Notes under the pieces: generated by a model
What the model was told of the DNA's origin: nothing
What the model saw: the letters and a program-made list of their open reading frames with translations, nothing else
The model's database searches: none
Part shown: one piece after another, positions 1-64,000 of the stretch
Layout: every line of letters begins with the position of its first letter
How positions within the stretch are numbered: position 1 is the stretch's first letter
Translations under genes and position numbers: made by a program
NCBI RefSeq assembly: GCF_023638035.1
Contig: NZ_JAKRVX010000010.1
Location: 1-64,000 of the forward strand
Length of the DNA: 64,000 nt
From: Natronocalculus amylovorans
Lineage (GTDB): Archaea; Halobacteriota; Halobacteria; Halobacteriales; Haloferacaceae
Direction: 5' to 3'

Positions 1-142
1 CACTTGTATTTGCTGTGCCACTGACTTCCACATTTGACTCCTCATTCTTGTCTGACCGGGATTGAGTTACTGCCCCCAAACTGGCGATACCAACACCTAC
101 GAGCAAAACCCGAACAAGCGATCGACGGGTAATCCTACGCAT
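1..142 (-). CDS. Tat-exported protein, N-terminal fragment cut by window edge
   Basis: The leftward frame opens at an ATG at 142 and runs off position 1 without a stop. The 47 visible residues begin with a twin-arginine type signal: a TRRSLVR motif followed by a hydrophobic stretch and a small-residue region, then a Ser/Asn/Glu-rich segment typical of mature haloarchaeal exported proteins. The start overlaps the stop of the upstream small gene, so the two are probably translationally coupled. Nothing can be said about the mature domain. Confidence 0.55.
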   Translation of the reverse strand, partial: MRRITRRSLVRVLLVGVGIASLGAVTQSRSDKNEESNVEVSGTANTS

Positions 143-359
143 AGGAATTCCCCTCCGCGACGGTTCCAACTTCAAGATATCGTCCATCGCGAACAGCTTG
201 ATTAATAAGCTCTGTTGGTTCGAGTCCTTGCTCATAAGAGATCTCTTGAATCATGTATTCAATCCGTTCACGCTTCCAAAGTGGCATTTGTTCGTTTTCA
301 AATTTGATGAGTGCACTAAGCACAATGATCCAATCTTGTGGGTGCCATTCTCCAGGCAT
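135..359 (-). CDS. Small hypothetical protein, 74 aa
   Basis: Leftward gene with ATG at 359 (a TTG at 362 directly precedes it). The product is acidic and probably helical, with no signal peptide or membrane segment. Its stop overlaps the start of the exported protein at 142, so both are likely in one transcript. I do not recognise the family. Confidence 0.45.
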   Translation of the reverse strand: MPGEWHPQDWIIVLSALIKFENEQMPLWKRERIEYMIQEISYEQGLEPTELINQAVRDGRYLEVGTVAEGNSYA

Positions 360-443
360 CAACGGTCGTGGGTCGTCATCGTATTTAAAATAAAGTACAC
401 ACTTGAGTTATACTGAATGATAACACGCTACGACAGCAACGAA

Positions 444-1532
444 TTACGGCAACTCACCCCGATCGAACAGCTCATACACCCGATCGCTGAGACAGTACGT
501 TGTACTGGGTCCGTGTCCACTCTTGACAACGAGTTCATAACCAGACTCCCCAGTAATTTTATCGAGCCAGCGCTGCCGTGTTCGTGAACTCATTTCTTCA
601 CCTAACTCTGCAGCGACACCATCGTGTAATGCACGTGCCGACAATTTTGGTCCCTCCTGGTACAACACCTCGCAAATAATTCGATGTTGTCTATCCAGCT
701 TGCTGAAGATGCGCTGGACAAGATCAGCACGTGCCATGGGTGCGATCGCGTCCACAACGTCGATCGTAATTCGATCGGCATGGCCGGCTCGGCAGTGCTT
801 TGCAGCAAACTGCAGGTACCATATTGCTTCGCGAGCATTCCCATCTGCTCGAGTTGCCATTTCGCGGACAGCTGCGTCAGATACAATATTTTGACTCAGT
901 CCGTGTTCAATTCGGGCTGTTAAAATATCACTTAATTCTGCAGTTGTATACTTCGCCAGCTCGATTCGAACGCTCGTTTTTAATCGGCTTGCAATCCGAT
1001 CGTCAGCTCGACACAACAACTGCTCTTCGCGATTGGCGATAACGATTACCGAGAGATTCGAGATCTCATGCAACACGTGAATAACGTCTAACTCACTCAG
1101 ATGGTCTGCTTCGTCCACGATCACAACAGTGGGACGATCAAATCGCTGCAGTGCGTGTTTATATTTGCCACGTGGAGTCGATCGGTAGCGAAACTCTCCA
1201 TCAATTCCAACCTCACGACAGATTGCGTGTAATACTTCATTCGTCGTGGAGTCAGTGAGACAGTCAACGTACGCCGTCTCAATACTCATGAATGCGCGCT
1301 CCAACTCACGTGATGCCATTCGAGCCATGGTTGTTTTACCAGCTCCACTTGGACCGAAAATGCGTGCGTTACCACCGACTTCGCCTTCACTCAGTGGCTG
1401 CAACGCGGTAGTAAGATGTTGAAATTGTTGATCACGATGAATCAACTCCTTAGGTAGTGGCTCTTCCTTCAATGCCCGTGCATTCGAAATCACAATACTG
1501 CAGACATCTCGTTTACAGTATGAGTATGACAT
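444..1532 (-). CDS. Orc1/Cdc6-family AAA+ initiator paralogue
   Basis: 362 aa. The AAA+ core shows Walker A GPSGAGKTT at about residues 60-68 and Walker B VVIVDEAD at about 136-143, preceded by the PKELIHRDQQ segment typical of archaeal Orc1/Cdc6 proteins. The C-terminal third has the size and character of a winged-helix domain. These proteins bind origin recognition boxes and load the replicative helicase. Unlike the initiator at 26.4 kb, no ORB-like repeats were found next to this gene, so it may serve another origin outside the window, act at the 26 kb origin, or be a non-initiating paralogue. No internal start gives a more usual N-terminus. Confidence 0.85.
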   Translation of the reverse strand: MSYSYCKRDVCSIVISNARALKEEPLPKELIHRDQQFQHLTTALQPLSEGEVGGNARIFGPSGAGKTTMARMASRELERAFMSIETAYVDCLTDSTTNEVLHAICREVGIDGEFRYRSTPRGKYKHALQRFDRPTVVIVDEADHLSELDVIHVLHEISNLSVIVIANREEQLLCRADDRIASRLKTSVRIELAKYTTAELSDILTARIEHGLSQNIVSDAAVREMATRADGNAREAIWYLQFAAKHCRAGHADRITIDVVDAIAPMARADLVQRIFSKLDRQHRIICEVLYQEGPKLSARALHDGVAAELGEEMSSRTRQRWLDKITGESGYELVVKSGHGPSTTYCLSDRVYELFDRGELP

Positions 1533-1574
1533 CCAAGCAGACTGAAAGTGAAACTAATATGTTTGATACCAGTT

Positions 1575-1596
1575 AAAAACGGGAGACCCCGTTTTT
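1575..1596. terminator. Perfect 9-bp hairpin with A/T flanks
   Basis: AAAAACGGG at 1575-1583 and its perfect complement CCCGTTTTT at 1588-1596 enclose a 4-base loop. The T-run on one strand and A-run on the other would let it act as a bidirectional terminator. It lies just upstream of the leftward Orc1 gene, so it may insulate that gene from the rightward cassette or act as an operator. Confidence 0.5.
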
Positions 1597-1795
1597 GCCG
1601 TGGTACTACACTCTGACAATCCAGCAATTGTGAGTACCAGAACTGGCTAAATAAAATTCAATCTCTAATTCCCATGTGTGATATTTTACTGCCATTCACC
1701 GCAGAGAGGGTAGCATAACGGAACCTAAAATTTTGGCACTGCCTGTCATTAGTTCAACTACAAATACTCAAAGATAACTTTGTTTTCAAATCAAT

Positions 1796-1811
1796 TAGCC
1801 AAAATTGGCTA
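1796..1811. promoter_or_regulatory. Short inverted repeat upstream of the Panacea-like gene
   Basis: TAGCCAA and TTGGCTA are separated by two bases, about 130 bp upstream of the gene at 1938. The surrounding 1597-1907 is AT-rich and holds no convincing gene. It could be an operator for the downstream pair, since YwgA/Panacea-like proteins can be autoregulatory. This rests on the symmetry alone. Confidence 0.3.
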
Positions 1812-1907
1812 TATTATCACAATTTTAGCATAGAATGATAAATGTTGGTAGTATTACTGCATGAGGCGACGTTATCTAAAGTAACTATTTGGGTGAATGT
1901 ATACATA

Positions 1908-1915
1908 CTTAAATA
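1908..1915 (+). promoter_or_regulatory. TATA-like box for the 1938 gene
   Basis: CTTAAATA lies 23-30 bp upstream of the ATG at 1938, the spacing expected for an archaeal TATA box driving a leaderless or nearly leaderless transcript. There is no clear Shine-Dalgarno sequence before the start. Confidence 0.4.
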
Positions 1916-1937
1916 TAGTGCAGCTAAATTATGAGGT

Positions 1938-2402
1938 ATGACTGGGTCAGAGGATACTGTAATTAAACAGGCTTTGCCTCTGTTGATGTTAAAAGCATCT
2001 GATGGCCAAATTGATGGGACAACCAGATTTCAAAAGCTGGTATTTTTGGCTCAAAAAGGTGACATAGAGAGTATCGACTCTTTCCCTGAAAAATACCAGT
2101 ATGAATATGAGGCTCACAACTACGGCCCATATTCGAAAGAGTTAGACGAAATTCTGAAAGCGTACATCGAGGAAGGCATCGTGAGTAAGCAGTCGGTGCC
2201 TACATACAGTGGGAATACAAAGATCGTGTACGAGCTAGATCGCCCTGACATATTAGACGGAATCAATATAGATAAAATCAATAAGATGAAACAAATCTCC
2301 GAAGAAATTAGTAGTGAATTCGGTGATACACCACTCTTTGATTTAATGGATTACGTTTACGATCGATATGAAGAGTATACTGTAAACTCAGTATATCGGT
2401 AG
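1938..2402 (+). CDS. YwgA/Panacea (DUF4065)-like protein, possible antitoxin
   Basis: 154 aa. The RFQKLVFLAQ segment, then YEYEAHNYGPYSKEL, then a predicted helical region ending in an EEGIV segment match the signature of the YwgA / phage-associated / Panacea-type family. Known Panacea proteins act as antitoxins that neutralise very different toxins, some of them membrane-acting. The next gene, 59 bp downstream on the same strand, encodes a large membrane protein, which suits an antitoxin-effector pair. Both genes are AT-rich and poor in CGATCG, unlike the block that starts at 4.5 kb, so they were probably acquired together. The family match is from motif recognition only. Confidence 0.55.
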   Translation: MTGSEDTVIKQALPLLMLKASDGQIDGTTRFQKLVFLAQKGDIESIDSFPEKYQYEYEAHNYGPYSKELDEILKAYIEEGIVSKQSVPTYSGNTKIVYELDRPDILDGINIDKINKMKQISEEISSEFGDTPLFDLMDYVYDRYEEYTVNSVYR

Positions 2403-2461
2403 CTGTACTGTAGTGGCAATTAGCCAGTTATTTGTAATTCTAATTTGATATACAAGTTACT

Positions 2462-4015
2462 GTGCCGATCCGAATTGAGAGCATTGCTGCTCTTGTAATT
2501 GTCTCACTATTCATAATTCCTGGTTTTATTACACTAAAAGTTCGTCATGCAGTAAGTAGGCGATACGAAAATTATAATAAAATAGACAAAGTTCTCTACA
2601 GTTATTTGTTTAGTCTTGCGTCGTTATGTATACTCTATCTCATTGTATTCTTGTTTAGTGGGAGCCTTGATTTAATTCTCCCACAGTTATTTGAAAATTC
2701 AGAAAGACCAGCATTAATCGAATTGAATCTTCAATATTCATTAGTATATTATTTGTTACTAGTATTTGTGGGGACCATTGTTGGAGTTGCTATTGGTATG
2801 TTTGAATATAATTTATTGCTCCCACTGAAACAGGGGGAAAGGCTTCCAAACAACCAACTTATGATAGGCCACATCGCGAATAAGCGAAAGGCCTTAATAC
2901 ACCTCAAAAACGGCGATTTGATAAGTGGCATTATTAGTAACCGTCTTATTGGAGATGGGTACGAAGATATAATCATTCGGTCACCGGAACAACTGCTTCG
3001 AAATCAAGATGGGATAATTACCACTCAAAAAAGCCTTGGTGATTTTTTGTATTTACCAGTAGATGAGATTTCGTACATATCTGCTGAAAACCAAGAATGG
3101 GCAAATGAAGATGTGTTTGATGTAGAGCGTCTAGATCGTGTACAAGAAAGTATACAAGGGTTATTTAAAGAAACACCAAATCCATTTAAGAACTATCAGC
3201 CTTTAGAATTATTAGATCCTTATCAAAAAGGAGGTGATTGGTTGGAGCGCAAATATGACAAGATCCCTCCGATAATGCCCAGCTTAATTATAACATTATT
3301 ACTATTTTATTTACTGCCGATAATAACAGATACAACGTATGTTCTTACTCTTTTACCGTTTTCAGTGGCAAGTGTAACTTGGCTACTTGTTGGGGGTATC
3401 ATTCCGATGGTTCTAATTATAAAATATACTTTTGATAAGGGAGAAAATTATAATTACTATTCTTTTTTGATACTAATTTTAGCGTTAGGAATTGGATATT
3501 TTAGCTTCATGCAAATTCCAATTGAATATGCAATTAAAATTGGACCGGTTCTAATTATATCCATGATATATATTATGATATTTACAGTCTCGAAAAAAGA
3601 ATACAATGGACGTTCTGGATACGTATCGGTGTTATTCAGTTGTTCTGTCAGCCTCCTCATGGCCGCATTCTTTTATATGGGTGCAAAAAGCAATTTTTCA
3701 AGAATATCAATGTTTATGTTCTTGCTCGTTATGTCAGCCACATTTTATTATTCAATTAGAGGAAAGCCATCTCGAAGATTGTCACCAAAAACCGCGTTTA
3801 CTCCATTATATATCCTCCTTTTTTCTCTGTTTGCAGTAGTTATGCATCTTGGTTTGTTTGCTTGGATTGTGCCAGATTTATCTCACACAGATATTATTAT
3901 ATTTGTCACTTTACCTCTAATAATCAGCACAGTATATATTGTGTCGAATAAAACTTGGAGTTTCATGACTAAAGGCTCAACTACGGTGGAACTTGAGATA
4001 CCCAAAAACAACTGA
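2462..4015 (+). CDS. Polytopic membrane protein with a central soluble domain
   Basis: 517 aa, GTG start. The N-terminus has about three hydrophobic helices (residues 8-26, 45-68, 95-118) and an early PGF motif. Residues about 125-270 form a soluble, beta-rich domain (a KRKALIHLKNGDLISG segment, then a GDFLYLPVDEISYIS segment). About eight more membrane helices follow to residue 505. The layout resembles DUF6338-like proteins, but I cannot confirm that. With the Panacea-like gene upstream it may be the effector of a two-gene defence or toxin-antitoxin unit. Codon use is strongly AT-biased. Confidence 0.6.
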   Translation: MPIRIESIAALVIVSLFIIPGFITLKVRHAVSRRYENYNKIDKVLYSYLFSLASLCILYLIVFLFSGSLDLILPQLFENSERPALIELNLQYSLVYYLLLVFVGTIVGVAIGMFEYNLLLPLKQGERLPNNQLMIGHIANKRKALIHLKNGDLISGIISNRLIGDGYEDIIIRSPEQLLRNQDGIITTQKSLGDFLYLPVDEISYISAENQEWANEDVFDVERLDRVQESIQGLFKETPNPFKNYQPLELLDPYQKGGDWLERKYDKIPPIMPSLIITLLLFYLLPIITDTTYVLTLLPFSVASVTWLLVGGIIPMVLIIKYTFDKGENYNYYSFLILILALGIGYFSFMQIPIEYAIKIGPVLIISMIYIMIFTVSKKEYNGRSGYVSVLFSCSVSLLMAAFFYMGAKSNFSRISMFMFLLVMSATFYYSIRGKPSRRLSPKTAFTPLYILLFSLFAVVMHLGLFAWIVPDLSHTDIIIFVTLPLIISTVYIVSNKTWSFMTKGSTTVELEIPKNN

Positions 4016-4068
4016 AAAGATTAGGCCAGACCAAGGATCTGCTTTGATAATATCAAGTACACCTGATG

Positions 4069-4109
4069 CTAACCAACAGAAGCCACAAAGATTCTATTTT
4101 GTTGGTTAG
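4069..4109. repeat. Dispersed inverted repeat CTAACCAACA / TGTTGGTTAG, site 1
   Basis: CTAACCAACA at 4069-4078 and its exact complement at 4100-4109, spacer 21 bp; with one more flanking base on each side the arms are 11 bp. The same arms recur near 11.9, 25.85, 38.8 and 62.3 kb. This copy lies between the Panacea cassette and the envelope-protein cluster. Likely a binding site for a plasmid-encoded dimer (partition or regulator). Confidence 0.7.
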
Positions 4110-4330
4110 CTATTGAATTCTCTAATATCAAACGGCAGCGAATCAAAACTAACATTATACACTGATCGTTGAAGTAAAAACGTTTGAAGTAAAGATTAGC
4201 GTCTTAGCTCAATTTCATTTTATTCCAGACATAGTATGAACCTCCGATATGCTTATCAGATAGCATATAAATGTATATGGTAAGTACGTCGGAGACGATC
4301 GCATAATAACACGAACCCGTGCTCGTCAGA

Positions 4331-4439
4331 CCGATCGTGATCGGCTCGTCGTGCGTTGCGGGAAACCACAGCGGTGGTTCGTCTCCGCCACGGATTCATT
4401 GACGAATCCGCCGACGTACAGCGGACAGCAACCGCTGTA
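4331..4439. ncRNA. Chain of four perfect hairpins, possible structured RNA
   Basis: In 110 bp there are four perfect short hairpins: CCGATC/GATCGG (4331-4344), AACCAC/GTGGTT (4364-4379), CGGATTC/GAATCCG (4391-4410) and TACAGCGG/CCGCTGTA (4417-4439). The area is GC-richer than its flanks, contains no gene and ends 60 bp before the first gene of the envelope cluster. It may be a structured leader, a small RNA or a protein-binding region. The CATTGACGA string in the third hairpin also occurs in the structured region at 13.4 kb. The strand is not known. Confidence 0.35.
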
Positions 4440-4498
4440 AACTACTCTAAAAATCAACGACCATCGACTCACCTGTTAAAAGCTAAACACCCCTTACC

Positions 4499-5164
4499 AT
4501 GTCCGATACACGTAGTCACAACGTAGCCGCGGCACTGTCACGAAACCATGAGACTGCACTTGGCTGCAGAGATGATTGGTGGCATGAATCGCGTGCGAAA
4601 GAAGATCACGAACCGTCTCGTACCGATCGGCCGGATCCAAATGATCCTGCAACGATAATTGCGCATCAAATCCTTCGCGAGACGGGGACAATGCTGTGTG
4701 CAACGACACTGCTCGAAGAGCCCTGGAACGGTGGCCGAATGGCCGAACTCTTTGCGTGGTGTTTTGATGACAAGTTAATCGACGGTCGTGGCTACATGCT
4801 CCACTATGAAAACAAAGCGATCGAGCTCACAGAACCCACGTTGCGGACTGGCCGATCGTATGGCGATGAGTTTGGCGTTGGTGAGTACGGCCACTCACGG
4901 TATCGAAAGCGCGTCAATGCAGAGACGGGATACATTTCGGATGGTGAAACAACAAGCGTGGTCATCCAAGATCGTCCACTCGCAGAATTCATGGAGCTTG
5001 TTGAAACCTGGCTGCGAGGATGTCAAGCCCGTATTGATGGTCCGAGTGAGCAAGAGGTGACAGATGCACTCGATCTCGCGCGTGGCCTGAAAAAGAACAG
5101 CTGTCAGAACGACCTCCGTGACGTGGATATCCTCTCAAAAGTTATCGCGTCGATCAGGAACTAA
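4499..5164 (+). CDS. Hypothetical protein, first gene of the envelope cluster
   Basis: 221 aa, soluble, acidic, with no signal peptide or membrane segment and no motif I recognise. The ATG at 4499 has a TTAAAA TATA-like element about 25 bp upstream. It is followed after 20 bp by the giant membrane protein gene. CGATCG is frequent, as in the rest of the block to 25.8 kb. Its place at the head of the cluster suggests a cytoplasmic accessory or regulatory role, which is inference only. Confidence 0.6.
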   Translation: MSDTRSHNVAAALSRNHETALGCRDDWWHESRAKEDHEPSRTDRPDPNDPATIIAHQILRETGTMLCATTLLEEPWNGGRMAELFAWCFDDKLIDGRGYMLHYENKAIELTEPTLRTGRSYGDEFGVGEYGHSRYRKRVNAETGYISDGETTSVVIQDRPLAEFMELVETWLRGCQARIDGPSEQEVTDALDLARGLKKNSCQNDLRDVDILSKVIASIRN

Positions 5165-5184
5165 TCGAACGGTTCAATTTACCT

Positions 5185-8100
5185 ATGCCTACAAATCATC
5201 AACTCTCGAGTCGCATCGCTCATCAACTAACGCTTCGACATGCAGAAGCGATCACCCTCTCCGCAGCGACAATCGTCACCGTATTGACGTGGCTAATGGT
5301 TGGCTCTGGCGTTGCAACGGAAGTTAATCCAATCTCCGCATGGCTAATCGAAACACACGGTTGGGCCGCATTCTCTGGTATTAGATTGGCTGCCTATGCT
5401 TCGTTCTTCCTTGTTGCAGCACGTGTTCTCTCAAATACTGGTTGGTGTCGAACGATCGGCTATGGAGTTGTTTCGATCGTTACTACTGGAACGGTATTGA
5501 ACGCCGGACACGATTTCTGGCAAGCCTATACATGGGGCTATCCAGTCGTTATGCCAGATGGACTTGGTTTGATTATGGGTGTGAGTAGTATGACGATTGT
5601 GTTTTTTCGACGTGAAAAAATTAAAATATTGATCAACTCATCCATGCCGTCTATCACTGGCGAACAGTTCCGGGCGATCGCGTTGGCGCTCTTGATGGTC
5701 GCGAGCCTCCCGGCGATAACGGTTGCGTTTTCTGGTGGCTTTGGCGTTATCGACGGGGATCACAATGGGACAGCACTCGCGGACGAAGGTGATGAAGATG
5801 AATTGGGTTATATTTACACTGGGTCGAATGATGATACTGTCAAAAAAATAGACCCAGAAACGGGTTCGGTTATTTGGACCTTTGAAGGACATTCTGGAAG
5901 TTCTAATGGTGTATCTGTTTCTCACGACGGTGAGTCTGTATACAGTGCAGGAGGGGATGGTGACCACTCGGTAAGAAAGATAGATTCTGAATTAGGAACT
6001 GAAGTATGGTCATATGAAGAATCAGATGGTTCTGTAATCACAGCTGAAGAATCATCGGATGGCGGATCGGTTTACGTAGGAAAGCAATCAGGGGATACTG
6101 ACAACCTGGTGAAATTGGATGGTTCAGATGGTTCCTTGGTTTGGGAGTCTGACGCCCACTCCGACACGGTTGTGTCTGTGTCTCCTCACAATGATCATGT
6201 TTATACTGCCTCATTCGATGATACAGTAAAGAAAATCAACGGTGAGGATGGGTCTGTAGAATGGTCTTATGAAGGCCACTCTGACACTGTGAACGGAGTT
6301 TCAGTTTCCTCTTCCGGAGACTATGTTTACACATCATCTCATGACAACACCGTCAGAAAAATAGACGCAAGTGACGGGTCTGAGGAATGGTCTTATGAAG
6401 GCCACTCTGACACTGTTGCCTTCGCTTTCCCCCATGCCACTGAAGATTTCGTATATACTGCTTCATATGATGAAACTACGCGAAAGGTAGACGGTGAAAC
6501 CGGGGATGAAGTTTGGTCTACTGACATTCCAGGGAGGATGAGCTTCCAATCAAAGGCCGCACTAGCTGCTTCCGACGGGGTGTTTTATATCGGGCTTGAC
6601 GATGGGGATTATGCAGAAATAACCGATAACGGCGATTCCGGCGAAGTGACTGGAAACCACCAGCCCCACGAACCAGATAACTTTGTCCGGGTTGCATCCC
6701 AAACATCTACAACCCTCAAGATTACTGATACAATCACCGGAACCGTAACCGATCAAAACGGCGACCCAGTTGATCAGGCAACAATAGAAGCATATGGAAT
6801 TGATTTCTCTTCATTTGAAGATACAGCTGAAGATGCAGAACAAGCAGCTCGTGAACTCGAAGAACAAATAACGAATTTTGACCCTCCACAATTTAGTGAG
6901 TCAATTGATTTCAGTGATTTCACAGATGTAAGTGCAACGTATCCCCTCGTACACACGCGGAATAATTGGAACGAAGGTGGCCCTGCAGTTGGTATCGATC
7001 TTGCTGAACCATCTGTTATCCATGACGCTAATGAACCGCTCGTGATCAGTGCATGGGATCCAGACGAATCTGGAATTGTATCCGACTTCTTGAGTGGTCA
7101 AACACGTGATTGGCCTGGACAACCAGTCAACACTGAGATAACAATTACAGAATTAGATGCAACCGGAGATTCAACTGAAACAATTGAAATCCAAACTGAT
7201 GAAGAAGCATCTGCGTCAACATTTATCCAGACAATCAATATCGCGACGATCGACCTTCCACCCGGATTCTATCGAATTGAAGTTGAAGAATCAGGGGTCT
7301 CGTATGTTGTTGCAGTCTCGCCGGATGGTACACTAAACGGAATTCAAGGGATGATCACTGATGACATCCGTAATGAACAAGATCGGCTCACGGCACAAGC
7401 CGAGCGTGTTCGCGATCGCATCCAAGACGGAGGTCTCCAACGGACACAAACAACGACAGATGAGAATGGAAACTTCGAACTCGAATTGCCGGCAGGAGCC
7501 GATCGAGTTGCACTCCAGGCGACGAAAGGCCCAGACTTTGACCTCGAGTTGGATCAGTCAATAACTACACAAATTGAGAATGCTCGGAATGCAGGATACA
7601 ACGGGTCGATCTATGCGTCAACACGACCGAAGCGAATTGACGGCGATCGTGAAGAGCCGGTTGAGATACAAATGCAAAAGTTCGACACGACGCCGTTTGG
7701 TAGCATTGAGGACTTCCAATCGCTCCTAGCGAATTTTGAAGACCAATTATTCAACGAATCCATCGGAGATTTAGAGTCATTTGTTGATGATGTTCTTGAG
7801 GGAGATCTTGGTAAAATCCTGGATAATCAGCAAGAACTGATTGGGGATAATCAAGCAATCATCGAAGAGGCGCTTGAAGAGATTGGTCGATCTAGCATGC
7901 CAAGCGGTGATCGAATCGACGAAGAAGAAATCACAACGATCATTGAGACAATATTAGATGAAGAATCAGACGCAATCTCGGAGGAAGAACTCCAGACAAT
8001 TCTTGAGCAATTGCGTGATGATTTCGAATCAGATGGAACACTGTCAGAAGAAGAGATTGCCGAAATAATTGAGCAAAGTACTGAAGATCAACTCACAGAA

Positions 8101-9462
8101 GATGATATAGAAACGATCGCAGACTCAATCCGTGGCAACATCGACCAGCGTAACGCCGAGCTCGAAGAGACGATCGAGGCGCTTCAATCACGGATTAACG
8201 AACTCGAATCACTAGATATCAGTGCTGGCGATCCAGAAATTGAAGACGGACTCCTTTCGATAGGCTTCCCAACTGCATTTGATGTTGATGAAGACGATGT
8301 TGCAGTGCAGCTGAAATGGAATGATGGGTCAGTAGATGAGATTGATGAAGAGTACATCTCAATCGAAGATGGTGGGATGTTCGGTGGAAATGAGATCCGT
8401 GTAGACGAGTTCCCGTTCGAAGAGCTTGCAGATGGACGTGCGCTTGCAGATGTACAACTCCGTGTACTCTCTGGAGAGAGCTACGGCGAGTCGTCAGCTT
8501 CAATCTCGAATCCAGCATTCCAAGGCGACATTCCACGGCTGAACGGTGTTGATCTCACGACCATTCGACCAGGTCCAGACGAGACTGTTGGAGTGACTCT
8601 CAGACCACAATCAAATAGTGGCTATGGAGAGCTTGTTGACATTCGAGTCCGTGGTCCAGATAGACAAGATATCAACGCAACGATCGATGGAGAGCGAGCA
8701 ACGTTCAGAACTGAAGGTCCAGGCGCACACCGAGTCACTGCGACATTCACAAACGATGACGGTGAGCAGTTCCGCGAATCATTCCGTATCGGAGCGCAAG
8801 AGACAAGTGTCCGATCGACACCAACTGTGCGATTGACTGAGGGTTCACAAGGACCGCTCGCACTTGCTGGTGATGCAATCGCGGACACAGACATCGAGGA
8901 GCGATCGGATGGTACAGTAGACGTGAGTGCAGTAATTGATGGTTCAGACTCAATCCCTCGCGAGATCCATGTCCAACCGGATGCAGCTTTCCGATCATCG
9001 ACCGATCGACTAACGTTCCGTGTCCAACGCGGTGGTGAGCGCGAGTCCATCCGACAACACGTCTCAGTCGTGGTGCACTCCGAGCGGATGACTGATCGAT
9101 CGATTGTCTACCGGAATCGAGGAGAGGCGATCACTCGCGAAGGCACGACTCGGTTTGGTGAGATCGATCGATCAGATGACAAAGCAACAATCCAGACATA
9201 CACTGACGAACGTGGAGAGCTGAATATGGAACTGAATCACGATCCGTCTGGTGTCGATCGACTTGTCCACTGGGCCTCGATCCGAAGCCCGATAGATCTC
9301 TCTGCACTTGGATTGACAATCACAATACCAGAGATTCCACAGCCACCAGGTGTTGGACAGCTTAGCCAACCATACACACCGATTGTTGGCACAGCCACAC
9401 CGGGCTCAGTTGAGTTTGGGCCAACCGAGATGACCGCAATTCCACAGGAGGTGCGAGTATGA
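5185..9462 (+). CDS. Giant membrane-anchored beta-propeller / coiled-coil surface protein
   Basis: 1425 aa. Four hydrophobic helices within residues 20-145, and another at about 160-180, anchor the N-terminus. Residues about 205-500 are a beta-propeller of PQQ/WD-like blades with recurring TVKKID, GSVEWSYEGHSD and VYTAS units. A carboxypeptidase-regulatory-like segment (GTVTDQNGDPVDQA) starts near 515, with a matching DENGNFELELPAGADRVAL segment near 755. Residues about 850-1010 are a Glu-rich coiled coil, and the rest is Ig-like beta domains. This is a large extracytoplasmic adhesin or scaffold. Two blades share a 32-bp identical DNA stretch (6259-6290 and 6385-6416), so the propeller expanded recently. 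The gene overlaps the subtilase start by 4 bp. Confidence 0.75.
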   Translation: MPTNHQLSSRIAHQLTLRHAEAITLSAATIVTVLTWLMVGSGVATEVNPISAWLIETHGWAAFSGIRLAAYASFFLVAARVLSNTGWCRTIGYGVVSIVTTGTVLNAGHDFWQAYTWGYPVVMPDGLGLIMGVSSMTIVFFRREKIKILINSSMPSITGEQFRAIALALLMVASLPAITVAFSGGFGVIDGDHNGTALADEGDEDELGYIYTGSNDDTVKKIDPETGSVIWTFEGHSGSSNGVSVSHDGESVYSAGGDGDHSVRKIDSELGTEVWSYEESDGSVITAEESSDGGSVYVGKQSGDTDNLVKLDGSDGSLVWESDAHSDTVVSVSPHNDHVYTASFDDTVKKINGEDGSVEWSYEGHSDTVNGVSVSSSGDYVYTSSHDNTVRKIDASDGSEEWSYEGHSDTVAFAFPHATEDFVYTASYDETTRKVDGETGDEVWSTDIPGRMSFQSKAALAASDGVFYIGLDDGDYAEITDNGDSGEVTGNHQPHEPDNFVRVASQTSTTLKITDTITGTVTDQNGDPVDQATIEAYGIDFSSFEDTAEDAEQAARELEEQITNFDPPQFSESIDFSDFTDVSATYPLVHTRNNWNEGGPAVGIDLAEPSVIHDANEPLVISAWDPDESGIVSDFLSGQTRDWPGQPVNTEITITELDATGDSTETIEIQTDEEASASTFIQTINIATIDLPPGFYRIEVEESGVSYVVAVSPDGTLNGIQGMITDDIRNEQDRLTAQAERVRDRIQDGGLQRTQTTTDENGNFELELPAGADRVALQATKGPDFDLELDQSITTQIENARNAGYNGSIYASTRPKRIDGDREEPVEIQMQKFDTTPFGSIEDFQSLLANFEDQLFNESIGDLESFVDDVLEGDLGKILDNQQELIGDNQAIIEEALEEIGRSSMPSGDRIDEEEITTIIETILDEESDAISEEELQTILEQLRDDFESDGTLSEEEIAEIIEQSTEDQLTEDDIETIADSIRGNIDQRNAELEETIEALQSRINELESLDISAGDPEIEDGLLSIGFPTAFDVDEDDVAVQLKWNDGSVDEIDEEYISIEDGGMFGGNEIRVDEFPFEELADGRALADVQLRVLSGESYGESSASISNPAFQGDIPRLNGVDLTTIRPGPDETVGVTLRPQSNSGYGELVDIRVRGPDRQDINATIDGERATFRTEGPGAHRVTATFTNDDGEQFRESFRIGAQETSVRSTPTVRLTEGSQGPLALAGDAIADTDIEERSDGTVDVSAVIDGSDSIPREIHVQPDAAFRSSTDRLTFRVQRGGERESIRQHVSVVVHSERMTDRSIVYRNRGEAITREGTTRFGEIDRSDDKATIQTYTDERGELNMELNHDPSGVDRLVHWASIRSPIDLSALGLTITIPEIPQPPGVGQLSQPYTPIVGTATPGSVEFGPTEMTAIPQEVRV

Positions 9463-11045
9463 GACTCTCTCGCCGATCGTTCCTCAAGTCGGTTCCAGCG
9501 ACGATTGCAGCTGCAACACTCCCAACTCCAGCACACTCATCTGGTGTGTTTACAGAGCTCGCAACGACCTACCAGCCACTATTCGGATCTGGAGTCGGTC
9601 GTGATCGAGCGATCGAATATACATCGGACACACTCCCGTCATGGCACGTCGTCTACGCTGAGGATAAGCGTGATTCTCTCGAAACATGGATTGACAACCG
9701 AGACTCACGCTCGGTCCTGTCTGAACACGAGCCAACACGGACAGCAACGATCGTCGCCTCACCAGCAGATGTTGGGGCTGGCACACTCGATCGACTCCGT
9801 GGTCAAGGTCTCGGAGGAATGAGTTGGATCGAGGCAATCGATCTGAATGTCCAAATGGGTCTTGTGGAGCCGATCACCCGATTAGACGATCGAGATGATA
9901 CTGACGAGTTGCTCTCTGTCGATCGTTTTGAGCGTACCCTACTTCGTATTCAGGATGCGGGTGTTCCATCACCGCAAGGTGTTGCGTTCGCTGAAGAAGC
10001 ACCAGAAACAACACCGGCACAAGTTCGACGCTTGCTGGGTTTTGATTATGTAAGCGTTGATGACTCGACAGTGACGATCGCCGTAATTGACTCAGGCTGC
10101 AACACAGTAGACGGTGACGTCTTCGGTAATACTGATCGAATACTTCCAGCTTCAAAGAATTTCGTTAGTGGTGGCACGGTCGAATCTGAGGGGCTTGGCG
10201 TACTCGGCGATCCAAACGGTCACGGATCGTTTGTCGCCTCACAGATAGCTGCTAATCCATCTGATAATACATTCCAAGGTATTGCTTCAAACTGTGATTT
10301 ACTCATCTGTCGAGCACTTGGAGACGATGGGTCCGGCTCAACACGAGACATTATTGATGCAGTAACGTATGCAGCGGATCACGATGCAGATGTAATTTGT
10401 ATGTCGCTCGGATCGCCAATCTACTCAGCCGCTCTCGATCGAGCCCTGGCATACGCTGTTGGTGCAGGCTCGATTCCAGTGGTTGCAGTCGGCAACGATC
10501 GGCAAGCAACCCGTTGGGTCGCCTCTCCTGCATCTTCAGAGTGGGCGATCGGCGTGGGTGCCCTCACAGCTGAAGATCCAGATGATGCACAGTCTGCGTA
10601 TTTCAGTAATATTGGGCCACAACCAGGAACAACAGATCTCTCGAACGGTGAAACCGCTGATGCGCGACCTGATGTTGGGGCACCAGGCATGGAGATGCGA
10701 GCACTTGTTGGCCGGACGACTGGCTCAACACGTGAGCAAGTGTTGAGTGGCACTAGTATGGCCGCACCGATCGTTGCGGGAACCGTTGGGTTGCTCATCG
10801 CGAGTGATTCCGCATACAGAGGAGATTTAAATGCAATCCGCGATCGCCTTGAGTCGCACTCAATTGCACTCCCAAACGTTGCTCAAAATGAGACTGGTGC
10901 TGGAATGATCAATGCCGAAGCATTGCTCACAGGCAGTGAGACCGATGGACAGGCGGACTCAATGACAGACGAGGCTGCACTCAGAAATGAAGCCTACGCT
11001 GCACTCTCAAACAATCAAGGCGGATTGCTCACACAGCTCTTCTAA
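9459..11045 (+). CDS. Tat-exported subtilisin-like serine protease (S8)
   Basis: 528 aa. The N-terminus has a Tat signal (SRRSFLKS, then an Ala-rich stretch). After a propeptide-like region come the catalytic motifs: Asp in VIDSGC (about 210), His in GHGSFVAS (about 252), the oxyanion Asn in VAVGND (about 347) and Ser in SGTSMAAP (about 430). It would act outside the membrane. It overlaps the giant surface protein by 4 bp and is followed 2 bp later by another Tat substrate, so it probably processes a surface component made by the same cluster, for example one of the large exported proteins. That link is inferred. Confidence 0.9.
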   Translation: MRLSRRSFLKSVPATIAAATLPTPAHSSGVFTELATTYQPLFGSGVGRDRAIEYTSDTLPSWHVVYAEDKRDSLETWIDNRDSRSVLSEHEPTRTATIVASPADVGAGTLDRLRGQGLGGMSWIEAIDLNVQMGLVEPITRLDDRDDTDELLSVDRFERTLLRIQDAGVPSPQGVAFAEEAPETTPAQVRRLLGFDYVSVDDSTVTIAVIDSGCNTVDGDVFGNTDRILPASKNFVSGGTVESEGLGVLGDPNGHGSFVASQIAANPSDNTFQGIASNCDLLICRALGDDGSGSTRDIIDAVTYAADHDADVICMSLGSPIYSAALDRALAYAVGAGSIPVVAVGNDRQATRWVASPASSEWAIGVGALTAEDPDDAQSAYFSNIGPQPGTTDLSNGETADARPDVGAPGMEMRALVGRTTGSTREQVLSGTSMAAPIVAGTVGLLIASDSAYRGDLNAIRDRLESHSIALPNVAQNETGAGMINAEALLTGSETDGQADSMTDEAALRNEAYAALSNNQGGLLTQLF

Positions 11046-11047
11046 CT

Positions 11048-11827
11048 ATGAATCACTTACGACGATCGTTTCTGCGTAGCGGCGCAACTCTTGGTTCTAT
11101 TCTAACAATTCCACTACTAAGTGGGCGATCAGTTGGAGAGGAGGCTGGAGAGTGGCAAGAGGAGTGGCCGAGCCTCACGTACTCATTTAATCGAGCGGAG
11201 GTCGAACGGTACCAGCCGCTGCTTGTAGCGAGCCGTGATGCTCGGCGGAAAATGCGAGCGATGTACGGGATGAAAGTTCAGTCGGACAGCAATGATCTTG
11301 ATTGCTATGTTTACTGGATGCAGTACACACATCAAGACGGCTCAGCAGAGACTCTGGAATGGCTTGGTGATCTCTTAGCAAGAGACACGCACCTGTGGGA
11401 TCACGAACCATCGTACATTTACGTCGATCCAGATACCAATGAAGTCGATCGAATCGTCTGCACTGGATATCATCATTTTGCGCTGGAACTTGATCCGGAC
11501 GACGAAAACGTTCTGATGAGCGAAGACCGTGTCCCAGGCGTTGAAACACACGTGAATTTGGATGTTGTAAGTCCGTGGCATCATTACCGAACTGCCGATC
11601 GAGAAGGGACATATGCAGAACTCGTCTCGTGGCTTGAGAAGCGCGATGCATGGAAAGATAATGGCTTCTATGATCGAACAGCAACAGAAGCGATCGAAAA
11701 CCCATACTCAATGCTTGATCGCGACTCGTGGTGGGATGAATCAACGTGGGATTACCGATTTGGCAAGTTGTGGATTCAACTCGGACTCGGTGGTGCTCGC
11801 GAGACTGACGAACTGAGAATTCTATAG
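11048..11827 (+). CDS. Tat-exported protein of unknown function
   Basis: 259 aa. It starts with a Tat-type signal (LRRSFLRSG, then a hydrophobic core). The mature part is rich in Trp, Tyr, Asp and His and has no membrane segment. Neither a lipobox Cys nor a known domain is visible. It begins 2 bp after the subtilase stop and shares its high CGATCG content, so the two are co-transcribed and may work together at the cell surface. Confidence 0.65.
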   Translation: MNHLRRSFLRSGATLGSILTIPLLSGRSVGEEAGEWQEEWPSLTYSFNRAEVERYQPLLVASRDARRKMRAMYGMKVQSDSNDLDCYVYWMQYTHQDGSAETLEWLGDLLARDTHLWDHEPSYIYVDPDTNEVDRIVCTGYHHFALELDPDDENVLMSEDRVPGVETHVNLDVVSPWHHYRTADREGTYAELVSWLEKRDAWKDNGFYDRTATEAIENPYSMLDRDSWWDESTWDYRFGKLWIQLGLGGARETDELRIL

Positions 11828-11833
11828 AGATTT

Positions 11834-11947
11834 ATGATACAATCAAGAATCAATACCGCTAATCGTGCTAAATTGAACGAAGGAGGAGGCCTTCCGCCAC
11901 CTCCAGTTCCACCACCGAAGCTAACCAACAGTTGCATCAATCGCTAA
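11834..11947 (+). CDS. Candidate proline-rich microprotein, 37 aa
   Basis: A short frame opens 6 bp after the preceding gene and encodes a basic N-terminal part followed by a GGGLPPPPVPPPK segment and a short tail. The poly-proline stretch is unusual for random sequence and could bind an SH3- or EVH1-like surface. The frame overlaps the two CTAACCAACA direct repeats, so it may just be transcribed operator sequence. It is below normal gene-finding length and needs comparative support. Confidence 0.3.
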   Translation: MIQSRINTANRAKLNEGGGLPPPPVPPPKLTNSCINR

Positions 11948-11953
11948 CCAACA
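11921..11953. repeat. CTAACCAACA direct repeats, site 2
   Basis: Two identical 10-mers at 11921-11930 and 11944-11953, 23 bp centre to centre, both preceded by G. They lie 18-50 bp upstream of the ATG of the exported protein at 11971, so a bound protein would cover the promoter. This is the only site with direct rather than inverted arms. Confidence 0.6.
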
Positions 11954-11970
11954 AGACGACACGTTTTCCA

Positions 11971-13104
11971 ATGAAATTCAACATCAAATCAGTGACAACA
12001 GTCGCAGCTGTGTTCATGGTGGCAATGATGCTTTTTGCCGCACCAGCCGCAGCTGCAGAGCACCCAGCAGCAACAACCCCAGATTCCGATTGGTCGGATG
12101 ATGGCGCAACGATCGAAGCCGAATTCAATGCATCAGCAGATGCGTATTCAATAATCGAGTTTGAGACAGATACGACACTCGCAACTGAAGAAGTCGAACT
12201 GAATGTTACGAAAAACAACGCAACTCATGCCGAACTGGACGATTTGCATAGCGCATTCGAAACAATAGAAGAGGATGATGCCGATGGCAACGATGTCCAT
12301 CAATTCAATGTTTCGCACGATATGCTCGAAACGATCCCGGGTGACGCTGGTGAAGAAGTGACAATTTCTGTTGCGATCGCACACACATACGAAGATCCTG
12401 ATGATGAAACCGAAAGCGTCACAGACGAAAACGAGTTCGAGGTCACGCTCGAGTTCGCTGATGACCACGCAACAGTCTATCTTGGCGATGATTCACTTGA
12501 CGATCTCGTAGATGTCGAAACGATCGAACAACAGAGTGCGTTTGATCGAGCACAATTCTGGAACGACCCAGAAGAGATCGATATTGCATCCCTCGATACT
12601 GATGTTGGCATCGTTGGCTCCGAAACTACGATCAACGTCTTCGCAGATGACGGGGCTGTCGCAGGAGCATTCAGCGAAACGATCGATGACCAGGAAGCAG
12701 GAGATATTCTTTTGACACAGACCTCGCTTGTTGATGACGAAATTGTCTTCGTCTTCTATGGCGAACCAGATGAGGATCTCGTTGACGTTGACGAAGATAC
12801 GTTCGTCGTCTATGATTCAACTGCAGATAGCTTCGCGGTCTATCTTGGTTCCGAGGACTTCGATGCAGAAGATACTGAAGTGAGTGTCTACAGCGGCTCA
12901 CACAACGCCCTGTATGATGGTGACCTGACCGAAGCGGCAGACATCACAGATGCATTCGAGGGACTCACTTTCAGCGATCTCCGAACAGAGTTCGGTATTC
13001 TCGATACGATCATCACGCTGCGTGTCTTCCCACTCACAACACTAACAGCAGGCACGCTTGCACTCGGCATTGTTGTAACACGGCGCCGTGGCATGGGGGC
13101 GTAA
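11971..13104 (+). CDS. Secreted surface protein with C-terminal membrane anchor
   Basis: 377 aa from the ATG at 11971, chosen because it begins a clear Sec signal peptide (basic MKFNIK start, hydrophobic core, cleavage after AAAAA near residue 28). The mature part is extremely acidic and beta-rich. It ends in a hydrophobic helix followed by TRRRGMGA, a stop-transfer anchor with cytoplasmic Arg. This is the layout of haloarchaeal surface or spike proteins. The next gene starts just after its stop. The two direct repeats upstream suggest separate regulation inside the cluster. Confidence 0.7.
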   Translation: MKFNIKSVTTVAAVFMVAMMLFAAPAAAAEHPAATTPDSDWSDDGATIEAEFNASADAYSIIEFETDTTLATEEVELNVTKNNATHAELDDLHSAFETIEEDDADGNDVHQFNVSHDMLETIPGDAGEEVTISVAIAHTYEDPDDETESVTDENEFEVTLEFADDHATVYLGDDSLDDLVDVETIEQQSAFDRAQFWNDPEEIDIASLDTDVGIVGSETTINVFADDGAVAGAFSETIDDQEAGDILLTQTSLVDDEIVFVFYGEPDEDLVDVDEDTFVVYDSTADSFAVYLGSEDFDAEDTEVSVYSGSHNALYDGDLTEAADITDAFEGLTFSDLRTEFGILDTIITLRVFPLTTLTAGTLALGIVVTRRRGMGA

Positions 13105-13105
13105 G

Positions 13106-13378
13106 ATGTCTCAGCGAAGCCAAGCAGTCTGGCGTATTTTCGCATTTGTGTATTCGCTCACGATCGCAGCAATCATTTCAAGTGTTGTGACGATCATCGC
13201 GATCGTCTGGGGAGCGATCGACGTCCTGTGGCAGTTGATCAGCGGTCGAAACACATTGTCTGAAAATTCGAAGCCAGCAACTGTAGTCACTGCAACCCTC
13301 CGGTGGAACGTGGAGATGTTGATCTTTGCAACCACTGGAGGTGGCGTCAAGCGACTTGAGTGGCTTCCAAGTTGGTAA
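13106..13378 (+). CDS. Small membrane protein, 90 aa
   Basis: ATG at 13106, directly after the preceding stop. There is one long hydrophobic region (about residues 10-45) that could make one or two helices, and a second short hydrophobic segment near 70. No known domain. The tight spacing suggests it works with the surface protein encoded just upstream. After it the cluster has its longest non-coding gap (about 140 bp), filled by the structured region below. Confidence 0.6.
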   Translation: MSQRSQAVWRIFAFVYSLTIAAIISSVVTIIAIVWGAIDVLWQLISGRNTLSENSKPATVVTATLRWNVEMLIFATTGGGVKRLEWLPSW

Positions 13379-13408
13379 GCTACAACGTACATCGCGATTT
13401 AATTTCTC

Positions 13409-13512
13409 GATCCGCCATGGCTGATCGTCATTGACGATACTGTGTTCGATTCACAGTGCGGATCTTCACCCTTGTTGGAGCGGGTTCAAATCCCGTCAAG
13501 GGTTTCTTTTTG
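13409..13512 (+). ncRNA. Structured RNA candidate with a tRNA-like T-arm minihelix
   Basis: A 7-bp stem GATCCGC/GCGGATC (13409-13415, 13458-13464) encloses two hairpins: ATCGTC/GACGAT (13424-13438), then ACTGTG/CACAGT with 7-base loop TTCGATT (13439-13457). There is no gap between them or before the closing strand, so they form a three-way junction. Three bases on, a second 7-bp stem ACCCTTG/CAAGGGT (13468-13474, 13497-13503) encloses a T-arm: GCGGG, loop TTCAAAT, CCCGT (13480-13496), followed by a T-rich tract. In this second unit the T-stem joins the acceptor-like strand directly, as in a tRNA, but the D and anticodon arms are missing. It may be a tRNA-derived relic, an att-site remnant, a regulatory RNA or a terminator. 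Confidence 0.5.
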
Positions 13513-13519
13513 ATTCACC

Positions 13520-14260
13520 ATGCCACCGACATCACAATCACAGCGAGATGCATCGACTCCTACCCGCCGATCGTTCCTCCACACTGCCGGAGTAACAGCG
13601 ATCGCATCTGCAAGTGGCACCACAGCAGCACTCTACAGTGTCGATCGGGTCCGTGCAACAGGATCCAGCAGAGATGCGGGCATTCTTGCAGATGGGTTGT
13701 CAGTCGAAGATGCTGATTTCAGCGCCTTCATGGCTGGCTTGTTATCCAGATACCGTCATTCGTATCGAGCTCCACCGACAGCAGAAACACTCGCCGATCG
13801 GATGCGAAATGAGTTCACTGCGAATGAAGATTTGTGGCTGGATTATGCGCATTGGCTTATCGAAGAAGCAGATGCCCGCCCGCTTGGAAGTGCAACACTT
13901 GGCGTTGATGTCGTCCTGACGCGTGGCCGGTGGCCAACGGTAGATGATCGCGAAGAAACGACGGTAGAAGTTACGTTTGATGAGGGTAAAATGGAGTTTA
14001 GTGCGCTTGAGTGGCGATTAGAACCCCCTGAGATGCCAGATTATCGTATTGAGCTCCGCAACCATGCTGCAGAAAATGCAGCCGACGAATTACAATCATT
14101 CAGGCGTGAATTCATCGACAGCTCTGCCGATCGTAATCACACAGTCCCGGATGCAGAGTATTTGAGTGAATTAGCCGGGAAATATGGTGGTGCGATCGGG
14201 TTTGGTGAGCGATCCGAAAACGTGCTTGAGTTACTGCTTGGAGATCTCAATGCCTTCTGA
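13520..14260 (+). CDS. Tat-exported protein of unknown function
   Basis: 246 aa. A long hydrophilic lead is followed by a Tat motif (TRRSFLHTAG) and an Ala/Ser-rich hydrophobic core. The mature part is mostly alpha-helical and acidic, with no recognisable domain. It starts 7 bp after the T-tract of the structured region and overlaps the next small membrane gene by 11 bp. Probably an exported part of the same machine as the other Tat substrates here. Confidence 0.65.
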   Translation: MPPTSQSQRDASTPTRRSFLHTAGVTAIASASGTTAALYSVDRVRATGSSRDAGILADGLSVEDADFSAFMAGLLSRYRHSYRAPPTAETLADRMRNEFTANEDLWLDYAHWLIEEADARPLGSATLGVDVVLTRGRWPTVDDREETTVEVTFDEGKMEFSALEWRLEPPEMPDYRIELRNHAAENAADELQSFRREFIDSSADRNHTVPDAEYLSELAGKYGGAIGFGERSENVLELLLGDLNAF

Positions 14261-14498
14261 AATAGTCACTGCCGATCCACGCACCCAGACGTTTGAATGG
14301 GGCCAACAGGCGTTGTTTGCGGCATTTGCTCAGGGAACGTCAGTAGAGGGCATGATATACTCAGGAGTGCTTTTTGTACTCGTCTTTTTGTGGACGGCGA
14401 TCGGCCTCTGGTTCACGATCTTTTTGGATATCATCTTTGCAACGCTTTTCATGTTCAATCTGGCACGAGCCATCTATCACTGGTGGAGGGGTCGATAA
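14250..14498 (+). CDS. Small membrane protein, 82 aa
   Basis: The ATG at 14250 overlaps the end of the preceding gene. The first 30 residues are soluble; residues about 32-72 are strongly hydrophobic (one long or two short helices), and the C-terminus is basic (HWWRGR). The stop overlaps the next start. A membrane subunit of the cluster. Confidence 0.6.
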   Translation: MPSEIVTADPRTQTFEWGQQALFAAFAQGTSVEGMIYSGVLFVLVFLWTAIGLWFTIFLDIIFATLFMFNLARAIYHWWRGR

Positions 14499-14821
14499 TG
14501 GCGATCCTAACGACGCTGCTTGTGCTGACGATCGCAGTGTTTGTTCTTGCATTCATATTCCGCAATGGAACGATCCTCACACCACTTCCACAATCAACAG
14601 CAAAGTGGCTGAAGCGTATCTTCCGTGGTTCAGTCGGGATTACACTGTGGCGTATTATACTTGTCTTCGTCTTTTTCAGTGGTGCCTATGCGCTTGTTGT
14701 GGGATTTGGAATGGTCGGCTCATTCGTCGCAGCGCTCATCTTGACAACACTCGCAGCAGATGAAGTTCGAAAATGGATACTCGATCTCTGGAACTTTGAT
14801 TTCTATCGAGTGGGGGCCTAA
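14498..14821 (+). CDS. Membrane protein, 107 aa
   Basis: The ATG at 14498 overlaps the previous stop. Three hydrophobic segments (about residues 2-22, 43-65 and 68-86) and a hydrophilic C-terminus. There is no domain I recognise; by position it is a partner of the adjacent small membrane proteins. Confidence 0.6.
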   Translation: MAILTTLLVLTIAVFVLAFIFRNGTILTPLPQSTAKWLKRIFRGSVGITLWRIILVFVFFSGAYALVVGFGMVGSFVAALILTTLAADEVRKWILDLWNFDFYRVGA

Positions 14822-14822
14822 C

Positions 14823-15740
14823 ATGAACAGATATGCATACACGCTTGCATTGTTGATCCTCACGCTCTGCATCGGGCTTGGTGTTGCGATCGGTAGTGGA
14901 GCTGCGTCATCAATCACTGCAGTAGATGACGATCATGGACTCACTGAACCGGAAACAATCGATCAGTTCGATGAGATTGGTGTTGCACAGGCGAGTGTTG
15001 ATCAACCCATGGTCTCACTGACAATCGCTGATCGGGCCGAAGATGTTGAGCTCGATCGCGGCCTGCTCGATAGCGATGCGACTTCGACATACCTCAGAGT
15101 TCAGTACAACGAATCCATCGATCGGGAACTCCGTGTCTTCATCCCTGCGGAATATTGGCACCCGGTTTCCGCTGAAATAGACGCGGAGAATGCGGAGGTT
15201 ACGGCAGAGATGCGACCGACTGAAGATGGACGATATACCGCGGTCACAGTTGAATTTGAAGAACAGACGGATGCTGTATTCGACGTTCCGAAGGAGGCTT
15301 CATTCGTCTTTTGGACTCGCGATCGTTCACGTGATATTATCAATGAGACGTTCGGCTATGAGCCGCCACAGCTCTCAACAGGGGGCGAATGGCAGTATAT
15401 CGACAGTGGCGAGCTCGCAACCGAGCAAACAATCCCGATCGATACCTCACAAGGAGCAACGATTCAGTATAACGATCGCGTTGAGAGCGCGAACGAATCA
15501 GACGACAATTGGCTCTCCGTACCGAGATGCTCTCGAGCAGGTGCAGCAGTCTGTACCTACACCGTTGATGGAGACGCAGACACGACATATCTACTGACGC
15601 AGACAAGCGATCCACCACAAGTTCGGTACAAAGCTGGGGATGATCCGGTTGAAGCAGGCTCGTCGATTCTTCGAGACCTCCGATCGATCCCTGATCGCGT
15701 CTGGGGCGATCTGCAGTCACTGTTCACACGAGGTGGATAA
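14823..15740 (+). CDS. Exported protein, 305 aa
   Basis: The ATG at 14823 begins a Sec-type signal (MNRY, then a 20-residue hydrophobic core ending in a GSGAAS-like site). The mature part is acidic and beta-rich with two Cys residues (CSRAGAAVC) that could form a disulfide. There is no C-terminal anchor; the end has a short amphipathic stretch. Located between membrane genes with 1-bp gaps, so it is probably an extracytoplasmic component bound to them. Confidence 0.6.
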   Translation: MNRYAYTLALLILTLCIGLGVAIGSGAASSITAVDDDHGLTEPETIDQFDEIGVAQASVDQPMVSLTIADRAEDVELDRGLLDSDATSTYLRVQYNESIDRELRVFIPAEYWHPVSAEIDAENAEVTAEMRPTEDGRYTAVTVEFEEQTDAVFDVPKEASFVFWTRDRSRDIINETFGYEPPQLSTGGEWQYIDSGELATEQTIPIDTSQGATIQYNDRVESANESDDNWLSVPRCSRAGAAVCTYTVDGDADTTYLLTQTSDPPQVRYKAGDDPVEAGSSILRDLRSIPDRVWGDLQSLFTRGG

Positions 15741-15741
15741 C

Positions 15742-15933
15742 ATGGGTATTCCAACATCAATCACGGGCTGGATTGCACTCTTTGGTGTCATCGTGTTCAT
15801 CATCATTGCGCTATATGCGACCACAGCCTGGACGATCGTCGTCGGTGGGCTCTTACTGATCCTTGGTGGCTACATCGCGTATGTGGTGTTGTATAGAGTC
15901 GATCGGCTACTGAAACACGGGAGCTTACGGTGA
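15742..15933 (+). CDS. Small membrane protein, 63 aa
   Basis: The ATG at 15742 comes 1 bp after the preceding stop. Two predicted helices (residues 8-28 and 30-50) and a basic C-terminus. Unknown function; a small membrane subunit of the cluster. Confidence 0.55.
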   Translation: MGIPTSITGWIALFGVIVFIIIALYATTAWTIVVGGLLLILGGYIAYVVLYRVDRLLKHGSLR

Positions 15934-15939
15934 ATTGAG

Positions 15940-16197
15940 ATGATGACGATTATAATAGCACTAGCAGCGATTGGTATCGCACTCTTACTGTGGCATTTCT
16001 TCCCCGAGACGATCGATCGCTGGTTCCGTCACTTTATGACGGCTCGACAGATCTTCTGGGGGCTCTTTTCAATCTTAGTTGCGTTTGTGTTCATTGGGAC
16101 CGGCTCAACGACACTCGTGCTGCTTGGAGCCATGATTCTGATTGCACTGACACTGACGATCGTGATCGAAGATCCATTTGAACTTGGAGGGATGTAG
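15940..16197 (+). CDS. Small membrane protein, 85 aa
   Basis: Two adjacent ATG codons (15940 and 15943). Three hydrophobic segments: residues 3-20, 37-55 and 58-76. Unknown function. The stop lies just before the start of the zinc-motif protein at 16199. Confidence 0.55.
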   Translation: MMTIIIALAAIGIALLLWHFFPETIDRWFRHFMTARQIFWGLFSILVAFVFIGTGSTTLVLLGAMILIALTLTIVIEDPFELGGM

Positions 16198-16198
16198 A

Positions 16199-16645
16199 AT
16201 GCACAGCCCACGAGAACAGCTGTTAGACAAATACGAATCTGTCGAAAACGAGGAGTGGATGGCAGAGCCAGAAGCGGTCGAAGCCGTCGAAGACGAGCTT
16301 GAATCGATCGAAGCAGAGCTGATGGATTTGACGTCTCATGGTGCGTTCCGTAAGTATCTGGTACGCTACATCAAAGAGGAGAAGCGACGCTACAAGCAGG
16401 GCGATGTTTCTGAGCCGCTCTGTGATTGTGGCGACATCTATTGTGATCTAAGGCGTGGGACGCTGCCTGCAGCCTTCCGATCGGGAGGCATCGACTCCGA
16501 TTCGATCGACGAGTTCCTCCTCCAGCACGAGGGAGACGGCCGAGTGCTAACGGATGCACACAAACACTACTCGAAACAGCTTGGCGAGCTCAAGACGCGG
16601 CTGCGTGTCGTTCATCGAAAGCTTATCGAAAACGGTGATCACTGA
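16199..16645 (+). CDS. Helical protein with a CxC-x5-C motif
   Basis: 148 aa, soluble, charged and mostly helical. Residues about 76-84 contain CDCGDIYC, a possible metal site. The ATG at 16199 lies directly after the previous stop, and its own stop overlaps the start of the ATPase by one base, so it is likely a cytoplasmic partner of that ATPase. Confidence 0.55.
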   Translation: MHSPREQLLDKYESVENEEWMAEPEAVEAVEDELESIEAELMDLTSHGAFRKYLVRYIKEEKRRYKQGDVSEPLCDCGDIYCDLRRGTLPAAFRSGGIDSDSIDEFLLQHEGDGRVLTDAHKHYSKQLGELKTRLRVVHRKLIENGDH

Positions 16646-18645
16646 TGCGGACATCTAAGCGATTTGGCGAGCACATCCAACAGAAACAGAAGCGAAAGCG
16701 ACTCGTAAAGATCGATGAACGGATTCGGGAAGCGATCGAGATTGGGAATCGTGCACTTTCTGACGGTGACATTGAGAAAGCCGCTCTAACAATGGATCAG
16801 GTAATCCTTCCAGCGCTCAAAGAGCGTGAGGGACATCTACACTGGCGAGGATTCAACAAGCGGCTTCGAAACAACGACACACATGAATGGCACTGGGACT
16901 CGCTCAAACGGTTTGTTGATGATTCAGACTATTATATTGAGCAGGTTACTGGAGACAGTGTCAGTCCACGAAGCCAGCCAGTTCGACGGACGATCCAAGC
17001 CTTCGAAAGCGTCGAAGCAGTTTGTGCGATGCTTGGAATCGTCAAAGACGAGATGCGGAACTACGCAAAAGCAACCGGCTACTCGATTCAGACCGGTGTT
17101 CTCTACAAGACATACGAGTTCAATCACGATCGCGAAGTCTCGATCGTCTCGAGGAGCTCTGGACTGACCAAAACACTGTTCAACGGCGAGACTGGTGAGG
17201 GGAAATCTGCATCAATGAGTGCGGACGTCGAAGACAGGTATAACACTGGGTTCAAAATTGTGGATATTGTTGACACAGACGAGTTCGAGAACGCAGTATA
17301 CGACATCCCGCAACAACAGAACGTTCTACGGCGTGTCCGTGAAGATATGGGACTTCCTGTGGATTTCACAGAGTCATCCGACTACAAAAAGCCACAAATT
17401 GAGGTGCTTGCTCCAATGACTCCCGCAGTCACCGATCACCGACTCCCTTATAATATGGATTCCGATGAATTTGTAATCAGACCATTCACGATCCCGGCAG
17501 CAGACCTGTCGAAGCGAGCACTGCTTGGATTTATGGGATCAGTTGTGACGAAGCAGCAAGGCGTCGCGATCGGCACAGCATATGAAGCACTCCGAGATGA
17601 CAAAGATGACTGGACACTTCGAGATCTCGCGAGTTATGTTGATCACCTGGAGGGGCTTGCAGACAATTTCAAAGCTCGGATCCGAAAACTGCTGGCAACG
17701 CTCCAATCAAAGGGATTCATTCGCGATCGCGACTGTCCACATGCGCTCAATTGGGAGGATATCTTCCGCGATACAGAGACAATTACAGTCTTTTCGCAGG
17801 CACTGATGCGCGAACGAGAGGATAAACTGATGGTAATCGCGTATCTCACTCGATCGCTGTATCACGCTCGGAAGTTCCATCGTGGACTCCCTGATTGTGC
17901 CGGCGTGTTTCGAGAACTACACGAGATTGTCGGCCACCAGAACGCTCGATCGGATGATGAGCGAGAGAAAGCGATCCAACAGGGAATCAAGACAGAACTC
18001 GGCTATATCATGCGGAAAAACCGGCATGAAGGACTAGAGTTACTCTGTGACACCCAAGACTTCACTGACTTGGATAAGAACGTCAGAAAGCGGTTCAACC
18101 GGGCAGTATCGTTCCTCACACAAGATGATGCGATCAAAGCCTTGTTCGAGAACGTCTCTGGAAACAAGGCCATGTACCATGATTACGGGAACACTGTTGC
18201 TCGGAACTTTGGAAAGGGTCAAGGGACGGTATTCGGGAAGACTGGCCCAAATGCGGACGGCTCAACTCCATTCTTAACTCCAGTGCATTTTGCCCCACCA
18301 TCATGGCACGTGTTGGACACAGATGAGGCTGATGACGGCCTCATTGCACGGACAATGTTCTACGATCGGGAAGAGCTTCGACGTCCACAGTGGAACACAG
18401 ACATTCCTGACCGACTCAAAGTGCCAGAAGACAAAGACGAGGAAGAAGATCGCCGCCCACAACAGAGCGTCAAAGATCTTCATCGAGACGAAGCTCGGCG
18501 ACGAGCCCGTAATGGTGAAACGGTCCGGAGTATCCGCGAAAACATCCCGAACAACCCACGAACAGAGAACCCGTATTCCACCAGTACGATCCACGGGTGG
18601 ATTAAAGACATAACCCCAGATTATACAGTCTCATCAGAGGCATAA
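16645..18645 (+). CDS. VirB4/HerA-like P-loop ATPase with C-terminal HTH
   Basis: 666 aa. Walker A is GETGEGKSA at about 181-189. A Walker B-like FRELHEIVG lies near 425-433, where an Asp-Glu pair would be usual. An N-terminal helical domain precedes the core, and residues about 610-660 look like a helix-turn-helix (DEARRRARNGETVRSIRENI, then a STIHGWIKD helix). The size and layout fit motor ATPases of the VirB4/TraG/HerA/packaging superfamily that energise conjugation, secretion or genome packaging. Immediately upstream are five small membrane proteins, as expected for a membrane-docked motor. The exact family cannot be fixed by eye. Confidence 0.6.
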   Translation: MRTSKRFGEHIQQKQKRKRLVKIDERIREAIEIGNRALSDGDIEKAALTMDQVILPALKEREGHLHWRGFNKRLRNNDTHEWHWDSLKRFVDDSDYYIEQVTGDSVSPRSQPVRRTIQAFESVEAVCAMLGIVKDEMRNYAKATGYSIQTGVLYKTYEFNHDREVSIVSRSSGLTKTLFNGETGEGKSASMSADVEDRYNTGFKIVDIVDTDEFENAVYDIPQQQNVLRRVREDMGLPVDFTESSDYKKPQIEVLAPMTPAVTDHRLPYNMDSDEFVIRPFTIPAADLSKRALLGFMGSVVTKQQGVAIGTAYEALRDDKDDWTLRDLASYVDHLEGLADNFKARIRKLLATLQSKGFIRDRDCPHALNWEDIFRDTETITVFSQALMREREDKLMVIAYLTRSLYHARKFHRGLPDCAGVFRELHEIVGHQNARSDDEREKAIQQGIKTELGYIMRKNRHEGLELLCDTQDFTDLDKNVRKRFNRAVSFLTQDDAIKALFENVSGNKAMYHDYGNTVARNFGKGQGTVFGKTGPNADGSTPFLTPVHFAPPSWHVLDTDEADDGLIARTMFYDREELRRPQWNTDIPDRLKVPEDKDEEEDRRPQQSVKDLHRDEARRRARNGETVRSIRENIPNNPRTENPYSTSTIHGWIKDITPDYTVSSEA

Positions 18646-18885
18646 CCTTCGAAGCAGTAGCAAAACACAAGACACAGACCACCGCGTGCGGGGTTGTTCG
18701 TTCGTTCGCTGGTTTTGGCCCGCTACCCTCGCCTCACGTTGCTGAACAACGCGCGTGTTCGGCTGGCGCGTTCAAATACCGAATATCAGAGAACGATTTC
18801 GCTCCTGCGTGCGTGCAAATTTTTGCTGTTCGTGCACACTCAGCGCGCACTGCGTGCATCGATCGACAAAATCACAACCACATTC
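18646..18885. other. GC-rich non-coding gap with repeated GCGTGC-like strings
   Basis: This is the largest gene-free stretch in the cluster (240 bp). It is locally GC-rich, with many GCGTGC/GCGCGC strings and an imperfect long hairpin between GTTGTTC and GAACAAC. CGATCG, common on both sides, appears only at its right end. A rightward frame enters here but its sequence does not look like protein, so the AAA+ gene most likely starts at 18886. It may hold a promoter or a small RNA. Confidence 0.35.
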
Positions 18886-20052
18886 ATGGACGTTCAAATT
18901 ATCACAGAAGCGATACGATCGGGGGCGACACGATCGTCAGAAATTGCAGCGTTTGCGGATCTCGATCCCTCAACAGCCCGTCGGTATCTCAAGCAGGCAT
19001 GCGAAGACGATTCAACGGATATTGTGCGTGCAAAAGCATCCAGCGGGACGGGATATGTCTATGCGATCGAAGAGACACAAGCCGAGGAATCAGCGGCTGA
19101 AATGCCAGTCTTTGGCGATCGAGACTACGCGTGGGAACAGTTTGTCCCAGCACCGAGTGACACCACGTACGTCGAGACCGACGGTGAACTGAGCGATATC
19201 GAAGCGATCGTCGACTCCAGGCATGACACTGGACAGTTGCCGAGGTTCAGACTGTCAGGACCACCCGGAACCGGGAAAACGACACTCGCACGGTCGATCG
19301 CAGCCGAGCGGCAGTGGCCGTTCTTCACGATCCAATTCACCGCGTCAATGCGCGATTCTGAACTCTTCGGTAGTCCGCACATTATTGGCGGTGATTCAGT
19401 CTGGGTTGACGGTCCACTCGTGAAAGCACTACTATGTTCACAGGTTCGTCCGACTGTCGTGGTACTCGATGAAGTGAATCGAGCCCCATTTCACCGAAAG
19501 TCTTCACTCCAGAGCGTGCTGGATCACCGTGCACACGCGACCCTCCCACTTCGAGGAGGCGAAGTAATCGACGGAGCAGCTGAGGACTTTGTGACGATCG
19601 CAACGATGAACGAAGGGAGTGAATATGAAGCATTCCCGATCGATCCCGCGGAAAAACGCCGTCATGGAAACACATGGGAGATCCCGTTCTTGGGATTAGT
19701 GGACGTCGATCGAGAAGTAGAGCTGCTCGTTGGTGCAACCCCGGTCAACTACGAGCTCGCACGTGTGTTCGTCCTTGCAGCCAACGAAGTTCGAGAGCTG
19801 GCACTGCATGATGAAACCTCGCCAATCCAGAAAGGAATCGCGACGTCGACGCTCTTAGAGTGGGCGAAGACAACGATCGCATACCATACACGCGATCGTC
19901 CTGATCCAGTCGCTCGGGCAGCAAAAACTGCCGTCGTCCGGCCACATTACACTGACTACGCTGCCGAAGAAGTGCAAGCCGTGTTGTTGGATACACTCCG
20001 CTCGAAGCATCAAGAACAGAGACAACAGGCGAAAAGAGGTGTCCAACCATGA
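18886..20052 (+). CDS. MoxR/CobS-type AAA+ ATPase with N-terminal HTH
   Basis: 388 aa from the ATG at 18886; codons upstream of it are Arg/Leu-rich and unlike the neighbours. Residues 1-60 resemble a winged helix. The AAA+ module has Walker A GPPGTGKT at about 125-132 and Walker B VVVLDEVNRAP at about 191-201, the typical MoxR/CobS form with an ELFG segment before it. MoxR ATPases usually pair with a VWA protein to remodel or load a target complex, and the VWA gene overlaps this one by 4 bp. A chaperone role in building the envelope machine is the simplest guess. Confidence 0.8.
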   Translation: MDVQIITEAIRSGATRSSEIAAFADLDPSTARRYLKQACEDDSTDIVRAKASSGTGYVYAIEETQAEESAAEMPVFGDRDYAWEQFVPAPSDTTYVETDGELSDIEAIVDSRHDTGQLPRFRLSGPPGTGKTTLARSIAAERQWPFFTIQFTASMRDSELFGSPHIIGGDSVWVDGPLVKALLCSQVRPTVVVLDEVNRAPFHRKSSLQSVLDHRAHATLPLRGGEVIDGAAEDFVTIATMNEGSEYEAFPIDPAEKRRHGNTWEIPFLGLVDVDREVELLVGATPVNYELARVFVLAANEVRELALHDETSPIQKGIATSTLLEWAKTTIAYHTRDRPDPVARAAKTAVVRPHYTDYAAEEVQAVLLDTLRSKHQEQRQQAKRGVQP

Positions 20053-21137
20053 TTGATGATCGTTCAAGGCTCCTCTTTGAGTGGTTAGACGGTGCCATCG
20101 TTGATCAAAACAATGATAGTGAGCAGTCACAAGATGATCAATCTGACCCAAAACAGGAGGACGAGTCTACAGACGACGATCTCGGGCTCGAGCTTCTGCT
20201 TGCGGATGCAGGTGATAGAAGTAACGATGATGAAGAGATTGATGAGTCTGAATTAAATGATAGTGGAGTCGGTGGCTGGGAAGATAGCGATCGACACGTC
20301 GACGTCCCGTGGAACGATTCACTTGATGAGCGTGACGATCGTATCGACAACTACCGTGGTGATGCACCACATAGAGATGTCCGTTTATATCTTCGTGAGA
20401 GTGGCCTTATTGACGATATCAAGTCCGAGCTCAACTCGATCGGTCAGGGTGAAGAGGACATGACGGATGAAGACGGCTCAGTGTTGGACATGCGAAACGT
20501 CACGCGACTGCTTGCCGGAGATACGACCGTTAAAGATTACTACAGACGTCGGAATCCAACGCCCCGTGGAGATCTCGCTGTTGGCATCTCGATCGACATG
20601 TCCGGCTCAATGAGTTCATGCGAACTAGATGCAAAAGCTGCAGTTGGTGGATTTCTATTCGCTGTCCAGGAAAATGGTGGGGCAGTCGTGGCAAATGCAT
20701 GGCGTGGATCGAGCTCACAAACAGAGATTGAGTTACTTACAGGCCCGCACGAACCATTTCGTTGGTCTCATCTCGATGCCACAGAGCCAGGCGGTCAGGA
20801 TCCGATCGCTCGGGGAATGTTCGAATGTGGCCAAATGTTAGCGCAGACGCGCCCGCGTGAGAAACTTTTGCTCGTGATTACGGATGGGAAACCCAACGTC
20901 CAATCCAGAACGCAAGGAGTCTACGACTCAGTCATTGATGAAGCGCAAGCAACGGTCGACGAGCTGCGATCGATGGGCCTGATGGTTGTCGGGCTTGGGT
21001 TTGGGAATGCTCGAGAGAGTAATCTTGTATCGATCTTCGGCAGAGAATTCACGTACATTGTTTCGCTCGAAGACCTTGCAGTCGAGTTCGTGCAGTGCTA
21101 CGAAGAGCACAATCAACCCAATCTGCTGACGGCCTAA
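20049..21137 (+). CDS. VWA-domain (CobT-like) partner of the AAA+ ATPase
   Basis: 362 aa. The first 140 residues are very acidic and likely disordered. The VWA domain begins at about residue 177 and has an intact MIDAS: DMSGSMS near 184, a later Thr-containing loop, and LLLVITDGKPN near 278. Starts within the last codons of the MoxR gene (ATGA overlap), the standard MoxR-VWA arrangement. It should bind Mg and present a substrate to the ATPase. Confidence 0.8.
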   Translation: MIDDRSRLLFEWLDGAIVDQNNDSEQSQDDQSDPKQEDESTDDDLGLELLLADAGDRSNDDEEIDESELNDSGVGGWEDSDRHVDVPWNDSLDERDDRIDNYRGDAPHRDVRLYLRESGLIDDIKSELNSIGQGEEDMTDEDGSVLDMRNVTRLLAGDTTVKDYYRRRNPTPRGDLAVGISIDMSGSMSSCELDAKAAVGGFLFAVQENGGAVVANAWRGSSSQTEIELLTGPHEPFRWSHLDATEPGGQDPIARGMFECGQMLAQTRPREKLLLVITDGKPNVQSRTQGVYDSVIDEAQATVDELRSMGLMVVGLGFGNARESNLVSIFGREFTYIVSLEDLAVEFVQCYEEHNQPNLLTA

Positions 21138-21139
21138 CC

Positions 21140-21220
21140 ATGTCACAAACACAACACACCGATCGACCGCCACCGACAGGTCTCTCTTTTTCGACTTGCA
21201 GTATAGAATTTCAACAGTAA
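21140..21220 (+). CDS. Possible 26-aa microprotein
   Basis: A short frame opens 2 bp after the VWA gene stop. It starts Gln/Thr-rich, contains RPPPTG and ends without a hydrophobic segment. Only the close spacing supports it; it could equally be 3' untranslated sequence. Confidence 0.2.
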   Translation: MSQTQHTDRPPPTGLSFSTCSIEFQQ

Positions 21221-21257
21221 CTCTATAGAATAAAACTCGTTATGCAGAGTGATTACG

Positions 21258-21464
21258 ATGGTCGACGAGACTGACGTCTCGTTAACCACAAACGGCAATG
21301 GCGCACAGGCATATTTCAACACCAATTTACTCGGCGATACGGCATGCCCACTAGATCCCGGTGATCGCTGTCGGGCGATCGCGGTCCAATATGGTATTTT
21401 ACTCGTCCCAGAGACAGACGAGCGATCGTTTACAATTGAGGTGGTGACAACAGATGACCAATAG
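21258..21464 (+). CDS. Small AbrB/SpoVT-like protein, 68 aa
   Basis: The ATG at 21258 (an in-frame GTG lies at 21249). A beta-rich segment with PLDPGDRCRAIAVQYGILLV resembles the swapped-hairpin AbrB fold, a DNA-binding domain common in small haloarchaeal regulators. The end overlaps the next gene by 11 bp. It could regulate the second half of the cluster. Confidence 0.4.
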   Translation: MVDETDVSLTTNGNGAQAYFNTNLLGDTACPLDPGDRCRAIAVQYGILLVPETDERSFTIEVVTTDDQ

Positions 21465-22398
21465 TGGTAGATTTCCTCGGATTCGACAGCTCTACGACGT
21501 TGCTACGAATCCGAATCGCTACCGAAATGAAGATGAGACCGATCTTGATGAATACGTCTCCCCGAATGAATGGCGTGATACGGCAAAGCCTGGATGGGGC
21601 GACCGGATCAAATCTCGCCGTCATACCATCCTCTCGTTTGGATTCATCGGCTTTCTGGTTGTACTTATCATCGGTGTCCATAGCCAGCGATATCTTCCAG
21701 AACTCTATGGAAATCCAATACTGAGCGAAGCGATCAAATGGTTGATTGCGATCCCAACGACGTGGGTTCTCGCAACGAAATGGCAGCGGGGACGGATCGC
21801 TCGACTCGACCAGCTTCACTTGAAAATCGGTGAGGGGGTCAAATCATACTACGGCGTCCTTGAGTCAGATTCAGATGGAAATTATCTGTTTGTCCCGTTG
21901 AAAGGCTTTGACTGGTTTGGTCTTCGTGGACGTCGACTAACGCTTGGAGATCTCTCCGATGATATGGCCGAGGACTTTGCAAAACAGGGTCGACAGCCAG
22001 ACGATCCCGCCAAAATCAGATTAGAGGATTCAATGTACGCAGTGAAAGAGACGGCACTCGGTGATGTTGCCGTGTCACTCACATCTGGATTACAGATCGA
22101 TGGCTACGGGAGAGAGTCCGATCTATACACGTCACCTCCGGATATTGCCGATGAAGAGTCCTACAAGCAACTTGCAGTAACACTCGAGAAAGTCGTTGAC
22201 GAAGTGCAGCACCTTCGAGATGAAGTCCAGGCACGTACTCGACAGCGGAACAAATGGAAGGCGGAAGCCGAGAAAGAACGCCAAGAAATCCGAGATGAAG
22301 TGATGAATATTATCGAAAAGACTGGCGAGGCTGGAGTCTACCGATCGGGTCGAAACAGCCGGCCACGAACGATTTCAATGAATGGTGAATCCGAATGA
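21454..22398 (+). CDS. Membrane protein with C-terminal coiled coil
   Basis: 314 aa. A soluble 50-residue N-terminus, two membrane helices at about 60-80 and 92-112, then a beta-rich cytoplasmic domain (about 120-230) and a coiled coil (about 235-290, KQLAVTLEKVVDEVQHLRDEV). The arrangement suits an inner structural or tethering subunit. Overlaps both neighbours, so it is tightly co-translated with the genes at 21258 and 22395. Confidence 0.6.
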   Translation: MTNSGRFPRIRQLYDVATNPNRYRNEDETDLDEYVSPNEWRDTAKPGWGDRIKSRRHTILSFGFIGFLVVLIIGVHSQRYLPELYGNPILSEAIKWLIAIPTTWVLATKWQRGRIARLDQLHLKIGEGVKSYYGVLESDSDGNYLFVPLKGFDWFGLRGRRLTLGDLSDDMAEDFAKQGRQPDDPAKIRLEDSMYAVKETALGDVAVSLTSGLQIDGYGRESDLYTSPPDIADEESYKQLAVTLEKVVDEVQHLRDEVQARTRQRNKWKAEAEKERQEIRDEVMNIIEKTGEAGVYRSGRNSRPRTISMNGESE

Positions 22399-23975
22399 AC
22401 GTGAATGTTGATCGATTCTGTTCGGTATTCATCGCTGCACTGGTTGTTGCGGTGATGTTATCTATCTCAGTATTCGCGAGTGGGATCGCGATAGCAGATG
22501 AAACAAACAATACAACCGCGATCGAGACAGAGGGTGCGATCCTTACTGCCTCACATCTCTCCTATATCGATGAAGAGGTAACAAGACAGCAAGAGGACGA
22601 TCGTCCGCTCTACATTGCTGCCGACGATCAACTCCGATTGGTTCCACAAAACTTCGCGATGGACAACGTTGAGCGATATGGCGTTGAAACAGATGCTGGA
22701 ACGCTCACAGTCAACGATGACTTTGGATACTTCGAATTTGACGGCCAAGGAAACACGGGGACGTTCGAGATTTGGTTTGAGGTGGATGAAGAAGTTGAAC
22801 AAGGGAATGAAACCGTCACCGATCGTGTTCGCTACGAGGCAATTGTCCGTATCGATGAGGCCACTGAATATGAGCATCATCCAGCAGGGACGCTTGATCA
22901 ACAGCGTGAGGACGCTGCTAATTGGAGTGCATTTGTCTCAAATGTTGAGCGGATCGCAGGTTCAGACGCAGACATGGATGAACAAACCGATCTCGCGATC
23001 GCACTTTTAGAGTTCCGATCGAATCCACTTGCAGCACTGACTGGCGACTTTGCGGGTGTGATAATTCTCTTAACGATGACTCCAGGAGGATGGTTCACAC
23101 TCCTGCTCTTCGCGATGATCTTCGCAGTCTCTACGTACGGCATGCGAAAGCGACTCAACCTATTCGAATCTACAAGCAGTGAACGCGTTCAATTAGATGA
23201 GCAACTCTCTGAGCTCGAGCTCAAGAACAAGAAACAAGCGCTGGAAAACATGGATTGGCAAGACATTCCAGGCATGGACGATCGCACCGCACGGGCGTTC
23301 CGTGACTCAATGGGTGTCAACCCACTCGAAGGGATCACCCGGCTGCTTGCTGTTGTTAGACCGAATGCACTGGTTCGGGATCGGCTTCTTGCGATGAGTC
23401 AATCTGGGTACGTTGCACTTGTTGAACGAACAGATGCACGGACAGACGGAGGGAGTGATAGCGTCGGATCAATAGAGGCTGTTGAACTTGTCCACGCCGA
23501 TCGAGTTCTCGATACTGAAAAACGCGAAGTTGATGATCTCGAAGATCCGTCTGAAGAACTGATTGCAGCACTTGACTGGAACGATCCAGAGCTGCAAAGC
23601 TTCGATTTACCGAATGCTTCGATCGATACAAGCGAGATGCGAACTGAATTGTCAGCTGTTAATTTCGAGGATCTGATGCAGGAGGTACAAGCATCGAGGT
23701 TTGACTTCGAGGATGAAGCCGTGTACGGACAATACATTGCAGAGTTCGTTAAATCAGTCCGAGAACACAACTTTACAGATCAACACGGGCGCGTCGATGA
23801 AACACGCTATGTGATGAATCAATTTCTACATCTGAGCAATGTGACCGACGACATCTTCGAATTCCCAGTGTTGGATTTCGTTGGCGACGCAGTTGAGCGA
23901 GAGCTCATCGATCACAATCCAGTTGAGGAAACTGAACGATACGTGAAAGACGTCGAGGATGGTCGATACTCATGA
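22395..23975 (+). CDS. Single-span membrane protein with large domains on both sides
   Basis: 526 aa. A signal peptide (residues about 10-32) leads to an exported beta-rich domain (about 40-200). A hydrophobic segment at about 215-248 follows, then a long acidic cytoplasmic domain with a helical RVQLDEQLSELELKNKKQ region. Type I topology suggests it couples an outer structure to cytoplasmic ATPases. Overlaps both neighbours by 4 bp. No family recognised. Confidence 0.6.
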   Translation: MNVNVDRFCSVFIAALVVAVMLSISVFASGIAIADETNNTTAIETEGAILTASHLSYIDEEVTRQQEDDRPLYIAADDQLRLVPQNFAMDNVERYGVETDAGTLTVNDDFGYFEFDGQGNTGTFEIWFEVDEEVEQGNETVTDRVRYEAIVRIDEATEYEHHPAGTLDQQREDAANWSAFVSNVERIAGSDADMDEQTDLAIALLEFRSNPLAALTGDFAGVIILLTMTPGGWFTLLLFAMIFAVSTYGMRKRLNLFESTSSERVQLDEQLSELELKNKKQALENMDWQDIPGMDDRTARAFRDSMGVNPLEGITRLLAVVRPNALVRDRLLAMSQSGYVALVERTDARTDGGSDSVGSIEAVELVHADRVLDTEKREVDDLEDPSEELIAALDWNDPELQSFDLPNASIDTSEMRTELSAVNFEDLMQEVQASRFDFEDEAVYGQYIAEFVKSVREHNFTDQHGRVDETRYVMNQFLHLSNVTDDIFEFPVLDFVGDAVERELIDHNPVEETERYVKDVEDGRYS

Positions 23976-25810
23976 TTGATGGAACCGTACTCCAGACAGA
24001 CCTCCGGGTATGGCAACTCTCAGCTGCGGCCGTAGTGTTGGCAGCGATCGCCATTGCAGCGGTCGTAATACGGTATTCATCGATATTTGCATCGCTCCCC
24101 GAAGAGCAAGCACGAGAAAAGCGGGGATTGATCGGACAACGTGAGGATCAAACCCCACAAACACTCCGCATTCCAGCCGGTGAAGACCCTGAAGACTACC
24201 GCGAAGCCATCCGATCGCTGTTCGATCGATCACAAGATATAGATCAAATTCAAGATCGTGCAACGCTCCGTGATGGATTCAAATCCATCCGAAAAGAACT
24301 ACGGACACTGTGGGGGCAAAAAACAGAGCGTGTGCCAAATCTCTCGCTTGCCTACGCAGAAGAGGCGATCGCGATCGCAGTCTTGGGGCTACTCGCAACC
24401 GTAGGACTTGAAACAGTTGAGGAAATATTTGCAACTGGTAGCGCAGATCTATCCCCATCTGTTGTTACCGAATCAGGAATAGAGGCACTCCAAAGCGCTG
24501 CTGAAACAGGGGTCTCCACTGTTTCGGCCTTCCCATTTGCTGGTGATATTTGGGCGCTGACGTTTGCTGGTGCTGTCCTCCTCGCGGAGTTTCTCTTCTA
24601 CAACCCCCTTGTTTCCGCTGTAACACTCGCAGTGTTTGCAGTCCTAATCGGATTCTTAGAACGACAGGTTCCAGAGGCAGTCGATATCGATCTGTTCGAT
24701 CGGCGATCCCTGCTCGTCGGCGGTATTATCACGATCGCAACAACGTGGCTTGCAGGGGCTATTCCTGCATCGATCGGTGCAGCACTCGGTGCTCCGGTTG
24801 GTGGCGCAGTCGTTGGGATGGTCTTCGCAATCGGAGTCTTCAGCCTTGGTGCATGGATTGGGATTGGATTAGCTCGACAACGCATCCAGTATCTCTCTCT
24901 AAAGTTGGATGGCCAACCGCAATCGATCGTTGCATACGTGCTGCTGCAGCGACTCAGCATCGCAATCGCAGGGGTACTAATCCCACTTATCCCGATCTAC
25001 GTGGTCTATCTCTTGATTAGCGGCCGGTTAGTGGCTGTTGTAGGAGCGTATCTTCAAGGCTCACTTCTCATGCAAGTTCTACTCGCGATCGTTGTAGGAA
25101 CGCTCGTGGCGATCGTTGCATACCAGGTACGAGACACATGGCCAGAGCTCCGAGCAGGATTCGAGGAGACATTTTCGAGACAAGCAATCAAGATTGCGTT
25201 CATTGCACGCGGTATTCCGGTCGCGATCGTTGTCTTTGCCGGTCTGGTTGCGTATTCGTTTGCGGTTCCGCTTCCGCTTGTAATTGCAGTTGCACTGTTT
25301 GCTGGGCTCGTAACTCGTGGGTCGATCGCGATCGCTGCTCGATTGAAACGCAAATCAGATCTTATTGAACGCGAGCCAGTGACAGCAAATCGGGTGGTGA
25401 TCTCTGCGTACGTCCTTGAAACAACCAGCGGTGAGGAACGATACTACGCGACGGTCAACACAACCCGACTCGCACACCAGGAGAAGGGAGCGCTTGTCGA
25501 CGCGATCGTCCAAGCTTCTCATGCATTGTTTGAGGATGGTGATGTCGAACCATCGATCGAACAGCAGTTCGCGATCGATCTGTTCGAATTAGGGGTGACA
25601 GACATCAATGAAACAAGAGTTCGGTTATACGAACGAGCTCGCTTGATCTGTAACCGCACATTCTCGAAGCGTGGAAAACGAGTTGAGAGCGAGACATTAG
25701 AACAGCTGCTCTCGAAAGACGTTCCAGAGCCAATCTATCGATCGTATCTTTCGCGAAGACTCAACCAACAAGAGCTGCGGCATCGAGACGGCTACTACGC
25801 GATCGTGTAG
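23972..25810 (+). CDS. Large polytopic membrane protein, last gene of the cluster
   Basis: 612 aa. One helix at 14-34, then a charged linker, then about nine more helices between residues 120 and 455, with Gly/Ala-rich segments (a SIGAALGAPVGGAVVGMVFAI stretch). The last 150 residues are soluble and mixed alpha/beta. The number of helices and its place next to the ATPase and the tethering proteins make it a candidate core membrane channel or platform. Ends the co-directional block; site 3 of the CTAACCAACA repeat follows 36 bp later. Confidence 0.6.
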   Translation: MIDGTVLQTDLRVWQLSAAAVVLAAIAIAAVVIRYSSIFASLPEEQAREKRGLIGQREDQTPQTLRIPAGEDPEDYREAIRSLFDRSQDIDQIQDRATLRDGFKSIRKELRTLWGQKTERVPNLSLAYAEEAIAIAVLGLLATVGLETVEEIFATGSADLSPSVVTESGIEALQSAAETGVSTVSAFPFAGDIWALTFAGAVLLAEFLFYNPLVSAVTLAVFAVLIGFLERQVPEAVDIDLFDRRSLLVGGIITIATTWLAGAIPASIGAALGAPVGGAVVGMVFAIGVFSLGAWIGIGLARQRIQYLSLKLDGQPQSIVAYVLLQRLSIAIAGVLIPLIPIYVVYLLISGRLVAVVGAYLQGSLLMQVLLAIVVGTLVAIVAYQVRDTWPELRAGFEETFSRQAIKIAFIARGIPVAIVVFAGLVAYSFAVPLPLVIAVALFAGLVTRGSIAIAARLKRKSDLIEREPVTANRVVISAYVLETTSGEERYYATVNTTRLAHQEKGALVDAIVQASHALFEDGDVEPSIEQQFAIDLFELGVTDINETRVRLYERARLICNRTFSKRGKRVESETLEQLLSKDVPEPIYRSYLSRRLNQQELRHRDGYYAIV

Positions 25811-25845
25811 GCTTGATCAGAGACTCCTTTTCATTACTTGTTTGA

Positions 25846-25887
25846 CTAACCAACACAATCATACCGTTTACTACCTTTGTTGGTTAG
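25846..25887. repeat. Dispersed inverted repeat CTAACCAACA / TGTTGGTTAG, site 3
   Basis: Arms at 25846-25855 and 25878-25887 with a 22-bp spacer. It sits between the end of the envelope cluster and the first ORB of the origin, about 130 bp away. Arm sequence and spacing match sites 4 and 5 exactly. Confidence 0.7.
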
Positions 25888-26017
25888 CTGTAATACTTGG
25901 GTCAGTAGGAATTAATCGATAACTGACTCTCGTACAGGGTTTCAAGCCGATCGTATTTTCTATGATGCTCTCTGAGTGTATACAACGCACCTCGATGCCG
26001 TTGTAACAGGGGGAGAC

Positions 26018-26327
26018 ACACACCTCTTTTCACGAGCTAATACCACAAAATCCGACAGGTACCTCACGAGTGAAATCACCGGAAAGAACGGCGTCAGACA
26101 CACCTCTTTTCACGAGTTACCACGTCCAAACATGCAGTAGAGACCGTCTATAACTGGTATCAATATGAGTGAATGGAGGACACACACTCCTCTTTTCACG
26201 AGTTACCTTTCACGAAGTGGTGATTAACTCCATCATTCCGGCGAGAACAAGAAACAAAAAACTCGTTTAAAGTTCACAAGATCTAGACTAGTCTCTTTTC
26301 TATTTTAACTCGTGAAAATAGGTGTGT
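26018..26327. other. Replication origin with ORB-type repeats
   Basis: Four copies of a 22-bp element with consensus ACACACCTCTTTTCACGAGT followed by TA: 26018-26039, 26098-26119 and 26182-26205 (2-base insertion) on the plus strand, and 26306-26327 inverted with one mismatch. The first three are about 80 bp apart. An AT-rich stretch lies between the third and fourth, and a TG repeat follows the fourth. The array directly precedes the Orc1/Cdc6 gene at 26426, and a fifth inverted copy lies behind it. Repeats plus cognate initiator is the standard haloarchaeal origin layout; 25890-26015 and 26335-26425 hold no genes. Confidence 0.85.
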
Positions 26328-26425
26328 GTGTGTGTTTATAAACTATATAAACAGAATTGAACACATGAAGCTCGTGAAGCTCATGAAGCGAGGGTTTTAT
26401 ATTGGTTTGTGAAAACAGACTGGTA

Positions 26426-27604
26426 ATGGGGCTAGAGAGTTTCACCCGCAATGACCCTATTTTCGCTGACGAGTCTGTCCTCCGTGATAACTACCGACCA
26501 ACAGAGCTGATCGAGCGTGACGCAGAACTATCTGCATATCAGTCGGCGCTGCGACCTGTTATCAATGGAGCACCACCAAAGAATATTTTTATTTACGGAC
26601 AAACCGGCGTCGGCAAGACGTTAGCAACGCGACTTGTCTCAGATCGTCTGCTTGAAGACCAGCGACAGTACGACGATCTGGAAATTAAGATCGTCTCGCT
26701 CAATTGTAAATCGGTTAATTCGTCATACCAAATTGCGGTGAACCTCGTAAATACGTTTCGTGAGCCCTCAGACTATATTCCATCGACGGGCTATCCCCCA
26801 AGCCGAATCTACCAAATGTTGTGGGATCATCTCAACGCCTTGGGTGCCTCACACCTACTCGTGATCCTAGACGAGATTGACTCGATCGGTACCAACGACG
26901 ATATTCTCTACGAACTCCCACGAGCTAATGACAACGAGCACGTTGACGACACCTACATTGGTGTGATTGGTATTTCGAACGATTTCACGTTTCGAGACAA
27001 TCTGAGCGCACGGGTGAAAGACTCGCTGTGTGACGAAGAACTACATTTCCCGCCGTATGACGCCAACAACCTTCGGCATATTCTCGAACGGCGAGCTGAG
27101 AAAGCGTTTCGTGAAGGCGTCCTCGAAGAAGGTGTGATTCCGCTGTGTGCTGCACGGGCAGCCAACGAATCAGGATCGGCACGAATGGCGTTACAACTTC
27201 TCTACAAAGCTGGTGACTTGGCTCGGCAGCGCGATGCCGTGAGCGTCTGCGAAGCGTTCGTGGATGAAGCTCGCCAACTGCTTGAAGAAGGCAAAATCAA
27301 AGATGAACTCGCTCGCCTACCGGTTCACTCGAAGGTCACACTCAGAGCTTTGACTAATTTGCACAAAGCGGGTGAAACACCAGTCAAGCGCCGAGATATT
27401 TACGCACTGTATCTCAAACTGTGTGACGAGATCGGCAGCGATCCTGTGACCGATCGGACGATTCATGATCGAATCAGTCAGCTGCGACAGAAAGGATTCG
27501 TCGAAGCTGACGAACGAAACGACGGTATTAGTGGCGGCAGCTACTATCTGTATGATCTACGGATCATCCCCGAGATGGTAGACGAAGCACTGGATTTGCA
27601 GTGA
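26426..27604 (+). CDS. Orc1/Cdc6 replication initiator of the adjacent origin
   Basis: 392 aa from the ATG at 26426, which has a TTTTATAT TATA-like box about 28 bp upstream; an in-frame TTG at 26402 is less likely. Walker A GQTGVGKTL is at about 58-66 and Walker B LLVILDEIDSIG at about 144-155. The C-terminal part (PVKRRDIYALYLKLCDEIG, then DRTIHDRISQLRQKGFVEAD) is the winged-helix domain that reads ORB sites. It should bind the flanking ORB repeats, melt the origin and recruit MCM, and could repress its own promoter through the inverted ORB at 26306. Confidence 0.92.
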   Translation: MGLESFTRNDPIFADESVLRDNYRPTELIERDAELSAYQSALRPVINGAPPKNIFIYGQTGVGKTLATRLVSDRLLEDQRQYDDLEIKIVSLNCKSVNSSYQIAVNLVNTFREPSDYIPSTGYPPSRIYQMLWDHLNALGASHLLVILDEIDSIGTNDDILYELPRANDNEHVDDTYIGVIGISNDFTFRDNLSARVKDSLCDEELHFPPYDANNLRHILERRAEKAFREGVLEEGVIPLCAARAANESGSARMALQLLYKAGDLARQRDAVSVCEAFVDEARQLLEEGKIKDELARLPVHSKVTLRALTNLHKAGETPVKRRDIYALYLKLCDEIGSDPVTDRTIHDRISQLRQKGFVEADERNDGISGGSYYLYDLRIIPEMVDEALDLQ

Positions 27605-27615
27605 GTTAGCTGTTT

Positions 27616-27637
27616 TAACTCGTGAAAAGAGGTGTGT
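27616..27637 (-). repeat. Fifth ORB copy behind the initiator gene
   Basis: Inverted copy of the same ORB element, 11 bp after the Orc1/Cdc6 stop. It matches the consensus perfectly. With the upstream set it encloses the initiator gene between ORB elements. Confidence 0.75.
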
Positions 27638-27667
27638 GCTACGATCGTACTAGATCCACGTTAGTAG

Positions 27668-28438
27668 CTAGAGCTCTATTTGATCCAATTGCCATTCACC
27701 ATCACGCAAATGTACTGATGTCGATCGGTTTGCTGCATTCCATAACGGCGTAAAAAGTTGTTCAACTTGTTTACGGATGTATTCTTGAGACAGATCGCTA
27801 TTATTTGTTCTTTATATTTCTACCACCGGTGTTCTAATTAAGTCACCCTCTACCGTTGGTTGGTCAAAATGATCACCTGTCATCAACTTATTACCGCTAA
27901 AATTACGACATGTTAGTATTACTAACACCTTGGAATCTTTTGTTTGTTCTATATTATCAATATACCATTTTATTAGGGCAATAAGGCCTTGTTCAAAACG
28001 GCTTGTTGCGAAGTTAATTGACTCATTTTTTCTGGATTTAGCGGACAGTCTCGTACTCAATGATTCAAGGATACCATGGCGATCAACGCGTGTATATGCT
28101 AAATTTCCTGTTTGACTTTCTTGTTCTTTTGCAATAAACCCTGTTGCACAGTAGCGTGCTATAGTGTTCAAACTCCACTTTTTGCCTCTTCGTAGAATTG
28201 GGATCTTTGATCTATTCTCAACAAATGAGGGGATCTCAATATGATCGTCCTCTGCTGTTTTCAAGAATTTTTCACATCCAATATGTACGTTAACTATACC
28301 ATGATCAAACCCCGGTATCGAATCGTGACTTTTTCGCATCGCGTCTTCACGCATATAATGGTATTCTTTAAATGTCTCAATTTCTGAGTTACAGAACCGT
28401 TTTGCGTCGTGGATCTCGCGAATGGGGTCACCAAACAT
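27668..28438 (-). pseudogene. Unknown protein gene interrupted by an in-frame TAA
   Basis: A leftward gene with ATG at 28438 encodes 208 aa to a TAA at 27812-27814. The same frame then stays open for 47 more codons to a TAG at 27668-27670. The extra peptide looks like real protein (SDLSQEYIRKQVEQLF, then a Trp-containing C-terminus), so the TAA may be a nonsense mutation or a readthrough site. The main part is basic to neutral, AT-rich and without recognised motifs; it has no signal or membrane segment. CGATCG is nearly absent, unlike the flanking origin. An acquired gene, possibly dying. Confidence 0.5.
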
Positions 28439-28956
28439 ATTATTTTATTTACACACTTACGTGTGATAAATCTCACAGCTAGTCGAGAAACAGTAATTTG
28501 TAAGCATAGCCTCTATTGAAAATATATCTATCTCTGGCCGATTTGAGACCGGAACACGACCTACCAGGTTAATAGTATATTGTGTCTAGTCGACACTGAC
28601 ACATTTCGACGAAAATAGCGACTACTGGCTGGTGTTGCCACTCACGATTTTCGAACCGGAGTGTAGCCTACTCCCCTAATCTACAGGTCGCATCGCGTGA
28701 CCACAGCTGCGACCATGACCTCGAAGCCGATCAACGGCTCACCAGCGAACTTCATGCCGAGCCGGAAGGGTGGTCCCTTCGAATTTATCTGCGACCTCGT
28801 CCAGCAATCCTATGATGAGTAAGTCATTCTGTGTACGCTTCATCGACTCAATAGAGTTCTACTTCTAATAGTATTTACAGACTTAATTAGTACGTATCTA
28901 TACACATGTATTGTACATAAAGACTTATTTCCATCAACAGACAATCTAGACTTAGT
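28439..28956. other. Gene-poor stretch with a GC-rich remnant
   Basis: No intact gene is visible. A GC-rich patch at about 28667-28822 stays open in one rightward frame and encodes about 50 protein-like residues. These include a GGPFEFICDLV segment, ending in a TAA at 28820. I read it as the tail of a deleted gene, since composition changes sharply on both sides. The rest is AT-rich and may hold the promoter of the gene at 28957. Confidence 0.35.
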
Positions 28957-29394
28957 ATGAGTAGAAAATTGGCTGAGGCTTTAGGTGCTTCCAACTCTGA
29001 AGATGACCTCCGCCGATTTGAGGAGCTCATGAATCAGGATGTGAAGCCAAAGGAAAGCTTTGAGGAGTTTAGTGAACGCTATTCTCCTGAGAAATCGCGC
29101 TCTCCGGAATCTATCAGGAAATCCAGCCTTCCAGAATGTTTAGTCCAAAATTTCTTTAGCCCCATTAATAGAAGAGAATCTCCTATAGATATGATCGGAG
29201 ATGAACTTGGCATAACCATGGCGAAACATTCCAACATAGATTTGTCCATTGATTCATTAGAACCTCGTCTATATTTGACAGATGATACTGTTGATCCAGA
29301 AATATTTAATTCTCCATCGGCGATGTTCAACATCAATATATTTATGAAAGACGAAGATGAACTAAATTCATCTCGTGATCATAGATCTCCCTGA
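28957..29394 (+). CDS. Putative antitoxin partner of the PIN protein
   Basis: 145 aa, acidic, Ser/Glu-rich and probably largely disordered, with a basic SPEKSRSPESIRKSS patch in the middle. It overlaps the PIN-like gene by 20 bp. Small acidic protein upstream of a PIN nuclease with overlapping frames is the usual VapBC layout, though this protein is longer than most VapB and shows no clear AbrB or RHH domain. Both genes are AT-rich compared with the backbone. Confidence 0.45.
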   Translation: MSRKLAEALGASNSEDDLRRFEELMNQDVKPKESFEEFSERYSPEKSRSPESIRKSSLPECLVQNFFSPINRRESPIDMIGDELGITMAKHSNIDLSIDSLEPRLYLTDDTVDPEIFNSPSAMFNINIFMKDEDELNSSRDHRSP

Positions 29395-30010
29395 TTCGAA
29401 TATTCTTATTCAAGCAATTGTTTGGGATAATAGTAAAGCGGAAGACTATTTGTACGACATTGTTAGAGCAAAGAGATACGCATATATTCCAAGGTATGTG
29501 ATTGTTGAGACATATAACAAATCGACTGTAGCTTCAAGCAAGCGGGGCGAAAGTCATTGTTTGGATATGCTAGAATACCTACATAGTCTGGATACAACGT
29601 TAATGGCAAATCCAAGAAATGTTCTCGGCCATTCTCGGTTCTACCAATATTATACTGAATGGAATGATTATTCTGTTACACCAAATAACCTTAGTAATGT
29701 ACGGAATAGTTCGATGGCACTAATTCTAAGTGATATTTTAGATAATTTAGAGCGTAAAGACGCACCTATCTTAGCAGAAGCACATAAAATTTGTCGGTTG
29801 TCTGAACCAGCTGTCCTAACCAAACTGGGGGGCCAAAGTGAAGACGATCTATATAAACATCAGGAAGAGATGGTCTTTGCAGCGAAATTGGCTTCTAACA
29901 GTATATATGATCTGGATTGCCGGATCCATACTAATGATGAGGATTTTTCGGACGTCGATCCATCACAGATCGGTATTGATAATGTGGTGATTAAAGAAGT
30001 CGACCTATAA
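29375..30010 (+). CDS. PIN-domain-like RNase, putative toxin
   Basis: 211 aa with a GTG start inside the upstream gene. The N-terminus has a hydrophobic strand and an Asp (IIDLPDSNILIQAIV), an acidic/Thr site follows (VIVETYNKS), and the C-terminal part has DLDCRIHTNDEDFSDVD. This acidic pattern fits a PIN nuclease active site. At 211 aa it is longer than a typical VapC (about 130), with a helical insertion in the middle. Target RNA unknown. Confidence 0.5.
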   Translation: MIIDLPDSNILIQAIVWDNSKAEDYLYDIVRAKRYAYIPRYVIVETYNKSTVASSKRGESHCLDMLEYLHSLDTTLMANPRNVLGHSRFYQYYTEWNDYSVTPNNLSNVRNSSMALILSDILDNLERKDAPILAEAHKICRLSEPAVLTKLGGQSEDDLYKHQEEMVFAAKLASNSIYDLDCRIHTNDEDFSDVDPSQIGIDNVVIKEVDL

Positions 30011-30390
30011 TTGCTATCTGTGTATGTAGATATTGGACTCTTCCTCTTAATCGGCTAATCCACTCCGACAATCGTTAGACATCAATATTCTAATAATGTC
30101 ACCGGTTGGCGTGCAAGATACAATGCGCATATGTGGCACAAACCATAGAACTCAAATGGGGGTCCGTCTGATCATTAAGTATCAGCGGTTTCAAATTGCT
30201 CATACTTCCCGAAAACGACGCGAACGGAGTAAAACCATCACACTGAACAAAAGGAACAGTAGAGCGTGATCACCGACTCATCCTCTGCATCTTGCACGGC
30301 TATGTTTGTCGATTTTGAATATCCGTTGTTTCGCTGTCTTCGATAAGAGTCACATGTTAATGCGACTGCCACCGACTAGCGACTGAATGA

Positions 30391-30869
30391 GTTCGGACGC
30401 TTCACACCTACGCTCTCCTCGCTGCGACTTACCAGACTTCAACACTTTACACGCACGCGAGAGACTGGTGCGAAACGTTCAGCGATGAATGGATGCTTCT
30501 CTGTGCCAACGGCCTCGACGATCCCGGCAGCGCCGTAGCAACCCCACTCAGCAAAGATGCAAAACGCCTTCCCAAGCTGTCGACTTCGATGCACGAGAGC
30601 TGGGCTGGGAGGAAGAGGCCACGATCTACGTCCTCGCTGATCCGGAAATGTTGGATAAACCGACCGGTGATGTGTTTCGTCGCTCACTACGAGTTGCCCT
30701 CGAACGGTTGGCTGATCAAGTAATCTTCCCGTTCGACCACATCGACGCCGACCAACGTGGCGGGTGGCTGGTAGCCTGCTTGGAAGATGGCGAGATCAAG
30801 AATCCGAAGAAGAAATACAGTGTCGACAGAGGGTCCGATCCAGAGCAGCGAGACTTGAGTTCATTCTAG
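30391..30869 (+). pseudogene. Frameshifted remnant of an unknown gene
   Basis: One rightward frame reads protein-like from 30391 (LHTYALLAATYQTSTLYTH, then FSDEWMLLCANGLDD) to about 30575. A second frame takes over at about 30579 (DFDARELGWEEEATIYVLAD, then a VFRRSLRVALERLADQVI helix) and stops at 30867. The change of frame inside continuous protein-like sequence points to a 1-bp indel. The region is GC-rich compared with 30011-30300, which has no gene. Flanking stretches 30011-30390 and 30870-31175 hold nothing else I can support. Confidence 0.45.
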
Positions 30870-31175
30870 TAACCTGGCAGCTCTCTGTATCGAGATTTTG
30901 ATATGTGTGTGCTAATCAGTTGTTTCAGCTGTTGGGCCATGAATTCAAGCTATGCTTATCTAAGGCGTTTCTCGATTAGCTGGACCTCAGCTTTTGTATA
31001 TCGATATATGATTTACACTACAAGTTACATTATCTACCCATATTTTACTAAATCCATTTGTCTGTAGTAGACAAATGCCTCAGCAGAAGTATTATTAAAT
31101 TGGAAGATCGACTGAAGATATCGAAAATGCCAAACTCAGAACCCACCCACCACGCAGTTTTAGGGTTACACAGCG

Positions 31176-32414
31176 GTGATTCACGTGAGTGATCAAATCA
31201 ACTGGAGCCGAATGTCTCTCGAAGAGCTCACTACATTCTACCACACCCAGATCGAACCCACAATGGAACGCCACGGACTCGATCCGACAACCGATCGGCC
31301 GTCTTACAGCTGGCTCACCGAGCACGGATACAGCGGGATCGCGTATACACTCCGAGAACACCACAACCTCACGATCGGCGAGTTTGTAACCCAGGTTGTC
31401 GGGGTCACACCCCGGGAGTCAGATGGATACGAGTGGGGGATCGATGATCAAGACACGATCGAGTACTTAGAACAGTACCTCTCCTCCCGAAAACGTCGAC
31501 ACCAACTCGCTGATTCGACGATCGCCTCGAAACGATCGCGACTCGCACGATACGTGCGTACGTATGAAGCACTTCACGGCGATGCTGCGTTAGTTGGACA
31601 CGTTGAGTCACTCGATACGCAAACCCAAGAGATCACACGGGCAATCGAGGTCTTTGACCAGCTCAACGAAGAACTCAATAGCGATGACTCCAAGCAATCT
31701 CACCTGGCTGATCTCAACGACTGGTATATGTGGCTGCAAAACCGGGCGATAGCAGCGTTCAATCCGGCTCCCAACGTCGCCAGTGAATTCAGCAGAGGCT
31801 GGAATCCAGACACCGAAACAAAGCCGGCACTGTCTGCTGCACAGATCCGATCGCTTGTCGCTGCAGCAGAGACAACCGACGAGCGCTTTATTGTGACTGC
31901 ACTCGGTGCTTGGGGGCTTCGTCGTGGTGAAGTCGCAGCGCTCCATGTGTCACAGTTCGTTCCAAACGCGGATCCACCACGAGTTGAGTTCGATGAACGA
32001 AAGAATGGACCCTCAGACGTCCAGCTACTCTTCGGCCTGGAGGCATACTACGATCGCGTCGATGAGATGGAGACCTCCGAATGGAACGGGTATCTGTTAC
32101 CATCTTCAAGTTCGAAAAGCGGACACATCCATCCTGGAACGGTGAACGATCGGTTCCGGCGGATTGCCGATCGAGCTGAAGTTCGCCTCGAAGGAGAAAG
32201 ACCAACACCACACGCGTGCCGCCGATTCTGGTACAATGCCTATCAGAGTGCTGTTCAGGAATTACACGATCGGATCGAGCCGATTGCTGACGATCAAGGT
32301 AGCCGATCGACACAGGTCGTTATTGACGAATATTTGGGAAAAGAGGAAGCACGGCAAGTTCGCCGAGAATTAATGCACGACGCTCTCTCAGAAGCGTTTA
32401 TTGCTGAGAAATAA
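31176..32414 (+). CDS. Tyrosine recombinase / integrase
   Basis: 412 aa. GTG start at 31176; other starts are GTG 31185 and ATG 31212. An N-terminal SAM-like core-binding region (about 85-180) is followed by the catalytic domain: the first Arg in GLRRGEVAAL (about 248), HACRRF giving His-x-x-Arg (about 346-349), and the nucleophile Tyr in VIDEYLG (about 384). The Lys/beta-hairpin region around EFDERKNG is also in place. It may resolve plasmid multimers or integrate an element. No att-site pair was found nearby; CGATCG content matches the backbone. Confidence 0.8.
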   Translation: MIHVSDQINWSRMSLEELTTFYHTQIEPTMERHGLDPTTDRPSYSWLTEHGYSGIAYTLREHHNLTIGEFVTQVVGVTPRESDGYEWGIDDQDTIEYLEQYLSSRKRRHQLADSTIASKRSRLARYVRTYEALHGDAALVGHVESLDTQTQEITRAIEVFDQLNEELNSDDSKQSHLADLNDWYMWLQNRAIAAFNPAPNVASEFSRGWNPDTETKPALSAAQIRSLVAAAETTDERFIVTALGAWGLRRGEVAALHVSQFVPNADPPRVEFDERKNGPSDVQLLFGLEAYYDRVDEMETSEWNGYLLPSSSSKSGHIHPGTVNDRFRRIADRAEVRLEGERPTPHACRRFWYNAYQSAVQELHDRIEPIADDQGSRSTQVVIDEYLGKEEARQVRRELMHDALSEAFIAEK

Positions 32415-32509
32415 GTGTGAACCGCTGTATAAGATAGAGGATGTATACAGCAAGGTGCTCCTGTTGCCTTTATCAGCTGATTGAGCCGATTTCAGAGACT
32501 TTTGGTATT

Positions 32510-34102
32510 TCAGTCATATGCTCTCTCAAATTCGATGAAATTTTGGAGAATATCGAATAAAATGATAATTGACATTCCCCACGCAGCGTGACGGTAAGGG
32601 AGATATCCATGGGCAATTTTATTCCGAACATTTTGACCACCAAGATCAACATAACGATATCGGAGATACGCAATCCAAGATTCATCGACCTCCCCTTCAA
32701 TTTGGTAGAGAAGGCTACCGAACGATCTCCTACCGAGTCCTCCAGTCTCTCCATCTCTGCTCAGGATACTCTTACCATTCTCGGCTGCCAATTCCCGAAT
32801 CACTGCTTCCAACTGAGTCATCCCTAAATGGACTGCTGCTGAATGATTATGCTCAAACAGATGGATCACAAAATCTGTGAGATAGGCGTGGGTATCTGTT
32901 GAGAGTACCTTTCGCTCGTTAATTAGCACGAAGAGATCGCCTTGACTGATGAGCCCTCGGTTTTGAAGCCGGTAGTAGATTGCCTGACGGATGTTTTGTA
33001 CGAACTGGATCATGGCACCATAGCTTGGTGGGAATTCTGTTGTTCCATCTTCTTGTGAATATGACTCGCCAGCTTCTGTTATCGTCCTTCTTTGGACATG
33101 ATTCATAATCCCATCTTCTGCTATCTTCTGAGCTTGTTCAATGTCGGGGACGAACATATCATGATTAAGAAGCCACTTGAGGGCGAATATCGCATGTCGT
33201 CGTTTCCTATGCTTTCTGAATGATTCGATAAAATCCTCTAATTCTTGATCTAGCTCTTCAATTTCCTCTTCTGATGGCTCATGGACGATCTCTCCCATCT
33301 GTTCAATGCTTTTCTTGTTTCCATCTATGAAATCATGTTCCCAAGTTACCCGTTGTTCTTCCCCAATCCACGCGTCACATTCGACTATCGCTTCTTTCGC
33401 GCAATTTGCCCGTAGAGAGTTTTTGTTTGTTGATTTGAGTTCGATTATTTCGTCAGCATACGATTTGATGATGGCAGTCCTTGGTATCCCCTTATCAATG
33501 CCCTCGTCATCCCGGATCCTGAGATTTATCCGCCAAAGCTTTCGACAAGTTTGGTAGTTCCCTGCTTCACCCGCCTTCTCAGCCTGTTTTTCTATATACT
33601 GACTCAGTATATCAATCGCTGTAGTTCCAGATATAGTCTCAATATTCTGTTCAATTTCTTCAAGAATATCAAAACTATGCCCTACTGGTAACGAGTTCTC
33701 TTTCTTTTTTTCATTTAGGAACAGTAATCCAAAATATATCTCTGCTTTCAATTCTTCTGTATGATTCAGATCACTCAGTAAAGCAATTCGTTCTACCATT
33801 AATGTCGGAAGTAGACTGTCCCATCCCTCTGATATTGCAAGGTCGATTGCGTCTCTAAGATTTTTTTTAGCGAGTTTCGCCCCATTGGGATAATCGTCAT
33901 TCTCAATCCATCTGGAGAGGCCAACGAGAAACTCGATTAATGGATGTTCAAAATCACATTCTTGAATCTCCTCTCGGAGTTGTTTTGGTGAACGCCCCCA
34001 GTCATTGTTCAATTCTCTAATTGAAGATGATAATTCAATATCGAACCGTGAATTTTCTGACCCATTTTCGAGGAGAGACTGTAGCTCTTCAGCAAGACGC
34101 AT
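32510..34102 (-). CDS. Large helical protein with a C-terminal HEPN-like RNase motif
   Basis: 530 aa, almost all helical and acidic. Near the C-terminus VRNKIAHGYL gives the R-x4-H motif (Arg about 493, His about 498) that HEPN ribonucleases use for catalysis; the context resembles the DUF4209 type. A preceding LGMTQLEAVIRELAAENG helix fits the HEPN fold. HEPN proteins are common effectors in abortive infection and toxin systems. The gene is convergent with the integrase, AT-rich and has almost no CGATCG, so it is likely acquired. No partner gene is adjacent on the same strand. Confidence 0.55.
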   Translation of the reverse strand: MRLAEELQSLLENGSENSRFDIELSSSIRELNNDWGRSPKQLREEIQECDFEHPLIEFLVGLSRWIENDDYPNGAKLAKKNLRDAIDLAISEGWDSLLPTLMVERIALLSDLNHTEELKAEIYFGLLFLNEKKKENSLPVGHSFDILEEIEQNIETISGTTAIDILSQYIEKQAEKAGEAGNYQTCRKLWRINLRIRDDEGIDKGIPRTAIIKSYADEIIELKSTNKNSLRANCAKEAIVECDAWIGEEQRVTWEHDFIDGNKKSIEQMGEIVHEPSEEEIEELDQELEDFIESFRKHRKRRHAIFALKWLLNHDMFVPDIEQAQKIAEDGIMNHVQRRTITEAGESYSQEDGTTEFPPSYGAMIQFVQNIRQAIYYRLQNRGLISQGDLFVLINERKVLSTDTHAYLTDFVIHLFEHNHSAAVHLGMTQLEAVIRELAAENGKSILSRDGETGGLGRRSFGSLLYQIEGEVDESWIAYLRYRYVDLGGQNVRNKIAHGYLPYRHAAWGMSIIILFDILQNFIEFERAYD

Positions 34103-34313
34103 TAGTTATTTCCAAGTAGATACTGTTCACTAATCATGCTACCGCTCAATAAGTACATTCTGCACCCTGTATACAGCACGACGTTTTTGTCATAGCTAAA
34201 GGCTTTCAACAGAGCCGCTGATCTCTATATCTCTGAACCAACCCCGCCTTATTTGTCTATTCTATCTAACAATTAACTAAGAGATCGCCAATAACGACGA
34301 TCTCGAAGCAGCG

Positions 34314-35123
34314 ATGACGCACACCCCAAACAAGACAGACGATAGTTGCAACGCCAATCAAAACATCTCGATCGAGTGGGACGCACTCTCTGGATTTCAA
34401 CGCGATCTCCTCCGATCGATCGCTCGGCTCCATTCAACAAATACTGAAAAGAAAGGGCTCGCAATTCTTAATGAGCTGAGCGATCGATACGGATCAAAGG
34501 TCAACCACGGCCGTCTCTACCCAAATTTGGATACACTCGTTGAGAGTGGGTTGATCGAGAAATCCACACTCGACAAACGAACGAACCAGTACGAACTGAC
34601 TGACGCTGGCCGATCGCTCTTGGAGCATCACGCACGTGAGGTAATCGAGGAACTCTCAGCGTACTCGATCGACGTTACGGACCGCAATGTCGAGTCTCCA
34701 CAACCGGCAGTGACTGATGGGGGTCAGAAAGAGTATCCAGAGTGGCTTCCAGAGGCATATGACCCTACTAAACCACTTCGAGACCGGCTCCCGATAATAG
34801 CAGATATTGATGGTGGAATTGAGCTCCATGTTTGTGACAATCAGGGAGTAATCGAGATTGTTGGTGGTCCAATGTATTTTGATGAGTATGCAAACGGGAC
34901 GCTAATCCTCAAAGCAGGAACTGGTAGCACTGTGAGAGACAGTTGGGACTATGAAATTGTTGTGCCTAGCAACTCTGACCACTCTTCTCAACTTAAGAAA
35001 GTGAACCCAGATCAAGATGTTGTGGCATATGAAAACACAAAACGAACTCTTCTGAAAAATATCGATGTACGGCTCTATGGCGTTGACGATGATCAGCTTT
35101 CCAACTGCGAGAGGAAGCAATGA
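34314..35123 (+). CDS. PadR-like winged-helix regulator
   Basis: 269 aa. Residues about 20-100 are a PadR-type winged helix (DLLRSIARL, then a YPNLDTLVESGLIEKS segment, then YELTDAGRSLLEHHA). The C-terminal 150 residues form a separate unknown domain. It is the first gene of a rightward run of nine overlapping genes and probably controls it. CGATCG is very frequent in the first half and rare in the second, which could mean a domain fusion. Confidence 0.65.
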   Translation: MTHTPNKTDDSCNANQNISIEWDALSGFQRDLLRSIARLHSTNTEKKGLAILNELSDRYGSKVNHGRLYPNLDTLVESGLIEKSTLDKRTNQYELTDAGRSLLEHHAREVIEELSAYSIDVTDRNVESPQPAVTDGGQKEYPEWLPEAYDPTKPLRDRLPIIADIDGGIELHVCDNQGVIEIVGGPMYFDEYANGTLILKAGTGSTVRDSWDYEIVVPSNSDHSSQLKKVNPDQDVVAYENTKRTLLKNIDVRLYGVDDDQLSNCERKQ

Positions 35124-35395
35124 ACCCAAAACACGCCGATCGGCTCACGGTGCTGCATGATGGAGAGGAGATTGAGGTCTTCAATTGGGTCAATATCGAA
35201 CAACCATCAGTTGTCCGTGGAATCGGTCAAATTGAACAGTTCGACCCCCAGATTGGTGCTGGTGACAGCCCCACTACTCCAGATGCAGTTACTGATTGGG
35301 TCGCAGAACTGTTGGACGCAGAGTATCACATCAATGTGGAACGCCTTGGAATAGAAGTTGTTGACGTTGAATCTGAGGAGGTTCACGTTCTATGA
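35120..35395 (+). CDS. Small hypothetical protein, 91 aa
   Basis: Starts within the regulator stop (ATGA). Acidic, mixed alpha/beta, no signal or Cys motif. Unknown. Overlaps the following gene by 4 bp. Confidence 0.5.
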   Translation: MNPKHADRLTVLHDGEEIEVFNWVNIEQPSVVRGIGQIEQFDPQIGAGDSPTTPDAVTDWVAELLDAEYHINVERLGIEVVDVESEEVHVL

Positions 35396-35814
35396 GCAGC
35401 GATCGGGATGCAAGGCTGAAAGGAGACGAACAGCAACCGTACAGTAAGCGCGATGCAGCTGTGGCTGCCCAGTTCGCAGACCGCAGTATGCCTGGAACCG
35501 AGCCGCCATTGATGAAGCTCGCTGTGAGAGCTAGCGCGGTTGCCGTAGATCGTTGGGGTGTGGAGCTTGAAGCGGATGAGCAAGCCCACAGACACTTCAA
35601 CCATGTTCTTGAAGACACGGTGATAGACACTCTACGACACTACAGCGACGAAGACTCTCACGTAGAGGGTATCACAGAACTCGTGTTCGAGGGTAGGCCA
35701 ATCAGTAGTTCTGATTTGCTCGATGCCGCTGCGGAAGTGACCGATGTAATCGAGCAAGAGGGAAGGGTCGAACGCAACTCTCCCGGCGGACTTGTTGAGG
35801 AGGTCGACCAATGA
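35392..35814 (+). CDS. Hypothetical protein, 140 aa
   Basis: Four-base overlaps on both sides. Acidic and helical; the region around residues 45-60 (MKLAVRASAVAVDRWGVEL) is amphipathic. The C-terminal half resembles a small regulatory or DNA-binding helix bundle but matches no family I know. Confidence 0.5.
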   Translation: MSSDRDARLKGDEQQPYSKRDAAVAAQFADRSMPGTEPPLMKLAVRASAVAVDRWGVELEADEQAHRHFNHVLEDTVIDTLRHYSDEDSHVEGITELVFEGRPISSSDLLDAAAEVTDVIEQEGRVERNSPGGLVEEVDQ

Positions 35815-36014
35815 GTAACAGCGACGACGCGCGGCCTACAAACGACGACTATCAAAACAGCCCGGTCGTTTGTTCGGATTGCGGCGAGATTGTTGTCGTG
35901 ACCGAACCGGAAGACTGGAAGAATTTAGACGAGCAAGTGACGTTCGAGTGTGGCTGTGAGATCGGTAAGATAGCCGCCGTGAAACCCAGTTCTTGGGGGT
36001 TGCAGTTCCTATGA
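35811..36014 (+). CDS. Small zinc-ribbon-like protein, 67 aa
   Basis: CSDCGEIV (about 21-24) followed by a later CGC (about 46-48) gives a possible four-Cys zinc site. Four-base overlaps with both neighbours. Small single zinc-ribbon proteins of this kind are common in haloarchaeal plasmids and viruses. Confidence 0.5.
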   Translation: MSNSDDARPTNDDYQNSPVVCSDCGEIVVVTEPEDWKNLDEQVTFECGCEIGKIAAVKPSSWGLQFL

Positions 36015-36316
36015 GTTCTGAGCAATCCAGCGACGAAGTCAAACAGGCAAGTGAGGGAATAACCGTCAGCGAGTTGCTTGCTCACTGTGGATCAGCGAAC
36101 CACGACACGAACGAGACAACGATCCAAGATGCACTCGACGCTCTCGGAGAGGCGCATCCAGCAGTTGCGGGGAATCTCGTCGCACATCTGCGACGTGCGA
36201 TCGATCGATCAACGGAGTCGGACCGCGGAACGGCGAGTGGGTCAGAGCATCCCGAGTGGCACGATCATCTGAGACTGGCGAAAGAACAGAGCTACGAGGA
36301 GGGATACGATGTCTGA
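36011..36316 (+). CDS. Hypothetical protein, 101 aa
   Basis: The ATG at 36011 overlaps the previous stop. Helical, acidic, with an AHPAVAGNLVAHLRRAI helix near residue 50. Overlaps the next gene by 8 bp. Unknown. Confidence 0.5.
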   Translation: MSSEQSSDEVKQASEGITVSELLAHCGSANHDTNETTIQDALDALGEAHPAVAGNLVAHLRRAIDRSTESDRGTASGSEHPEWHDHLRLAKEQSYEEGYDV

Positions 36317-36557
36317 TAGGCTCGGAGACGAGATCGAACTTGCGGATGCTAACGAAGTCGATCGTGACCCGGTCCTCTCGCTCAGCGAGTGCCCCGAGTG
36401 CGGCCCTAACACGCTTGCGACCGTCCGGGTCGAGGACGCGATCTATATCGCATCCTGCTCGTCGTGCGACCACGAAGTACGTGCACCGGTTGTTATCAAA
36501 GACGGAACAGAGGTTGTGGCGTTTCAGGAACCAGTTCCCGAGGAGAATACACTATGA
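36309..36557 (+). CDS. Small zinc-ribbon protein, 82 aa
   Basis: CPECG near residue 28 and CSSC near residue 50 form a clear two-knuckle zinc ribbon. Probably nucleic-acid or protein binding. Overlaps both neighbours. Confidence 0.55.
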   Translation: MSDRLGDEIELADANEVDRDPVLSLSECPECGPNTLATVRVEDAIYIASCSSCDHEVRAPVVIKDGTEVVAFQEPVPEENTL

Positions 36558-36937
36558 GCGAAGGAAACATAACGATACGACAGAAGGCTGCAGCGGAGAG
36601 AGAATACCAGAGGGAACGTTCTGACGACAATCCCTTCATAGATATCGTCGACAATCTTCGGGCTGAAGGTCGATCATTTGAGGAAATACATTCTATTATC
36701 GACGAAGCCTACGATGCAGTCCAAGAAGCTTGGGGTAAAGAAATCACATTCCTCATCCCTGAATGGGAAGTGACTGCACTCGTCGATGACCAAAGCACAC
36801 CGAGTGGATACCGCTATAAGACGCACACCCGGACGGCAGAAACTGCCAAAGAAGCCGAGGATAGCGTTGAGGATTGGGTTGGATTCCCTGTTGATCGTGA
36901 CCAGACTGAGATGATCGGATATGTGGAGGTTTCGTAG
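36554..36937 (+). CDS. Hypothetical protein, 127 aa
   Basis: The ATG at 36554 overlaps the previous stop. The N-terminal half is helical and charged; the C-terminal half (FLIPEWEVTALVDDQSTP to the end) is beta-rich and could be a compact domain of its own. Unknown. Confidence 0.5.
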   Translation: MSEGNITIRQKAAAEREYQRERSDDNPFIDIVDNLRAEGRSFEEIHSIIDEAYDAVQEAWGKEITFLIPEWEVTALVDDQSTPSGYRYKTHTRTAETAKEAEDSVEDWVGFPVDRDQTEMIGYVEVS

Positions 36938-37360
36938 ATGAGCGGCGATCGCATCTCAGACGATCACCCAACAATTCGGATGACAAACAAGGGTGTTGAA
37001 GTTCCAGAAGATCTGATTGGTCGGACAGGAACTGTTGTTGTTGTTCACGCAGATCTTGTTGTGAGACTTCAGTACGCCAGTGATGGTATCCAGGAATACG
37101 ATCGGAACTTGATTGCATTTCCACCAACCGATAACGACGTCGAGCATCCGATGGTCCCAAACGGCCACCTTCGGATTGATGGAAAGTTGTACCGTGTAAT
37201 CGACGATCGCGATCTCGACGAGTGCCCTGAATGTGGCTCAGACCAGGTTGCAGCGTGGGATATTCCCCCGAAATGCTATGGATGTGATACCGTGTTGGGC
37301 GATAAGTACTCACTCGTCACCGATGGTGGCATCTCTCGTTTTGATGGGAGACAACAATGA
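36938..37360 (+). CDS. Zinc-ribbon protein, 140 aa
   Basis: Starts directly after the previous stop. A beta-rich N-terminal domain is followed by CPECGSDQVAAWDIPPKCYGCD (written here as two knuckles, CPECG and CYGC) at about 92-113, a zinc ribbon. Overlaps the RHH gene by 4 bp. Possibly a nucleic-acid binding accessory protein of the plasmid. Confidence 0.5.
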   Translation: MSGDRISDDHPTIRMTNKGVEVPEDLIGRTGTVVVVHADLVVRLQYASDGIQEYDRNLIAFPPTDNDVEHPMVPNGHLRIDGKLYRVIDDRDLDECPECGSDQVAAWDIPPKCYGCDTVLGDKYSLVTDGGISRFDGRQQ

Positions 37361-37509
37361 GAGCTCATAATGACCGTATCCACGACGAGCGTATCACTGT
37401 TCGCCTCCCGGCTGAGCGCTTGAACTCGATCGATGACCGAGTCAAGGCTGGAGAGTATACAAATCGAAGTGAAGCGATTCGAGAGGCACTGTCTAAAATG
37501 TCACTCTAA
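37357..37509 (+). CDS. Ribbon-helix-helix (CopG-type) protein, 50 aa
   Basis: ERITVRLPAERLNSIDDRVK followed by a NRSEAIREAL helix is a textbook RHH fold, which binds DNA as a dimer. The ATG at 37357 overlaps the previous stop, and its 3' end overlaps the end of the convergent ParB-like gene by 9 bp. It may autoregulate the small-gene operon, and it is one candidate reader of the dispersed CTAACCAACA repeats. Confidence 0.7.
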   Translation: MRAHNDRIHDERITVRLPAERLNSIDDRVKAGEYTNRSEAIREALSKMSL

Positions 37510-37932
37510 TCCGAGTTCTTCCTCGATCGTCGTATCGGACAGTGCCGCTTCGATAAGCGCTGGATAAAAGTCTCTATTCTTCTCCATACCACGGCCGTGT
37601 TCGCGTTTATGACGCGCGTTGAGCTCGTCGAATCGGATTCCCATCTCGTTAATGACTGATTCGGGGAGATACATGTTGACGTTCTTTCGATCTTTCACTG
37701 ACCCTCCTGTTTTATTCTTTGCTGTCTTTGATGTTTTTGACTTCTTTGGCTTCTTTGCTGTCTTTGATCTCTCCTCTGTCTCTGCTACATCTGTATGCTT
37801 CTCTGTCTCTGCTGTTTCTGCTGTCTTTGATGTCTCTGATGTATTTTCTGTTTCTGCTGTCTCTGATGGTGATTTAATCCGATCGCGAAGAGCGTTTGCT
37901 CGTCGGCTTTTGGATTCGTTATCGTCGCTCAT
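37501..37932 (-). CDS. ParB-like partition partner with a repetitive tail
   Basis: 143 aa. The first 75 residues are a disordered tail of repeated KTAET/SKTAK units. The C-terminal half (NVNMYLPESVINEMGIRFDEL and on) resembles an RHH-type DNA-binding domain as used by small archaeal ParB/SegB proteins. It overlaps the parA stop by 4 bp, the usual order for a parAB operon. The tail is encoded by a 9-bp phased pyrimidine-rich repeat (TCTTTGATG-like) that also occurs upstream of parA, so it may double as a centromere. Confidence 0.6.
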   Translation of the reverse strand: MSDDNESKSRRANALRDRIKSPSETAETENTSETSKTAETAETEKHTDVAETEERSKTAKKPKKSKTSKTAKNKTGGSVKDRKNVNMYLPESVINEMGIRFDELNARHKREHGRGMEKNRDFYPALIEAALSDTTIEEELGLE

Positions 37933-38699
37933 GCTGAGACCTCCTCGATGTGAGCCGCAAGATCGTCATAGACTGCTTCCATGTCACACTCCTCTGTATG
38001 CTCAAAGATCGACAGGCCGTTGTTCCACGCTCGCTGGAGCGCAACACGCTTTCGGATCTCAAAGACTGGGACTGCATCACCGAATACATCCCCAAACCAC
38101 TCTAACATCTCATCTGCTTCTGAGTCCGTGGTTACCTCATTTGCGACAACCGCAAGCTGAGTAATTGGAACATTATATGTCTCACTTAGGACATCGATCT
38201 GATCGAATAAGATCTCCATTGCACGAATCGCAGTCGATCGGGTTGGAGCTGGGATGACAAGATTGCGTGCAGCAAGGATCGCGTTATCAGTGATCGGTCC
38301 AAGGTTCGGAGGACAGTCAATAATCACGTAATCGTAGTCCGTATCGAGTGCATCCAGCGCCATTCCAAGGCGTTCCTCACGTCGTCGAGCTGTCGTCAGT
38401 TCGCCTTCAAGCTTGAACATATCCACGTGGGATGGAACTACATCAAACTCTTCACCGGCGACTATTACATCGTTGATCAACTCTGATTCGCCGATGTTAA
38501 TGAGCACATCATACATTGAGTTAATATCTGCATCGTAGATATCATCGTATCCAACTCCCTCCGTGAAGTGTCCCTGTGGATCGAGATCGATCCCTAACAC
38601 CTTGTGACCGCGTGCGGCTAACGCGCCTGCGAGATTGATGCTTGTTGTCGTCTTGCCAGCTCCGCCTTTTTGATTTGTGACTGCAATTCGGAATGTCAT
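37929..38699 (-). CDS. parA: ParA-type partition ATPase
   Basis: 256 aa from the ATG at 38699; an in-frame ATG at 38744 would add 15 residues like the ParB-partner tail. The deviant Walker A KGGAGKTT is at about residues 11-18, Walker A' YVIIDCPP at about 120-127 and a VVANEV motif at about 189. ParA/Soj-type proteins position plasmids during division together with a centromere-binding partner, here the overlapping downstream gene. The CTAACCAACA inverted repeat lies upstream, between it and the divergent gene. Confidence 0.92.
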   Translation of the reverse strand: MTFRIAVTNQKGGAGKTTTSINLAGALAARGHKVLGIDLDPQGHFTEGVGYDDIYDADINSMYDVLINIGESELINDVIVAGEEFDVVPSHVDMFKLEGELTTARRREERLGMALDALDTDYDYVIIDCPPNLGPITDNAILAARNLVIPAPTRSTAIRAMEILFDQIDVLSETYNVPITQLAVVANEVTTDSEADEMLEWFGDVFGDAVPVFEIRKRVALQRAWNNGLSIFEHTEECDMEAVYDDLAAHIEEVSA

Positions 38700-38785
38700 T
38701 GATGTCTTTGCTCTCCTTGCTATCTTTGATCTCTCTGATGTCAAAACTATATCGATGGCCTGACTGTCATTTTGTCGTGATTGAG

Positions 38786-38827
38786 CTAACCAACAAAATC
38801 ATTTTGTGACTAGCTAATGTTGGTTAG
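38786..38827. repeat. Dispersed inverted repeat CTAACCAACA / TGTTGGTTAG, site 4
   Basis: Arms at 38786-38795 and 38818-38827 with a 22-bp spacer. The right arm ends 3 bp before the ATG of the gene at 38831, and the left arm is 41 bp from the upstream parA ATG. It is thus placed to act as a centromere or as an operator for both directions. Confidence 0.75.
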
Positions 38828-38830
38828 TTC

Positions 38831-39190
38831 ATGAGCCAACTCCCTGATCCTCCAACCGATACTCCAAAATATCTTCGAGAAGGCTTGCAGAAACAATCGC
38901 CTGAGATATTACGATCGATCGCCGTGTATGCGAGTGCGCTTGCTGATGCGAAAGAGCGAGCGCTCGAAAAAGAACTCGACACACAGGCTGTTGATGTCGA
39001 TGACGAGACGACACCAGATGGATGGGATGCTAATGAGTGGGACGAACAGCTCGAAGATAGTGATGCACCTACCCGTGCTACATTAACGACAAAGACGATC
39101 GACGGTCGAGAGTACTATTATTATCAGTGGCGCGAGGGCGATAAAATCAAATCAGAGTACGTTGCACCGGTCAGTCCATCTGGAAACTAG
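38831..39190 (+). CDS. Conserved-looking hypothetical, divergent from parA
   Basis: 119 aa. A helical N-terminal half (PKYLREGLQKQSPEILRSIA) is followed by an acidic linker. The C-terminal half is aromatic-rich (YYYYQWREGDKIKSEYV) and resembles a module I have seen next to haloarchaeal parA genes. The start is 3 bp after the inverted repeat, so its transcript must be leaderless and probably controlled by the protein that binds there. Confidence 0.55.
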   Translation: MSQLPDPPTDTPKYLREGLQKQSPEILRSIAVYASALADAKERALEKELDTQAVDVDDETTPDGWDANEWDEQLEDSDAPTRATLTTKTIDGREYYYYQWREGDKIKSEYVAPVSPSGN

Positions 39191-39606
39191 TGATGCTGAT
39201 CAAAGCTTAGCGGGGAGGCCGATTCTTTCTCACCGTAACTGAAGTGGTATTTTGTTTTCACCGGAGATTGACCTTCCCGAGGGAATTTATCAGCCCTTTA
39301 CACAGTAGGTATAAATAGATCGAATTGTCTACTCTCATCATCCACAGGCCGAGAATTTTCCCTGAAACCTAGCTTATTCTCTTAGTCAGAACTACTCACT
39401 CGTCAAGCGGATCTATGTGGTGATACGAAATTTGTTGAGTACCCGTTTGACACTCCAGTGCACGTGTTTTATCATACAGACACAGAAATCGAAGTTGCTG
39501 AAGATATAGACTACAACAAAGAGTGGTTAAACGAGCAGATAATTAAACTCGGTCGCCTGTACTTGGAAACATCTTCCTCTCTGAGCCGATCGAACATCCA
39601 CGAGCA
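39191..39606. other. Gap before CRISPR array 1
   Basis: 39191-39385 shows no gene. From 39386 to the TAA at 39611-39613 one rightward frame is protein-like (see the pseudogene entry). The left end contains a poorly conserved stretch without repeats. Confidence 0.4.
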
Positions 39607-39613
39607 GATTTAA
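39386..39613 (+). pseudogene. C-terminal remnant of a gene next to CRISPR array 1
   Basis: A frame without a start codon encodes about 75 protein-like residues (LCGDTKFVEYPFDTPVHVFY, then NKEWLNEQIIKLGRLYLE). It ends at a TAA that lies inside the most degenerate CRISPR repeat. A stop at 39383-39385 precedes it. It looks like the tail of a gene whose front was lost. Family unknown. Confidence 0.45.
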
Positions 39614-42593
39614 TCCGACTACGGTCCTTCTGTAACTGCAATCGTTTCAGATGAACCCTTGTGAGTTTGAACCTTCAACCCGTCTACGGTCCTTCTGTAA
39701 CTAAACCAGTTCGATCGACTCTTTAGTCACACGCATGCTTCAACCCGTCTACGGTCCTTCTGTAACGTAAACTGTTCGCCTGTCGTTTTATCTGTGCCTT
39801 TGCTTCAACCCGTCTACGGTCCTTCTGTAACCGGAGGCTGTTGCAGATGACTGACGACAACGACGTGCTTCAACCCGTCTACGGTCCTTCTGTAACTAAC
39901 ATCTCAGTGGATCGATTGCAGAGCACGTTGTGCTTCAACCCGTCTACGGTCCTTCTGTAACGATCTGATTCCTCAATCTCGATCGACTGTCCAACGATGC
40001 TTCAACCCGTCTACGGTCCTTCTGTAACGCATCGACATCGTAGCCACGTCCTCGATAGTGCGCGCTTCAACCCGTCTACGGTCCTTCTGTAACTTCGATC
40101 GTTCTCGGGTTTTCAATGCCTGGAACAGAGCTTCAACCCGTCTACGGTCCTTCTGTAACAACGCTCCCGTGCAATACGTCCGATGCCGGAGACCAGCTTC
40201 AACCCGTCTACGGTCCTTCTGTAACTGAACAAAACGATCGCCGTTATCAATCACAGCTTCGGGCTTCAACCCGTCTACGGTCCTTCTGTAACTATCTGTT
40301 GATTATAAATAGTTCAGTTAATCACGCTTCAACCCGTCTACGGTCCTTCTGTAACCCGCTGGGACACACTGAGAGATAACGCACAGGACTTGCTTCAACC
40401 CGTCTACGGTCCTTCTGTAACAAGTATCTACTCGTTACGCTCCCTACGCGGTGCGCTTCAACCCGTCTACGGTCCTTCTGTAACTCGATCGGGGACGTGC
40501 CGAACTGGCAGGACGATAGCTTCAACCCGTCTACGCTCCTTCTGTAACCGAAGAGCACGAACAACTTCCAACTGGAAGTCTTTGCTTCAACCCGTCTACG
40601 GTCCTTCTGTAACCTTCTTACACGCGCTGTAAAGAACGGATGAATGTTTGCTTCAACCCGTCTACGGTCCTTCTGTAACTAAATGATCAAAAGGGATTCT
40701 AACCATTGAATCAATGCTTCAACCCGTCTACGGTCCTTCTGTAACGTTGATCGAATTGGTACGATCGCACCTTTTCGAACATGCTTCAACCCGTCTACGG
40801 TCCTTCTGTAACTTTATCTCTATCTCGGATTGAACCACGAGAATCCGTGCTTCAACCCGTCTACGGTCCTTCTGTAACAATAACAGTCTTGCAGTCTTGT
40901 AAGTCTACAAATCCGCTTCAACCCGTCTACGGTCCTTCTGTAACCACTGTTTCGAGTGCCGCTAGGTCGTGTGGGTTCGTCGCTTCAACCCGTCTACGGT
41001 CCTTCTGTAACGCTCTCTCTCACCGGCAAAATGAGCAAGCTAGAGAAGCTTCAACCCGTCTACGGTCCTTCTGTAACCTCGCTGTTTTCAATGCCCTCCA
41101 CTATGTCGTCTCGCTTCAACCCGTCTACGGTCCTTCTGTAACCAGTGGCGGGCGCATCCGTGGGACCCGACACGGAGCTTCAACCCGTCTACGGTCCTTC
41201 TGTAACAACGCCGACACTGCCGAGAACTTTGCAGTTTCGGAGCTTCAACCCGTCTACGGTCCTTCTGTAACACGGAGTTTGACGTGGCCGATCTGGACGC
41301 CAGTGTTGGCTTCAACCCGTCTACGGTCCTTCTGTAACTACGAGATTACGGATTCGGCGCGATCGAGAATCACCGCTTCAACCCGTCTACGGTCCTTCTG
41401 TAACTATCTATACTCTCGGATTGCTGTGTTTGTGACATAAAGCTTCAACCCGTCTACGGTCCTTCTGTAACCCAAGATATTCGACGGTGGCGAACCGTTG
41501 GCGGAGCTTCAACCCGTCTACGGTCCTTCTGTAACCCGATCATTGCGAACTCAACCGGCTCATAATCCGATCCAGCTTCAACCCGTCTACGGTCCTTCTG
41601 TAACCGCGAACGTCGATTTTGTGATCGGTCAGGCGAAGCCGCTTCAACCCGTCTACGGTCCTTCTGTAACCGGAGTCGTGTGTCTCAAGATCAGCCTTGA
41701 GCCCGCTTCAACCCGTCTACGGTCCTTCTGTAACCCGTCCTTGTCGCTTGCAGCTCGTGACTGATCGAGCTTCAACCCGTCTACGGTCCTTCTGTAACCC
41801 GTATGTTTACGTACATATAGTTGCTATAACAGCGCTTCAACCCGTCTACGGTCCTTCTGTAACCAGCCGTGATTAGCACTTCACTAACGCCTTTGTCGTG
41901 CTTCAACCCGTCTACGGTCCTTCTGTAACGCGAGCTTGCACTCTTGTTGCGACAAGACGATCGGCTTCAACCCGTCTACGGTCCTTCTGTAACGATGATG
42001 AGGATGAGCTAGTCGATGAGGAGACGATCGCTTCAACCCGTCTACGGTCCTTCTGTAACGCATGGAGGCGTACGCCATTTGTCCTTGATCTCCGTCGCTT
42101 CAACCCGTCTACGGTCCTTCTGTAACCGGTGGTCCGTCTTGGGAGTGCCGACAAATGGAACCGGCTTCAACCCGTCTACGGTCCTTCTGTAACGGTTTCG
42201 ATTGCACTGATTAGCGCATCGCCCCCAGTGCTTCAACCCGTCTACGGTCCTTCTGTAACACTCATTATAATCCGTTTCCCTTCTGTCGTTCATCTGCTTC
42301 AACCCGTCTACGGTCCTTCTGTAACTCTTCGTTTTGTGGCCACGGCCAATTACCATTGATCGTGCTTCAACCCGTCTACGGTCCTTCTGTAACCTTGAAG
42401 CTATCCGGCTTCGACAGCACTCGCGGGTAGGTGCTTCAACCCGTCTACGGTCCTTCTGTAACCATCCTCTGAATCCGTTAATCCCAACGCAGGGAATGCT
42501 TCAACCCGTCTACGGTCCTTCTGTAACGCGGATTGATATATCAGTTGGTCGGGCCTCGATCTCGCTTCAACCCGTCTACGGTCCTTCTGTAAC
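39607..42593 (-). CRISPR. CRISPR array 1: 46 repeats, 45 spacers
   Basis: 30-bp repeat; read on the minus strand it begins GTTACAGAAG and ends GGGTTGAAGC. Spacers are mostly 34-39 bp. The leader is at the right end (42594 on), so the newest spacer is at 42528-42563 and the array is read leftward. The oldest repeat (39607-39636) has four changes and the next (39672-39701) has one; one internal repeat (40519-40548) has a single G to C change. The spacer at 42463-42497 nearly equals one in array 2. The 3' GTTGAAGC end is the expected 8-nt crRNA handle of type I-B systems. Confidence 0.98.
39644..39673 (+). repeat. Relic of a different, common haloarchaeal CRISPR repeat
   Basis: Inside the oldest spacer a 30-mer starts GTTTCAGATGAACCCTTGTG and ends AGTTTGAACC. 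I recall the widespread haloarchaeal type I-B repeat as beginning GTTTCAGACGAACCCTTGTG and ending GGGTTGAAGC; this would leave about four differences. It lies on the plus strand, opposite to array 1, and its last two bases overlap the next repeat. It suggests that an older array with the common repeat stood here. The comparison consensus is from memory. Confidence 0.6.
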
Positions 42594-42695
42594 TATGGCC
42601 AATTTAGGAGCCATAAGGCTTCTACTCATTGATCATACACAAGTGTTTCCGTCGACCCTCAATTCTGGGTTTACCCTTAGGGGGTCGACGGAAAC
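42594..42695 (-). promoter_or_regulatory. Leader of array 1 with a 14-bp perfect palindrome
   Basis: Read leftward: a hairpin GTTTCCGTCGACCC / GGGTCGACGGAAAC (42645-42658 and 42682-42695, 23-bp spacer with a nested GGGTTTACCC hairpin), then 51 bp to the first repeat. The hairpin starts 6 bp after the cas3 stop. The leader matches that of array 2 in about 43 of 52 positions, including the palindrome. It should carry the array promoter and the integration site for new spacers; the hairpin may bind Cas1-Cas2 or a host factor, or terminate the cas transcript. Confidence 0.75.
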
Positions 42696-42701
42696 GAGAT
42701 C

Positions 42702-45548
42702 TCAGAACGTAAAACGACCAGCAAGTCCATCATCTTCGTCGAGAATGAACCCACCCGACCCAAGGTCGTACAATTTCCCGTCACCAGCATCAACACAAAC
42801 CAGTACCTGTACTCCATTTGTATCGGTGAGCTCCCGGTGATCAACTCTATACACTCGGTTGTGAACTTCCTCGATATCTTTGACAGGTACGGAGACTCGG
42901 AGGTCAGAAAGTGCTGAAAGAAGGCTAAACCCAAGTGGCTTGTTCCCGATTCCAAATGCTTCCGTCATCTGTGACACAAGTTCCTTTTCAAGCGCGGTTT
43001 CTGCAACAACCACATCGAATTTTTCGTATTCGTCGTCGATTAGATGGTATCTATTTAGTTGATCGGCCCGGCAAGCATTGATATGATCCAGTATTTTTGG
43101 GTTAGAGAGATCTGCACTGTCTACCCAGTCAAAGTATGACGGCACTGCTTCACGAGTAAGCATTGACTCTGGAACCACTGATGAGCCGTATGAGGTACAG
43201 CACTCAGAGAGGATTTGAGCGACTTCTGTGAGTTGAGAACGTGGTTGATACACATATGTCGATGGCGGATCAGATGTATCTTTTGTGGGGGCTAGCGCCC
43301 AAATTGTTACATCTCCATTTCCCTCTCCCCACTCGAACGACCGATTACACCGGCCAGCCGCTTGAACGATACTGTCGAGTGGAGCAATATCACGGTAGAC
43401 TTTTGCGAAACTGATGTCAACACCTGCCTCGATGGCCTGCGTTGAGACAAAAACAAAAGGTACCTTCGCGCGTGCGAGTATGTTTGCAATTATGACGAGC
43501 GAACGGCGATCGCGTGGTCGAATCCGAGACGTGAAGGTTCCGAGAAAGATTTCGCTCAGATCTACAGTTGCCGTCGGTTTCCACCTTTGTTCTGCAAGTG
43601 GGGTCTCTTCTGTTGGATTTACAGGTTCAAGGCCTAACTGTTCAAGGGTTGCAGCTGCCACTGTTTCTGGAGAGGGAAGATTAGTTGATTCAACAGTCCC
43701 ATCGGTAGTTGGGGTAGGCGTACAGTGAGTTAGTGCGCTTCGGTACTCTGAACCAATGCGTGTGACCGTAATTCCTGCACGAGCTGCGGCTTTGGAAACT
43801 GCGTCTGCTGTTGCAGTCGTACTTCTAATCGTATTACAGACTGAGAGGACTGACGTTCCGTTTGATGTGGATTTGATAGCAGTTTCAAATAGTCGATTGC
43901 CAGCATCCTCAGCAGAAACCAGTGGTGCGTTTGGTCCAAACGCTTGGGCCGACTCATCAATATTATATTTGACACGAGTTACCGCCTCAAAACAGGCCGT
44001 TTCTAGCGGGCTTGTCGCTGCATCAGAGTCTGAAAGCAGTGATATTGTCTCAATCTCAGAGGAGTGAGTGAACAATGACGGTTGGGTCGCAGTCATCGAA
44101 ATAATCTGCACATTATACTGTTCGATCAACAGCTTTGTCAGTCGTCGAATTGCATTCCACCATGGTTTTGGGAGTGTTTGGGGTTCATCGAGGATGATCA
44201 CACTGTCTGTGATTGCTGATAATTTCAACCCCTGCGAATTTGACGGTGCAGCAAGACTTTCGAATAGTTGGACAAATGTCGTGAGTACGGTCCCCGACCG
44301 CCAACTTTCTCCAAGTAGTGTTGCATCAGAGAATTCACTATCATCGGCTGGATTGTGGGCATTTTGTTCATCTGCTTCTGGGTACGTGACCGTCTCACTC
44401 AAGTAGTGGTGGACAGTGAAACTCTGTCCCCGTGGGTCGGCATCGAGTATTCGACTATCTTCGAAGATATCTCGTGTCTGCTCAATGATTGACGTATATG
44501 GCAGCGCATAAATAACCCGTGGCTTGGTTACTTCGTCCAATTCGTTGTGTTCGTATGAGTCCCGAATCGTATAAGCAGCAGTAAGGCCAGCGAACGTCTT
44601 TCCAAGTCCAGTTGGAAGCGTGAGTGTTGCAACGCTCTGTGAACCTTCTGCAAATCGCTTCGCGTTACTACGAACAACACGCCGAATCGATTCGCGTGTC
44701 TGATTCAATGCATCTGTATCTGACACATCGATTGACAGTGTTTCCTCGCTTCCCGTGAGTTCTGGCGGTTCGTCAAGTCCTATCTGTAAACGTGCAATGT
44801 GACTCTCAAGACGATATAGGCCAAGATGTGAGGGCAACAGATTTGATGCATTAACTCCTCCCGCACTCGTCTTGTCCGCAAATGTCAATGCACTCCACAA
44901 CTGAATTGTCACATCATATAGGTTGTGTGAGAGTTTCTCAGTGTTCGGAGCAAATGTATAGAGGTCTTTCTTACCGACAAGATGGGTGATTTGATCAAAT
45001 AGTGACTCATCACTAACGGCAGCGTAGAACGATGACCATGTTGCTTCTCCGTTGCTTGCTGTTTGAAGCAACTGGTCAGCAACCGTCCGATTTCGTTCCG
45101 TCGACTCAATATTTTCAATTTGAGCACGAATGTATCCTTCTCGGCTCTTACGATCTCGTTCTGTAAGAGTGTCTTTAAGTGCTTTTTCAGCTGCATCTGG
45201 GAGACGTCCGTGATGTTTGAGTACCGCAAGGAATCCGGCGAGTTTGAGCTCGTCCGATGCACCCATTTCACCAAGCGTATAGAACGTCGCAAACGCGCCT
45301 AACCGAGCATGATACCGGAGACGAGTCTCTTCAATATACTTCCCTCTAATGTATCGCTGAAAGTATGTCGTTGCTTTTCCAAGATCGTGAAGATATCCGG
45401 TGCACTGAGCAATTGAAAACATCGACGGATTGCCATCATGATCAAAAGAGCTCAGCATCGGTAGTCGTTCCCCTACGTCTTTTGCATGGCACAGTAGTAA
45501 TTCGTCAGCTTCGGATTTGTGGCGTCGAGAGATAATCTCGGTGCTCAT
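42702..45548 (-). CDS. cas3: Cas3 helicase-nuclease (type I-B)
   Basis: 948 aa. The N-terminal HD nuclease has LLLCHAKDVGER (His 21), GYLHDLGKAT (His-Asp 54-55) and VLKHHGRLPD. The SF2 helicase follows with LPTGLGKT (about 309-316), LDEPQTL (a DExx variant, about 453), SMTATQPS, STQAIEAGVDIS and QAAGRCNRSF. All expected nuclease and helicase residues are present, so it should be active in degrading DNA bound by Cascade. Last gene of the leftward effector operon; 4 bp separate it from cas5. Confidence 0.97.
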   Translation of the reverse strand: MSTEIISRRHKSEADELLLCHAKDVGERLPMLSSFDHDGNPSMFSIAQCTGYLHDLGKATTYFQRYIRGKYIEETRLRYHARLGAFATFYTLGEMGASDELKLAGFLAVLKHHGRLPDAAEKALKDTLTERDRKSREGYIRAQIENIESTERNRTVADQLLQTASNGEATWSSFYAAVSDESLFDQITHLVGKKDLYTFAPNTEKLSHNLYDVTIQLWSALTFADKTSAGGVNASNLLPSHLGLYRLESHIARLQIGLDEPPELTGSEETLSIDVSDTDALNQTRESIRRVVRSNAKRFAEGSQSVATLTLPTGLGKTFAGLTAAYTIRDSYEHNELDEVTKPRVIYALPYTSIIEQTRDIFEDSRILDADPRGQSFTVHHYLSETVTYPEADEQNAHNPADDSEFSDATLLGESWRSGTVLTTFVQLFESLAAPSNSQGLKLSAITDSVIILDEPQTLPKPWWNAIRRLTKLLIEQYNVQIISMTATQPSLFTHSSEIETISLLSDSDAATSPLETACFEAVTRVKYNIDESAQAFGPNAPLVSAEDAGNRLFETAIKSTSNGTSVLSVCNTIRSTTATADAVSKAAARAGITVTRIGSEYRSALTHCTPTPTTDGTVESTNLPSPETVAAATLEQLGLEPVNPTEETPLAEQRWKPTATVDLSEIFLGTFTSRIRPRDRRSLVIIANILARAKVPFVFVSTQAIEAGVDISFAKVYRDIAPLDSIVQAAGRCNRSFEWGEGNGDVTIWALAPTKDTSDPPSTYVYQPRSQLTEVAQILSECCTSYGSSVVPESMLTREAVPSYFDWVDSADLSNPKILDHINACRADQLNRYHLIDDEYEKFDVVVAETALEKELVSQMTEAFGIGNKPLGFSLLSALSDLRVSVPVKDIEEVHNRVYRVDHRELTDTNGVQVLVCVDAGDGKLYDLGSGGFILDEDDGLAGRFTF

Positions 45549-45552
45549 GTAC

Positions 45553-46395
45553 TCATCGAAAGACGACTGTTCGATCGCCGACGTTGACAGGTGTAACTTT
45601 GTTTGTTGATACCTCTAAGCGTGATGAGTCTTCGACGAACGCATAGTCAATGAATCCTGTTGTGTGCCGTCCGGTTTCATCAGTGGTCATGAACCCAGGA
45701 ACATTCTCAACAGCGTATGACTGACCTGGGCTCGGAATAACAGCTTCAATGGCATCAGGGAGCACGGAATCAACGACGGATGTACTAGCATTGATCGGTA
45801 CCGTTTTTTGTTCGCTATGGAATGTAACGTTCATCAGTAGCTCTGATAACCCCATCGACGGCGTGTAGTATGACTCGCCGTTTTCGAGCCGGTCTCGAAG
45901 TGTTCCATAGAATATCGGATCTTCGACAGCAACATTAATCCGATACACGGGATCAACGAGGTAGTGATAGCTATGTAGTTGCCGATTCGCAGTACTATCA
46001 GGGTACTGAACCTGTATCGTCTTATTTCCTGTTCCACCTGCACTGGTAAACGTCTCACCCGGATGTGTTCCAAGGCCAAGGGATGGCAGCGAGTGCGTCC
46101 GAACCGGTGACTCAATCTCGATACTTATTGCCGAATTTCCCTCTCTAAACACATCGTAGTAGCCGTCTCGCCCTACACCAACGATTGCGGCGAGCATACC
46201 AGCGATCGTGGTCCGTGGGGGAACTCGATACGTCTGTTTGGTGACGGTTCGGTCAATACGTCTGAAGTGACCCCAATCCGCCGATATTGTCAACGAAAGG
46301 CACTTCGACGGAATATGGTTCTCATCGATGGTGGGTGGGTCGGATGCTTTTTTTTCTGACCCTCGAATAGACACCCATGAACTGTCTGTTGTCAT
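45553..46395 (-). CDS. cas5: Cas5 (type I-B Cascade subunit)
   Basis: 280 aa. The CLSLTISADWGHFRRIDRTV start and the later YRVPPRTTIAGMLAAIVG segment are characteristic of type I-B Cas5, which caps the crRNA 5' handle in Cascade. The preceding 30 residues are a variable lead that suggests the true start could be internal. Lies 3 bp after cas7. Confidence 0.93.
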   Translation of the reverse strand: MTTDSSWVSIRGSEKKASDPPTIDENHIPSKCLSLTISADWGHFRRIDRTVTKQTYRVPPRTTIAGMLAAIVGVGRDGYYDVFREGNSAISIEIESPVRTHSLPSLGLGTHPGETFTSAGGTGNKTIQVQYPDSTANRQLHSYHYLVDPVYRINVAVEDPIFYGTLRDRLENGESYYTPSMGLSELLMNVTFHSEQKTVPINASTSVVDSVLPDAIEAVIPSPGQSYAVENVPGFMTTDETGRHTTGFIDYAFVEDSSRLEVSTNKVTPVNVGDRTVVFR

Positions 46396-46398
46396 GAT

Positions 46399-47475
46399 TC
46401 ACTCACTAGGGAGTGACGATTCGAATTCGTCGTAAACCTCAATGTTGTGAACTGCTACCCCGCTCTCTTCGATGAGTCTAGAGACATCACTCGCAACGCC
46501 GACTTGCTCACCATCATAGCTAACCGAGAGATAATCACTCCCAACGATGTGAACCGTCTCGATTCGGTCTGCTGCGTTTGCAATCCTGTCAACAAGCCCA
46601 GTAACATCAAGACAGATATCAGTGACATTCCGAATTGCATCGTCACTCATTGACTCATTACGGTCACTCGCTAGTTCACGGTCAAGTTTGAGTCCATTTT
46701 GAAGATCACCGATATGGTATCCCGGCTGGTTGTACTCGACGCGAACATACAGCCGCGGTTCTTGGCCGACTTTGCTCCGTGAAATTGTTTGGTTCTTCAA
46801 TGCTCTCCAGCAGAGTGTGTCAAGACGTTCCACGTCGGTGTGTGTGAGTCCGGTGTCTTTTGCCCCATGCTCGTCAACGAGACCATGGAATGGGAAAATG
46901 CCGTACTTGATCCGGTGGTCATCAAGATTGAATCCGCCGACTTTCTTTTCGTCGTTTGTGGAAATGACGCTCGTCAGGGTGTTTGTTTCTTCATTCAATT
47001 CGACTGCATTGAGCGAGCGCGCTGGGCTGAATTGCACTGGGCCAGTATAATTACCACTGTTGAATTTTTCTTTTATGACCTTATGGAGGTCGTTATCTGG
47101 ATTTTTGTTGAAACTCAGTGTTGCACCAAAGTATCGAACGTCTGTTGCGTTCGCGAGGAATTCGGCTTCAATGTCATCGACCTTTTCGAGATCTTCCTTG
47201 GTTTCAATGTCACCTAATACATCGAGTGCAAGTTTCGCTCGGCCTCCACTCGTTCCCTCGTCGGTCTTTTTGACGAAGACACCGTGTTCGTCAGAGACGA
47301 GTTGATCTCGGAGATATCTCTTGAGTCTCACGTCAGTCACCGCAGCTTGACGTGTGACTGGGTCGATTCTTGGTCGGTTTTCGCCGAGCGGATTTCCGTT
47401 CGGGTTGCAGTCCTGTGCATCGGTTATAAAGACGATTTCGGATCGGGTCTTGACGGTGTTGTGGTTGTCTGACAT
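46399..47475 (-). CDS. cas7: Cas7 (type I-B Cascade backbone, Csh2-like)
   Basis: 358 aa. The RSEIVFITDAQDCNPNGNPL start, TDVRLKRYLRDQL and the later GPVQFSPARSLN segment are typical of Csh2/Cas7. Several copies coat the crRNA in Cascade. About 10 bp after cas8b. The C-terminal part is acidic, as usual in haloarchaea. Confidence 0.96.
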   Translation of the reverse strand: MSDNHNTVKTRSEIVFITDAQDCNPNGNPLGENRPRIDPVTRQAAVTDVRLKRYLRDQLVSDEHGVFVKKTDEGTSGGRAKLALDVLGDIETKEDLEKVDDIEAEFLANATDVRYFGATLSFNKNPDNDLHKVIKEKFNSGNYTGPVQFSPARSLNAVELNEETNTLTSVISTNDEKKVGGFNLDDHRIKYGIFPFHGLVDEHGAKDTGLTHTDVERLDTLCWRALKNQTISRSKVGQEPRLYVRVEYNQPGYHIGDLQNGLKLDRELASDRNESMSDDAIRNVTDICLDVTGLVDRIANAADRIETVHIVGSDYLSVSYDGEQVGVASDVSRLIEESGVAVHNIEVYDEFESSLPSE

Positions 47476-47484
47476 TGGTCTAAG

Positions 47485-49659
47485 TTAGTTAGTTTTGAGA
47501 TCGATACCTGCATGATCTGCAATCGATGAACGGAGGTCTAATGCCCTACTCAGAGCGCGCTTGCCGTACATTTGGCCGAGTGCGTAGTGGAATCGGAGGT
47601 CATCGATAGGGAGTGTCCATCCTTGTGCTGCCGCATCGGCAAGTGTCTCTGGGAGTCGGTCTTCCAGTTCTGGAAAAAGAGATGATCCACTGTATTTGTC
47701 CTCAGAGGCATACACGTGTGTCTTCTGGATGAGATCAGGAACGAATCGAGTGATTCGTGGCCCGGACATTTGCTCAGCAGGATACTGAATCAATACTGTT
47801 CGGTTCATATCACGCTTGCTCGGACTGGATTGGTAGTTTCCGAGTTGACCTACTAGCACTCCTGCAAGAAATGCACCGCGTCGTTGTGCGTTATCGTCAA
47901 GTGCAGGTCGTTCTTCGATGAAGCGTTTTAGTCGATACTCTTGGACGGTTGCAATTGGGATCTCCCCATCGTCCGTGAGGAACTGTTCCGCCGCTGGGAT
48001 ATCTGGTTTGGTTGTCATACGTGGTGGTTTTGTAAGTTCTGGATGCTCAGGAGCAGTCAATTGATCTGCTCGCGCGAGTGCTTCGAGTTGTGTATACTGT
48101 GCCTTCAGATGCTTTTCTGAGACTCGTCCATCGCTGTCTTTTGCCCGCTCTTGTGCGAGCCGCTCGACATATTCGGAAAGTAATCGGTTCGCAGTGATCT
48201 GCTGTCCAGTGAGCAAAGAAAAAGTCAGCCATTCACTTGGGTCGTCGGTGCTCGGGTCGTCTTCGTCGGGCCGGGCGAGCGTTCCGAAAGTGTAGAATCC
48301 GCTTGTGATAGAATTAATAATTGGGTCGATACTATCGGTTCCCTCGGAAATTGGTTGCCAATTTTTCGGCTGCCTAAATCCTGCAACGGCATTGAAAGTA
48401 GACCCAAAGAGAACATCGAGATGCGATTCAGCAAGAGCACGAACTGGTTGTATCGTCGCATCGGGAACTTCATGAAGAACATTTATATCACCACTGTCGT
48501 TCCGGATTGCGATGACGTAGTACCGAAGATTTTCCAGAATATCCTCGTCTCCCTCACGCTCGATTTCCCTTTGTATCTCTGCCATCAGCGATTCCTCACT
48601 CGATTTGTGAGTCGCTGTGACGACGTGCCGAAGTATTTTTGCACAGTGAGAATCCGTCTGAGTGAAGTATGGAACTGTGTAGATACTACGGCCATGCCGA
48701 GTTCGGCGACATTGCTCGAAAAGTGATGCACCCGACTGCATGAGAAGTGCAGCCTCCGAAGAGACCGGATGTGCTCGCCACGCGTTTTTCTTTTTCAGTT
48801 CTGGAAATTTCTCAGCATGCTGGACTGTAAAGAACGCCAAAGGGTCATCGACTGTCCCGAATACTTCGGTACTTCTATTTGTGACCAAACATGTACCATC
48901 GCCCCGGGAAGGAATGTCTGAGTTCTTTTCTGCGAGCTTCTCTTCTTTACGTGCACGCATCGCTGCGTTGAGCACGTGCAGTTGACCTGGATAGTAGTAA
49001 CCGTTTATTATATCGCCAGAAGGTTTCTCTTTGAGGCTATCTGGGTCAAGTTGAATCGCAACGGTTGCAACGACACGAGGTTTTTCATCTTCACCAAAAT
49101 GAGACCACAGTTCCTGTTCAATCTCCTCTTCAATTCCATCTTCTAGCCCAAGACTCTGCAGCGACTGAATAATTGATCCATCAGGATGTTCATTGGCAAC
49201 ACGACCAATGGCCGCTTCTCGACCATCTGCATTTGTCCATCGCTCGAGACAGTCGACACAGTACGTAGAAACAGTGCCTCGCGTGGAACCACTTTTTGCT
49301 CCCCTACGAGTAATTGAGTGGTCAATTCCCCGACCCCACGGAAAGCGCGAGAAACCAAGCCTGTCAACCATTTCTGGCCGAAATGGTCCTACATCAATAC
49401 CGTCTAGTTGTGGAGATGCATCTGTGAGATCGATTTTGATAGTAACTAAACGGTTCTCTTCATCTTGCTCAGTTGTGAAGCCCTCAAGTTCCCCTGGGGT
49501 GACATATAATTGAAATTCTTCGGGGATAACTGACTCATAGCTGCTTTGAGACTCTTCAATAGCACCGTACAGTGCTTGGACTCGGCGGAGAGATGTAATA
49601 GACTGCCCGGACCAGTATTGGTCGAATTTCGCGTCAAAATCGTCTGTCGATTGGCTCAT
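47485..49659 (-). CDS. cas8b: Cas8b large Cascade subunit (Csh1-like)
   Basis: 724 aa, the expected size of haloarchaeal type I-B Cas8b, at the expected place between cas6 and cas7. A CVDC zinc-like pair is near residue 133. Sequence is highly variable in this family, so the call rests mainly on position and length. It should recognise the PAM and recruit Cas3. It overlaps cas6 by 4 bp. Confidence 0.88.
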   Translation of the reverse strand: MSQSTDDFDAKFDQYWSGQSITSLRRVQALYGAIEESQSSYESVIPEEFQLYVTPGELEGFTTEQDEENRLVTIKIDLTDASPQLDGIDVGPFRPEMVDRLGFSRFPWGRGIDHSITRRGAKSGSTRGTVSTYCVDCLERWTNADGREAAIGRVANEHPDGSIIQSLQSLGLEDGIEEEIEQELWSHFGEDEKPRVVATVAIQLDPDSLKEKPSGDIINGYYYPGQLHVLNAAMRARKEEKLAEKNSDIPSRGDGTCLVTNRSTEVFGTVDDPLAFFTVQHAEKFPELKKKNAWRAHPVSSEAALLMQSGASLFEQCRRTRHGRSIYTVPYFTQTDSHCAKILRHVVTATHKSSEESLMAEIQREIEREGDEDILENLRYYVIAIRNDSGDINVLHEVPDATIQPVRALAESHLDVLFGSTFNAVAGFRQPKNWQPISEGTDSIDPIINSITSGFYTFGTLARPDEDDPSTDDPSEWLTFSLLTGQQITANRLLSEYVERLAQERAKDSDGRVSEKHLKAQYTQLEALARADQLTAPEHPELTKPPRMTTKPDIPAAEQFLTDDGEIPIATVQEYRLKRFIEERPALDDNAQRRGAFLAGVLVGQLGNYQSSPSKRDMNRTVLIQYPAEQMSGPRITRFVPDLIQKTHVYASEDKYSGSSLFPELEDRLPETLADAAAQGWTLPIDDLRFHYALGQMYGKRALSRALDLRSSIADHAGIDLKTN

Positions 49660-50471
49660 CGACTTGCTCCCGAGATGTGTGACTTTGCACTCGGCTTTTC
49701 AACTTCGTCTTTACGGATGTTAACAAAGCCGAATCCTAGTGAGTTTCGCTCGCCAAGTCCAACGTCAAGTGCGAGGTTGAGGTGTCTCCGGTGGTGATCG
49801 TCACGAACTGTGTACCCGAATCGGAACTTGCTTAAAATGTATGTCTCCTCGGTACCTTCCGTGACAGTGACTGGAAGTGAATATGTCTTGATGAGTTCAT
49901 ACTCATCTAACAGCTCCTCGTCAACTTCACTCGGACCTGGGAGATAATCAGGACAGAACAATCCGTGCTTTCGATCGAGATTGTTTTCCAATTGTGTCTT
50001 TAACGGGCGAAGTGAGTGTTCGGGCTTCCAGAATTCGGGAGCATCTCCGGGTGCGTCAATGTTGTATTCGCCGAACCTTTTCGCAGGGATACGCACGACA
50101 AGTCCGGTTGCCGTTTCGAGGACCCCTTTTGTTCCTGGTTCGCCAACATCAGGCTCAACGCCAGTAACCTCTTCGACAGTAAACGGCATCTCTTTAATAT
50201 TGAATTCTCGGTTCTCAATGAGATCTGTACCGATTACACGGAGTACGTCATCATCGGCAGCAGCAACAAGCACATTCCGCAAGTCTCCTTTTGAAACTGG
50301 CCCAAAAGGGAACGGGTTGCTGAACGATATCCCAGGAGGTTTTGATGAGTCATGAAGGTCATCGAATTGAGAATCATCCAACGCCCGCCAAATTCGGCCT
50401 GAGAGCCCACGATGATAGTTTGTTTGATACGCAGCGTCAGAGCGTGCACGGAGACGAATTAAGAGACGCAT
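49656..50471 (-). CDS. cas6: Cas6 crRNA-processing endoribonuclease
   Basis: 271 aa. The N-terminal ferredoxin-like start (RLLIRLRARSDAAYQTNYHR) and the C-terminal Gly-rich loop (GLGERNSLGFGFVNI) are hallmarks of Cas6. It should cut the repeat before GTTGAAGC, leaving the 8-nt handle. First gene of the leftward operon. Confidence 0.93.
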   Translation of the reverse strand: MRLLIRLRARSDAAYQTNYHRGLSGRIWRALDDSQFDDLHDSSKPPGISFSNPFPFGPVSKGDLRNVLVAAADDDVLRVIGTDLIENREFNIKEMPFTVEEVTGVEPDVGEPGTKGVLETATGLVVRIPAKRFGEYNIDAPGDAPEFWKPEHSLRPLKTQLENNLDRKHGLFCPDYLPGPSEVDEELLDEYELIKTYSLPVTVTEGTEETYILSKFRFGYTVRDDHHRRHLNLALDVGLGERNSLGFGFVNIRKDEVEKPSAKSHISGASR

Positions 50472-50745
50472 GGTTCACCCCCTCTGTTATGAAATCGGTA
50501 TATAACAATAATTTCATTTCACCATCAATTTACCAATACAGTCCGCAATTAATAAATGTTTGTCAGAATGATTTATTTTGAAATCAGCCTGATCAACTGC
50601 TGTAACGGTTCATCTCTTGCATTGTGCTGCATTAACAACAATTCACTTAGTGACATCCACCTCACCGTAAACGGCAGAGTTCACCTACCGCTTATTATGC
50701 AAATCATCAGCTAGATATACAACAGATTAATGTCTATATTCCTTA
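50472..50745. promoter_or_regulatory. Divergent promoter region of the two cas operons
   Basis: 274 bp of AT-rich DNA between the outward-facing cas6 and cas4 genes. Possible TATA-like elements are TATATACAAC-type sequence near 50715-50725 for cas4 and TTATATACC on the minus strand near 50500 for cas6. No gene is visible. It must hold both promoters. Confidence 0.55.
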
Positions 50746-51312
50746 ATGACTGATGCAAACGGAATATCAAGAGACTCTCTTGAGGCGTTCGTCGCTGCAG
50801 AACGACATCCGTACTCAGAGCCGACCCATCGCATAACTGGACTAATGGTCCAATATTACACTGTCTGCGAGCGCGAATTATGGTTCATGTCGCGTGGTAT
50901 TGATATTGACCGTGATTCAGCAAACATTCGACGAGGAACACGGGTTGACGAAACAAGTTATCGAGACAATCGAAAATCGTTCCAAATCAACGGAAGAATC
51001 GCAATAGATGTGCTTGATTCAGGAGATATTATGGAGGTCAAAGTCTCTTCGAAGATGGGTGAATCGGCACGTCTACAACTGCTGTATTATCTCTGGTATC
51101 TATATAGAATACTCGACATTGAGCGAGAAGGTGTGCTTGCTTACCCACGTGAACGAACCCGTGAACGGGTGTCGCTTACTCCCGAAAATCGTGAACACAT
51201 CGAAGACGTCCTTCGTGGTGTTATCGAAGTTCTTGAGCAAAAAACTCCACCTGCTATTGAAAAGAAACCAGTCTGTGAGGCCTGTCTCTACCAAGACTTC
51301 TGCTGGATGTAA
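50746..51312 (+). CDS. cas4: Cas4 RecB-like exonuclease
   Basis: 188 aa. One Cys at 41 and three near the end (177, 180, 186) form the iron-sulfur site. The RecB-type catalytic motif is IDVLDSGDIMEVKV (Glu 97, Lys 99). Cas4 trims new spacers and helps choose those next to a PAM. First gene of the rightward adaptation operon, with 6 bp to cas1. Confidence 0.95.
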   Translation: MTDANGISRDSLEAFVAAERHPYSEPTHRITGLMVQYYTVCERELWFMSRGIDIDRDSANIRRGTRVDETSYRDNRKSFQINGRIAIDVLDSGDIMEVKVSSKMGESARLQLLYYLWYLYRILDIEREGVLAYPRERTRERVSLTPENREHIEDVLRGVIEVLEQKTPPAIEKKPVCEACLYQDFCWM

Positions 51313-51318
51313 CCGACC

Positions 51319-52314
51319 ATGCCAAAAAATAATCATCATATATTCGCTGATGGAGATCTCCGTCGCAACGAAGGAACCCTCCGGATCGACACACTTGATG
51401 GAAAAACTAAGTACCTTCCCGTCGAAAGCATTGATTCACTCTACCTCCACGGTCAGATCACATTCAATACTCGCGCACTCGGGTTGTTCAATGAACACGG
51501 TGTACCGATCCATGTGTTTGGGTGGAAGGACTACTACCGTGGCTCCTATCTTCCGAGGCGATCGCATATCTCTGGAAATACAGTTGTCGAACAAGTACGT
51601 GCATACGACGACTCCGAACGTCGACTCAACATTGCGCAAAAAATCACAGCAGCAAGCATACACAATATGCGCGTTAACCTCCAGTACTACAACCAACGAG
51701 GCCATGACTTTTTGATGGCGATCGAGGAATTAGCCGAATTGAAAACTCGCGTGCAAGAAGAAAACAGCATCAACTCACTTCGAGGTGTTGAAGCGATGGC
51801 ACGGAAGACGTACTATCGGTGTTTCGATAATATTCTTCGCGATCCATTTGAGCTCATGCGTCGTGAGTACAACCCACCCTCAAATGAAGCGAATGCCCTC
51901 CTCTCATTCTTGAACGCAATGACTTACACGACGTGCGTCTCAGCGATTCGAAAGACAGCACTTGATCCTTCAATCGGCTATATGCATGAACCCGGTGAGC
52001 GTCGGTTTACCCTCTCGCTTGATATCGCGGATATATTCAAACCAATTCTTGCCGATCGAGTGATGTTTCGTCTTGTCAATCGACAGCAAATCTCTTTTGA
52101 TGATTTTGAATCAGATCTGGACGGGTGTCTTCTAACTGAGAACGGCCGGATGATAGTGCTGAAGGAGTACGAACAGACACTCGATGAAACAGTTGAGCAC
52201 CCACGTTTGTCGCGACATGTGAGCTATAAAACGCTCATCCAAACAGATGTCTATAGCCTCAAGAAGCACGTACTGACAGGCGAATCGTACTATCCAACAG
52301 AGCGGTGGTGGTAA
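51319..52314 (+). CDS. cas1: Cas1 integrase of spacer acquisition
   Basis: 331 aa. Metal-binding residues are visible: Glu 158 (LRGVEAMARK), His 223 (GYMHEPGERR) and Asp 238 (LSLDIADIF). With Cas2 it inserts spacers at the leader end of an array. Its stop overlaps the cas2 start (TAATG). Since both arrays have nearly the same leader, one Cas1-Cas2 pair should serve both. Confidence 0.97.
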   Translation: MPKNNHHIFADGDLRRNEGTLRIDTLDGKTKYLPVESIDSLYLHGQITFNTRALGLFNEHGVPIHVFGWKDYYRGSYLPRRSHISGNTVVEQVRAYDDSERRLNIAQKITAASIHNMRVNLQYYNQRGHDFLMAIEELAELKTRVQEENSINSLRGVEAMARKTYYRCFDNILRDPFELMRREYNPPSNEANALLSFLNAMTYTTCVSAIRKTALDPSIGYMHEPGERRFTLSLDIADIFKPILADRVMFRLVNRQQISFDDFESDLDGCLLTENGRMIVLKEYEQTLDETVEHPRLSRHVSYKTLIQTDVYSLKKHVLTGESYYPTERWW

Positions 52315-52574
52315 TGTTTGTTCTCGTCGTCTATGACGTGCCCGCGAAACGAACTGGAATTTACCGGAAAATGCTTCGAAGGCGTCTTGAACACATCCAG
52401 AACTCAGTGTTCTATGGTGACGTCACACCAGGACAACTCATCGATATCAAAAACGATGTGAAAGACGAATTAATTCCCGAAGATTCGGTTATAATCTTCG
52501 AGGCTGACACTATTGGGTTCGTAGATTACACGACTTATGGGTCTGGTGACGATCCCGGAAGTAGATTCACCTGA
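52314..52574 (+). CDS. cas2: Cas2
   Basis: 86 aa from the ATG at 52314, which overlaps the cas1 stop. LVVYDVPAKRTGIYRKMLRR is the typical Cas2 N-terminus, with the conserved Asp at about residue 8. It forms the Cas1-Cas2 core. The stop codon abuts the leader palindrome of array 2, so the cas4-1-2 transcript may read into that array. Confidence 0.96.
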   Translation: MFVLVVYDVPAKRTGIYRKMLRRRLEHIQNSVFYGDVTPGQLIDIKNDVKDELIPEDSVIIFEADTIGFVDYTTYGSGDDPGSRFT

Positions 52575-52675
52575 TTTCCGTCGACCCTCTAGGGGTGAAC
52601 CCAGAATTGGGGGTCGACGGAAACACTTGTGTATGATCGGCGAGTAGAAGTCTTATGGCCTCCAAATTGGCCACC
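52575..52675 (+). promoter_or_regulatory. Leader of array 2 with a 13-bp palindrome
   Basis: Palindrome TTTCCGTCGACCC / GGGTCGACGGAAA at 52575-52587 and 52611-52623, starting on the base after the cas2 stop, then 52 bp to the first repeat. This 52-bp piece differs from the leader of array 1 at about 9 sites, so the two leaders are recent duplicates in inverted orientation. Confidence 0.75.
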
Positions 52676-55003
52676 GTTACAGAAGGACCGTAGACGGGTT
52701 GAAGCAACAGCGAAAATGGCGAAACGTCAATCTACTGGAACGTTACAGAAGGACCGTAGACGGGTTGAAGCGGTCAAGGTCGCATTGTTGATCTTTACCC
52801 ACTCACTGTTACAGAAGGACCGTAGACGGGTTGAAGCATACACAATATCATCGCTCCCAGCATACGACAAATAGTTACAGAAGGACCGTAGACGGGTTGA
52901 AGCTTCTTCTTTCTCCGCTACCAATACGTTTAATAGTAAGTGTTACAGAAGGACCGTAGACGGGTTGAAGCTAATGATACTGTTGATATTAAAGATATAG
53001 AAAGATAGTTACAGAAGGACCGTAGACGGGTTGAAGCAGGGCATATATCGGCTCTGAGAGCATTAGACTATGTTACAGAAGGACCGTAGACGGGTTGAAG
53101 CTCGGCTAAGAGCCGGTCCAACTCATCTTGAGTGGTTACAGAAGGACCGTAGACGGGTTGAAGCGATCATAACGGCGAAGCTCTGGTGATGGGTGTCCGG
53201 CAGTTACAGAAGGACCGTAGACGGGTTGAAGCAACATAGATCAATCACTTTTGTTGTGTGAGGATTTAGTTACAGAAGGACCGTAGACGGGTTGAAGCAT
53301 CCTTTACCATGTGCATTATCTAATACAGGACAGGGTTACAGAAGGACCGTAGACGGGTTGAAGCGTCCTGAATCTGATTGTGTGGCCGACGATCACGGTT
53401 GTTACAGAAGGACCGTAGACGGGTTGAAGCATCCTTTTTTTGCATCGTTATGATTAGATAGTTCGAGTTACAGAAGGACCGTAGACGGGTTGAAGCGCAT
53501 TGTCCGATGGTAAACCTCGATATGCCCAGAAAGTTACAGAAGGACCGTAGACGGGTTGAAGCTCGTGACTATCGTGAGATTTGGAGCAAAATAACCGAGT
53601 TACAGAAGGACCGTAGACGGGTTGAAGCCATGTCACATTTCGGGGTTGTTTTGCACACGACAACGTTACAGAAGGACCGTAGACGGGTTGAAGCTCGAAG
53701 ACACGTCACACAGTGATTGGACAGCAGACAGTTACAGAAGGACCGTAGACGGGTTGAAGCGACGGCGAGGAACAGGGAACTATCGACGGTAGAATGTTAC
53801 AGAAGGACCGTAGACGGGTTGAAGCATTCCATTCCTCGAACGGGAGAGAACGCAGTGTTCTGTTACAGAAGGACCGTAGACGGGTTGAAGCTTGGGTGTT
53901 TTTCAGGGTCGTATTCGCCACTGGCTTCGTTACAGAAGGACCGTAGACGGGTTGAAGCCAAAACGAGAGCGATGCGACAATTGCAACAGATGCGAGTTAC
54001 AGAAGGACCGTAGACGGGTTGAAGCATTCCCAGCGTTGGGATTAACGGATTCAGAAGATGGTTACAGAAGGACCGTAGACGGGTTGAAGCGAGCAATATG
54101 CGTCCGTGGTTGGCTTTTCACAACCGGTTACAGAAGGACCGTAGACGGGTTGAAGCTGACGGATATCAACGATGCTGAAGACGAAGGTCGAGTTACAGAA
54201 GGACCGTAGACGGGTTGAAGCGACTGTCTATCAATATCAAATCTAACCAGTGGTCGGTTACAGAAGGACCGTAGACGGGTTGAAGCAAAAGGCGATCGAG
54301 TGCGCCGAGTATGCAGCGGAATGTTACAGAAGGACCGTAGACGGGTTGAAGCACAGGCTCGCAAGCGACATTAAACGGTGCAAGCTGGTTACAGAAGGAC
54401 CGTAGACGGGTTGAAGCACGCGGCGGTCATCATGCGAGCGGTATGAGTCCGGCAGTTACAGAAGGACCGTAGACGGGTTGAAGCAGTTCGTCGTCAGTCG
54501 GTTTGATTTCAAGCGTCGTTACAGAAGGACCGTAGACGGGTTGAAGCAAAGCACGCGGGTATTATGGTGTGATTATCGCCGAGTTACAGAAGGACCGTAG
54601 ACGGGTTGAAGCATAATTAAAGATAACGGCAGCATCGTCGGAAAATGTTACAGAAGGACCGTAGACGGGTTGAAGCGAGATTAGAAATTATTTGAACGTT
54701 GGTATTTTAATAGTTACAGAAGGACCGTAGACGGGTTGAAGCACACCAGCGCAGTACCGAGAGCATCAGGACGGATAGTTACAGAAGGACCGTAGACGGG
54801 TTGAAGCGGTGGAGACACGAGAAGAGAAGCTCAAATTCAAACGTTACAGAAGGACCGTAGACGGGTTGAAGCTCGAAGCGTTCGACGAGATCGCCAAGAC
54901 CGGGAGTAGTTACAGAAGGACCGTAGACGGGTTGAAGCATCGATCCGATCTCGAGCATCAGTTTGTCAATCTAGTTACAGAAGGGCCGTAGACGGGTTGA
55001 AGC
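52676..55003 (+). CRISPR. CRISPR array 2: 36 repeats, 35 spacers
   Basis: The same 30-bp repeat as array 1, on the plus strand, with spacers of 33-38 bp. The leader is on the left, so the newest spacer is at 52706-52741. Only the last repeat (54974-55003) carries a change (A to G). Spacer 54026-54060 is the partner of the near-identical spacer in array 1. The right end cuts into a degraded leftward gene. Confidence 0.98.
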
Positions 55004-55260
55004 CCAGATGTTAATGCAGGCACATTCGAAAAGTAGTTGGGAGCATTGCGTGTGAGCTCGATCGTCTCCGATTTTATTTGCCGATCGGTAATATACTGCA
55101 GTGTCGGGAGACGTCGCTTTACCTCGTGTACTGATAGCTGATCAATCGAGTCCGCAGCGCTGCGGCTGTTCTGGTTGGATACCATAAAGCTGCGATCGGC
55201 GCTTTGAGCGCCTACGTCACGTAGCCTATACCAGGCGATCGCAGTGGGTCGTAGATTATG
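55004..55260 (-). pseudogene. Truncated gene, HD-phosphohydrolase-like
   Basis: Leftward frame running into the last repeat of array 2. About 80 residues are protein-like, with HEVKRRLPTLQYITDRQIKS and NYFSNVPALTSG. The latter resembles the segment before the HD site in some plasmid HD-domain proteins; the rest would lie where the array now is. The upstream part lacks a convincing start. Read as an old gene truncated when the array or its ancestor was inserted. The family name is tentative. Confidence 0.4.
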
Positions 55261-55818
55261 TTCCTGCTTTCGTTCTCGTCTGTACACAGCTGACTGTCTG
55301 AGTGCTACAGGATTGACCAACAGTGTGGAGAACAACAGGCAAAGCAAACACCAACTTCCCCCAGAAGTATGGAACCCGGAACAGCGATCGTCCCCAGAGA
55401 GCCAGTGGCTGATTTAATACTGCAGCTTGGCACGCGTGGCAGCTGAGCCATGCGTTTATATTTCGATCGCTGTTGATGCGGGCCCTGCTACGGACTCGAA
55501 CAACTGGGCAGGGGTGTTGTCCGAGCTCGTGTACCGGTGCTAACAAAGTCCCCATTGGTGGCCGCAGTACAGAGGCGGCCAAGCTCACTTGCAGAATCGA
55601 ACTGCAATAGCTGACACCAGTATGAGTATGACATTTTTGACGCACATCTACTGGTTGGCCAGCAACCGGTGGGTAACCGATCGGTAGATCGATCGCTCGT
55701 GAGTAGGGGTGTGCGTCGTGCATGTGTCACTGAGACGGGCTCTATGTCCCGATCTCGTTACTTGTTGTGTCTCTCTAGCACAGTATAAACGATGTGTTGG
55801 TTCAGGTTCACGAAACTA
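55261..55818. other. Gene-free stretch right of array 2
   Basis: 558 bp without a gene I can support. Both strands contain open frames, but they are rich in Arg, Cys and Ser and look like shadows. GC is higher than around it. It may be the decayed remains of an insertion element or of the truncated gene on its left; no terminal repeats were seen. Confidence 0.4.
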
Positions 55819-56022
55819 TCATTCAGAATTGATTGCTGGTAAATAACAAATCACGCCAATCCCAGATATAACGAAGTAAAAAATGAATTCACCAATAAAC
55901 CTCAGCAGATTCTCCGTATTTGGTGATGATGCAAAGTTAACCATCTCTGCGATTCCAGATAGCCCAGTGAATACTAGTACAGTTCCTACAATCAATGACA
56001 CAACAGCGATTGCGTTACCCAT
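55819..56022 (-). CDS. Small membrane protein, 67 aa
   Basis: ATG at 56022. Two hydrophobic helices (residues about 4-27 and 40-62) with a short polar loop between. No known domain. Isolated from its neighbours by 66 bp. Confidence 0.55.
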   Translation of the reverse strand: MGNAIAVVSLIVGTVLVFTGLSGIAEMVNFASSPNTENLLRFIGEFIFYFVISGIGVICYLPAINSE

Positions 56023-56088
56023 GCACCACTTGTCGATCTCATTGTATATAAAACACTGAAATGATAGAAGACCGTCAATATTCGTCTG

Positions 56089-56862
56089 TCATCGCTTTTC
56101 TGCTTCCAACTCCTCACAGAGCTCACAGTACCCAAGATTAGCAATCTCGATCGTATAATCACTCACTTTAGTTGCACGGCTGACTTTTCGACCTTTTGAA
56201 TATTGGTGCTGCTTGAGTGCAGCACTGACACGGCCACAATACAATTTGTGGAACGATCGCGATGTTCCTGGTGAGCCCACAACGAACCGTTCAAACTTAG
56301 CGATCGCGGCTGCCGTCCGTTCATCCAACTCTGGAAACTCATCTGCATCCGGTGTTTTGCGTGGATGCTCGAGCGTCCCACCGTCTGATCGAAGTTCGGG
56401 ACGCGGATCTGCAGTGCCGACGATCTCTCCGTACCGGTCCCACGATTTGTAGCAGTCTGAACAAAAAATGCACTCTCCTTGCTCAGTCGTCTCGTATCGA
56501 TCGAGTACCACTGTTCGATCGCTCTTGCCACACCAATAACACCGATCGACGTCCTCGAATACATCTTGTGCCGTAGCATCCTCCCAGATAGTGGTCTTGC
56601 TTGGACCCCAGAGATATGCCTCTGCCGCGGGGATCAACTCAACGGGATTCGATACGAGCCACTCTACAGTTGCATCGCGATCGACAACTAGTCCATCGAC
56701 ATACGCTCGTAGTCGGTGCTGGCCACCATACTTCGCTAGTCTCCACTCACCTTCCCAATAGCGAATCCACAAGTAACCCTGTGTATTCCCGATCGCGCAG
56801 ACCGCTGCGTTTTCTTTTAGGTAGTCAGCCAGGTCTTCAGCGATCGTCCATCGATTACTCAC
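56089..56862 (-). CDS. Zinc-binding hypothetical protein, 257 aa
   Basis: The start is probably the GTG at 56862, which overlaps the upstream stop in GTGAGTAA. Residues about 110-145 hold CYWCGKSD and CIFCSDC, a four-Cys zinc site similar to HNH-type knuckles. The C-terminal CELCEEL is another Cys pair. No catalytic motif seen. Last gene of the leftward operon that starts near 59.2 kb. Confidence 0.5.
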   Translation of the reverse strand: MSNRWTIAEDLADYLKENAAVCAIGNTQGYLWIRYWEGEWRLAKYGGQHRLRAYVDGLVVDRDATVEWLVSNPVELIPAAEAYLWGPSKTTIWEDATAQDVFEDVDRCYWCGKSDRTVVLDRYETTEQGECIFCSDCYKSWDRYGEIVGTADPRPELRSDGGTLEHPRKTPDADEFPELDERTAAAIAKFERFVVGSPGTSRSFHKLYCGRVSAALKQHQYSKGRKVSRATKVSDYTIEIANLGYCELCEELEAEKR

Positions 56863-57388
56863 ACTGATCACCTTTAGTATCGAGTCTCTGCTGTTTCGTT
56901 TTCGTAGAGTGCACTCGCTCTGATAACCACGCCATTTGTTCACCAATTCCTCCTAAGTTGCTCTCTTGGAATGGATAGAGAACACGCGCGTTGATGCCAG
57001 CTGAGAATGCTTCTCGCTTTTTTAAAGGATTAAGATAAGATCGCCCTGCTAGAACCACTATTTCGTCTACTACTGCTCCCTTCGTGCGAAGATCCACAAT
57101 CCAGTCAATCAATTCCATGCCAACGGAGTGGGCGAGCTCGTCGAGATCATTCTTAGATAAGTCAGCGATCGTCGTATCGTATGGCTCGATTTCGACTGTT
57201 GGTTCGATTAATCCGTGTTCCGCAGATAGAATAGTCCAAAAGTCACCGCACACTTCTGCATACTTTCTCTTTTTGACAAAGTATGTTGACGTGTAGAGCT
57301 CTTTTGCTGGTACAGTCTCACTTTGTTTTGCAGATCCACAGCCAACAATTACTAGCTGCACACTGTCTTTTTTGAAATCATCACTCAT
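56855..57388 (-). CDS. DUF6884-like protein
   Basis: 177 aa from the ATG at 57388. LVIVGCGSAKQSETVPAKEL, then YAEVCGDFWTILSAEHGLIE and the later EIVVLAGRSYL fit the DUF6884 pattern known from haloarchaea and their viruses, with a Rossmann-like fold. Biochemical role unknown. Overlaps both neighbours. Confidence 0.65.
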   Translation of the reverse strand: MSDDFKKDSVQLVIVGCGSAKQSETVPAKELYTSTYFVKKRKYAEVCGDFWTILSAEHGLIEPTVEIEPYDTTIADLSKNDLDELAHSVGMELIDWIVDLRTKGAVVDEIVVLAGRSYLNPLKKREAFSAGINARVLYPFQESNLGGIGEQMAWLSERVHSTKTKQQRLDTKGDQCE

Positions 57389-57575
57389 TGCGATCGACCT
57401 CCTTCCTGGTGTTGGCGGTCCATCCACCATCTGGAACAACCAGTTCCCCGGCTGCGAGAGCTGATAGTTTGTCGTGACAGCCGGTACAGAACGATCCCCA
57501 CACCCTCCCGCTGCAGTGGAGTGTGATATCGACCTGTTCATTTTCGCATCTCTCGCAGCGCACACTGGTACTCAT
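57381..57575 (-). CDS. Small zinc-ribbon protein, 64 aa
   Basis: ATG at 57575, overlapping the stop of the upstream gene. CERCENE and CTGC give two Cys knuckles at about residues 7-10 and 30-33. Overlaps the DUF6884-like gene by 8 bp. Confidence 0.5.
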   Translation of the reverse strand: MSTSVRCERCENEQVDITLHCSGRVWGSFCTGCHDKLSALAAGELVVPDGGWTANTRKEVDRNE

Positions 57576-57766
57576 TGGTCCGAGTCCCCGGCATTGGCGG
57601 CCTCTCGCGTCACGATGAAATGGCTGTTGTCGTATGCCATCGTGACCTCGTATCCCGAGTTTTCTAACGCTTCGCGGATCTGTCTCACGTCCTCGATCTC
57701 CGAATCGGCTCCGAACGGGATGTCTGCGACGTACATAGTCGACCGCTCTGGTTCTTGAGCGCTCAT
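57572..57766 (-). CDS. Small hypothetical protein, 64 aa
   Basis: ATG at 57766. Helix-strand layout (EDVRQIREALENSGYEVTMA, then a HFIVTRE strand). Overlaps the following gene by 4 bp. Unknown. Confidence 0.5.
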   Translation of the reverse strand: MSAQEPERSTMYVADIPFGADSEIEDVRQIREALENSGYEVTMAYDNSHFIVTREAANAGDSDQ

Positions 57767-57918
57767 CGGTCGACGCTCCTATACCATCGGTCTGGTCCGG
57801 CTGTGTTGTGTGGCTTGCCTGTGGTTTCGCAATTTGGACAAGCTCGCGGAAGATCGCGCTCATGGCAGCCAGCCAGTGCGTTGTTACACCAAACACAGTA
57901 GTACATTTTCGTTGGCAT
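57763..57918 (-). pseudogene. Zinc-ribbon gene apparently broken by a frameshift
   Basis: The frame starting at the ATG 57918 (TAATG overlap with the upstream stop) reads YYCVWCNNALA and then loses sense. A shifted frame continues CHERDLPRACPNCETTGK and ends in a TGA at 57763-57765 that overlaps the next start. CxxC in one frame and CPNC in the other would together make one zinc ribbon with typical overlaps at both ends. So a 1-bp indel near 57855-57870 is likely (mutation, sequencing error or programmed shift). Confidence 0.5.
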
Positions 57919-58220
57919 TAGTCCGAGACCTCCTCATAGTCGGTGTGTTCTCGGGAGAGGTCGTAGTCCCCGACGACCTGCGCGTTTAACTCAACAACGT
58001 TGTCGATACCGCCGCTACCCTGCCAGTACGGTTCGTGTTGATCGCAGCGAACGACCTTATTGACCGACATTCCACGGAGTACGTAGAGGGTGGTGGCGTC
58101 ACGGTCGCAACCGTGCTCATCGCAGTCGGGGACCTCAACGACCTCCCCCGAGAGTGTCGCCTGTGTATTAGTACCGTTCTGCTCTATCTCGTCCCTGTCT
58201 GTTACGTGTCTGCCACTCAT
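57918..58220 (-). CDS. Hypothetical protein with Cys/His pairs, 100 aa
   Basis: CDEHGCD at about 33-38 and a later CDQH at about 59-62 suggest one zinc site. Acidic elsewhere. Overlaps both neighbours by 1-4 bp. Confidence 0.5.
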   Translation of the reverse strand: MSGRHVTDRDEIEQNGTNTQATLSGEVVEVPDCDEHGCDRDATTLYVLRGMSVNKVVRCDQHEPYWQGSGGIDNVVELNAQVVGDYDLSREHTDYEEVSD

Positions 58221-58657
58221 GAGAAATCCCCCAGAGTAACGACCGACTCGCCGGAACCGACTGATTCTCCGTTGTTCAGCAGGCTCTCAAATGCCAGCAC
58301 AGCCTCGTGTGCGCTATCAAAATGATAACGAAGGCGTGTGGACACGGTTCCGGGCGTTCCGTGCCATTTGTCGTCAAGTCTGGCGAGCAATCGCTGTGCG
58401 TGTCGGTATTTGAGGTTCCAATCATCGAGGATGTAATCGTTTTTGTGTCCGTTGAGAACCCAGAAACACATCGCACACGTATTCTTTGATCCAGGTCGGA
58501 ACATCATCTCGCCATCGTCGCCACAGTTTGGACAAGTCCAATGGCGGTCAAAGATCCGAATTCCTCGCTCGTCGACGTAGTCCATGTCGTCGAAGTCCGC
58601 ACTCGAATGCGGTCGGTATTCGATTTCTCCTCGAATTCCCGTATCTCGATCGCTCAT
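58217..58657 (-). CDS. Zinc-ribbon protein, 146 aa
   Basis: WTCPNCGDDG at about 37-46 and CAMCFW at about 56-61 make a zinc ribbon. The C-terminal half is helical (AQRLLARLDDKWHG and on). Overlaps both neighbours by 4 bp. Confidence 0.5.
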   Translation of the reverse strand: MSDRDTGIRGEIEYRPHSSADFDDMDYVDERGIRIFDRHWTCPNCGDDGEMMFRPGSKNTCAMCFWVLNGHKNDYILDDWNLKYRHAQRLLARLDDKWHGTPGTVSTRLRYHFDSAHEAVLAFESLLNNGESVGSGESVVTLGDFS

Positions 58658-58983
58658 TGCTCACCCTCCGATCGGACTTGCTGTTGTGGCGTCGGTGATC
58701 CTAAGTCGGATGGATCCATCTGCAGTAGCTTCTTCGTAGTATTGTGCGTTGATTTCTCGGGATACTCCGGCATAAGATTGTGCTCGTGCAGGAGTCGCTT
58801 GATTTTCGACGAGTGAACTTCGTGATCAAAGTGTGCTGCGATCTCGCGTGTTGAGAGACCTTCTTCGTTGTAGAGCCGATCGAGCGTCTCGGGGTTCTCC
58901 CACGAATGGCTTTCCGCTGCTTTCGTATCTGTTCTGAAGTCAGCAAGCGTTGTTTCTCTTGTCTGTGGAGATTGCACCGACAT
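58654..58983 (-). CDS. HTH-type small protein, 109 aa
   Basis: Residues about 30-65 (PETLDRLYNEEGLSTREIAA, then SSKIKRLLHEHNL) read as a helix-turn-helix of the kind seen in homing-endonuclease-associated or sigma-like domains. Probably DNA binding. Overlaps the flanking genes. Confidence 0.5.
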   Translation of the reverse strand: MSVQSPQTRETTLADFRTDTKAAESHSWENPETLDRLYNEEGLSTREIAAHFDHEVHSSKIKRLLHEHNLMPEYPEKSTHNTTKKLLQMDPSDLGSPTPQQQVRSEGEQ

Positions 58984-59234
58984 TATCGCACCTCCGAGAG
59001 GTCAACAACACAGCCTGCATCGATCGTCAACCAGGACTCTGCAACCAGCTGTGTATCAGTGAATCCAATCATTGGGACTTCATCGCCAGTCACGTAGTCC
59101 GTGTGCGTGTATTGGACTGTGCTCAACGGTGTAATGAGACCTCCATCGCGAACGCTCGTGGGTTGCTCTAATCGATCGTCTCGATCCGATCGCTGTACTA
59201 ACAGTTCGACTCCGCAAGGGGTGTTTTCATTCAT
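58983..59234 (-). CDS. Hypothetical protein, 83 aa, first gene of the leftward operon
   Basis: ATG at 59234. Beta-rich with no signal, membrane segment or Cys motif beyond two single Cys. First of nine overlapping genes read leftward. The 202 bp upstream hold a TCACG/CGTGA inverted pair at 59288-59303 that could be an operator. Confidence 0.45.
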   Translation of the reverse strand: MNENTPCGVELLVQRSDRDDRLEQPTSVRDGGLITPLSTVQYTHTDYVTGDEVPMIGFTDTQLVAESWLTIDAGCVVDLSEVR

Positions 59235-59436
59235 AACGGATTACTCCTTTATGTTGATCCAGCGCCGATCACGGCCGAATTACTGGCTCACGTATACGCG
59301 TGAATCTCAACTGAATGTTATATCTGAATGGTATTAAAAGTACTTGAAATAAACTTTGAATTCACTTATATTCTAAGTCTAATCGACTTTGATTGCAGAA
59401 TATTCATAGGGTAACACATCAATTGAGGTCGTACGA

Positions 59437-59631
59437 ATGGATATGGAACTTGACGATCGCGATGCAGCTGTGTTGGACGTGTTGAAGGAAGGACGAGCGA
59501 ATCCACGCTATATTCGAGAGCAAACAGGTATCGATAGTGGAGATGTGAATACGTCTCTTGTCCGCCTCTCACGACAAGGAAAGGTTCGACAGCTCACTCG
59601 TGGTCTGTATGAATACGCCGGTAGTGAATAA
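59437..59631 (+). CDS. Small winged-helix DNA-binding protein, 64 aa
   Basis: DRDAAVLDVLKEGRANPRYI, then DSGDVNTSLVRLSRQGKVRQ and a YEYA end form a compact winged helix as in many small haloarchaeal regulators. Divergent from the zinc-ribbon operon and so a candidate regulator of it. 59632-59923 contains no gene I can support. Confidence 0.65.
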   Translation: MDMELDDRDAAVLDVLKEGRANPRYIREQTGIDSGDVNTSLVRLSRQGKVRQLTRGLYEYAGSE

Positions 59632-59923
59632 TTGACGTCCCATCTCGAGCAGTAAAGACCGTATATTTATCTTCACCCCGTTCAAAAGCTGAAACGGAAC
59701 GACAACAGAGGGCCGACGCTTCACTTAAGGGGTGTGCGTAATGGCCTCTGACCGTCGTTCTGTACTTCCACAATTTTGAGTAACTACATTGACCAATACC
59801 TGATACAACGTCGCTCGGGAGAGGCTTGAGTCGATCGAGCTGTGAGAACAAATTAACTGCCTCAGAGATAGTACAACCCTACACAGTCTATATTCGGAAT
59901 CTTGAGAATTACTCAATCATGAA

Positions 59924-60868
59924 CTAATCTTCTGCTACTCCGATATCTTCGTCTGAATCATTAGTATCGTTTGCACTCCATGCATCATGATCCAGTCGGG
60001 CTTGGGGGAGTTCAGCTATGGTACGTTCGATATAGAAATCTGTCCGGTCCTTCACGGCTTGAATTGTCCTGGAGACGACCTTCCATTCCTTCCCGTTGGT
60101 TCCTGCAATCTTTTTTAAATATTGATCAAGCCCAGCCTTTCGTAGCTCAAGAAAAGTCCTTTCAACACGATCGGAGAGCTCTTTTTGTTTGGCGTCGCCA
60201 ATCTTATCCCAATAAGGGTGGGTTCTGTCCAAGACATCATCTAATTTAATCTCACCTTCTTGGACAGCAAGTGAAATCACGCTACTAAACACAGCAGAAA
60301 CCATTGCTTCCTTATCGCTTTCATAAATGTCGAAGGGGTAGTGCCCACTTGGAAGAGGTTCGTTAGGGTGATGATTGATTGGAAACACAGCAGACGCAGA
60401 TGGCTCTTTAATTTTATTTTCATCAAGATTCCAGACTGAAAGGCCACTTCCTGGGTCTCTCCTGAAGTGAACAATAGAGATCTCTTCTGGAATATCTTTT
60501 CCAGATAGATCGTCAAATGATGAGAGAAGAACTTCTGCCGAAATATCGCTAGCAGAGATATTATTTATGAGGCCTTGAAGAACGATATTACTCTCATTTC
60601 CCTCAACACGAAGATATCGTTGTATTTGATCAGAGTTTATTTTGAGTGATTTACACTCTATCAATAGTGCATGCTCTTCGCTTTCTGAAGAGAGAATCAA
60701 ATCTGGGTTAATTACGTCTTCGCCTTCTTCATCGAGAATGTAAAATTCGTCCTCTATAACAGTACATCCATAGCCCACTTTCCCAAGTGTACCAGAAAAC
60801 GTTGGCTCAAAACCAGAGAGTGCAATCCAGAGATTTATTTGCTGTGTGTGTGGATCGAGATCATGCAT
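59924..60868 (-). CDS. PD-(D/E)XK nuclease-like protein, putative defence gene
   Basis: 314 aa. NPDLILS (Asp 56) and LLIECKSLK (Glu 71, Lys 73) are the PD-(D/E)XK core with the right spacing, preceded by a strand-rich region as in restriction-like nucleases. The C-terminal half is helical and charged. It lies 13 bp after the gene at 60882 on the same strand, so the two form a unit. AT-rich with almost no CGATCG, so acquired. Likely a two-gene defence system; not one I can name. Confidence 0.6.
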   Translation of the reverse strand: MHDLDPHTQQINLWIALSGFEPTFSGTLGKVGYGCTVIEDEFYILDEEGEDVINPDLILSSESEEHALLIECKSLKINSDQIQRYLRVEGNESNIVLQGLINNISASDISAEVLLSSFDDLSGKDIPEEISIVHFRRDPGSGLSVWNLDENKIKEPSASAVFPINHHPNEPLPSGHYPFDIYESDKEAMVSAVFSSVISLAVQEGEIKLDDVLDRTHPYWDKIGDAKQKELSDRVERTFLELRKAGLDQYLKKIAGTNGKEWKVVSRTIQAVKDRTDFYIERTIAELPQARLDHDAWSANDTNDSDEDIGVAED

Positions 60869-60881
60869 TACTGGCTACATG

Positions 60882-62000
60882 TTATCTGGTGTGACTATTA
60901 TTATTGTGATAGATCAACTCAGCAGCAGGGTCGTAATATTGCTGAAGATTCGTAAATAGTCGCAAGGCAGTATTTCCACATGCACCATCGTACAAATAGA
61001 GACGCATCCAATCAGGTGCCATCTCTATCGCGATTTTATCACCATTGTGCATATCGACACCATCAACTTTGTAAGCCGACGCACTGATTTTTCGTGTATG
61101 CCCCCAGAGTCTAAAGGGGTTTTTTGCGTTGACAATGTAAGAGAGAAACTCTTCAACATCATGAACCTCTCGACTGAATTTGATAATAATCGGTGCTCCT
61201 TGGGGCCTCGCGCCGTGTTCCCTCGAAGTTGCGCCTATGATGTGGTTCGATTCGATCGCATTCAACATCTGTGCATACTGCTCTTTTATTTGTTCAACAG
61301 TAGAAATGTGGAGACGAATATTGGTACCACCCCTAGTCGTGAACATTCCTTCATTGGTCACGCGTTCTCGGACAAAGTCTCCATCAATTTCCCGGCGGAT
61401 CTGGATACGAGACAATGCTAGAAATGGATCAAGCTTTTCTGTCTGTTTTAATATCTCGTAAAGGTTTTTAGAGCTGCTGCCGCTTCCGTCAATATTCAAG
61501 TCTGAAAATTCTAGGTTCTCCTTAATGAATTCTTCTGGGAAAACGTCATTAGCACCGTAACTGATTTTCACACCTTCATACGCACCCATCTCTCCAATTC
61601 GTTCAATTTGCCCTCTGGGAAGCCAGAGTCGATCTAATCCTGCTCCTTCACTAGTGACGATCTCCCGCATCGCGTCTCCAAAGAAGTTAGATTTGCTTAG
61701 TGAGTAAAATATCCAGAAGCGTTTATCATGTGTGTCAAGGAAGAACCAATCGCTTCCGCTATTACCAGTAGTCCACTTGAAAAGATGTAAATTTTGATCA
61801 ACTTCACGAACGCGATCAACCTCTTCCTTCTCAAACACCTCCAACGGTGGGATATTAGATTCAACTACCGCAGTTTTGAGCATGTTCTCACCGGGAGACA
61901 GCTCAGTGTCCTCTAACAAATCTGAATAGTTGTTTTGAAGCCGATCGTTGAATGCACTCAACATTTTACTCCGGCTATTTATTGGTTGTATGGCGGACAT
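60882..62000 (-). CDS. Partner of the PD-(D/E)XK protein, unknown
   Basis: 372 aa, soluble, mixed alpha/beta. Visible landmarks are FKWTTGNSGSDWFFLDT near 74-90, a REIDGDFVRERVTNEGMFTT segment near 210, and REHGARPQGAPIIIKFSRE near 262. No nuclease, helicase or P-loop motif found. First gene of the two-gene unit; it may sense, bind DNA or modify, while the downstream protein cuts. 62001-62319 and 62362-62577 hold no gene. Confidence 0.5.
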   Translation of the reverse strand: MSAIQPINSRSKMLSAFNDRLQNNYSDLLEDTELSPGENMLKTAVVESNIPPLEVFEKEEVDRVREVDQNLHLFKWTTGNSGSDWFFLDTHDKRFWIFYSLSKSNFFGDAMREIVTSEGAGLDRLWLPRGQIERIGEMGAYEGVKISYGANDVFPEEFIKENLEFSDLNIDGSGSSSKNLYEILKQTEKLDPFLALSRIQIRREIDGDFVRERVTNEGMFTTRGGTNIRLHISTVEQIKEQYAQMLNAIESNHIIGATSREHGARPQGAPIIIKFSREVHDVEEFLSYIVNAKNPFRLWGHTRKISASAYKVDGVDMHNGDKIAIEMAPDWMRLYLYDGACGNTALRLFTNLQQYYDPAAELIYHNNNSHTR

Positions 62001-62319
62001 TTTGATCAGATAATATCTCGTTTTGGTTACTTAGATAGGAATTCAGGCTGAACCCCGATTAATTTTGGTATTCAATGACAAATGATTCTTAATGAGATTT
62101 AGTTCTATGCTCTTTAGCCTCTAGCTGAATATTTGGATTTGTAACTCCATGCCGATCCTTTAGCGGCTGCGTACTCATGTGCAATAAAAAAGGCACGTCT
62201 CCGCCCCCATTTCATTGCTGACATTGATATTCCTGTCTATGGGACGATACATTTAGTGAATTGCTGATTCCAAGCCATACCGGGCCCCAGTCCGAACGGG
62301 TGCTTTTTATTTGATTCTA

Positions 62320-62361
62320 CTAACCAACAGATGAATAGACAGCTAATGCTTTGTTGGTTAG
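62320..62361. repeat. Dispersed inverted repeat CTAACCAACA / TGTTGGTTAG, site 5
   Basis: Arms at 62320-62329 and 62352-62361 with a 22-bp spacer. As at site 4, AGCTAATG occurs in the spacer and the right arm is followed by GTTGCATGAG (site 4: GTTCATGAG). Here the following ATG opens only a 9-codon frame, so the gene that should follow has been lost. Confidence 0.7.
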
Positions 62362-62577
62362 TTGCATGAGAGATACAAATTTCAGGCTCTGTTGAAATCC
62401 TACTCTTCAGATATATTCTCATCTGAAACAGCCGGTCGATGAGAGCTGCGTATATATCGCGGAGAATCGTAGCAGACATATCATTCTCTGAAAAGAACAC
62501 GCCCAACGATTGTGCTGCTACCTAAAGCCTATAAAAGTAGCATGACGTTTGGCTCAATTGAGGAAGATGTTCACTGA

Positions 62578-63375
62578 TCAGTACAGCCGACTGAAATTCC
62601 ATCGACCTAAATTGACCTCTTTCTCATCCGCTTCTTCCCCTTTCTTCAACACGAAGTAGACTGCCTGCTCTACCTGCACCAAACCAGTCTTCGCCTGCAG
62701 ATTGGTAGCTGAACCCACGTTATCAGGATGAGCACCTATCGTGGAACAGTAGTTGTACGGGTTTGCCAACATCTCATAGTCATACGTATTCCCATCATTG
62801 TGGTGCTGTTCTCTGTCAATCAAAGCAACACTCTTCTTGGCTAGTTCAGCGAGTCCATTTTTGTAGTGACAATCTTCGTACGTCATCTTTTCTAAGGCAT
62901 TTCGTCCATACCACAACGCCTCTGCATTACGGCCCTGAGCCAGTTCCTTCCGAGCTCTCTCAAGAAAGGCCACAGTCCGAATCGGAGCATGTTGTTCAAT
63001 ATACGACCGGTGCTGCTTCTTTTCCTGCTGAGCCGGTTCTGAAACCGGATGGACCAACTCATAATACCCGTCGTCATCTTGATCCAGTTCTAGGTTAGAC
63101 CCCCGCAGACCATCCCTCAATTTTTCTAAAACCTCTTTCCGGAGTGGTGCTTCCTTGTTAATCAGATGCTGTATGATCTCTCGGCGCTCCTCCACCTCAA
63201 CATACTTCAAGATCTCGTAGACCTTTTCGGAGGTATTACCGTCTAACTCAATTTCAGTTTCAGCATCTTCCTCCAGTTCAAACCGTTCAATCAGGTGTTC
63301 AACCTCCTTGTGACGGTGAGGAGCCACTCCATCGGAGATGTCCTTTAGCTGTCCCTTCGATAATTCACTATTCAT
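62578..63375 (-). CDS. Unknown helical protein, 265 aa
   Basis: ATG at 63375. The N-terminal 110 residues are charged helices (HLIERFELEEDAETEIELD, then REIIQHLINKEAPLRKEVLE). The C-terminal half has helices with conserved-looking Trp, Tyr and His (NAEALWYGRNALEKMTYEDC, then YNYCSTIGAHPDN), which could be a HEPN- or abortive-infection-type bundle. No definite match. AT-rich, like the nuclease pair next to it. Confidence 0.45.
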   Translation of the reverse strand: MNSELSKGQLKDISDGVAPHRHKEVEHLIERFELEEDAETEIELDGNTSEKVYEILKYVEVEERREIIQHLINKEAPLRKEVLEKLRDGLRGSNLELDQDDDGYYELVHPVSEPAQQEKKQHRSYIEQHAPIRTVAFLERARKELAQGRNAEALWYGRNALEKMTYEDCHYKNGLAELAKKSVALIDREQHHNDGNTYDYEMLANPYNYCSTIGAHPDNVGSATNLQAKTGLVQVEQAVYFVLKKGEEADEKEVNLGRWNFSRLY

Positions 63376-64000
63376 AACTTGTTCTTACGTCAATATGCAA
63401 ACATTATAAAACTAATTGGCCTCGGGAATCAGTAATCAATGGGTTCCCTGAACGGACCGCAACCGGGGCAGAATATATCACTTGCTGAGGATTTCAACAG
63501 AGCCAAATTTCACGGTGTGTAGCACAATCGAGGAAAATTTTTTTCTCGGGGATTTAGCTCCGAGAGTGTACGGGAGGATCTCGATCCAATCGGTATCAAG
63601 ACGCGATGTTAGAAGACGATGTCGTAGAGAAGAGAACTCGTACCCGGTGAAAACAATAGTCTCGATCTCTCGTCCAGCCTATTATCTCGCTTCTCTAGAC
63701 TAACAACGTTTCCTAACACATATCTTACACTCACTCAGTACAACATTCTCTAAAACCGACGCTTTTTTAACCTTTAGTTCTGTAGAACACCGTAGCATAA
63801 ACGTAGTAGCGAGGAAGAAAGGAACTTTCCCCGCAGCAACGTGTCTTAGCGTCTCTTCGTGTCTTATTCCTTGTTTTCGTCTAAGTGCGCGTACTACAGA
63901 GTATATCGCCTCTCTGTCTCCTCTCAACCGCTCCGGACACCTTCGGACGAAAACACGTGAGAAAAAAATATTCCCGCATTGTGCAACACATCGTGAAATC
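63376..64000. other. Right end of the window without a supported gene
   Basis: The 625 bp have open frames on both strands, but they are short, Arg/Cys/Ser-rich and lack good starts. A poly-T/C rich block at 63529-63545 and an A-rich block at 63961-63967 stand out. A gene may cross the right edge unseen. Confidence 0.4.

Follow-up and report, generated by a model that had tools for sequence, protein, structure and literature searches.

A putative pR1SE-like plasmid-vesicle gene cluster with a second type of engine module in Natronocalculus amylovorans

The window analyzed here is a 64,000-nucleotide stretch of Natronocalculus amylovorans DNA (contig NZ_JAKRVX010000010.1). Between positions 4499 and 25810 it carries a block of genes which, judged by homology, forms the core gene cluster of a plasmid-vesicle element like pR1SE and not an undescribed machine. 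pR1SE is a Halorubrum lacusprofundi plasmid of the apHPV family that spreads in self-encoded plasmid vesicles (PMC10818511). These vesicles contain plasmid-encoded proteins and infect plasmid-free cells (PMC10818511, PMC10117752, PMC10384203). We consider it very likely that the block serves such an element in particle formation and plasmid loading, and that it is equipped with a second type of engine. This reading draws on homology to pR1SE genes, gene order, the exclusive linkage of the engine and the reassortment of coat and engine.

Gene content of the block and its pR1SE counterparts

The block consists of 20 genes (Table 1), all on the plus strand with intact frames and with many stop/start overlaps (9459/9462, 16645/16645, 20049/20052, 22395/22398 and 23972/23975). 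The original prediction was correct about co-direction and overlaps, the count being 20 instead of about 21. Twin-arginine (Tat) signals were seen in genes 9459, 11048 and 13520 and Sec-type signals in genes 11932, 14760 and 22395. A hydropathy scan placed transmembrane (TM) segments in the giant protein 5185 (three), 13088, 14184, 14498 (three), 15742 (two), 15940 (three), 21454, 22395 (three including the signal) and 23972 (about eight). Pfam recognized a propeller (PQQ_2), an S8 subtilase and a MoxR protein (AAA_5), whereas the VWA domain of the 20049 protein scored 22.6 bits, just below the 23.8-bit cut-off. The exported proteins, subtilase, giant propeller protein and membrane proteins read from the sequence at the outset are therefore borne out. 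Synteny in other elements, to which the original prediction had looked as a check, was also found: the gene order is kept in 18 elements with the same engine type (type 2), on plasmids, on chromosomes and on two IMG/VR contigs (identical sequence). Type-2 replicons include NZ_CP019330, NZ_CP026314, NZ_CP135527 and NZ_CP040639, and Natrinema pallidum BOL6-1 (with pNPA70) and Salinigranum rubrum GX10 are among the hosts. The block is therefore not a chance assembly, and this confirms that it is a real conserved gene cluster.

Table 1 Genes of the block, in window coordinates.
Gene or product	Position	Strand	Evidence
Cytosolic protein upstream of coat operon	4499..5164	+	pR1SE 5098-5754 counterpart, hhalign prob 99.9; same place in other elements
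Giant surface protein ORF6	5185..9462	+	Pfam; hhalign vs pR1SE ORF6 family prob 100, E 6e-174
Tat-exported S8 subtilase ORF7, putative maturation protease	9459..11045	+	Pfam S8 1e-39; tblastn to pR1SE 34%
Tat-exported ORF8, NEP1-like	11048..11827	+	tblastn to pR1SE 33%, E 4e-29
ORF9, S-layer-like coat protein, Sec signal and C-terminal membrane anchor	11932..13104	+	hhalign to ORF9 prob 100, E 1.8e-49
Small membrane protein	13088..13378	+	Counterpart of pR1SE 14306-14602, iterated profile
Tat-exported protein, final gene of reassorting coat module	13520..14260	+	hhalign prob 99.9; gene tree unclustered by engine type
Small membrane protein at module junction	14184..14498 (probable start ~14253)	+	hhalign prob 98.8
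Small 3-TM protein	14498..14821	+	Orthologues in 12 type-2 elements
ORF17 homologue, exported, first gene of fully linked engine	14760..15740	+	hhalign prob 97.9, E 3.7e-13; one clade per engine type
Small 2-TM protein, type-2-specific	15742..15933	+	17 type-2 orthologues, 0 in type 1
Small 3-TM protein, type-2-specific	15940..16197	+	17 type-2 orthologues, 0 in type 1
Soluble coiled protein, type-2-specific	16178..16645 (probable start 16199)	+	17 type-2 orthologues, 0 in type 1
HerA/FtsK-superfamily motor, divergent relocated ORF25 orthologue	16645..18645	+	hhalign prob 99.3, E 1.7e-20
MoxR AAA+ ATPase with N-terminal HTH	18694..20052 (probable start 18886)	+	AAA_5 3.7e-25
VWA protein, MoxR partner	20049..21137	+	VWA match; virus homologues beside or near MoxR homologue
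Small protein	21249..21464	+	Counterpart of pR1SE 20352-20588, hhalign prob 96.4
Single-TM protein, ORF22 homologue	21454..22398	+	hhalign prob 96.8, E 3e-10
Positional ORF23 homologue	22395..23975	+	hhalign prob 90.6, 47 columns only; position
Polytopic (~8 TM) ORF24 homologue, candidate channel	23972..25810	+	hhalign prob 96.8, E 2.5e-10; hydropathy

Profile comparison gave pR1SE-family counterparts for 13 genes of the window, including ORF6-9, ORF17, ORF22, ORF24 and ORF25. ORF23 is supported by gene order and a weak 47-column match, and hhalign found no recognisable counterpart of ORF21 in the block. The apHPV cluster 1 genes ORF6, ORF7, ORF8 and ORF9 are all present in this order, with an hhalign probability of 100 each. 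The ORF6 protein has an N-terminal membrane domain, a PQQ/WD40 propeller, a coiled coil and a conserved beta-rich C-terminus. In ORF8, the alignment columns of H115, D118 and E120 are invariant, and a weak match to NEP1 in the PDB (E 0.5) covers this motif. The ORF23 homologue has a signal peptide, an extracytoplasmic beta domain, a TM pair and a large cytosolic part.

For apHPV cluster 2, ORF17, ORF24 and ORF25 were matched, with a similarity far below that within the published set. The published order, in which ORF25 comes last, was not found in the block: every type-2 element has its motor placed after ORF17 and before the ORF22 homologue, and every element with the published engine (type 1) has it last. 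With profiles of the survey genes built from six type-1 elements and a threshold of 50 bits, only ORF6 and ORF8 are recovered here, against the at least five of six proteins of the survey definition. Type-2 elements were therefore probably missed by such profiles or filed as incomplete. By the letter of that definition the block is a sister type and not an apHPV. The original prediction was right that the genes encode a machine of the envelope or of a particle, in which a motor, surface parts and a maturation protease come together, and right to call the layout unusual, the engine half being a second type absent from the published survey description. The claim of an undescribed machine fails by the refuting condition that the prediction itself had set, as the motor and membrane proteins can be assigned to a pR1SE-like system by sequence homology rather than by structure.

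Coat and engine modules

Gene trees show free reassortment of the coat module (4499-14260) with respect to engine type, and the engine, from ORF17 on, never mixes. In a sample of 394 genomes, ORF8 is present in all 15 genomes with a type-2 motor (chance 1.3e-16) and in 26 of the 27 with a type-1 motor; one engine type or the other is found in 39 of the 41 ORF8 genomes. The type-2 engine accounts for 15 of the 39 genomes in the sample that bear both coat and engine. On six coat-gene trees the engine label shows no clustering; on seven engine-gene trees its clustering is complete or almost so. For the S8 protease (p 9e-69) and for ORF8 (p 6.5e-6), the grouping of all type-2 copies in one clade is rejected. 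At the junction, the tree of gene 14184 requires three changes of engine label versus 12.0 when labels are shuffled. The exchange is visible in a single pair of elements: Natrinema pallidum (type 2) and G164 (type 1) match at 48-77% over six coat genes versus 12-31% over the engine, and their DNA is similar again in the integrase region beyond it. The coat/engine breakpoint is sharp, at about 14.2 kb. Chromosomal copies that lack part of the engine also occur (G017 and G307).

These results probably mean that plasmid-vesicle elements consist of two independently evolving modules, with at least two anciently diverged engine types of different gene order swapped many times as cassettes beneath the same coat, as in tailed viruses. 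The type-2 engine would then serve a sizeable share of the family, and in some elements it would have recruited a remodelling chaperone, MoxR-VWA, that is shared with viruses. Elements described in the literature as having cluster 1 only may include complete type-2 elements and not remnants. Plasmid vesicles have been discussed as plasmid-virus intermediates, and the family known from publications had a single engine layout. It is enlarged by a second engine, present in about a third of the coat-bearing genomes in the sample. The sharp breakpoint supports a published idea, separate functions for the two gene clusters, and opens it to testing. Linkage alone can define the gene set of the loading engine, and pairs that occur in nature with one coat but two engines, such as Natrinema pallidum pNPA70 and G164, offer ready-made comparisons.

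The motor and the MoxR-VWA pair

The motor (16645) was at one point taken to be unrelated to ORF25, as tblastn found it in four plasmids only; profile comparison overturned this. In hhalign, 517 columns were aligned with ORF25, with collinear motifs. A Pfam search of the window protein itself gave no match, and no TM segment is predicted. Among the 17 motor orthologues, eight matched HerA DUF87 (best E 1e-5) and four FtsK_SpoIIIE. The VirB4/HerA-like character named in the original prediction is thus only faint in the window protein itself and shows in its orthologues. The motor also conserves a REL..IxxH/P motif, common to ORF25 and possibly in Walker B position. AlphaFold models built from alignments of 4-5 rows reached a pLDDT of 48.7 for the motor and 49.5 for the 23972 protein, and with values this low the fold of the motor is assigned from sequence profiles. 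Motor patterns from smaller alignments retrieved two IMG/VR contigs and three genomes; those built from type-1 motors gave no IMG/VR match.

Adjacent MoxR AAA+ and VWA genes, the hallmark of MoxR-VWA chaperone pairs, are present as originally described. The pair is an optional extra, not a defining part, found in 5 of the 18 type-2 elements at one fixed slot inside the engine module. These five lie in five lineages and imply five changes, all at the same slot. Orthologues make 18886 a likelier MoxR start than 18694. MoxR identity (61-70%) is above that of the engine, and this conservation fits an ancestral pair later lost as well as repeated gain. MoxR homologues occur in haloarchaeal tailed viruses. 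In the archaeal virus ATV, the p618/p892 pair acts as a chaperone when the tails develop outside the cell (cited in PMC7911831), and in Hardycor1 the MoxR-VWA genes are located in a replication/accessory module (PMC7911831).

Proposed mechanism and comparison with known systems

We infer that the window element produces vesicles, and likewise which way the DNA is moved and what the individual proteins do. The exported (Sec or Tat) ORF6-ORF9 and the 13520 protein would be displayed on a vesicle budding from the host membrane. Maturation of the coat proteins is probably the task of the S8 protease, and membranes may be the target of the NEP1-like ORF8. The HerA/FtsK-type motor, probably hexameric, would dock on the membrane proteins 21454, 22395 and 23972 and pump the plasmid into the forming vesicle, with the small membrane proteins and 16178 probably serving as assembly or docking factors. 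In the minority of elements that have it, MoxR-VWA would be an accessory remodelling chaperone. Since ORF25 was not among the proteins found in pR1SE vesicles, its part in loading was deduced by the authors of that work, and the engine could handle a cargo other than DNA.

A motor of the HerA/FtsK superfamily, many membrane proteins and the structural resemblance of ORF25 to VirB4/TrwB (PMC10818511) would also suit cell-contact conjugation of an archaeal T4SS-like or Ced/Ted-like kind, with motor and membrane proteins forming a channel and surface proteins mediating mating. We regard this as very improbable. A conjugative T4SS would have a relaxase and a VirB4-type ATPase, but all four PLSDB plasmids carrying the motor are typed non-mobilizable (PLSDB/MOB-suite), the host genome gave no AAA_10 (VirB4-type) match, and the pR1SE homologues sit in vesicles that infect without cell contact (PMC10818511). 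It is very improbable that the element is instead a true enveloped virus of a new pleomorphic haloarchaeal lineage, even though the type-2 engine occurs on IMG/VR contigs, MoxR-VWA is common to tailed haloviruses and the motor is of a packaging type. Against this, Pfam and PHROG recognized neither capsid and terminase nor a pleolipovirus spike and VP3-like protein among the proteins tested, tblastn of the motor against 50,697 phage records gave no match, and ParA, two Orc1/Cdc6 genes and CRISPR-Cas are plasmid-like. The line between virus and plasmid vesicle is partly one of definition. The window's CRISPR spacers gave only 15-16-nt chance matches to related elements, one longer match being a degenerate repeat. 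Finally, a decayed remnant, in which only the coat cluster is pR1SE material beside unrelated plasmid genes, like the proposed 'incomplete' apHPVs, would account for the published-type engine profiles staying below 50 bits and for G017 and G307, but is hardly credible given the intact frames, the engine order kept in 18 elements, the exclusive coat linkage and the profile homology of engine genes to ORF17, ORF22, ORF24 and ORF25.

Within the preferred reading, a plasmid-vesicle element with a second engine type, several known systems can be compared. HHTV-2, HCTV-2 and Hardycor1 have homologues of both MoxR and VWA together, as in the window, although the Hardycor1 pair is in the replication/accessory module and the window pair within the engine module. 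The ATV pair is likened to that of the window by description and not by sequence. HerA, VirB4 and FtsK translocases share a P-loop motor with the window protein, which differs in having no Pfam match and no predicted TM segment and in its REL..IxxH/P motif. pR1SE (KX687704), H. turkmenica pHTUR05 and others (PMC10818511) carry ORF6-ORF9 and neighbours in the same order as the window. The coat genes are as similar between engine types as within a type, and apHPV and type-2 elements alike are plasmid-borne or integrated. In contrast, the apHPV motor is last, whereas the type-2 motor is upstream, directly after ORF17 and the small membrane proteins, and the main engine proteins of the two types share 12-16% identity. 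Further differences are the type-specific genes 15742, 15940 and 16178, an unrecognisable ORF21 and the optional MoxR-VWA. What is new here is thus the engine half: the relocated motor, the divergent proteins, three small type-specific proteins and, in some elements, MoxR-VWA.

A plasmid-borne gene block related to pR1SE

The co-directional gene block of the original prediction (4499-25810) is real and consists of 20 plus-strand genes with intact frames and many overlaps of a few bases. Pfam recognized a propeller in 5185 (genes are named by their start in the window), an S8 subtilase in 9459 and a MoxR AAA+ domain in 18694, together with a VWA match slightly below the cut-off in 20049. The contig is 83,923 bases long and the window covers its first 64,000. 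Two Orc1/Cdc6-like genes and ParA equip the replicon for its own replication and partition. The window also contains two CRISPR arrays of ~46 and ~36 repeats, and its CRISPR-Cas locus fits the defence systems reportedly carried by relatives of pR1SE. The G+C content of the block is 46-54% (window 4000-26000), lower than the 57.6-64.8% given for these relatives in PMC10818511.

Features around the block on the same plasmid
Feature	Position	Strand	Remark
Orc1/Cdc6-like gene	444-1532	minus	one of two flanking the block
Membrane protein with DUF6338 match	2462-4015		directly upstream of the block
Orc1/Cdc6-like gene	26402-27604	plus	one of two flanking the block
ParA	37929-38744	minus	further along than the Orc1/Cdc6 pair
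Type I-B-like CRISPR-Cas	39606-55012		
cas6, cas8 (TM1802), cas7, cas5, cas3	50471-42702	minus	
cas4, cas1	50746-52314	plus	

Using tblastn, the 16645 motor matched four haloarchaeal plasmids in PLSDB, all four of which carry the same block, and none of the phage records. pR1SE itself was matched by the subtilase 9459 (34%) and the 11048 protein (33%). This Halorubrum lacusprofundi plasmid spreads in specialised vesicles with plasmid-encoded proteins and has 40 relatives, the apHPVs, with ORF6-9 in cluster 1 and ORF17, ORF21 and ORF23-25 in cluster 2 (PMC10818511).

Profiles from 17 window-like elements (type 2) were then compared by hhalign with those of six elements that follow the published layout (type 1: pR1SE, pHTUR05, two Natrialbaceae plasmids, G230 and G025). 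On the coat side the probabilities were 99.9 for 4499, 100 for each of ORF6, ORF7, ORF8 and ORF9, and 99.9 for 13520; a pR1SE homologue of 13088 was found by iterated profile. On the engine side they were 98.8 for 14184, 97.9 for ORF17, 96.4 for 21249, 96.8 for both 21454-ORF22 and 23972-ORF24, and 90.6 over 47 columns only for 22395-ORF23; any counterpart of 14498 would be weak (72). The motor aligned with ORF25 over 517 columns (probability 99.3, E 1.7e-20), collinear across the P-loop, the REL..I..P/H motif and the (D/S)TQ..D(L/V).K.VR motif. No counterpart of 15742, 15940, 16178, MoxR or VWA was found in the six type-1 elements.

Taken by itself, the window motor gives no hit in Pfam; among the 17 members of its family 8 match HerA DUF87 and 4 match FtsK_SpoIIIE. 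ORF25 is reported to be structurally similar to VirB4, TrwB, HerA and the STIV2 packaging NTPase (PMC10818511). The C-terminal part of type-2 motors is probably a winged helix; this part (profile positions 610-700) matches many haloarchaeal proteins of ~1,050-1,540 aa that are not type-2 motors.

Linkage and exchange of coat and engine

Among 394 Halobacteria genomes, 41 encode ORF8, 15 a full-length type-2 motor and 27 a type-1 motor, a ratio of 15:27 that is only approximate because these genomes are a sample of the class. Two further weak matches to the type-2 motor were type-1 motors. ORF8 is present in all 15 type-2-motor genomes (chance probability 1.3e-16) and in 26 of the 27 with a type-1 motor, and among the ORF8 genomes just two, G024 and G299, lack both motors. 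This co-occurrence is the strongest argument for coat and engine belonging to one system. Two genomes, G090 and G120, carry both motors, each on a separate contig, and in G090 a fragment of a type-1 ORF25 additionally lies just downstream of the type-2 engine. Two chromosomal type-2 copies (G017, G307), likely decayed integrations, keep coat and motor, with 21454, 22395 and 23972 not recognizable.

Gene trees of 42 elements (24 type 1, 18 type 2) were scored by the fewest changes of engine label against a shuffled mean. Coat genes gave 8 changes for 4499 (mean 7.7), 10 for ORF6 (10.9), 11 for ORF7 (12.7), 11 for ORF8 (12.8), 13 for ORF9 (13.8) and 12 for 13520 (13.2), versus 3 for 14184 (12.0). 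ORF17, 21454, 22395 and 23972 gave 1 each and 21249 gave 2, independently of type assignment; the motor also gave 1, by construction, since type was assigned from it. The coat/engine breakpoint is between 13520 and 14184. Most trees were built with FastTree; for ORF7 and ORF8 only, IQ-TREE was additionally run, and the AU test rejected a single type-2 clade (p 9e-69 and 6.5e-6, respectively). Exchange shows most clearly when Natrinema pallidum (type 2) is compared with G164 (type 1, one circular join assumed): their six coat genes are 77, 48, 70, 69, 64 and 48% identical, versus 23, 12, 31, 13, 13, 13 and 17% for engine genes, and their DNA is ~70% similar up to 13.8 kb and once more from 29.4 kb onward, where the integrase region lies. 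The opposite case is given by G365 and G204, two type-2 elements with 85% identity in the motor and only 26% in ORF8.

A second engine type compared with known systems

In type-1 elements the motor gene always comes last, following ORF24, and in every type-2 element retaining those genes it lies between the ORF17 and ORF22 homologues. The main engine proteins average 12-16% identity between types versus 23-45% within them, and coat genes show 24-37% in both comparisons. The nearest type-2 relatives by motor are two IMG/VR contigs, L061 and L062 (ATPase 57% identical). An array matching the window CRISPR repeat is found downstream of the engine in L061, L062 (13377-15853).

In the 2023 survey a contig needed three or more hits to be considered and at least five to count as complete; the mean identity given for ORF25 was 41% (PMC10818511). 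Among its six proteins, the type-1 profiles reached at least 50 bits on type-2 elements for ORF6 and ORF8 only. Given these thresholds, and survey identities that fit type 1 alone, type-2 elements were likely overlooked or recorded as incomplete.

pR1SE is known to form vesicles that contain plasmid-encoded proteins and to infect cells lacking the plasmid (PMC10818511, PMC10117752, PMC10384203). Homology and linkage suggest that type-2 elements may likewise form vesicles, load their plasmid and infect. Exported coat proteins, probably matured by the subtilase 9459, would decorate the budding vesicle, and the HerA-type motor, seated on a 21454/22395/23972 membrane complex, would load the plasmid.

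The MoxR-VWA pair occurs in 5 of 18 type-2 elements, which occupy five distinct positions in the engine tree, and always between the motor and 21249; the text of PMC10818511 mentions neither protein. Three tailed haloviruses, HHTV-2, HCTV-2 and Hardycor1, each encode homologues of both, the HTH-MoxR and VWA pair (window 18886-21137) being common to these viruses and plasmid-vesicle elements. In Hardycor1 the pair lies within a replication/accessory module. An accessory role in particle remodelling is plausible; in ATV such a pair has a chaperone role in extracellular tail development, as cited by the Hardycor1 paper (PMC7911831).
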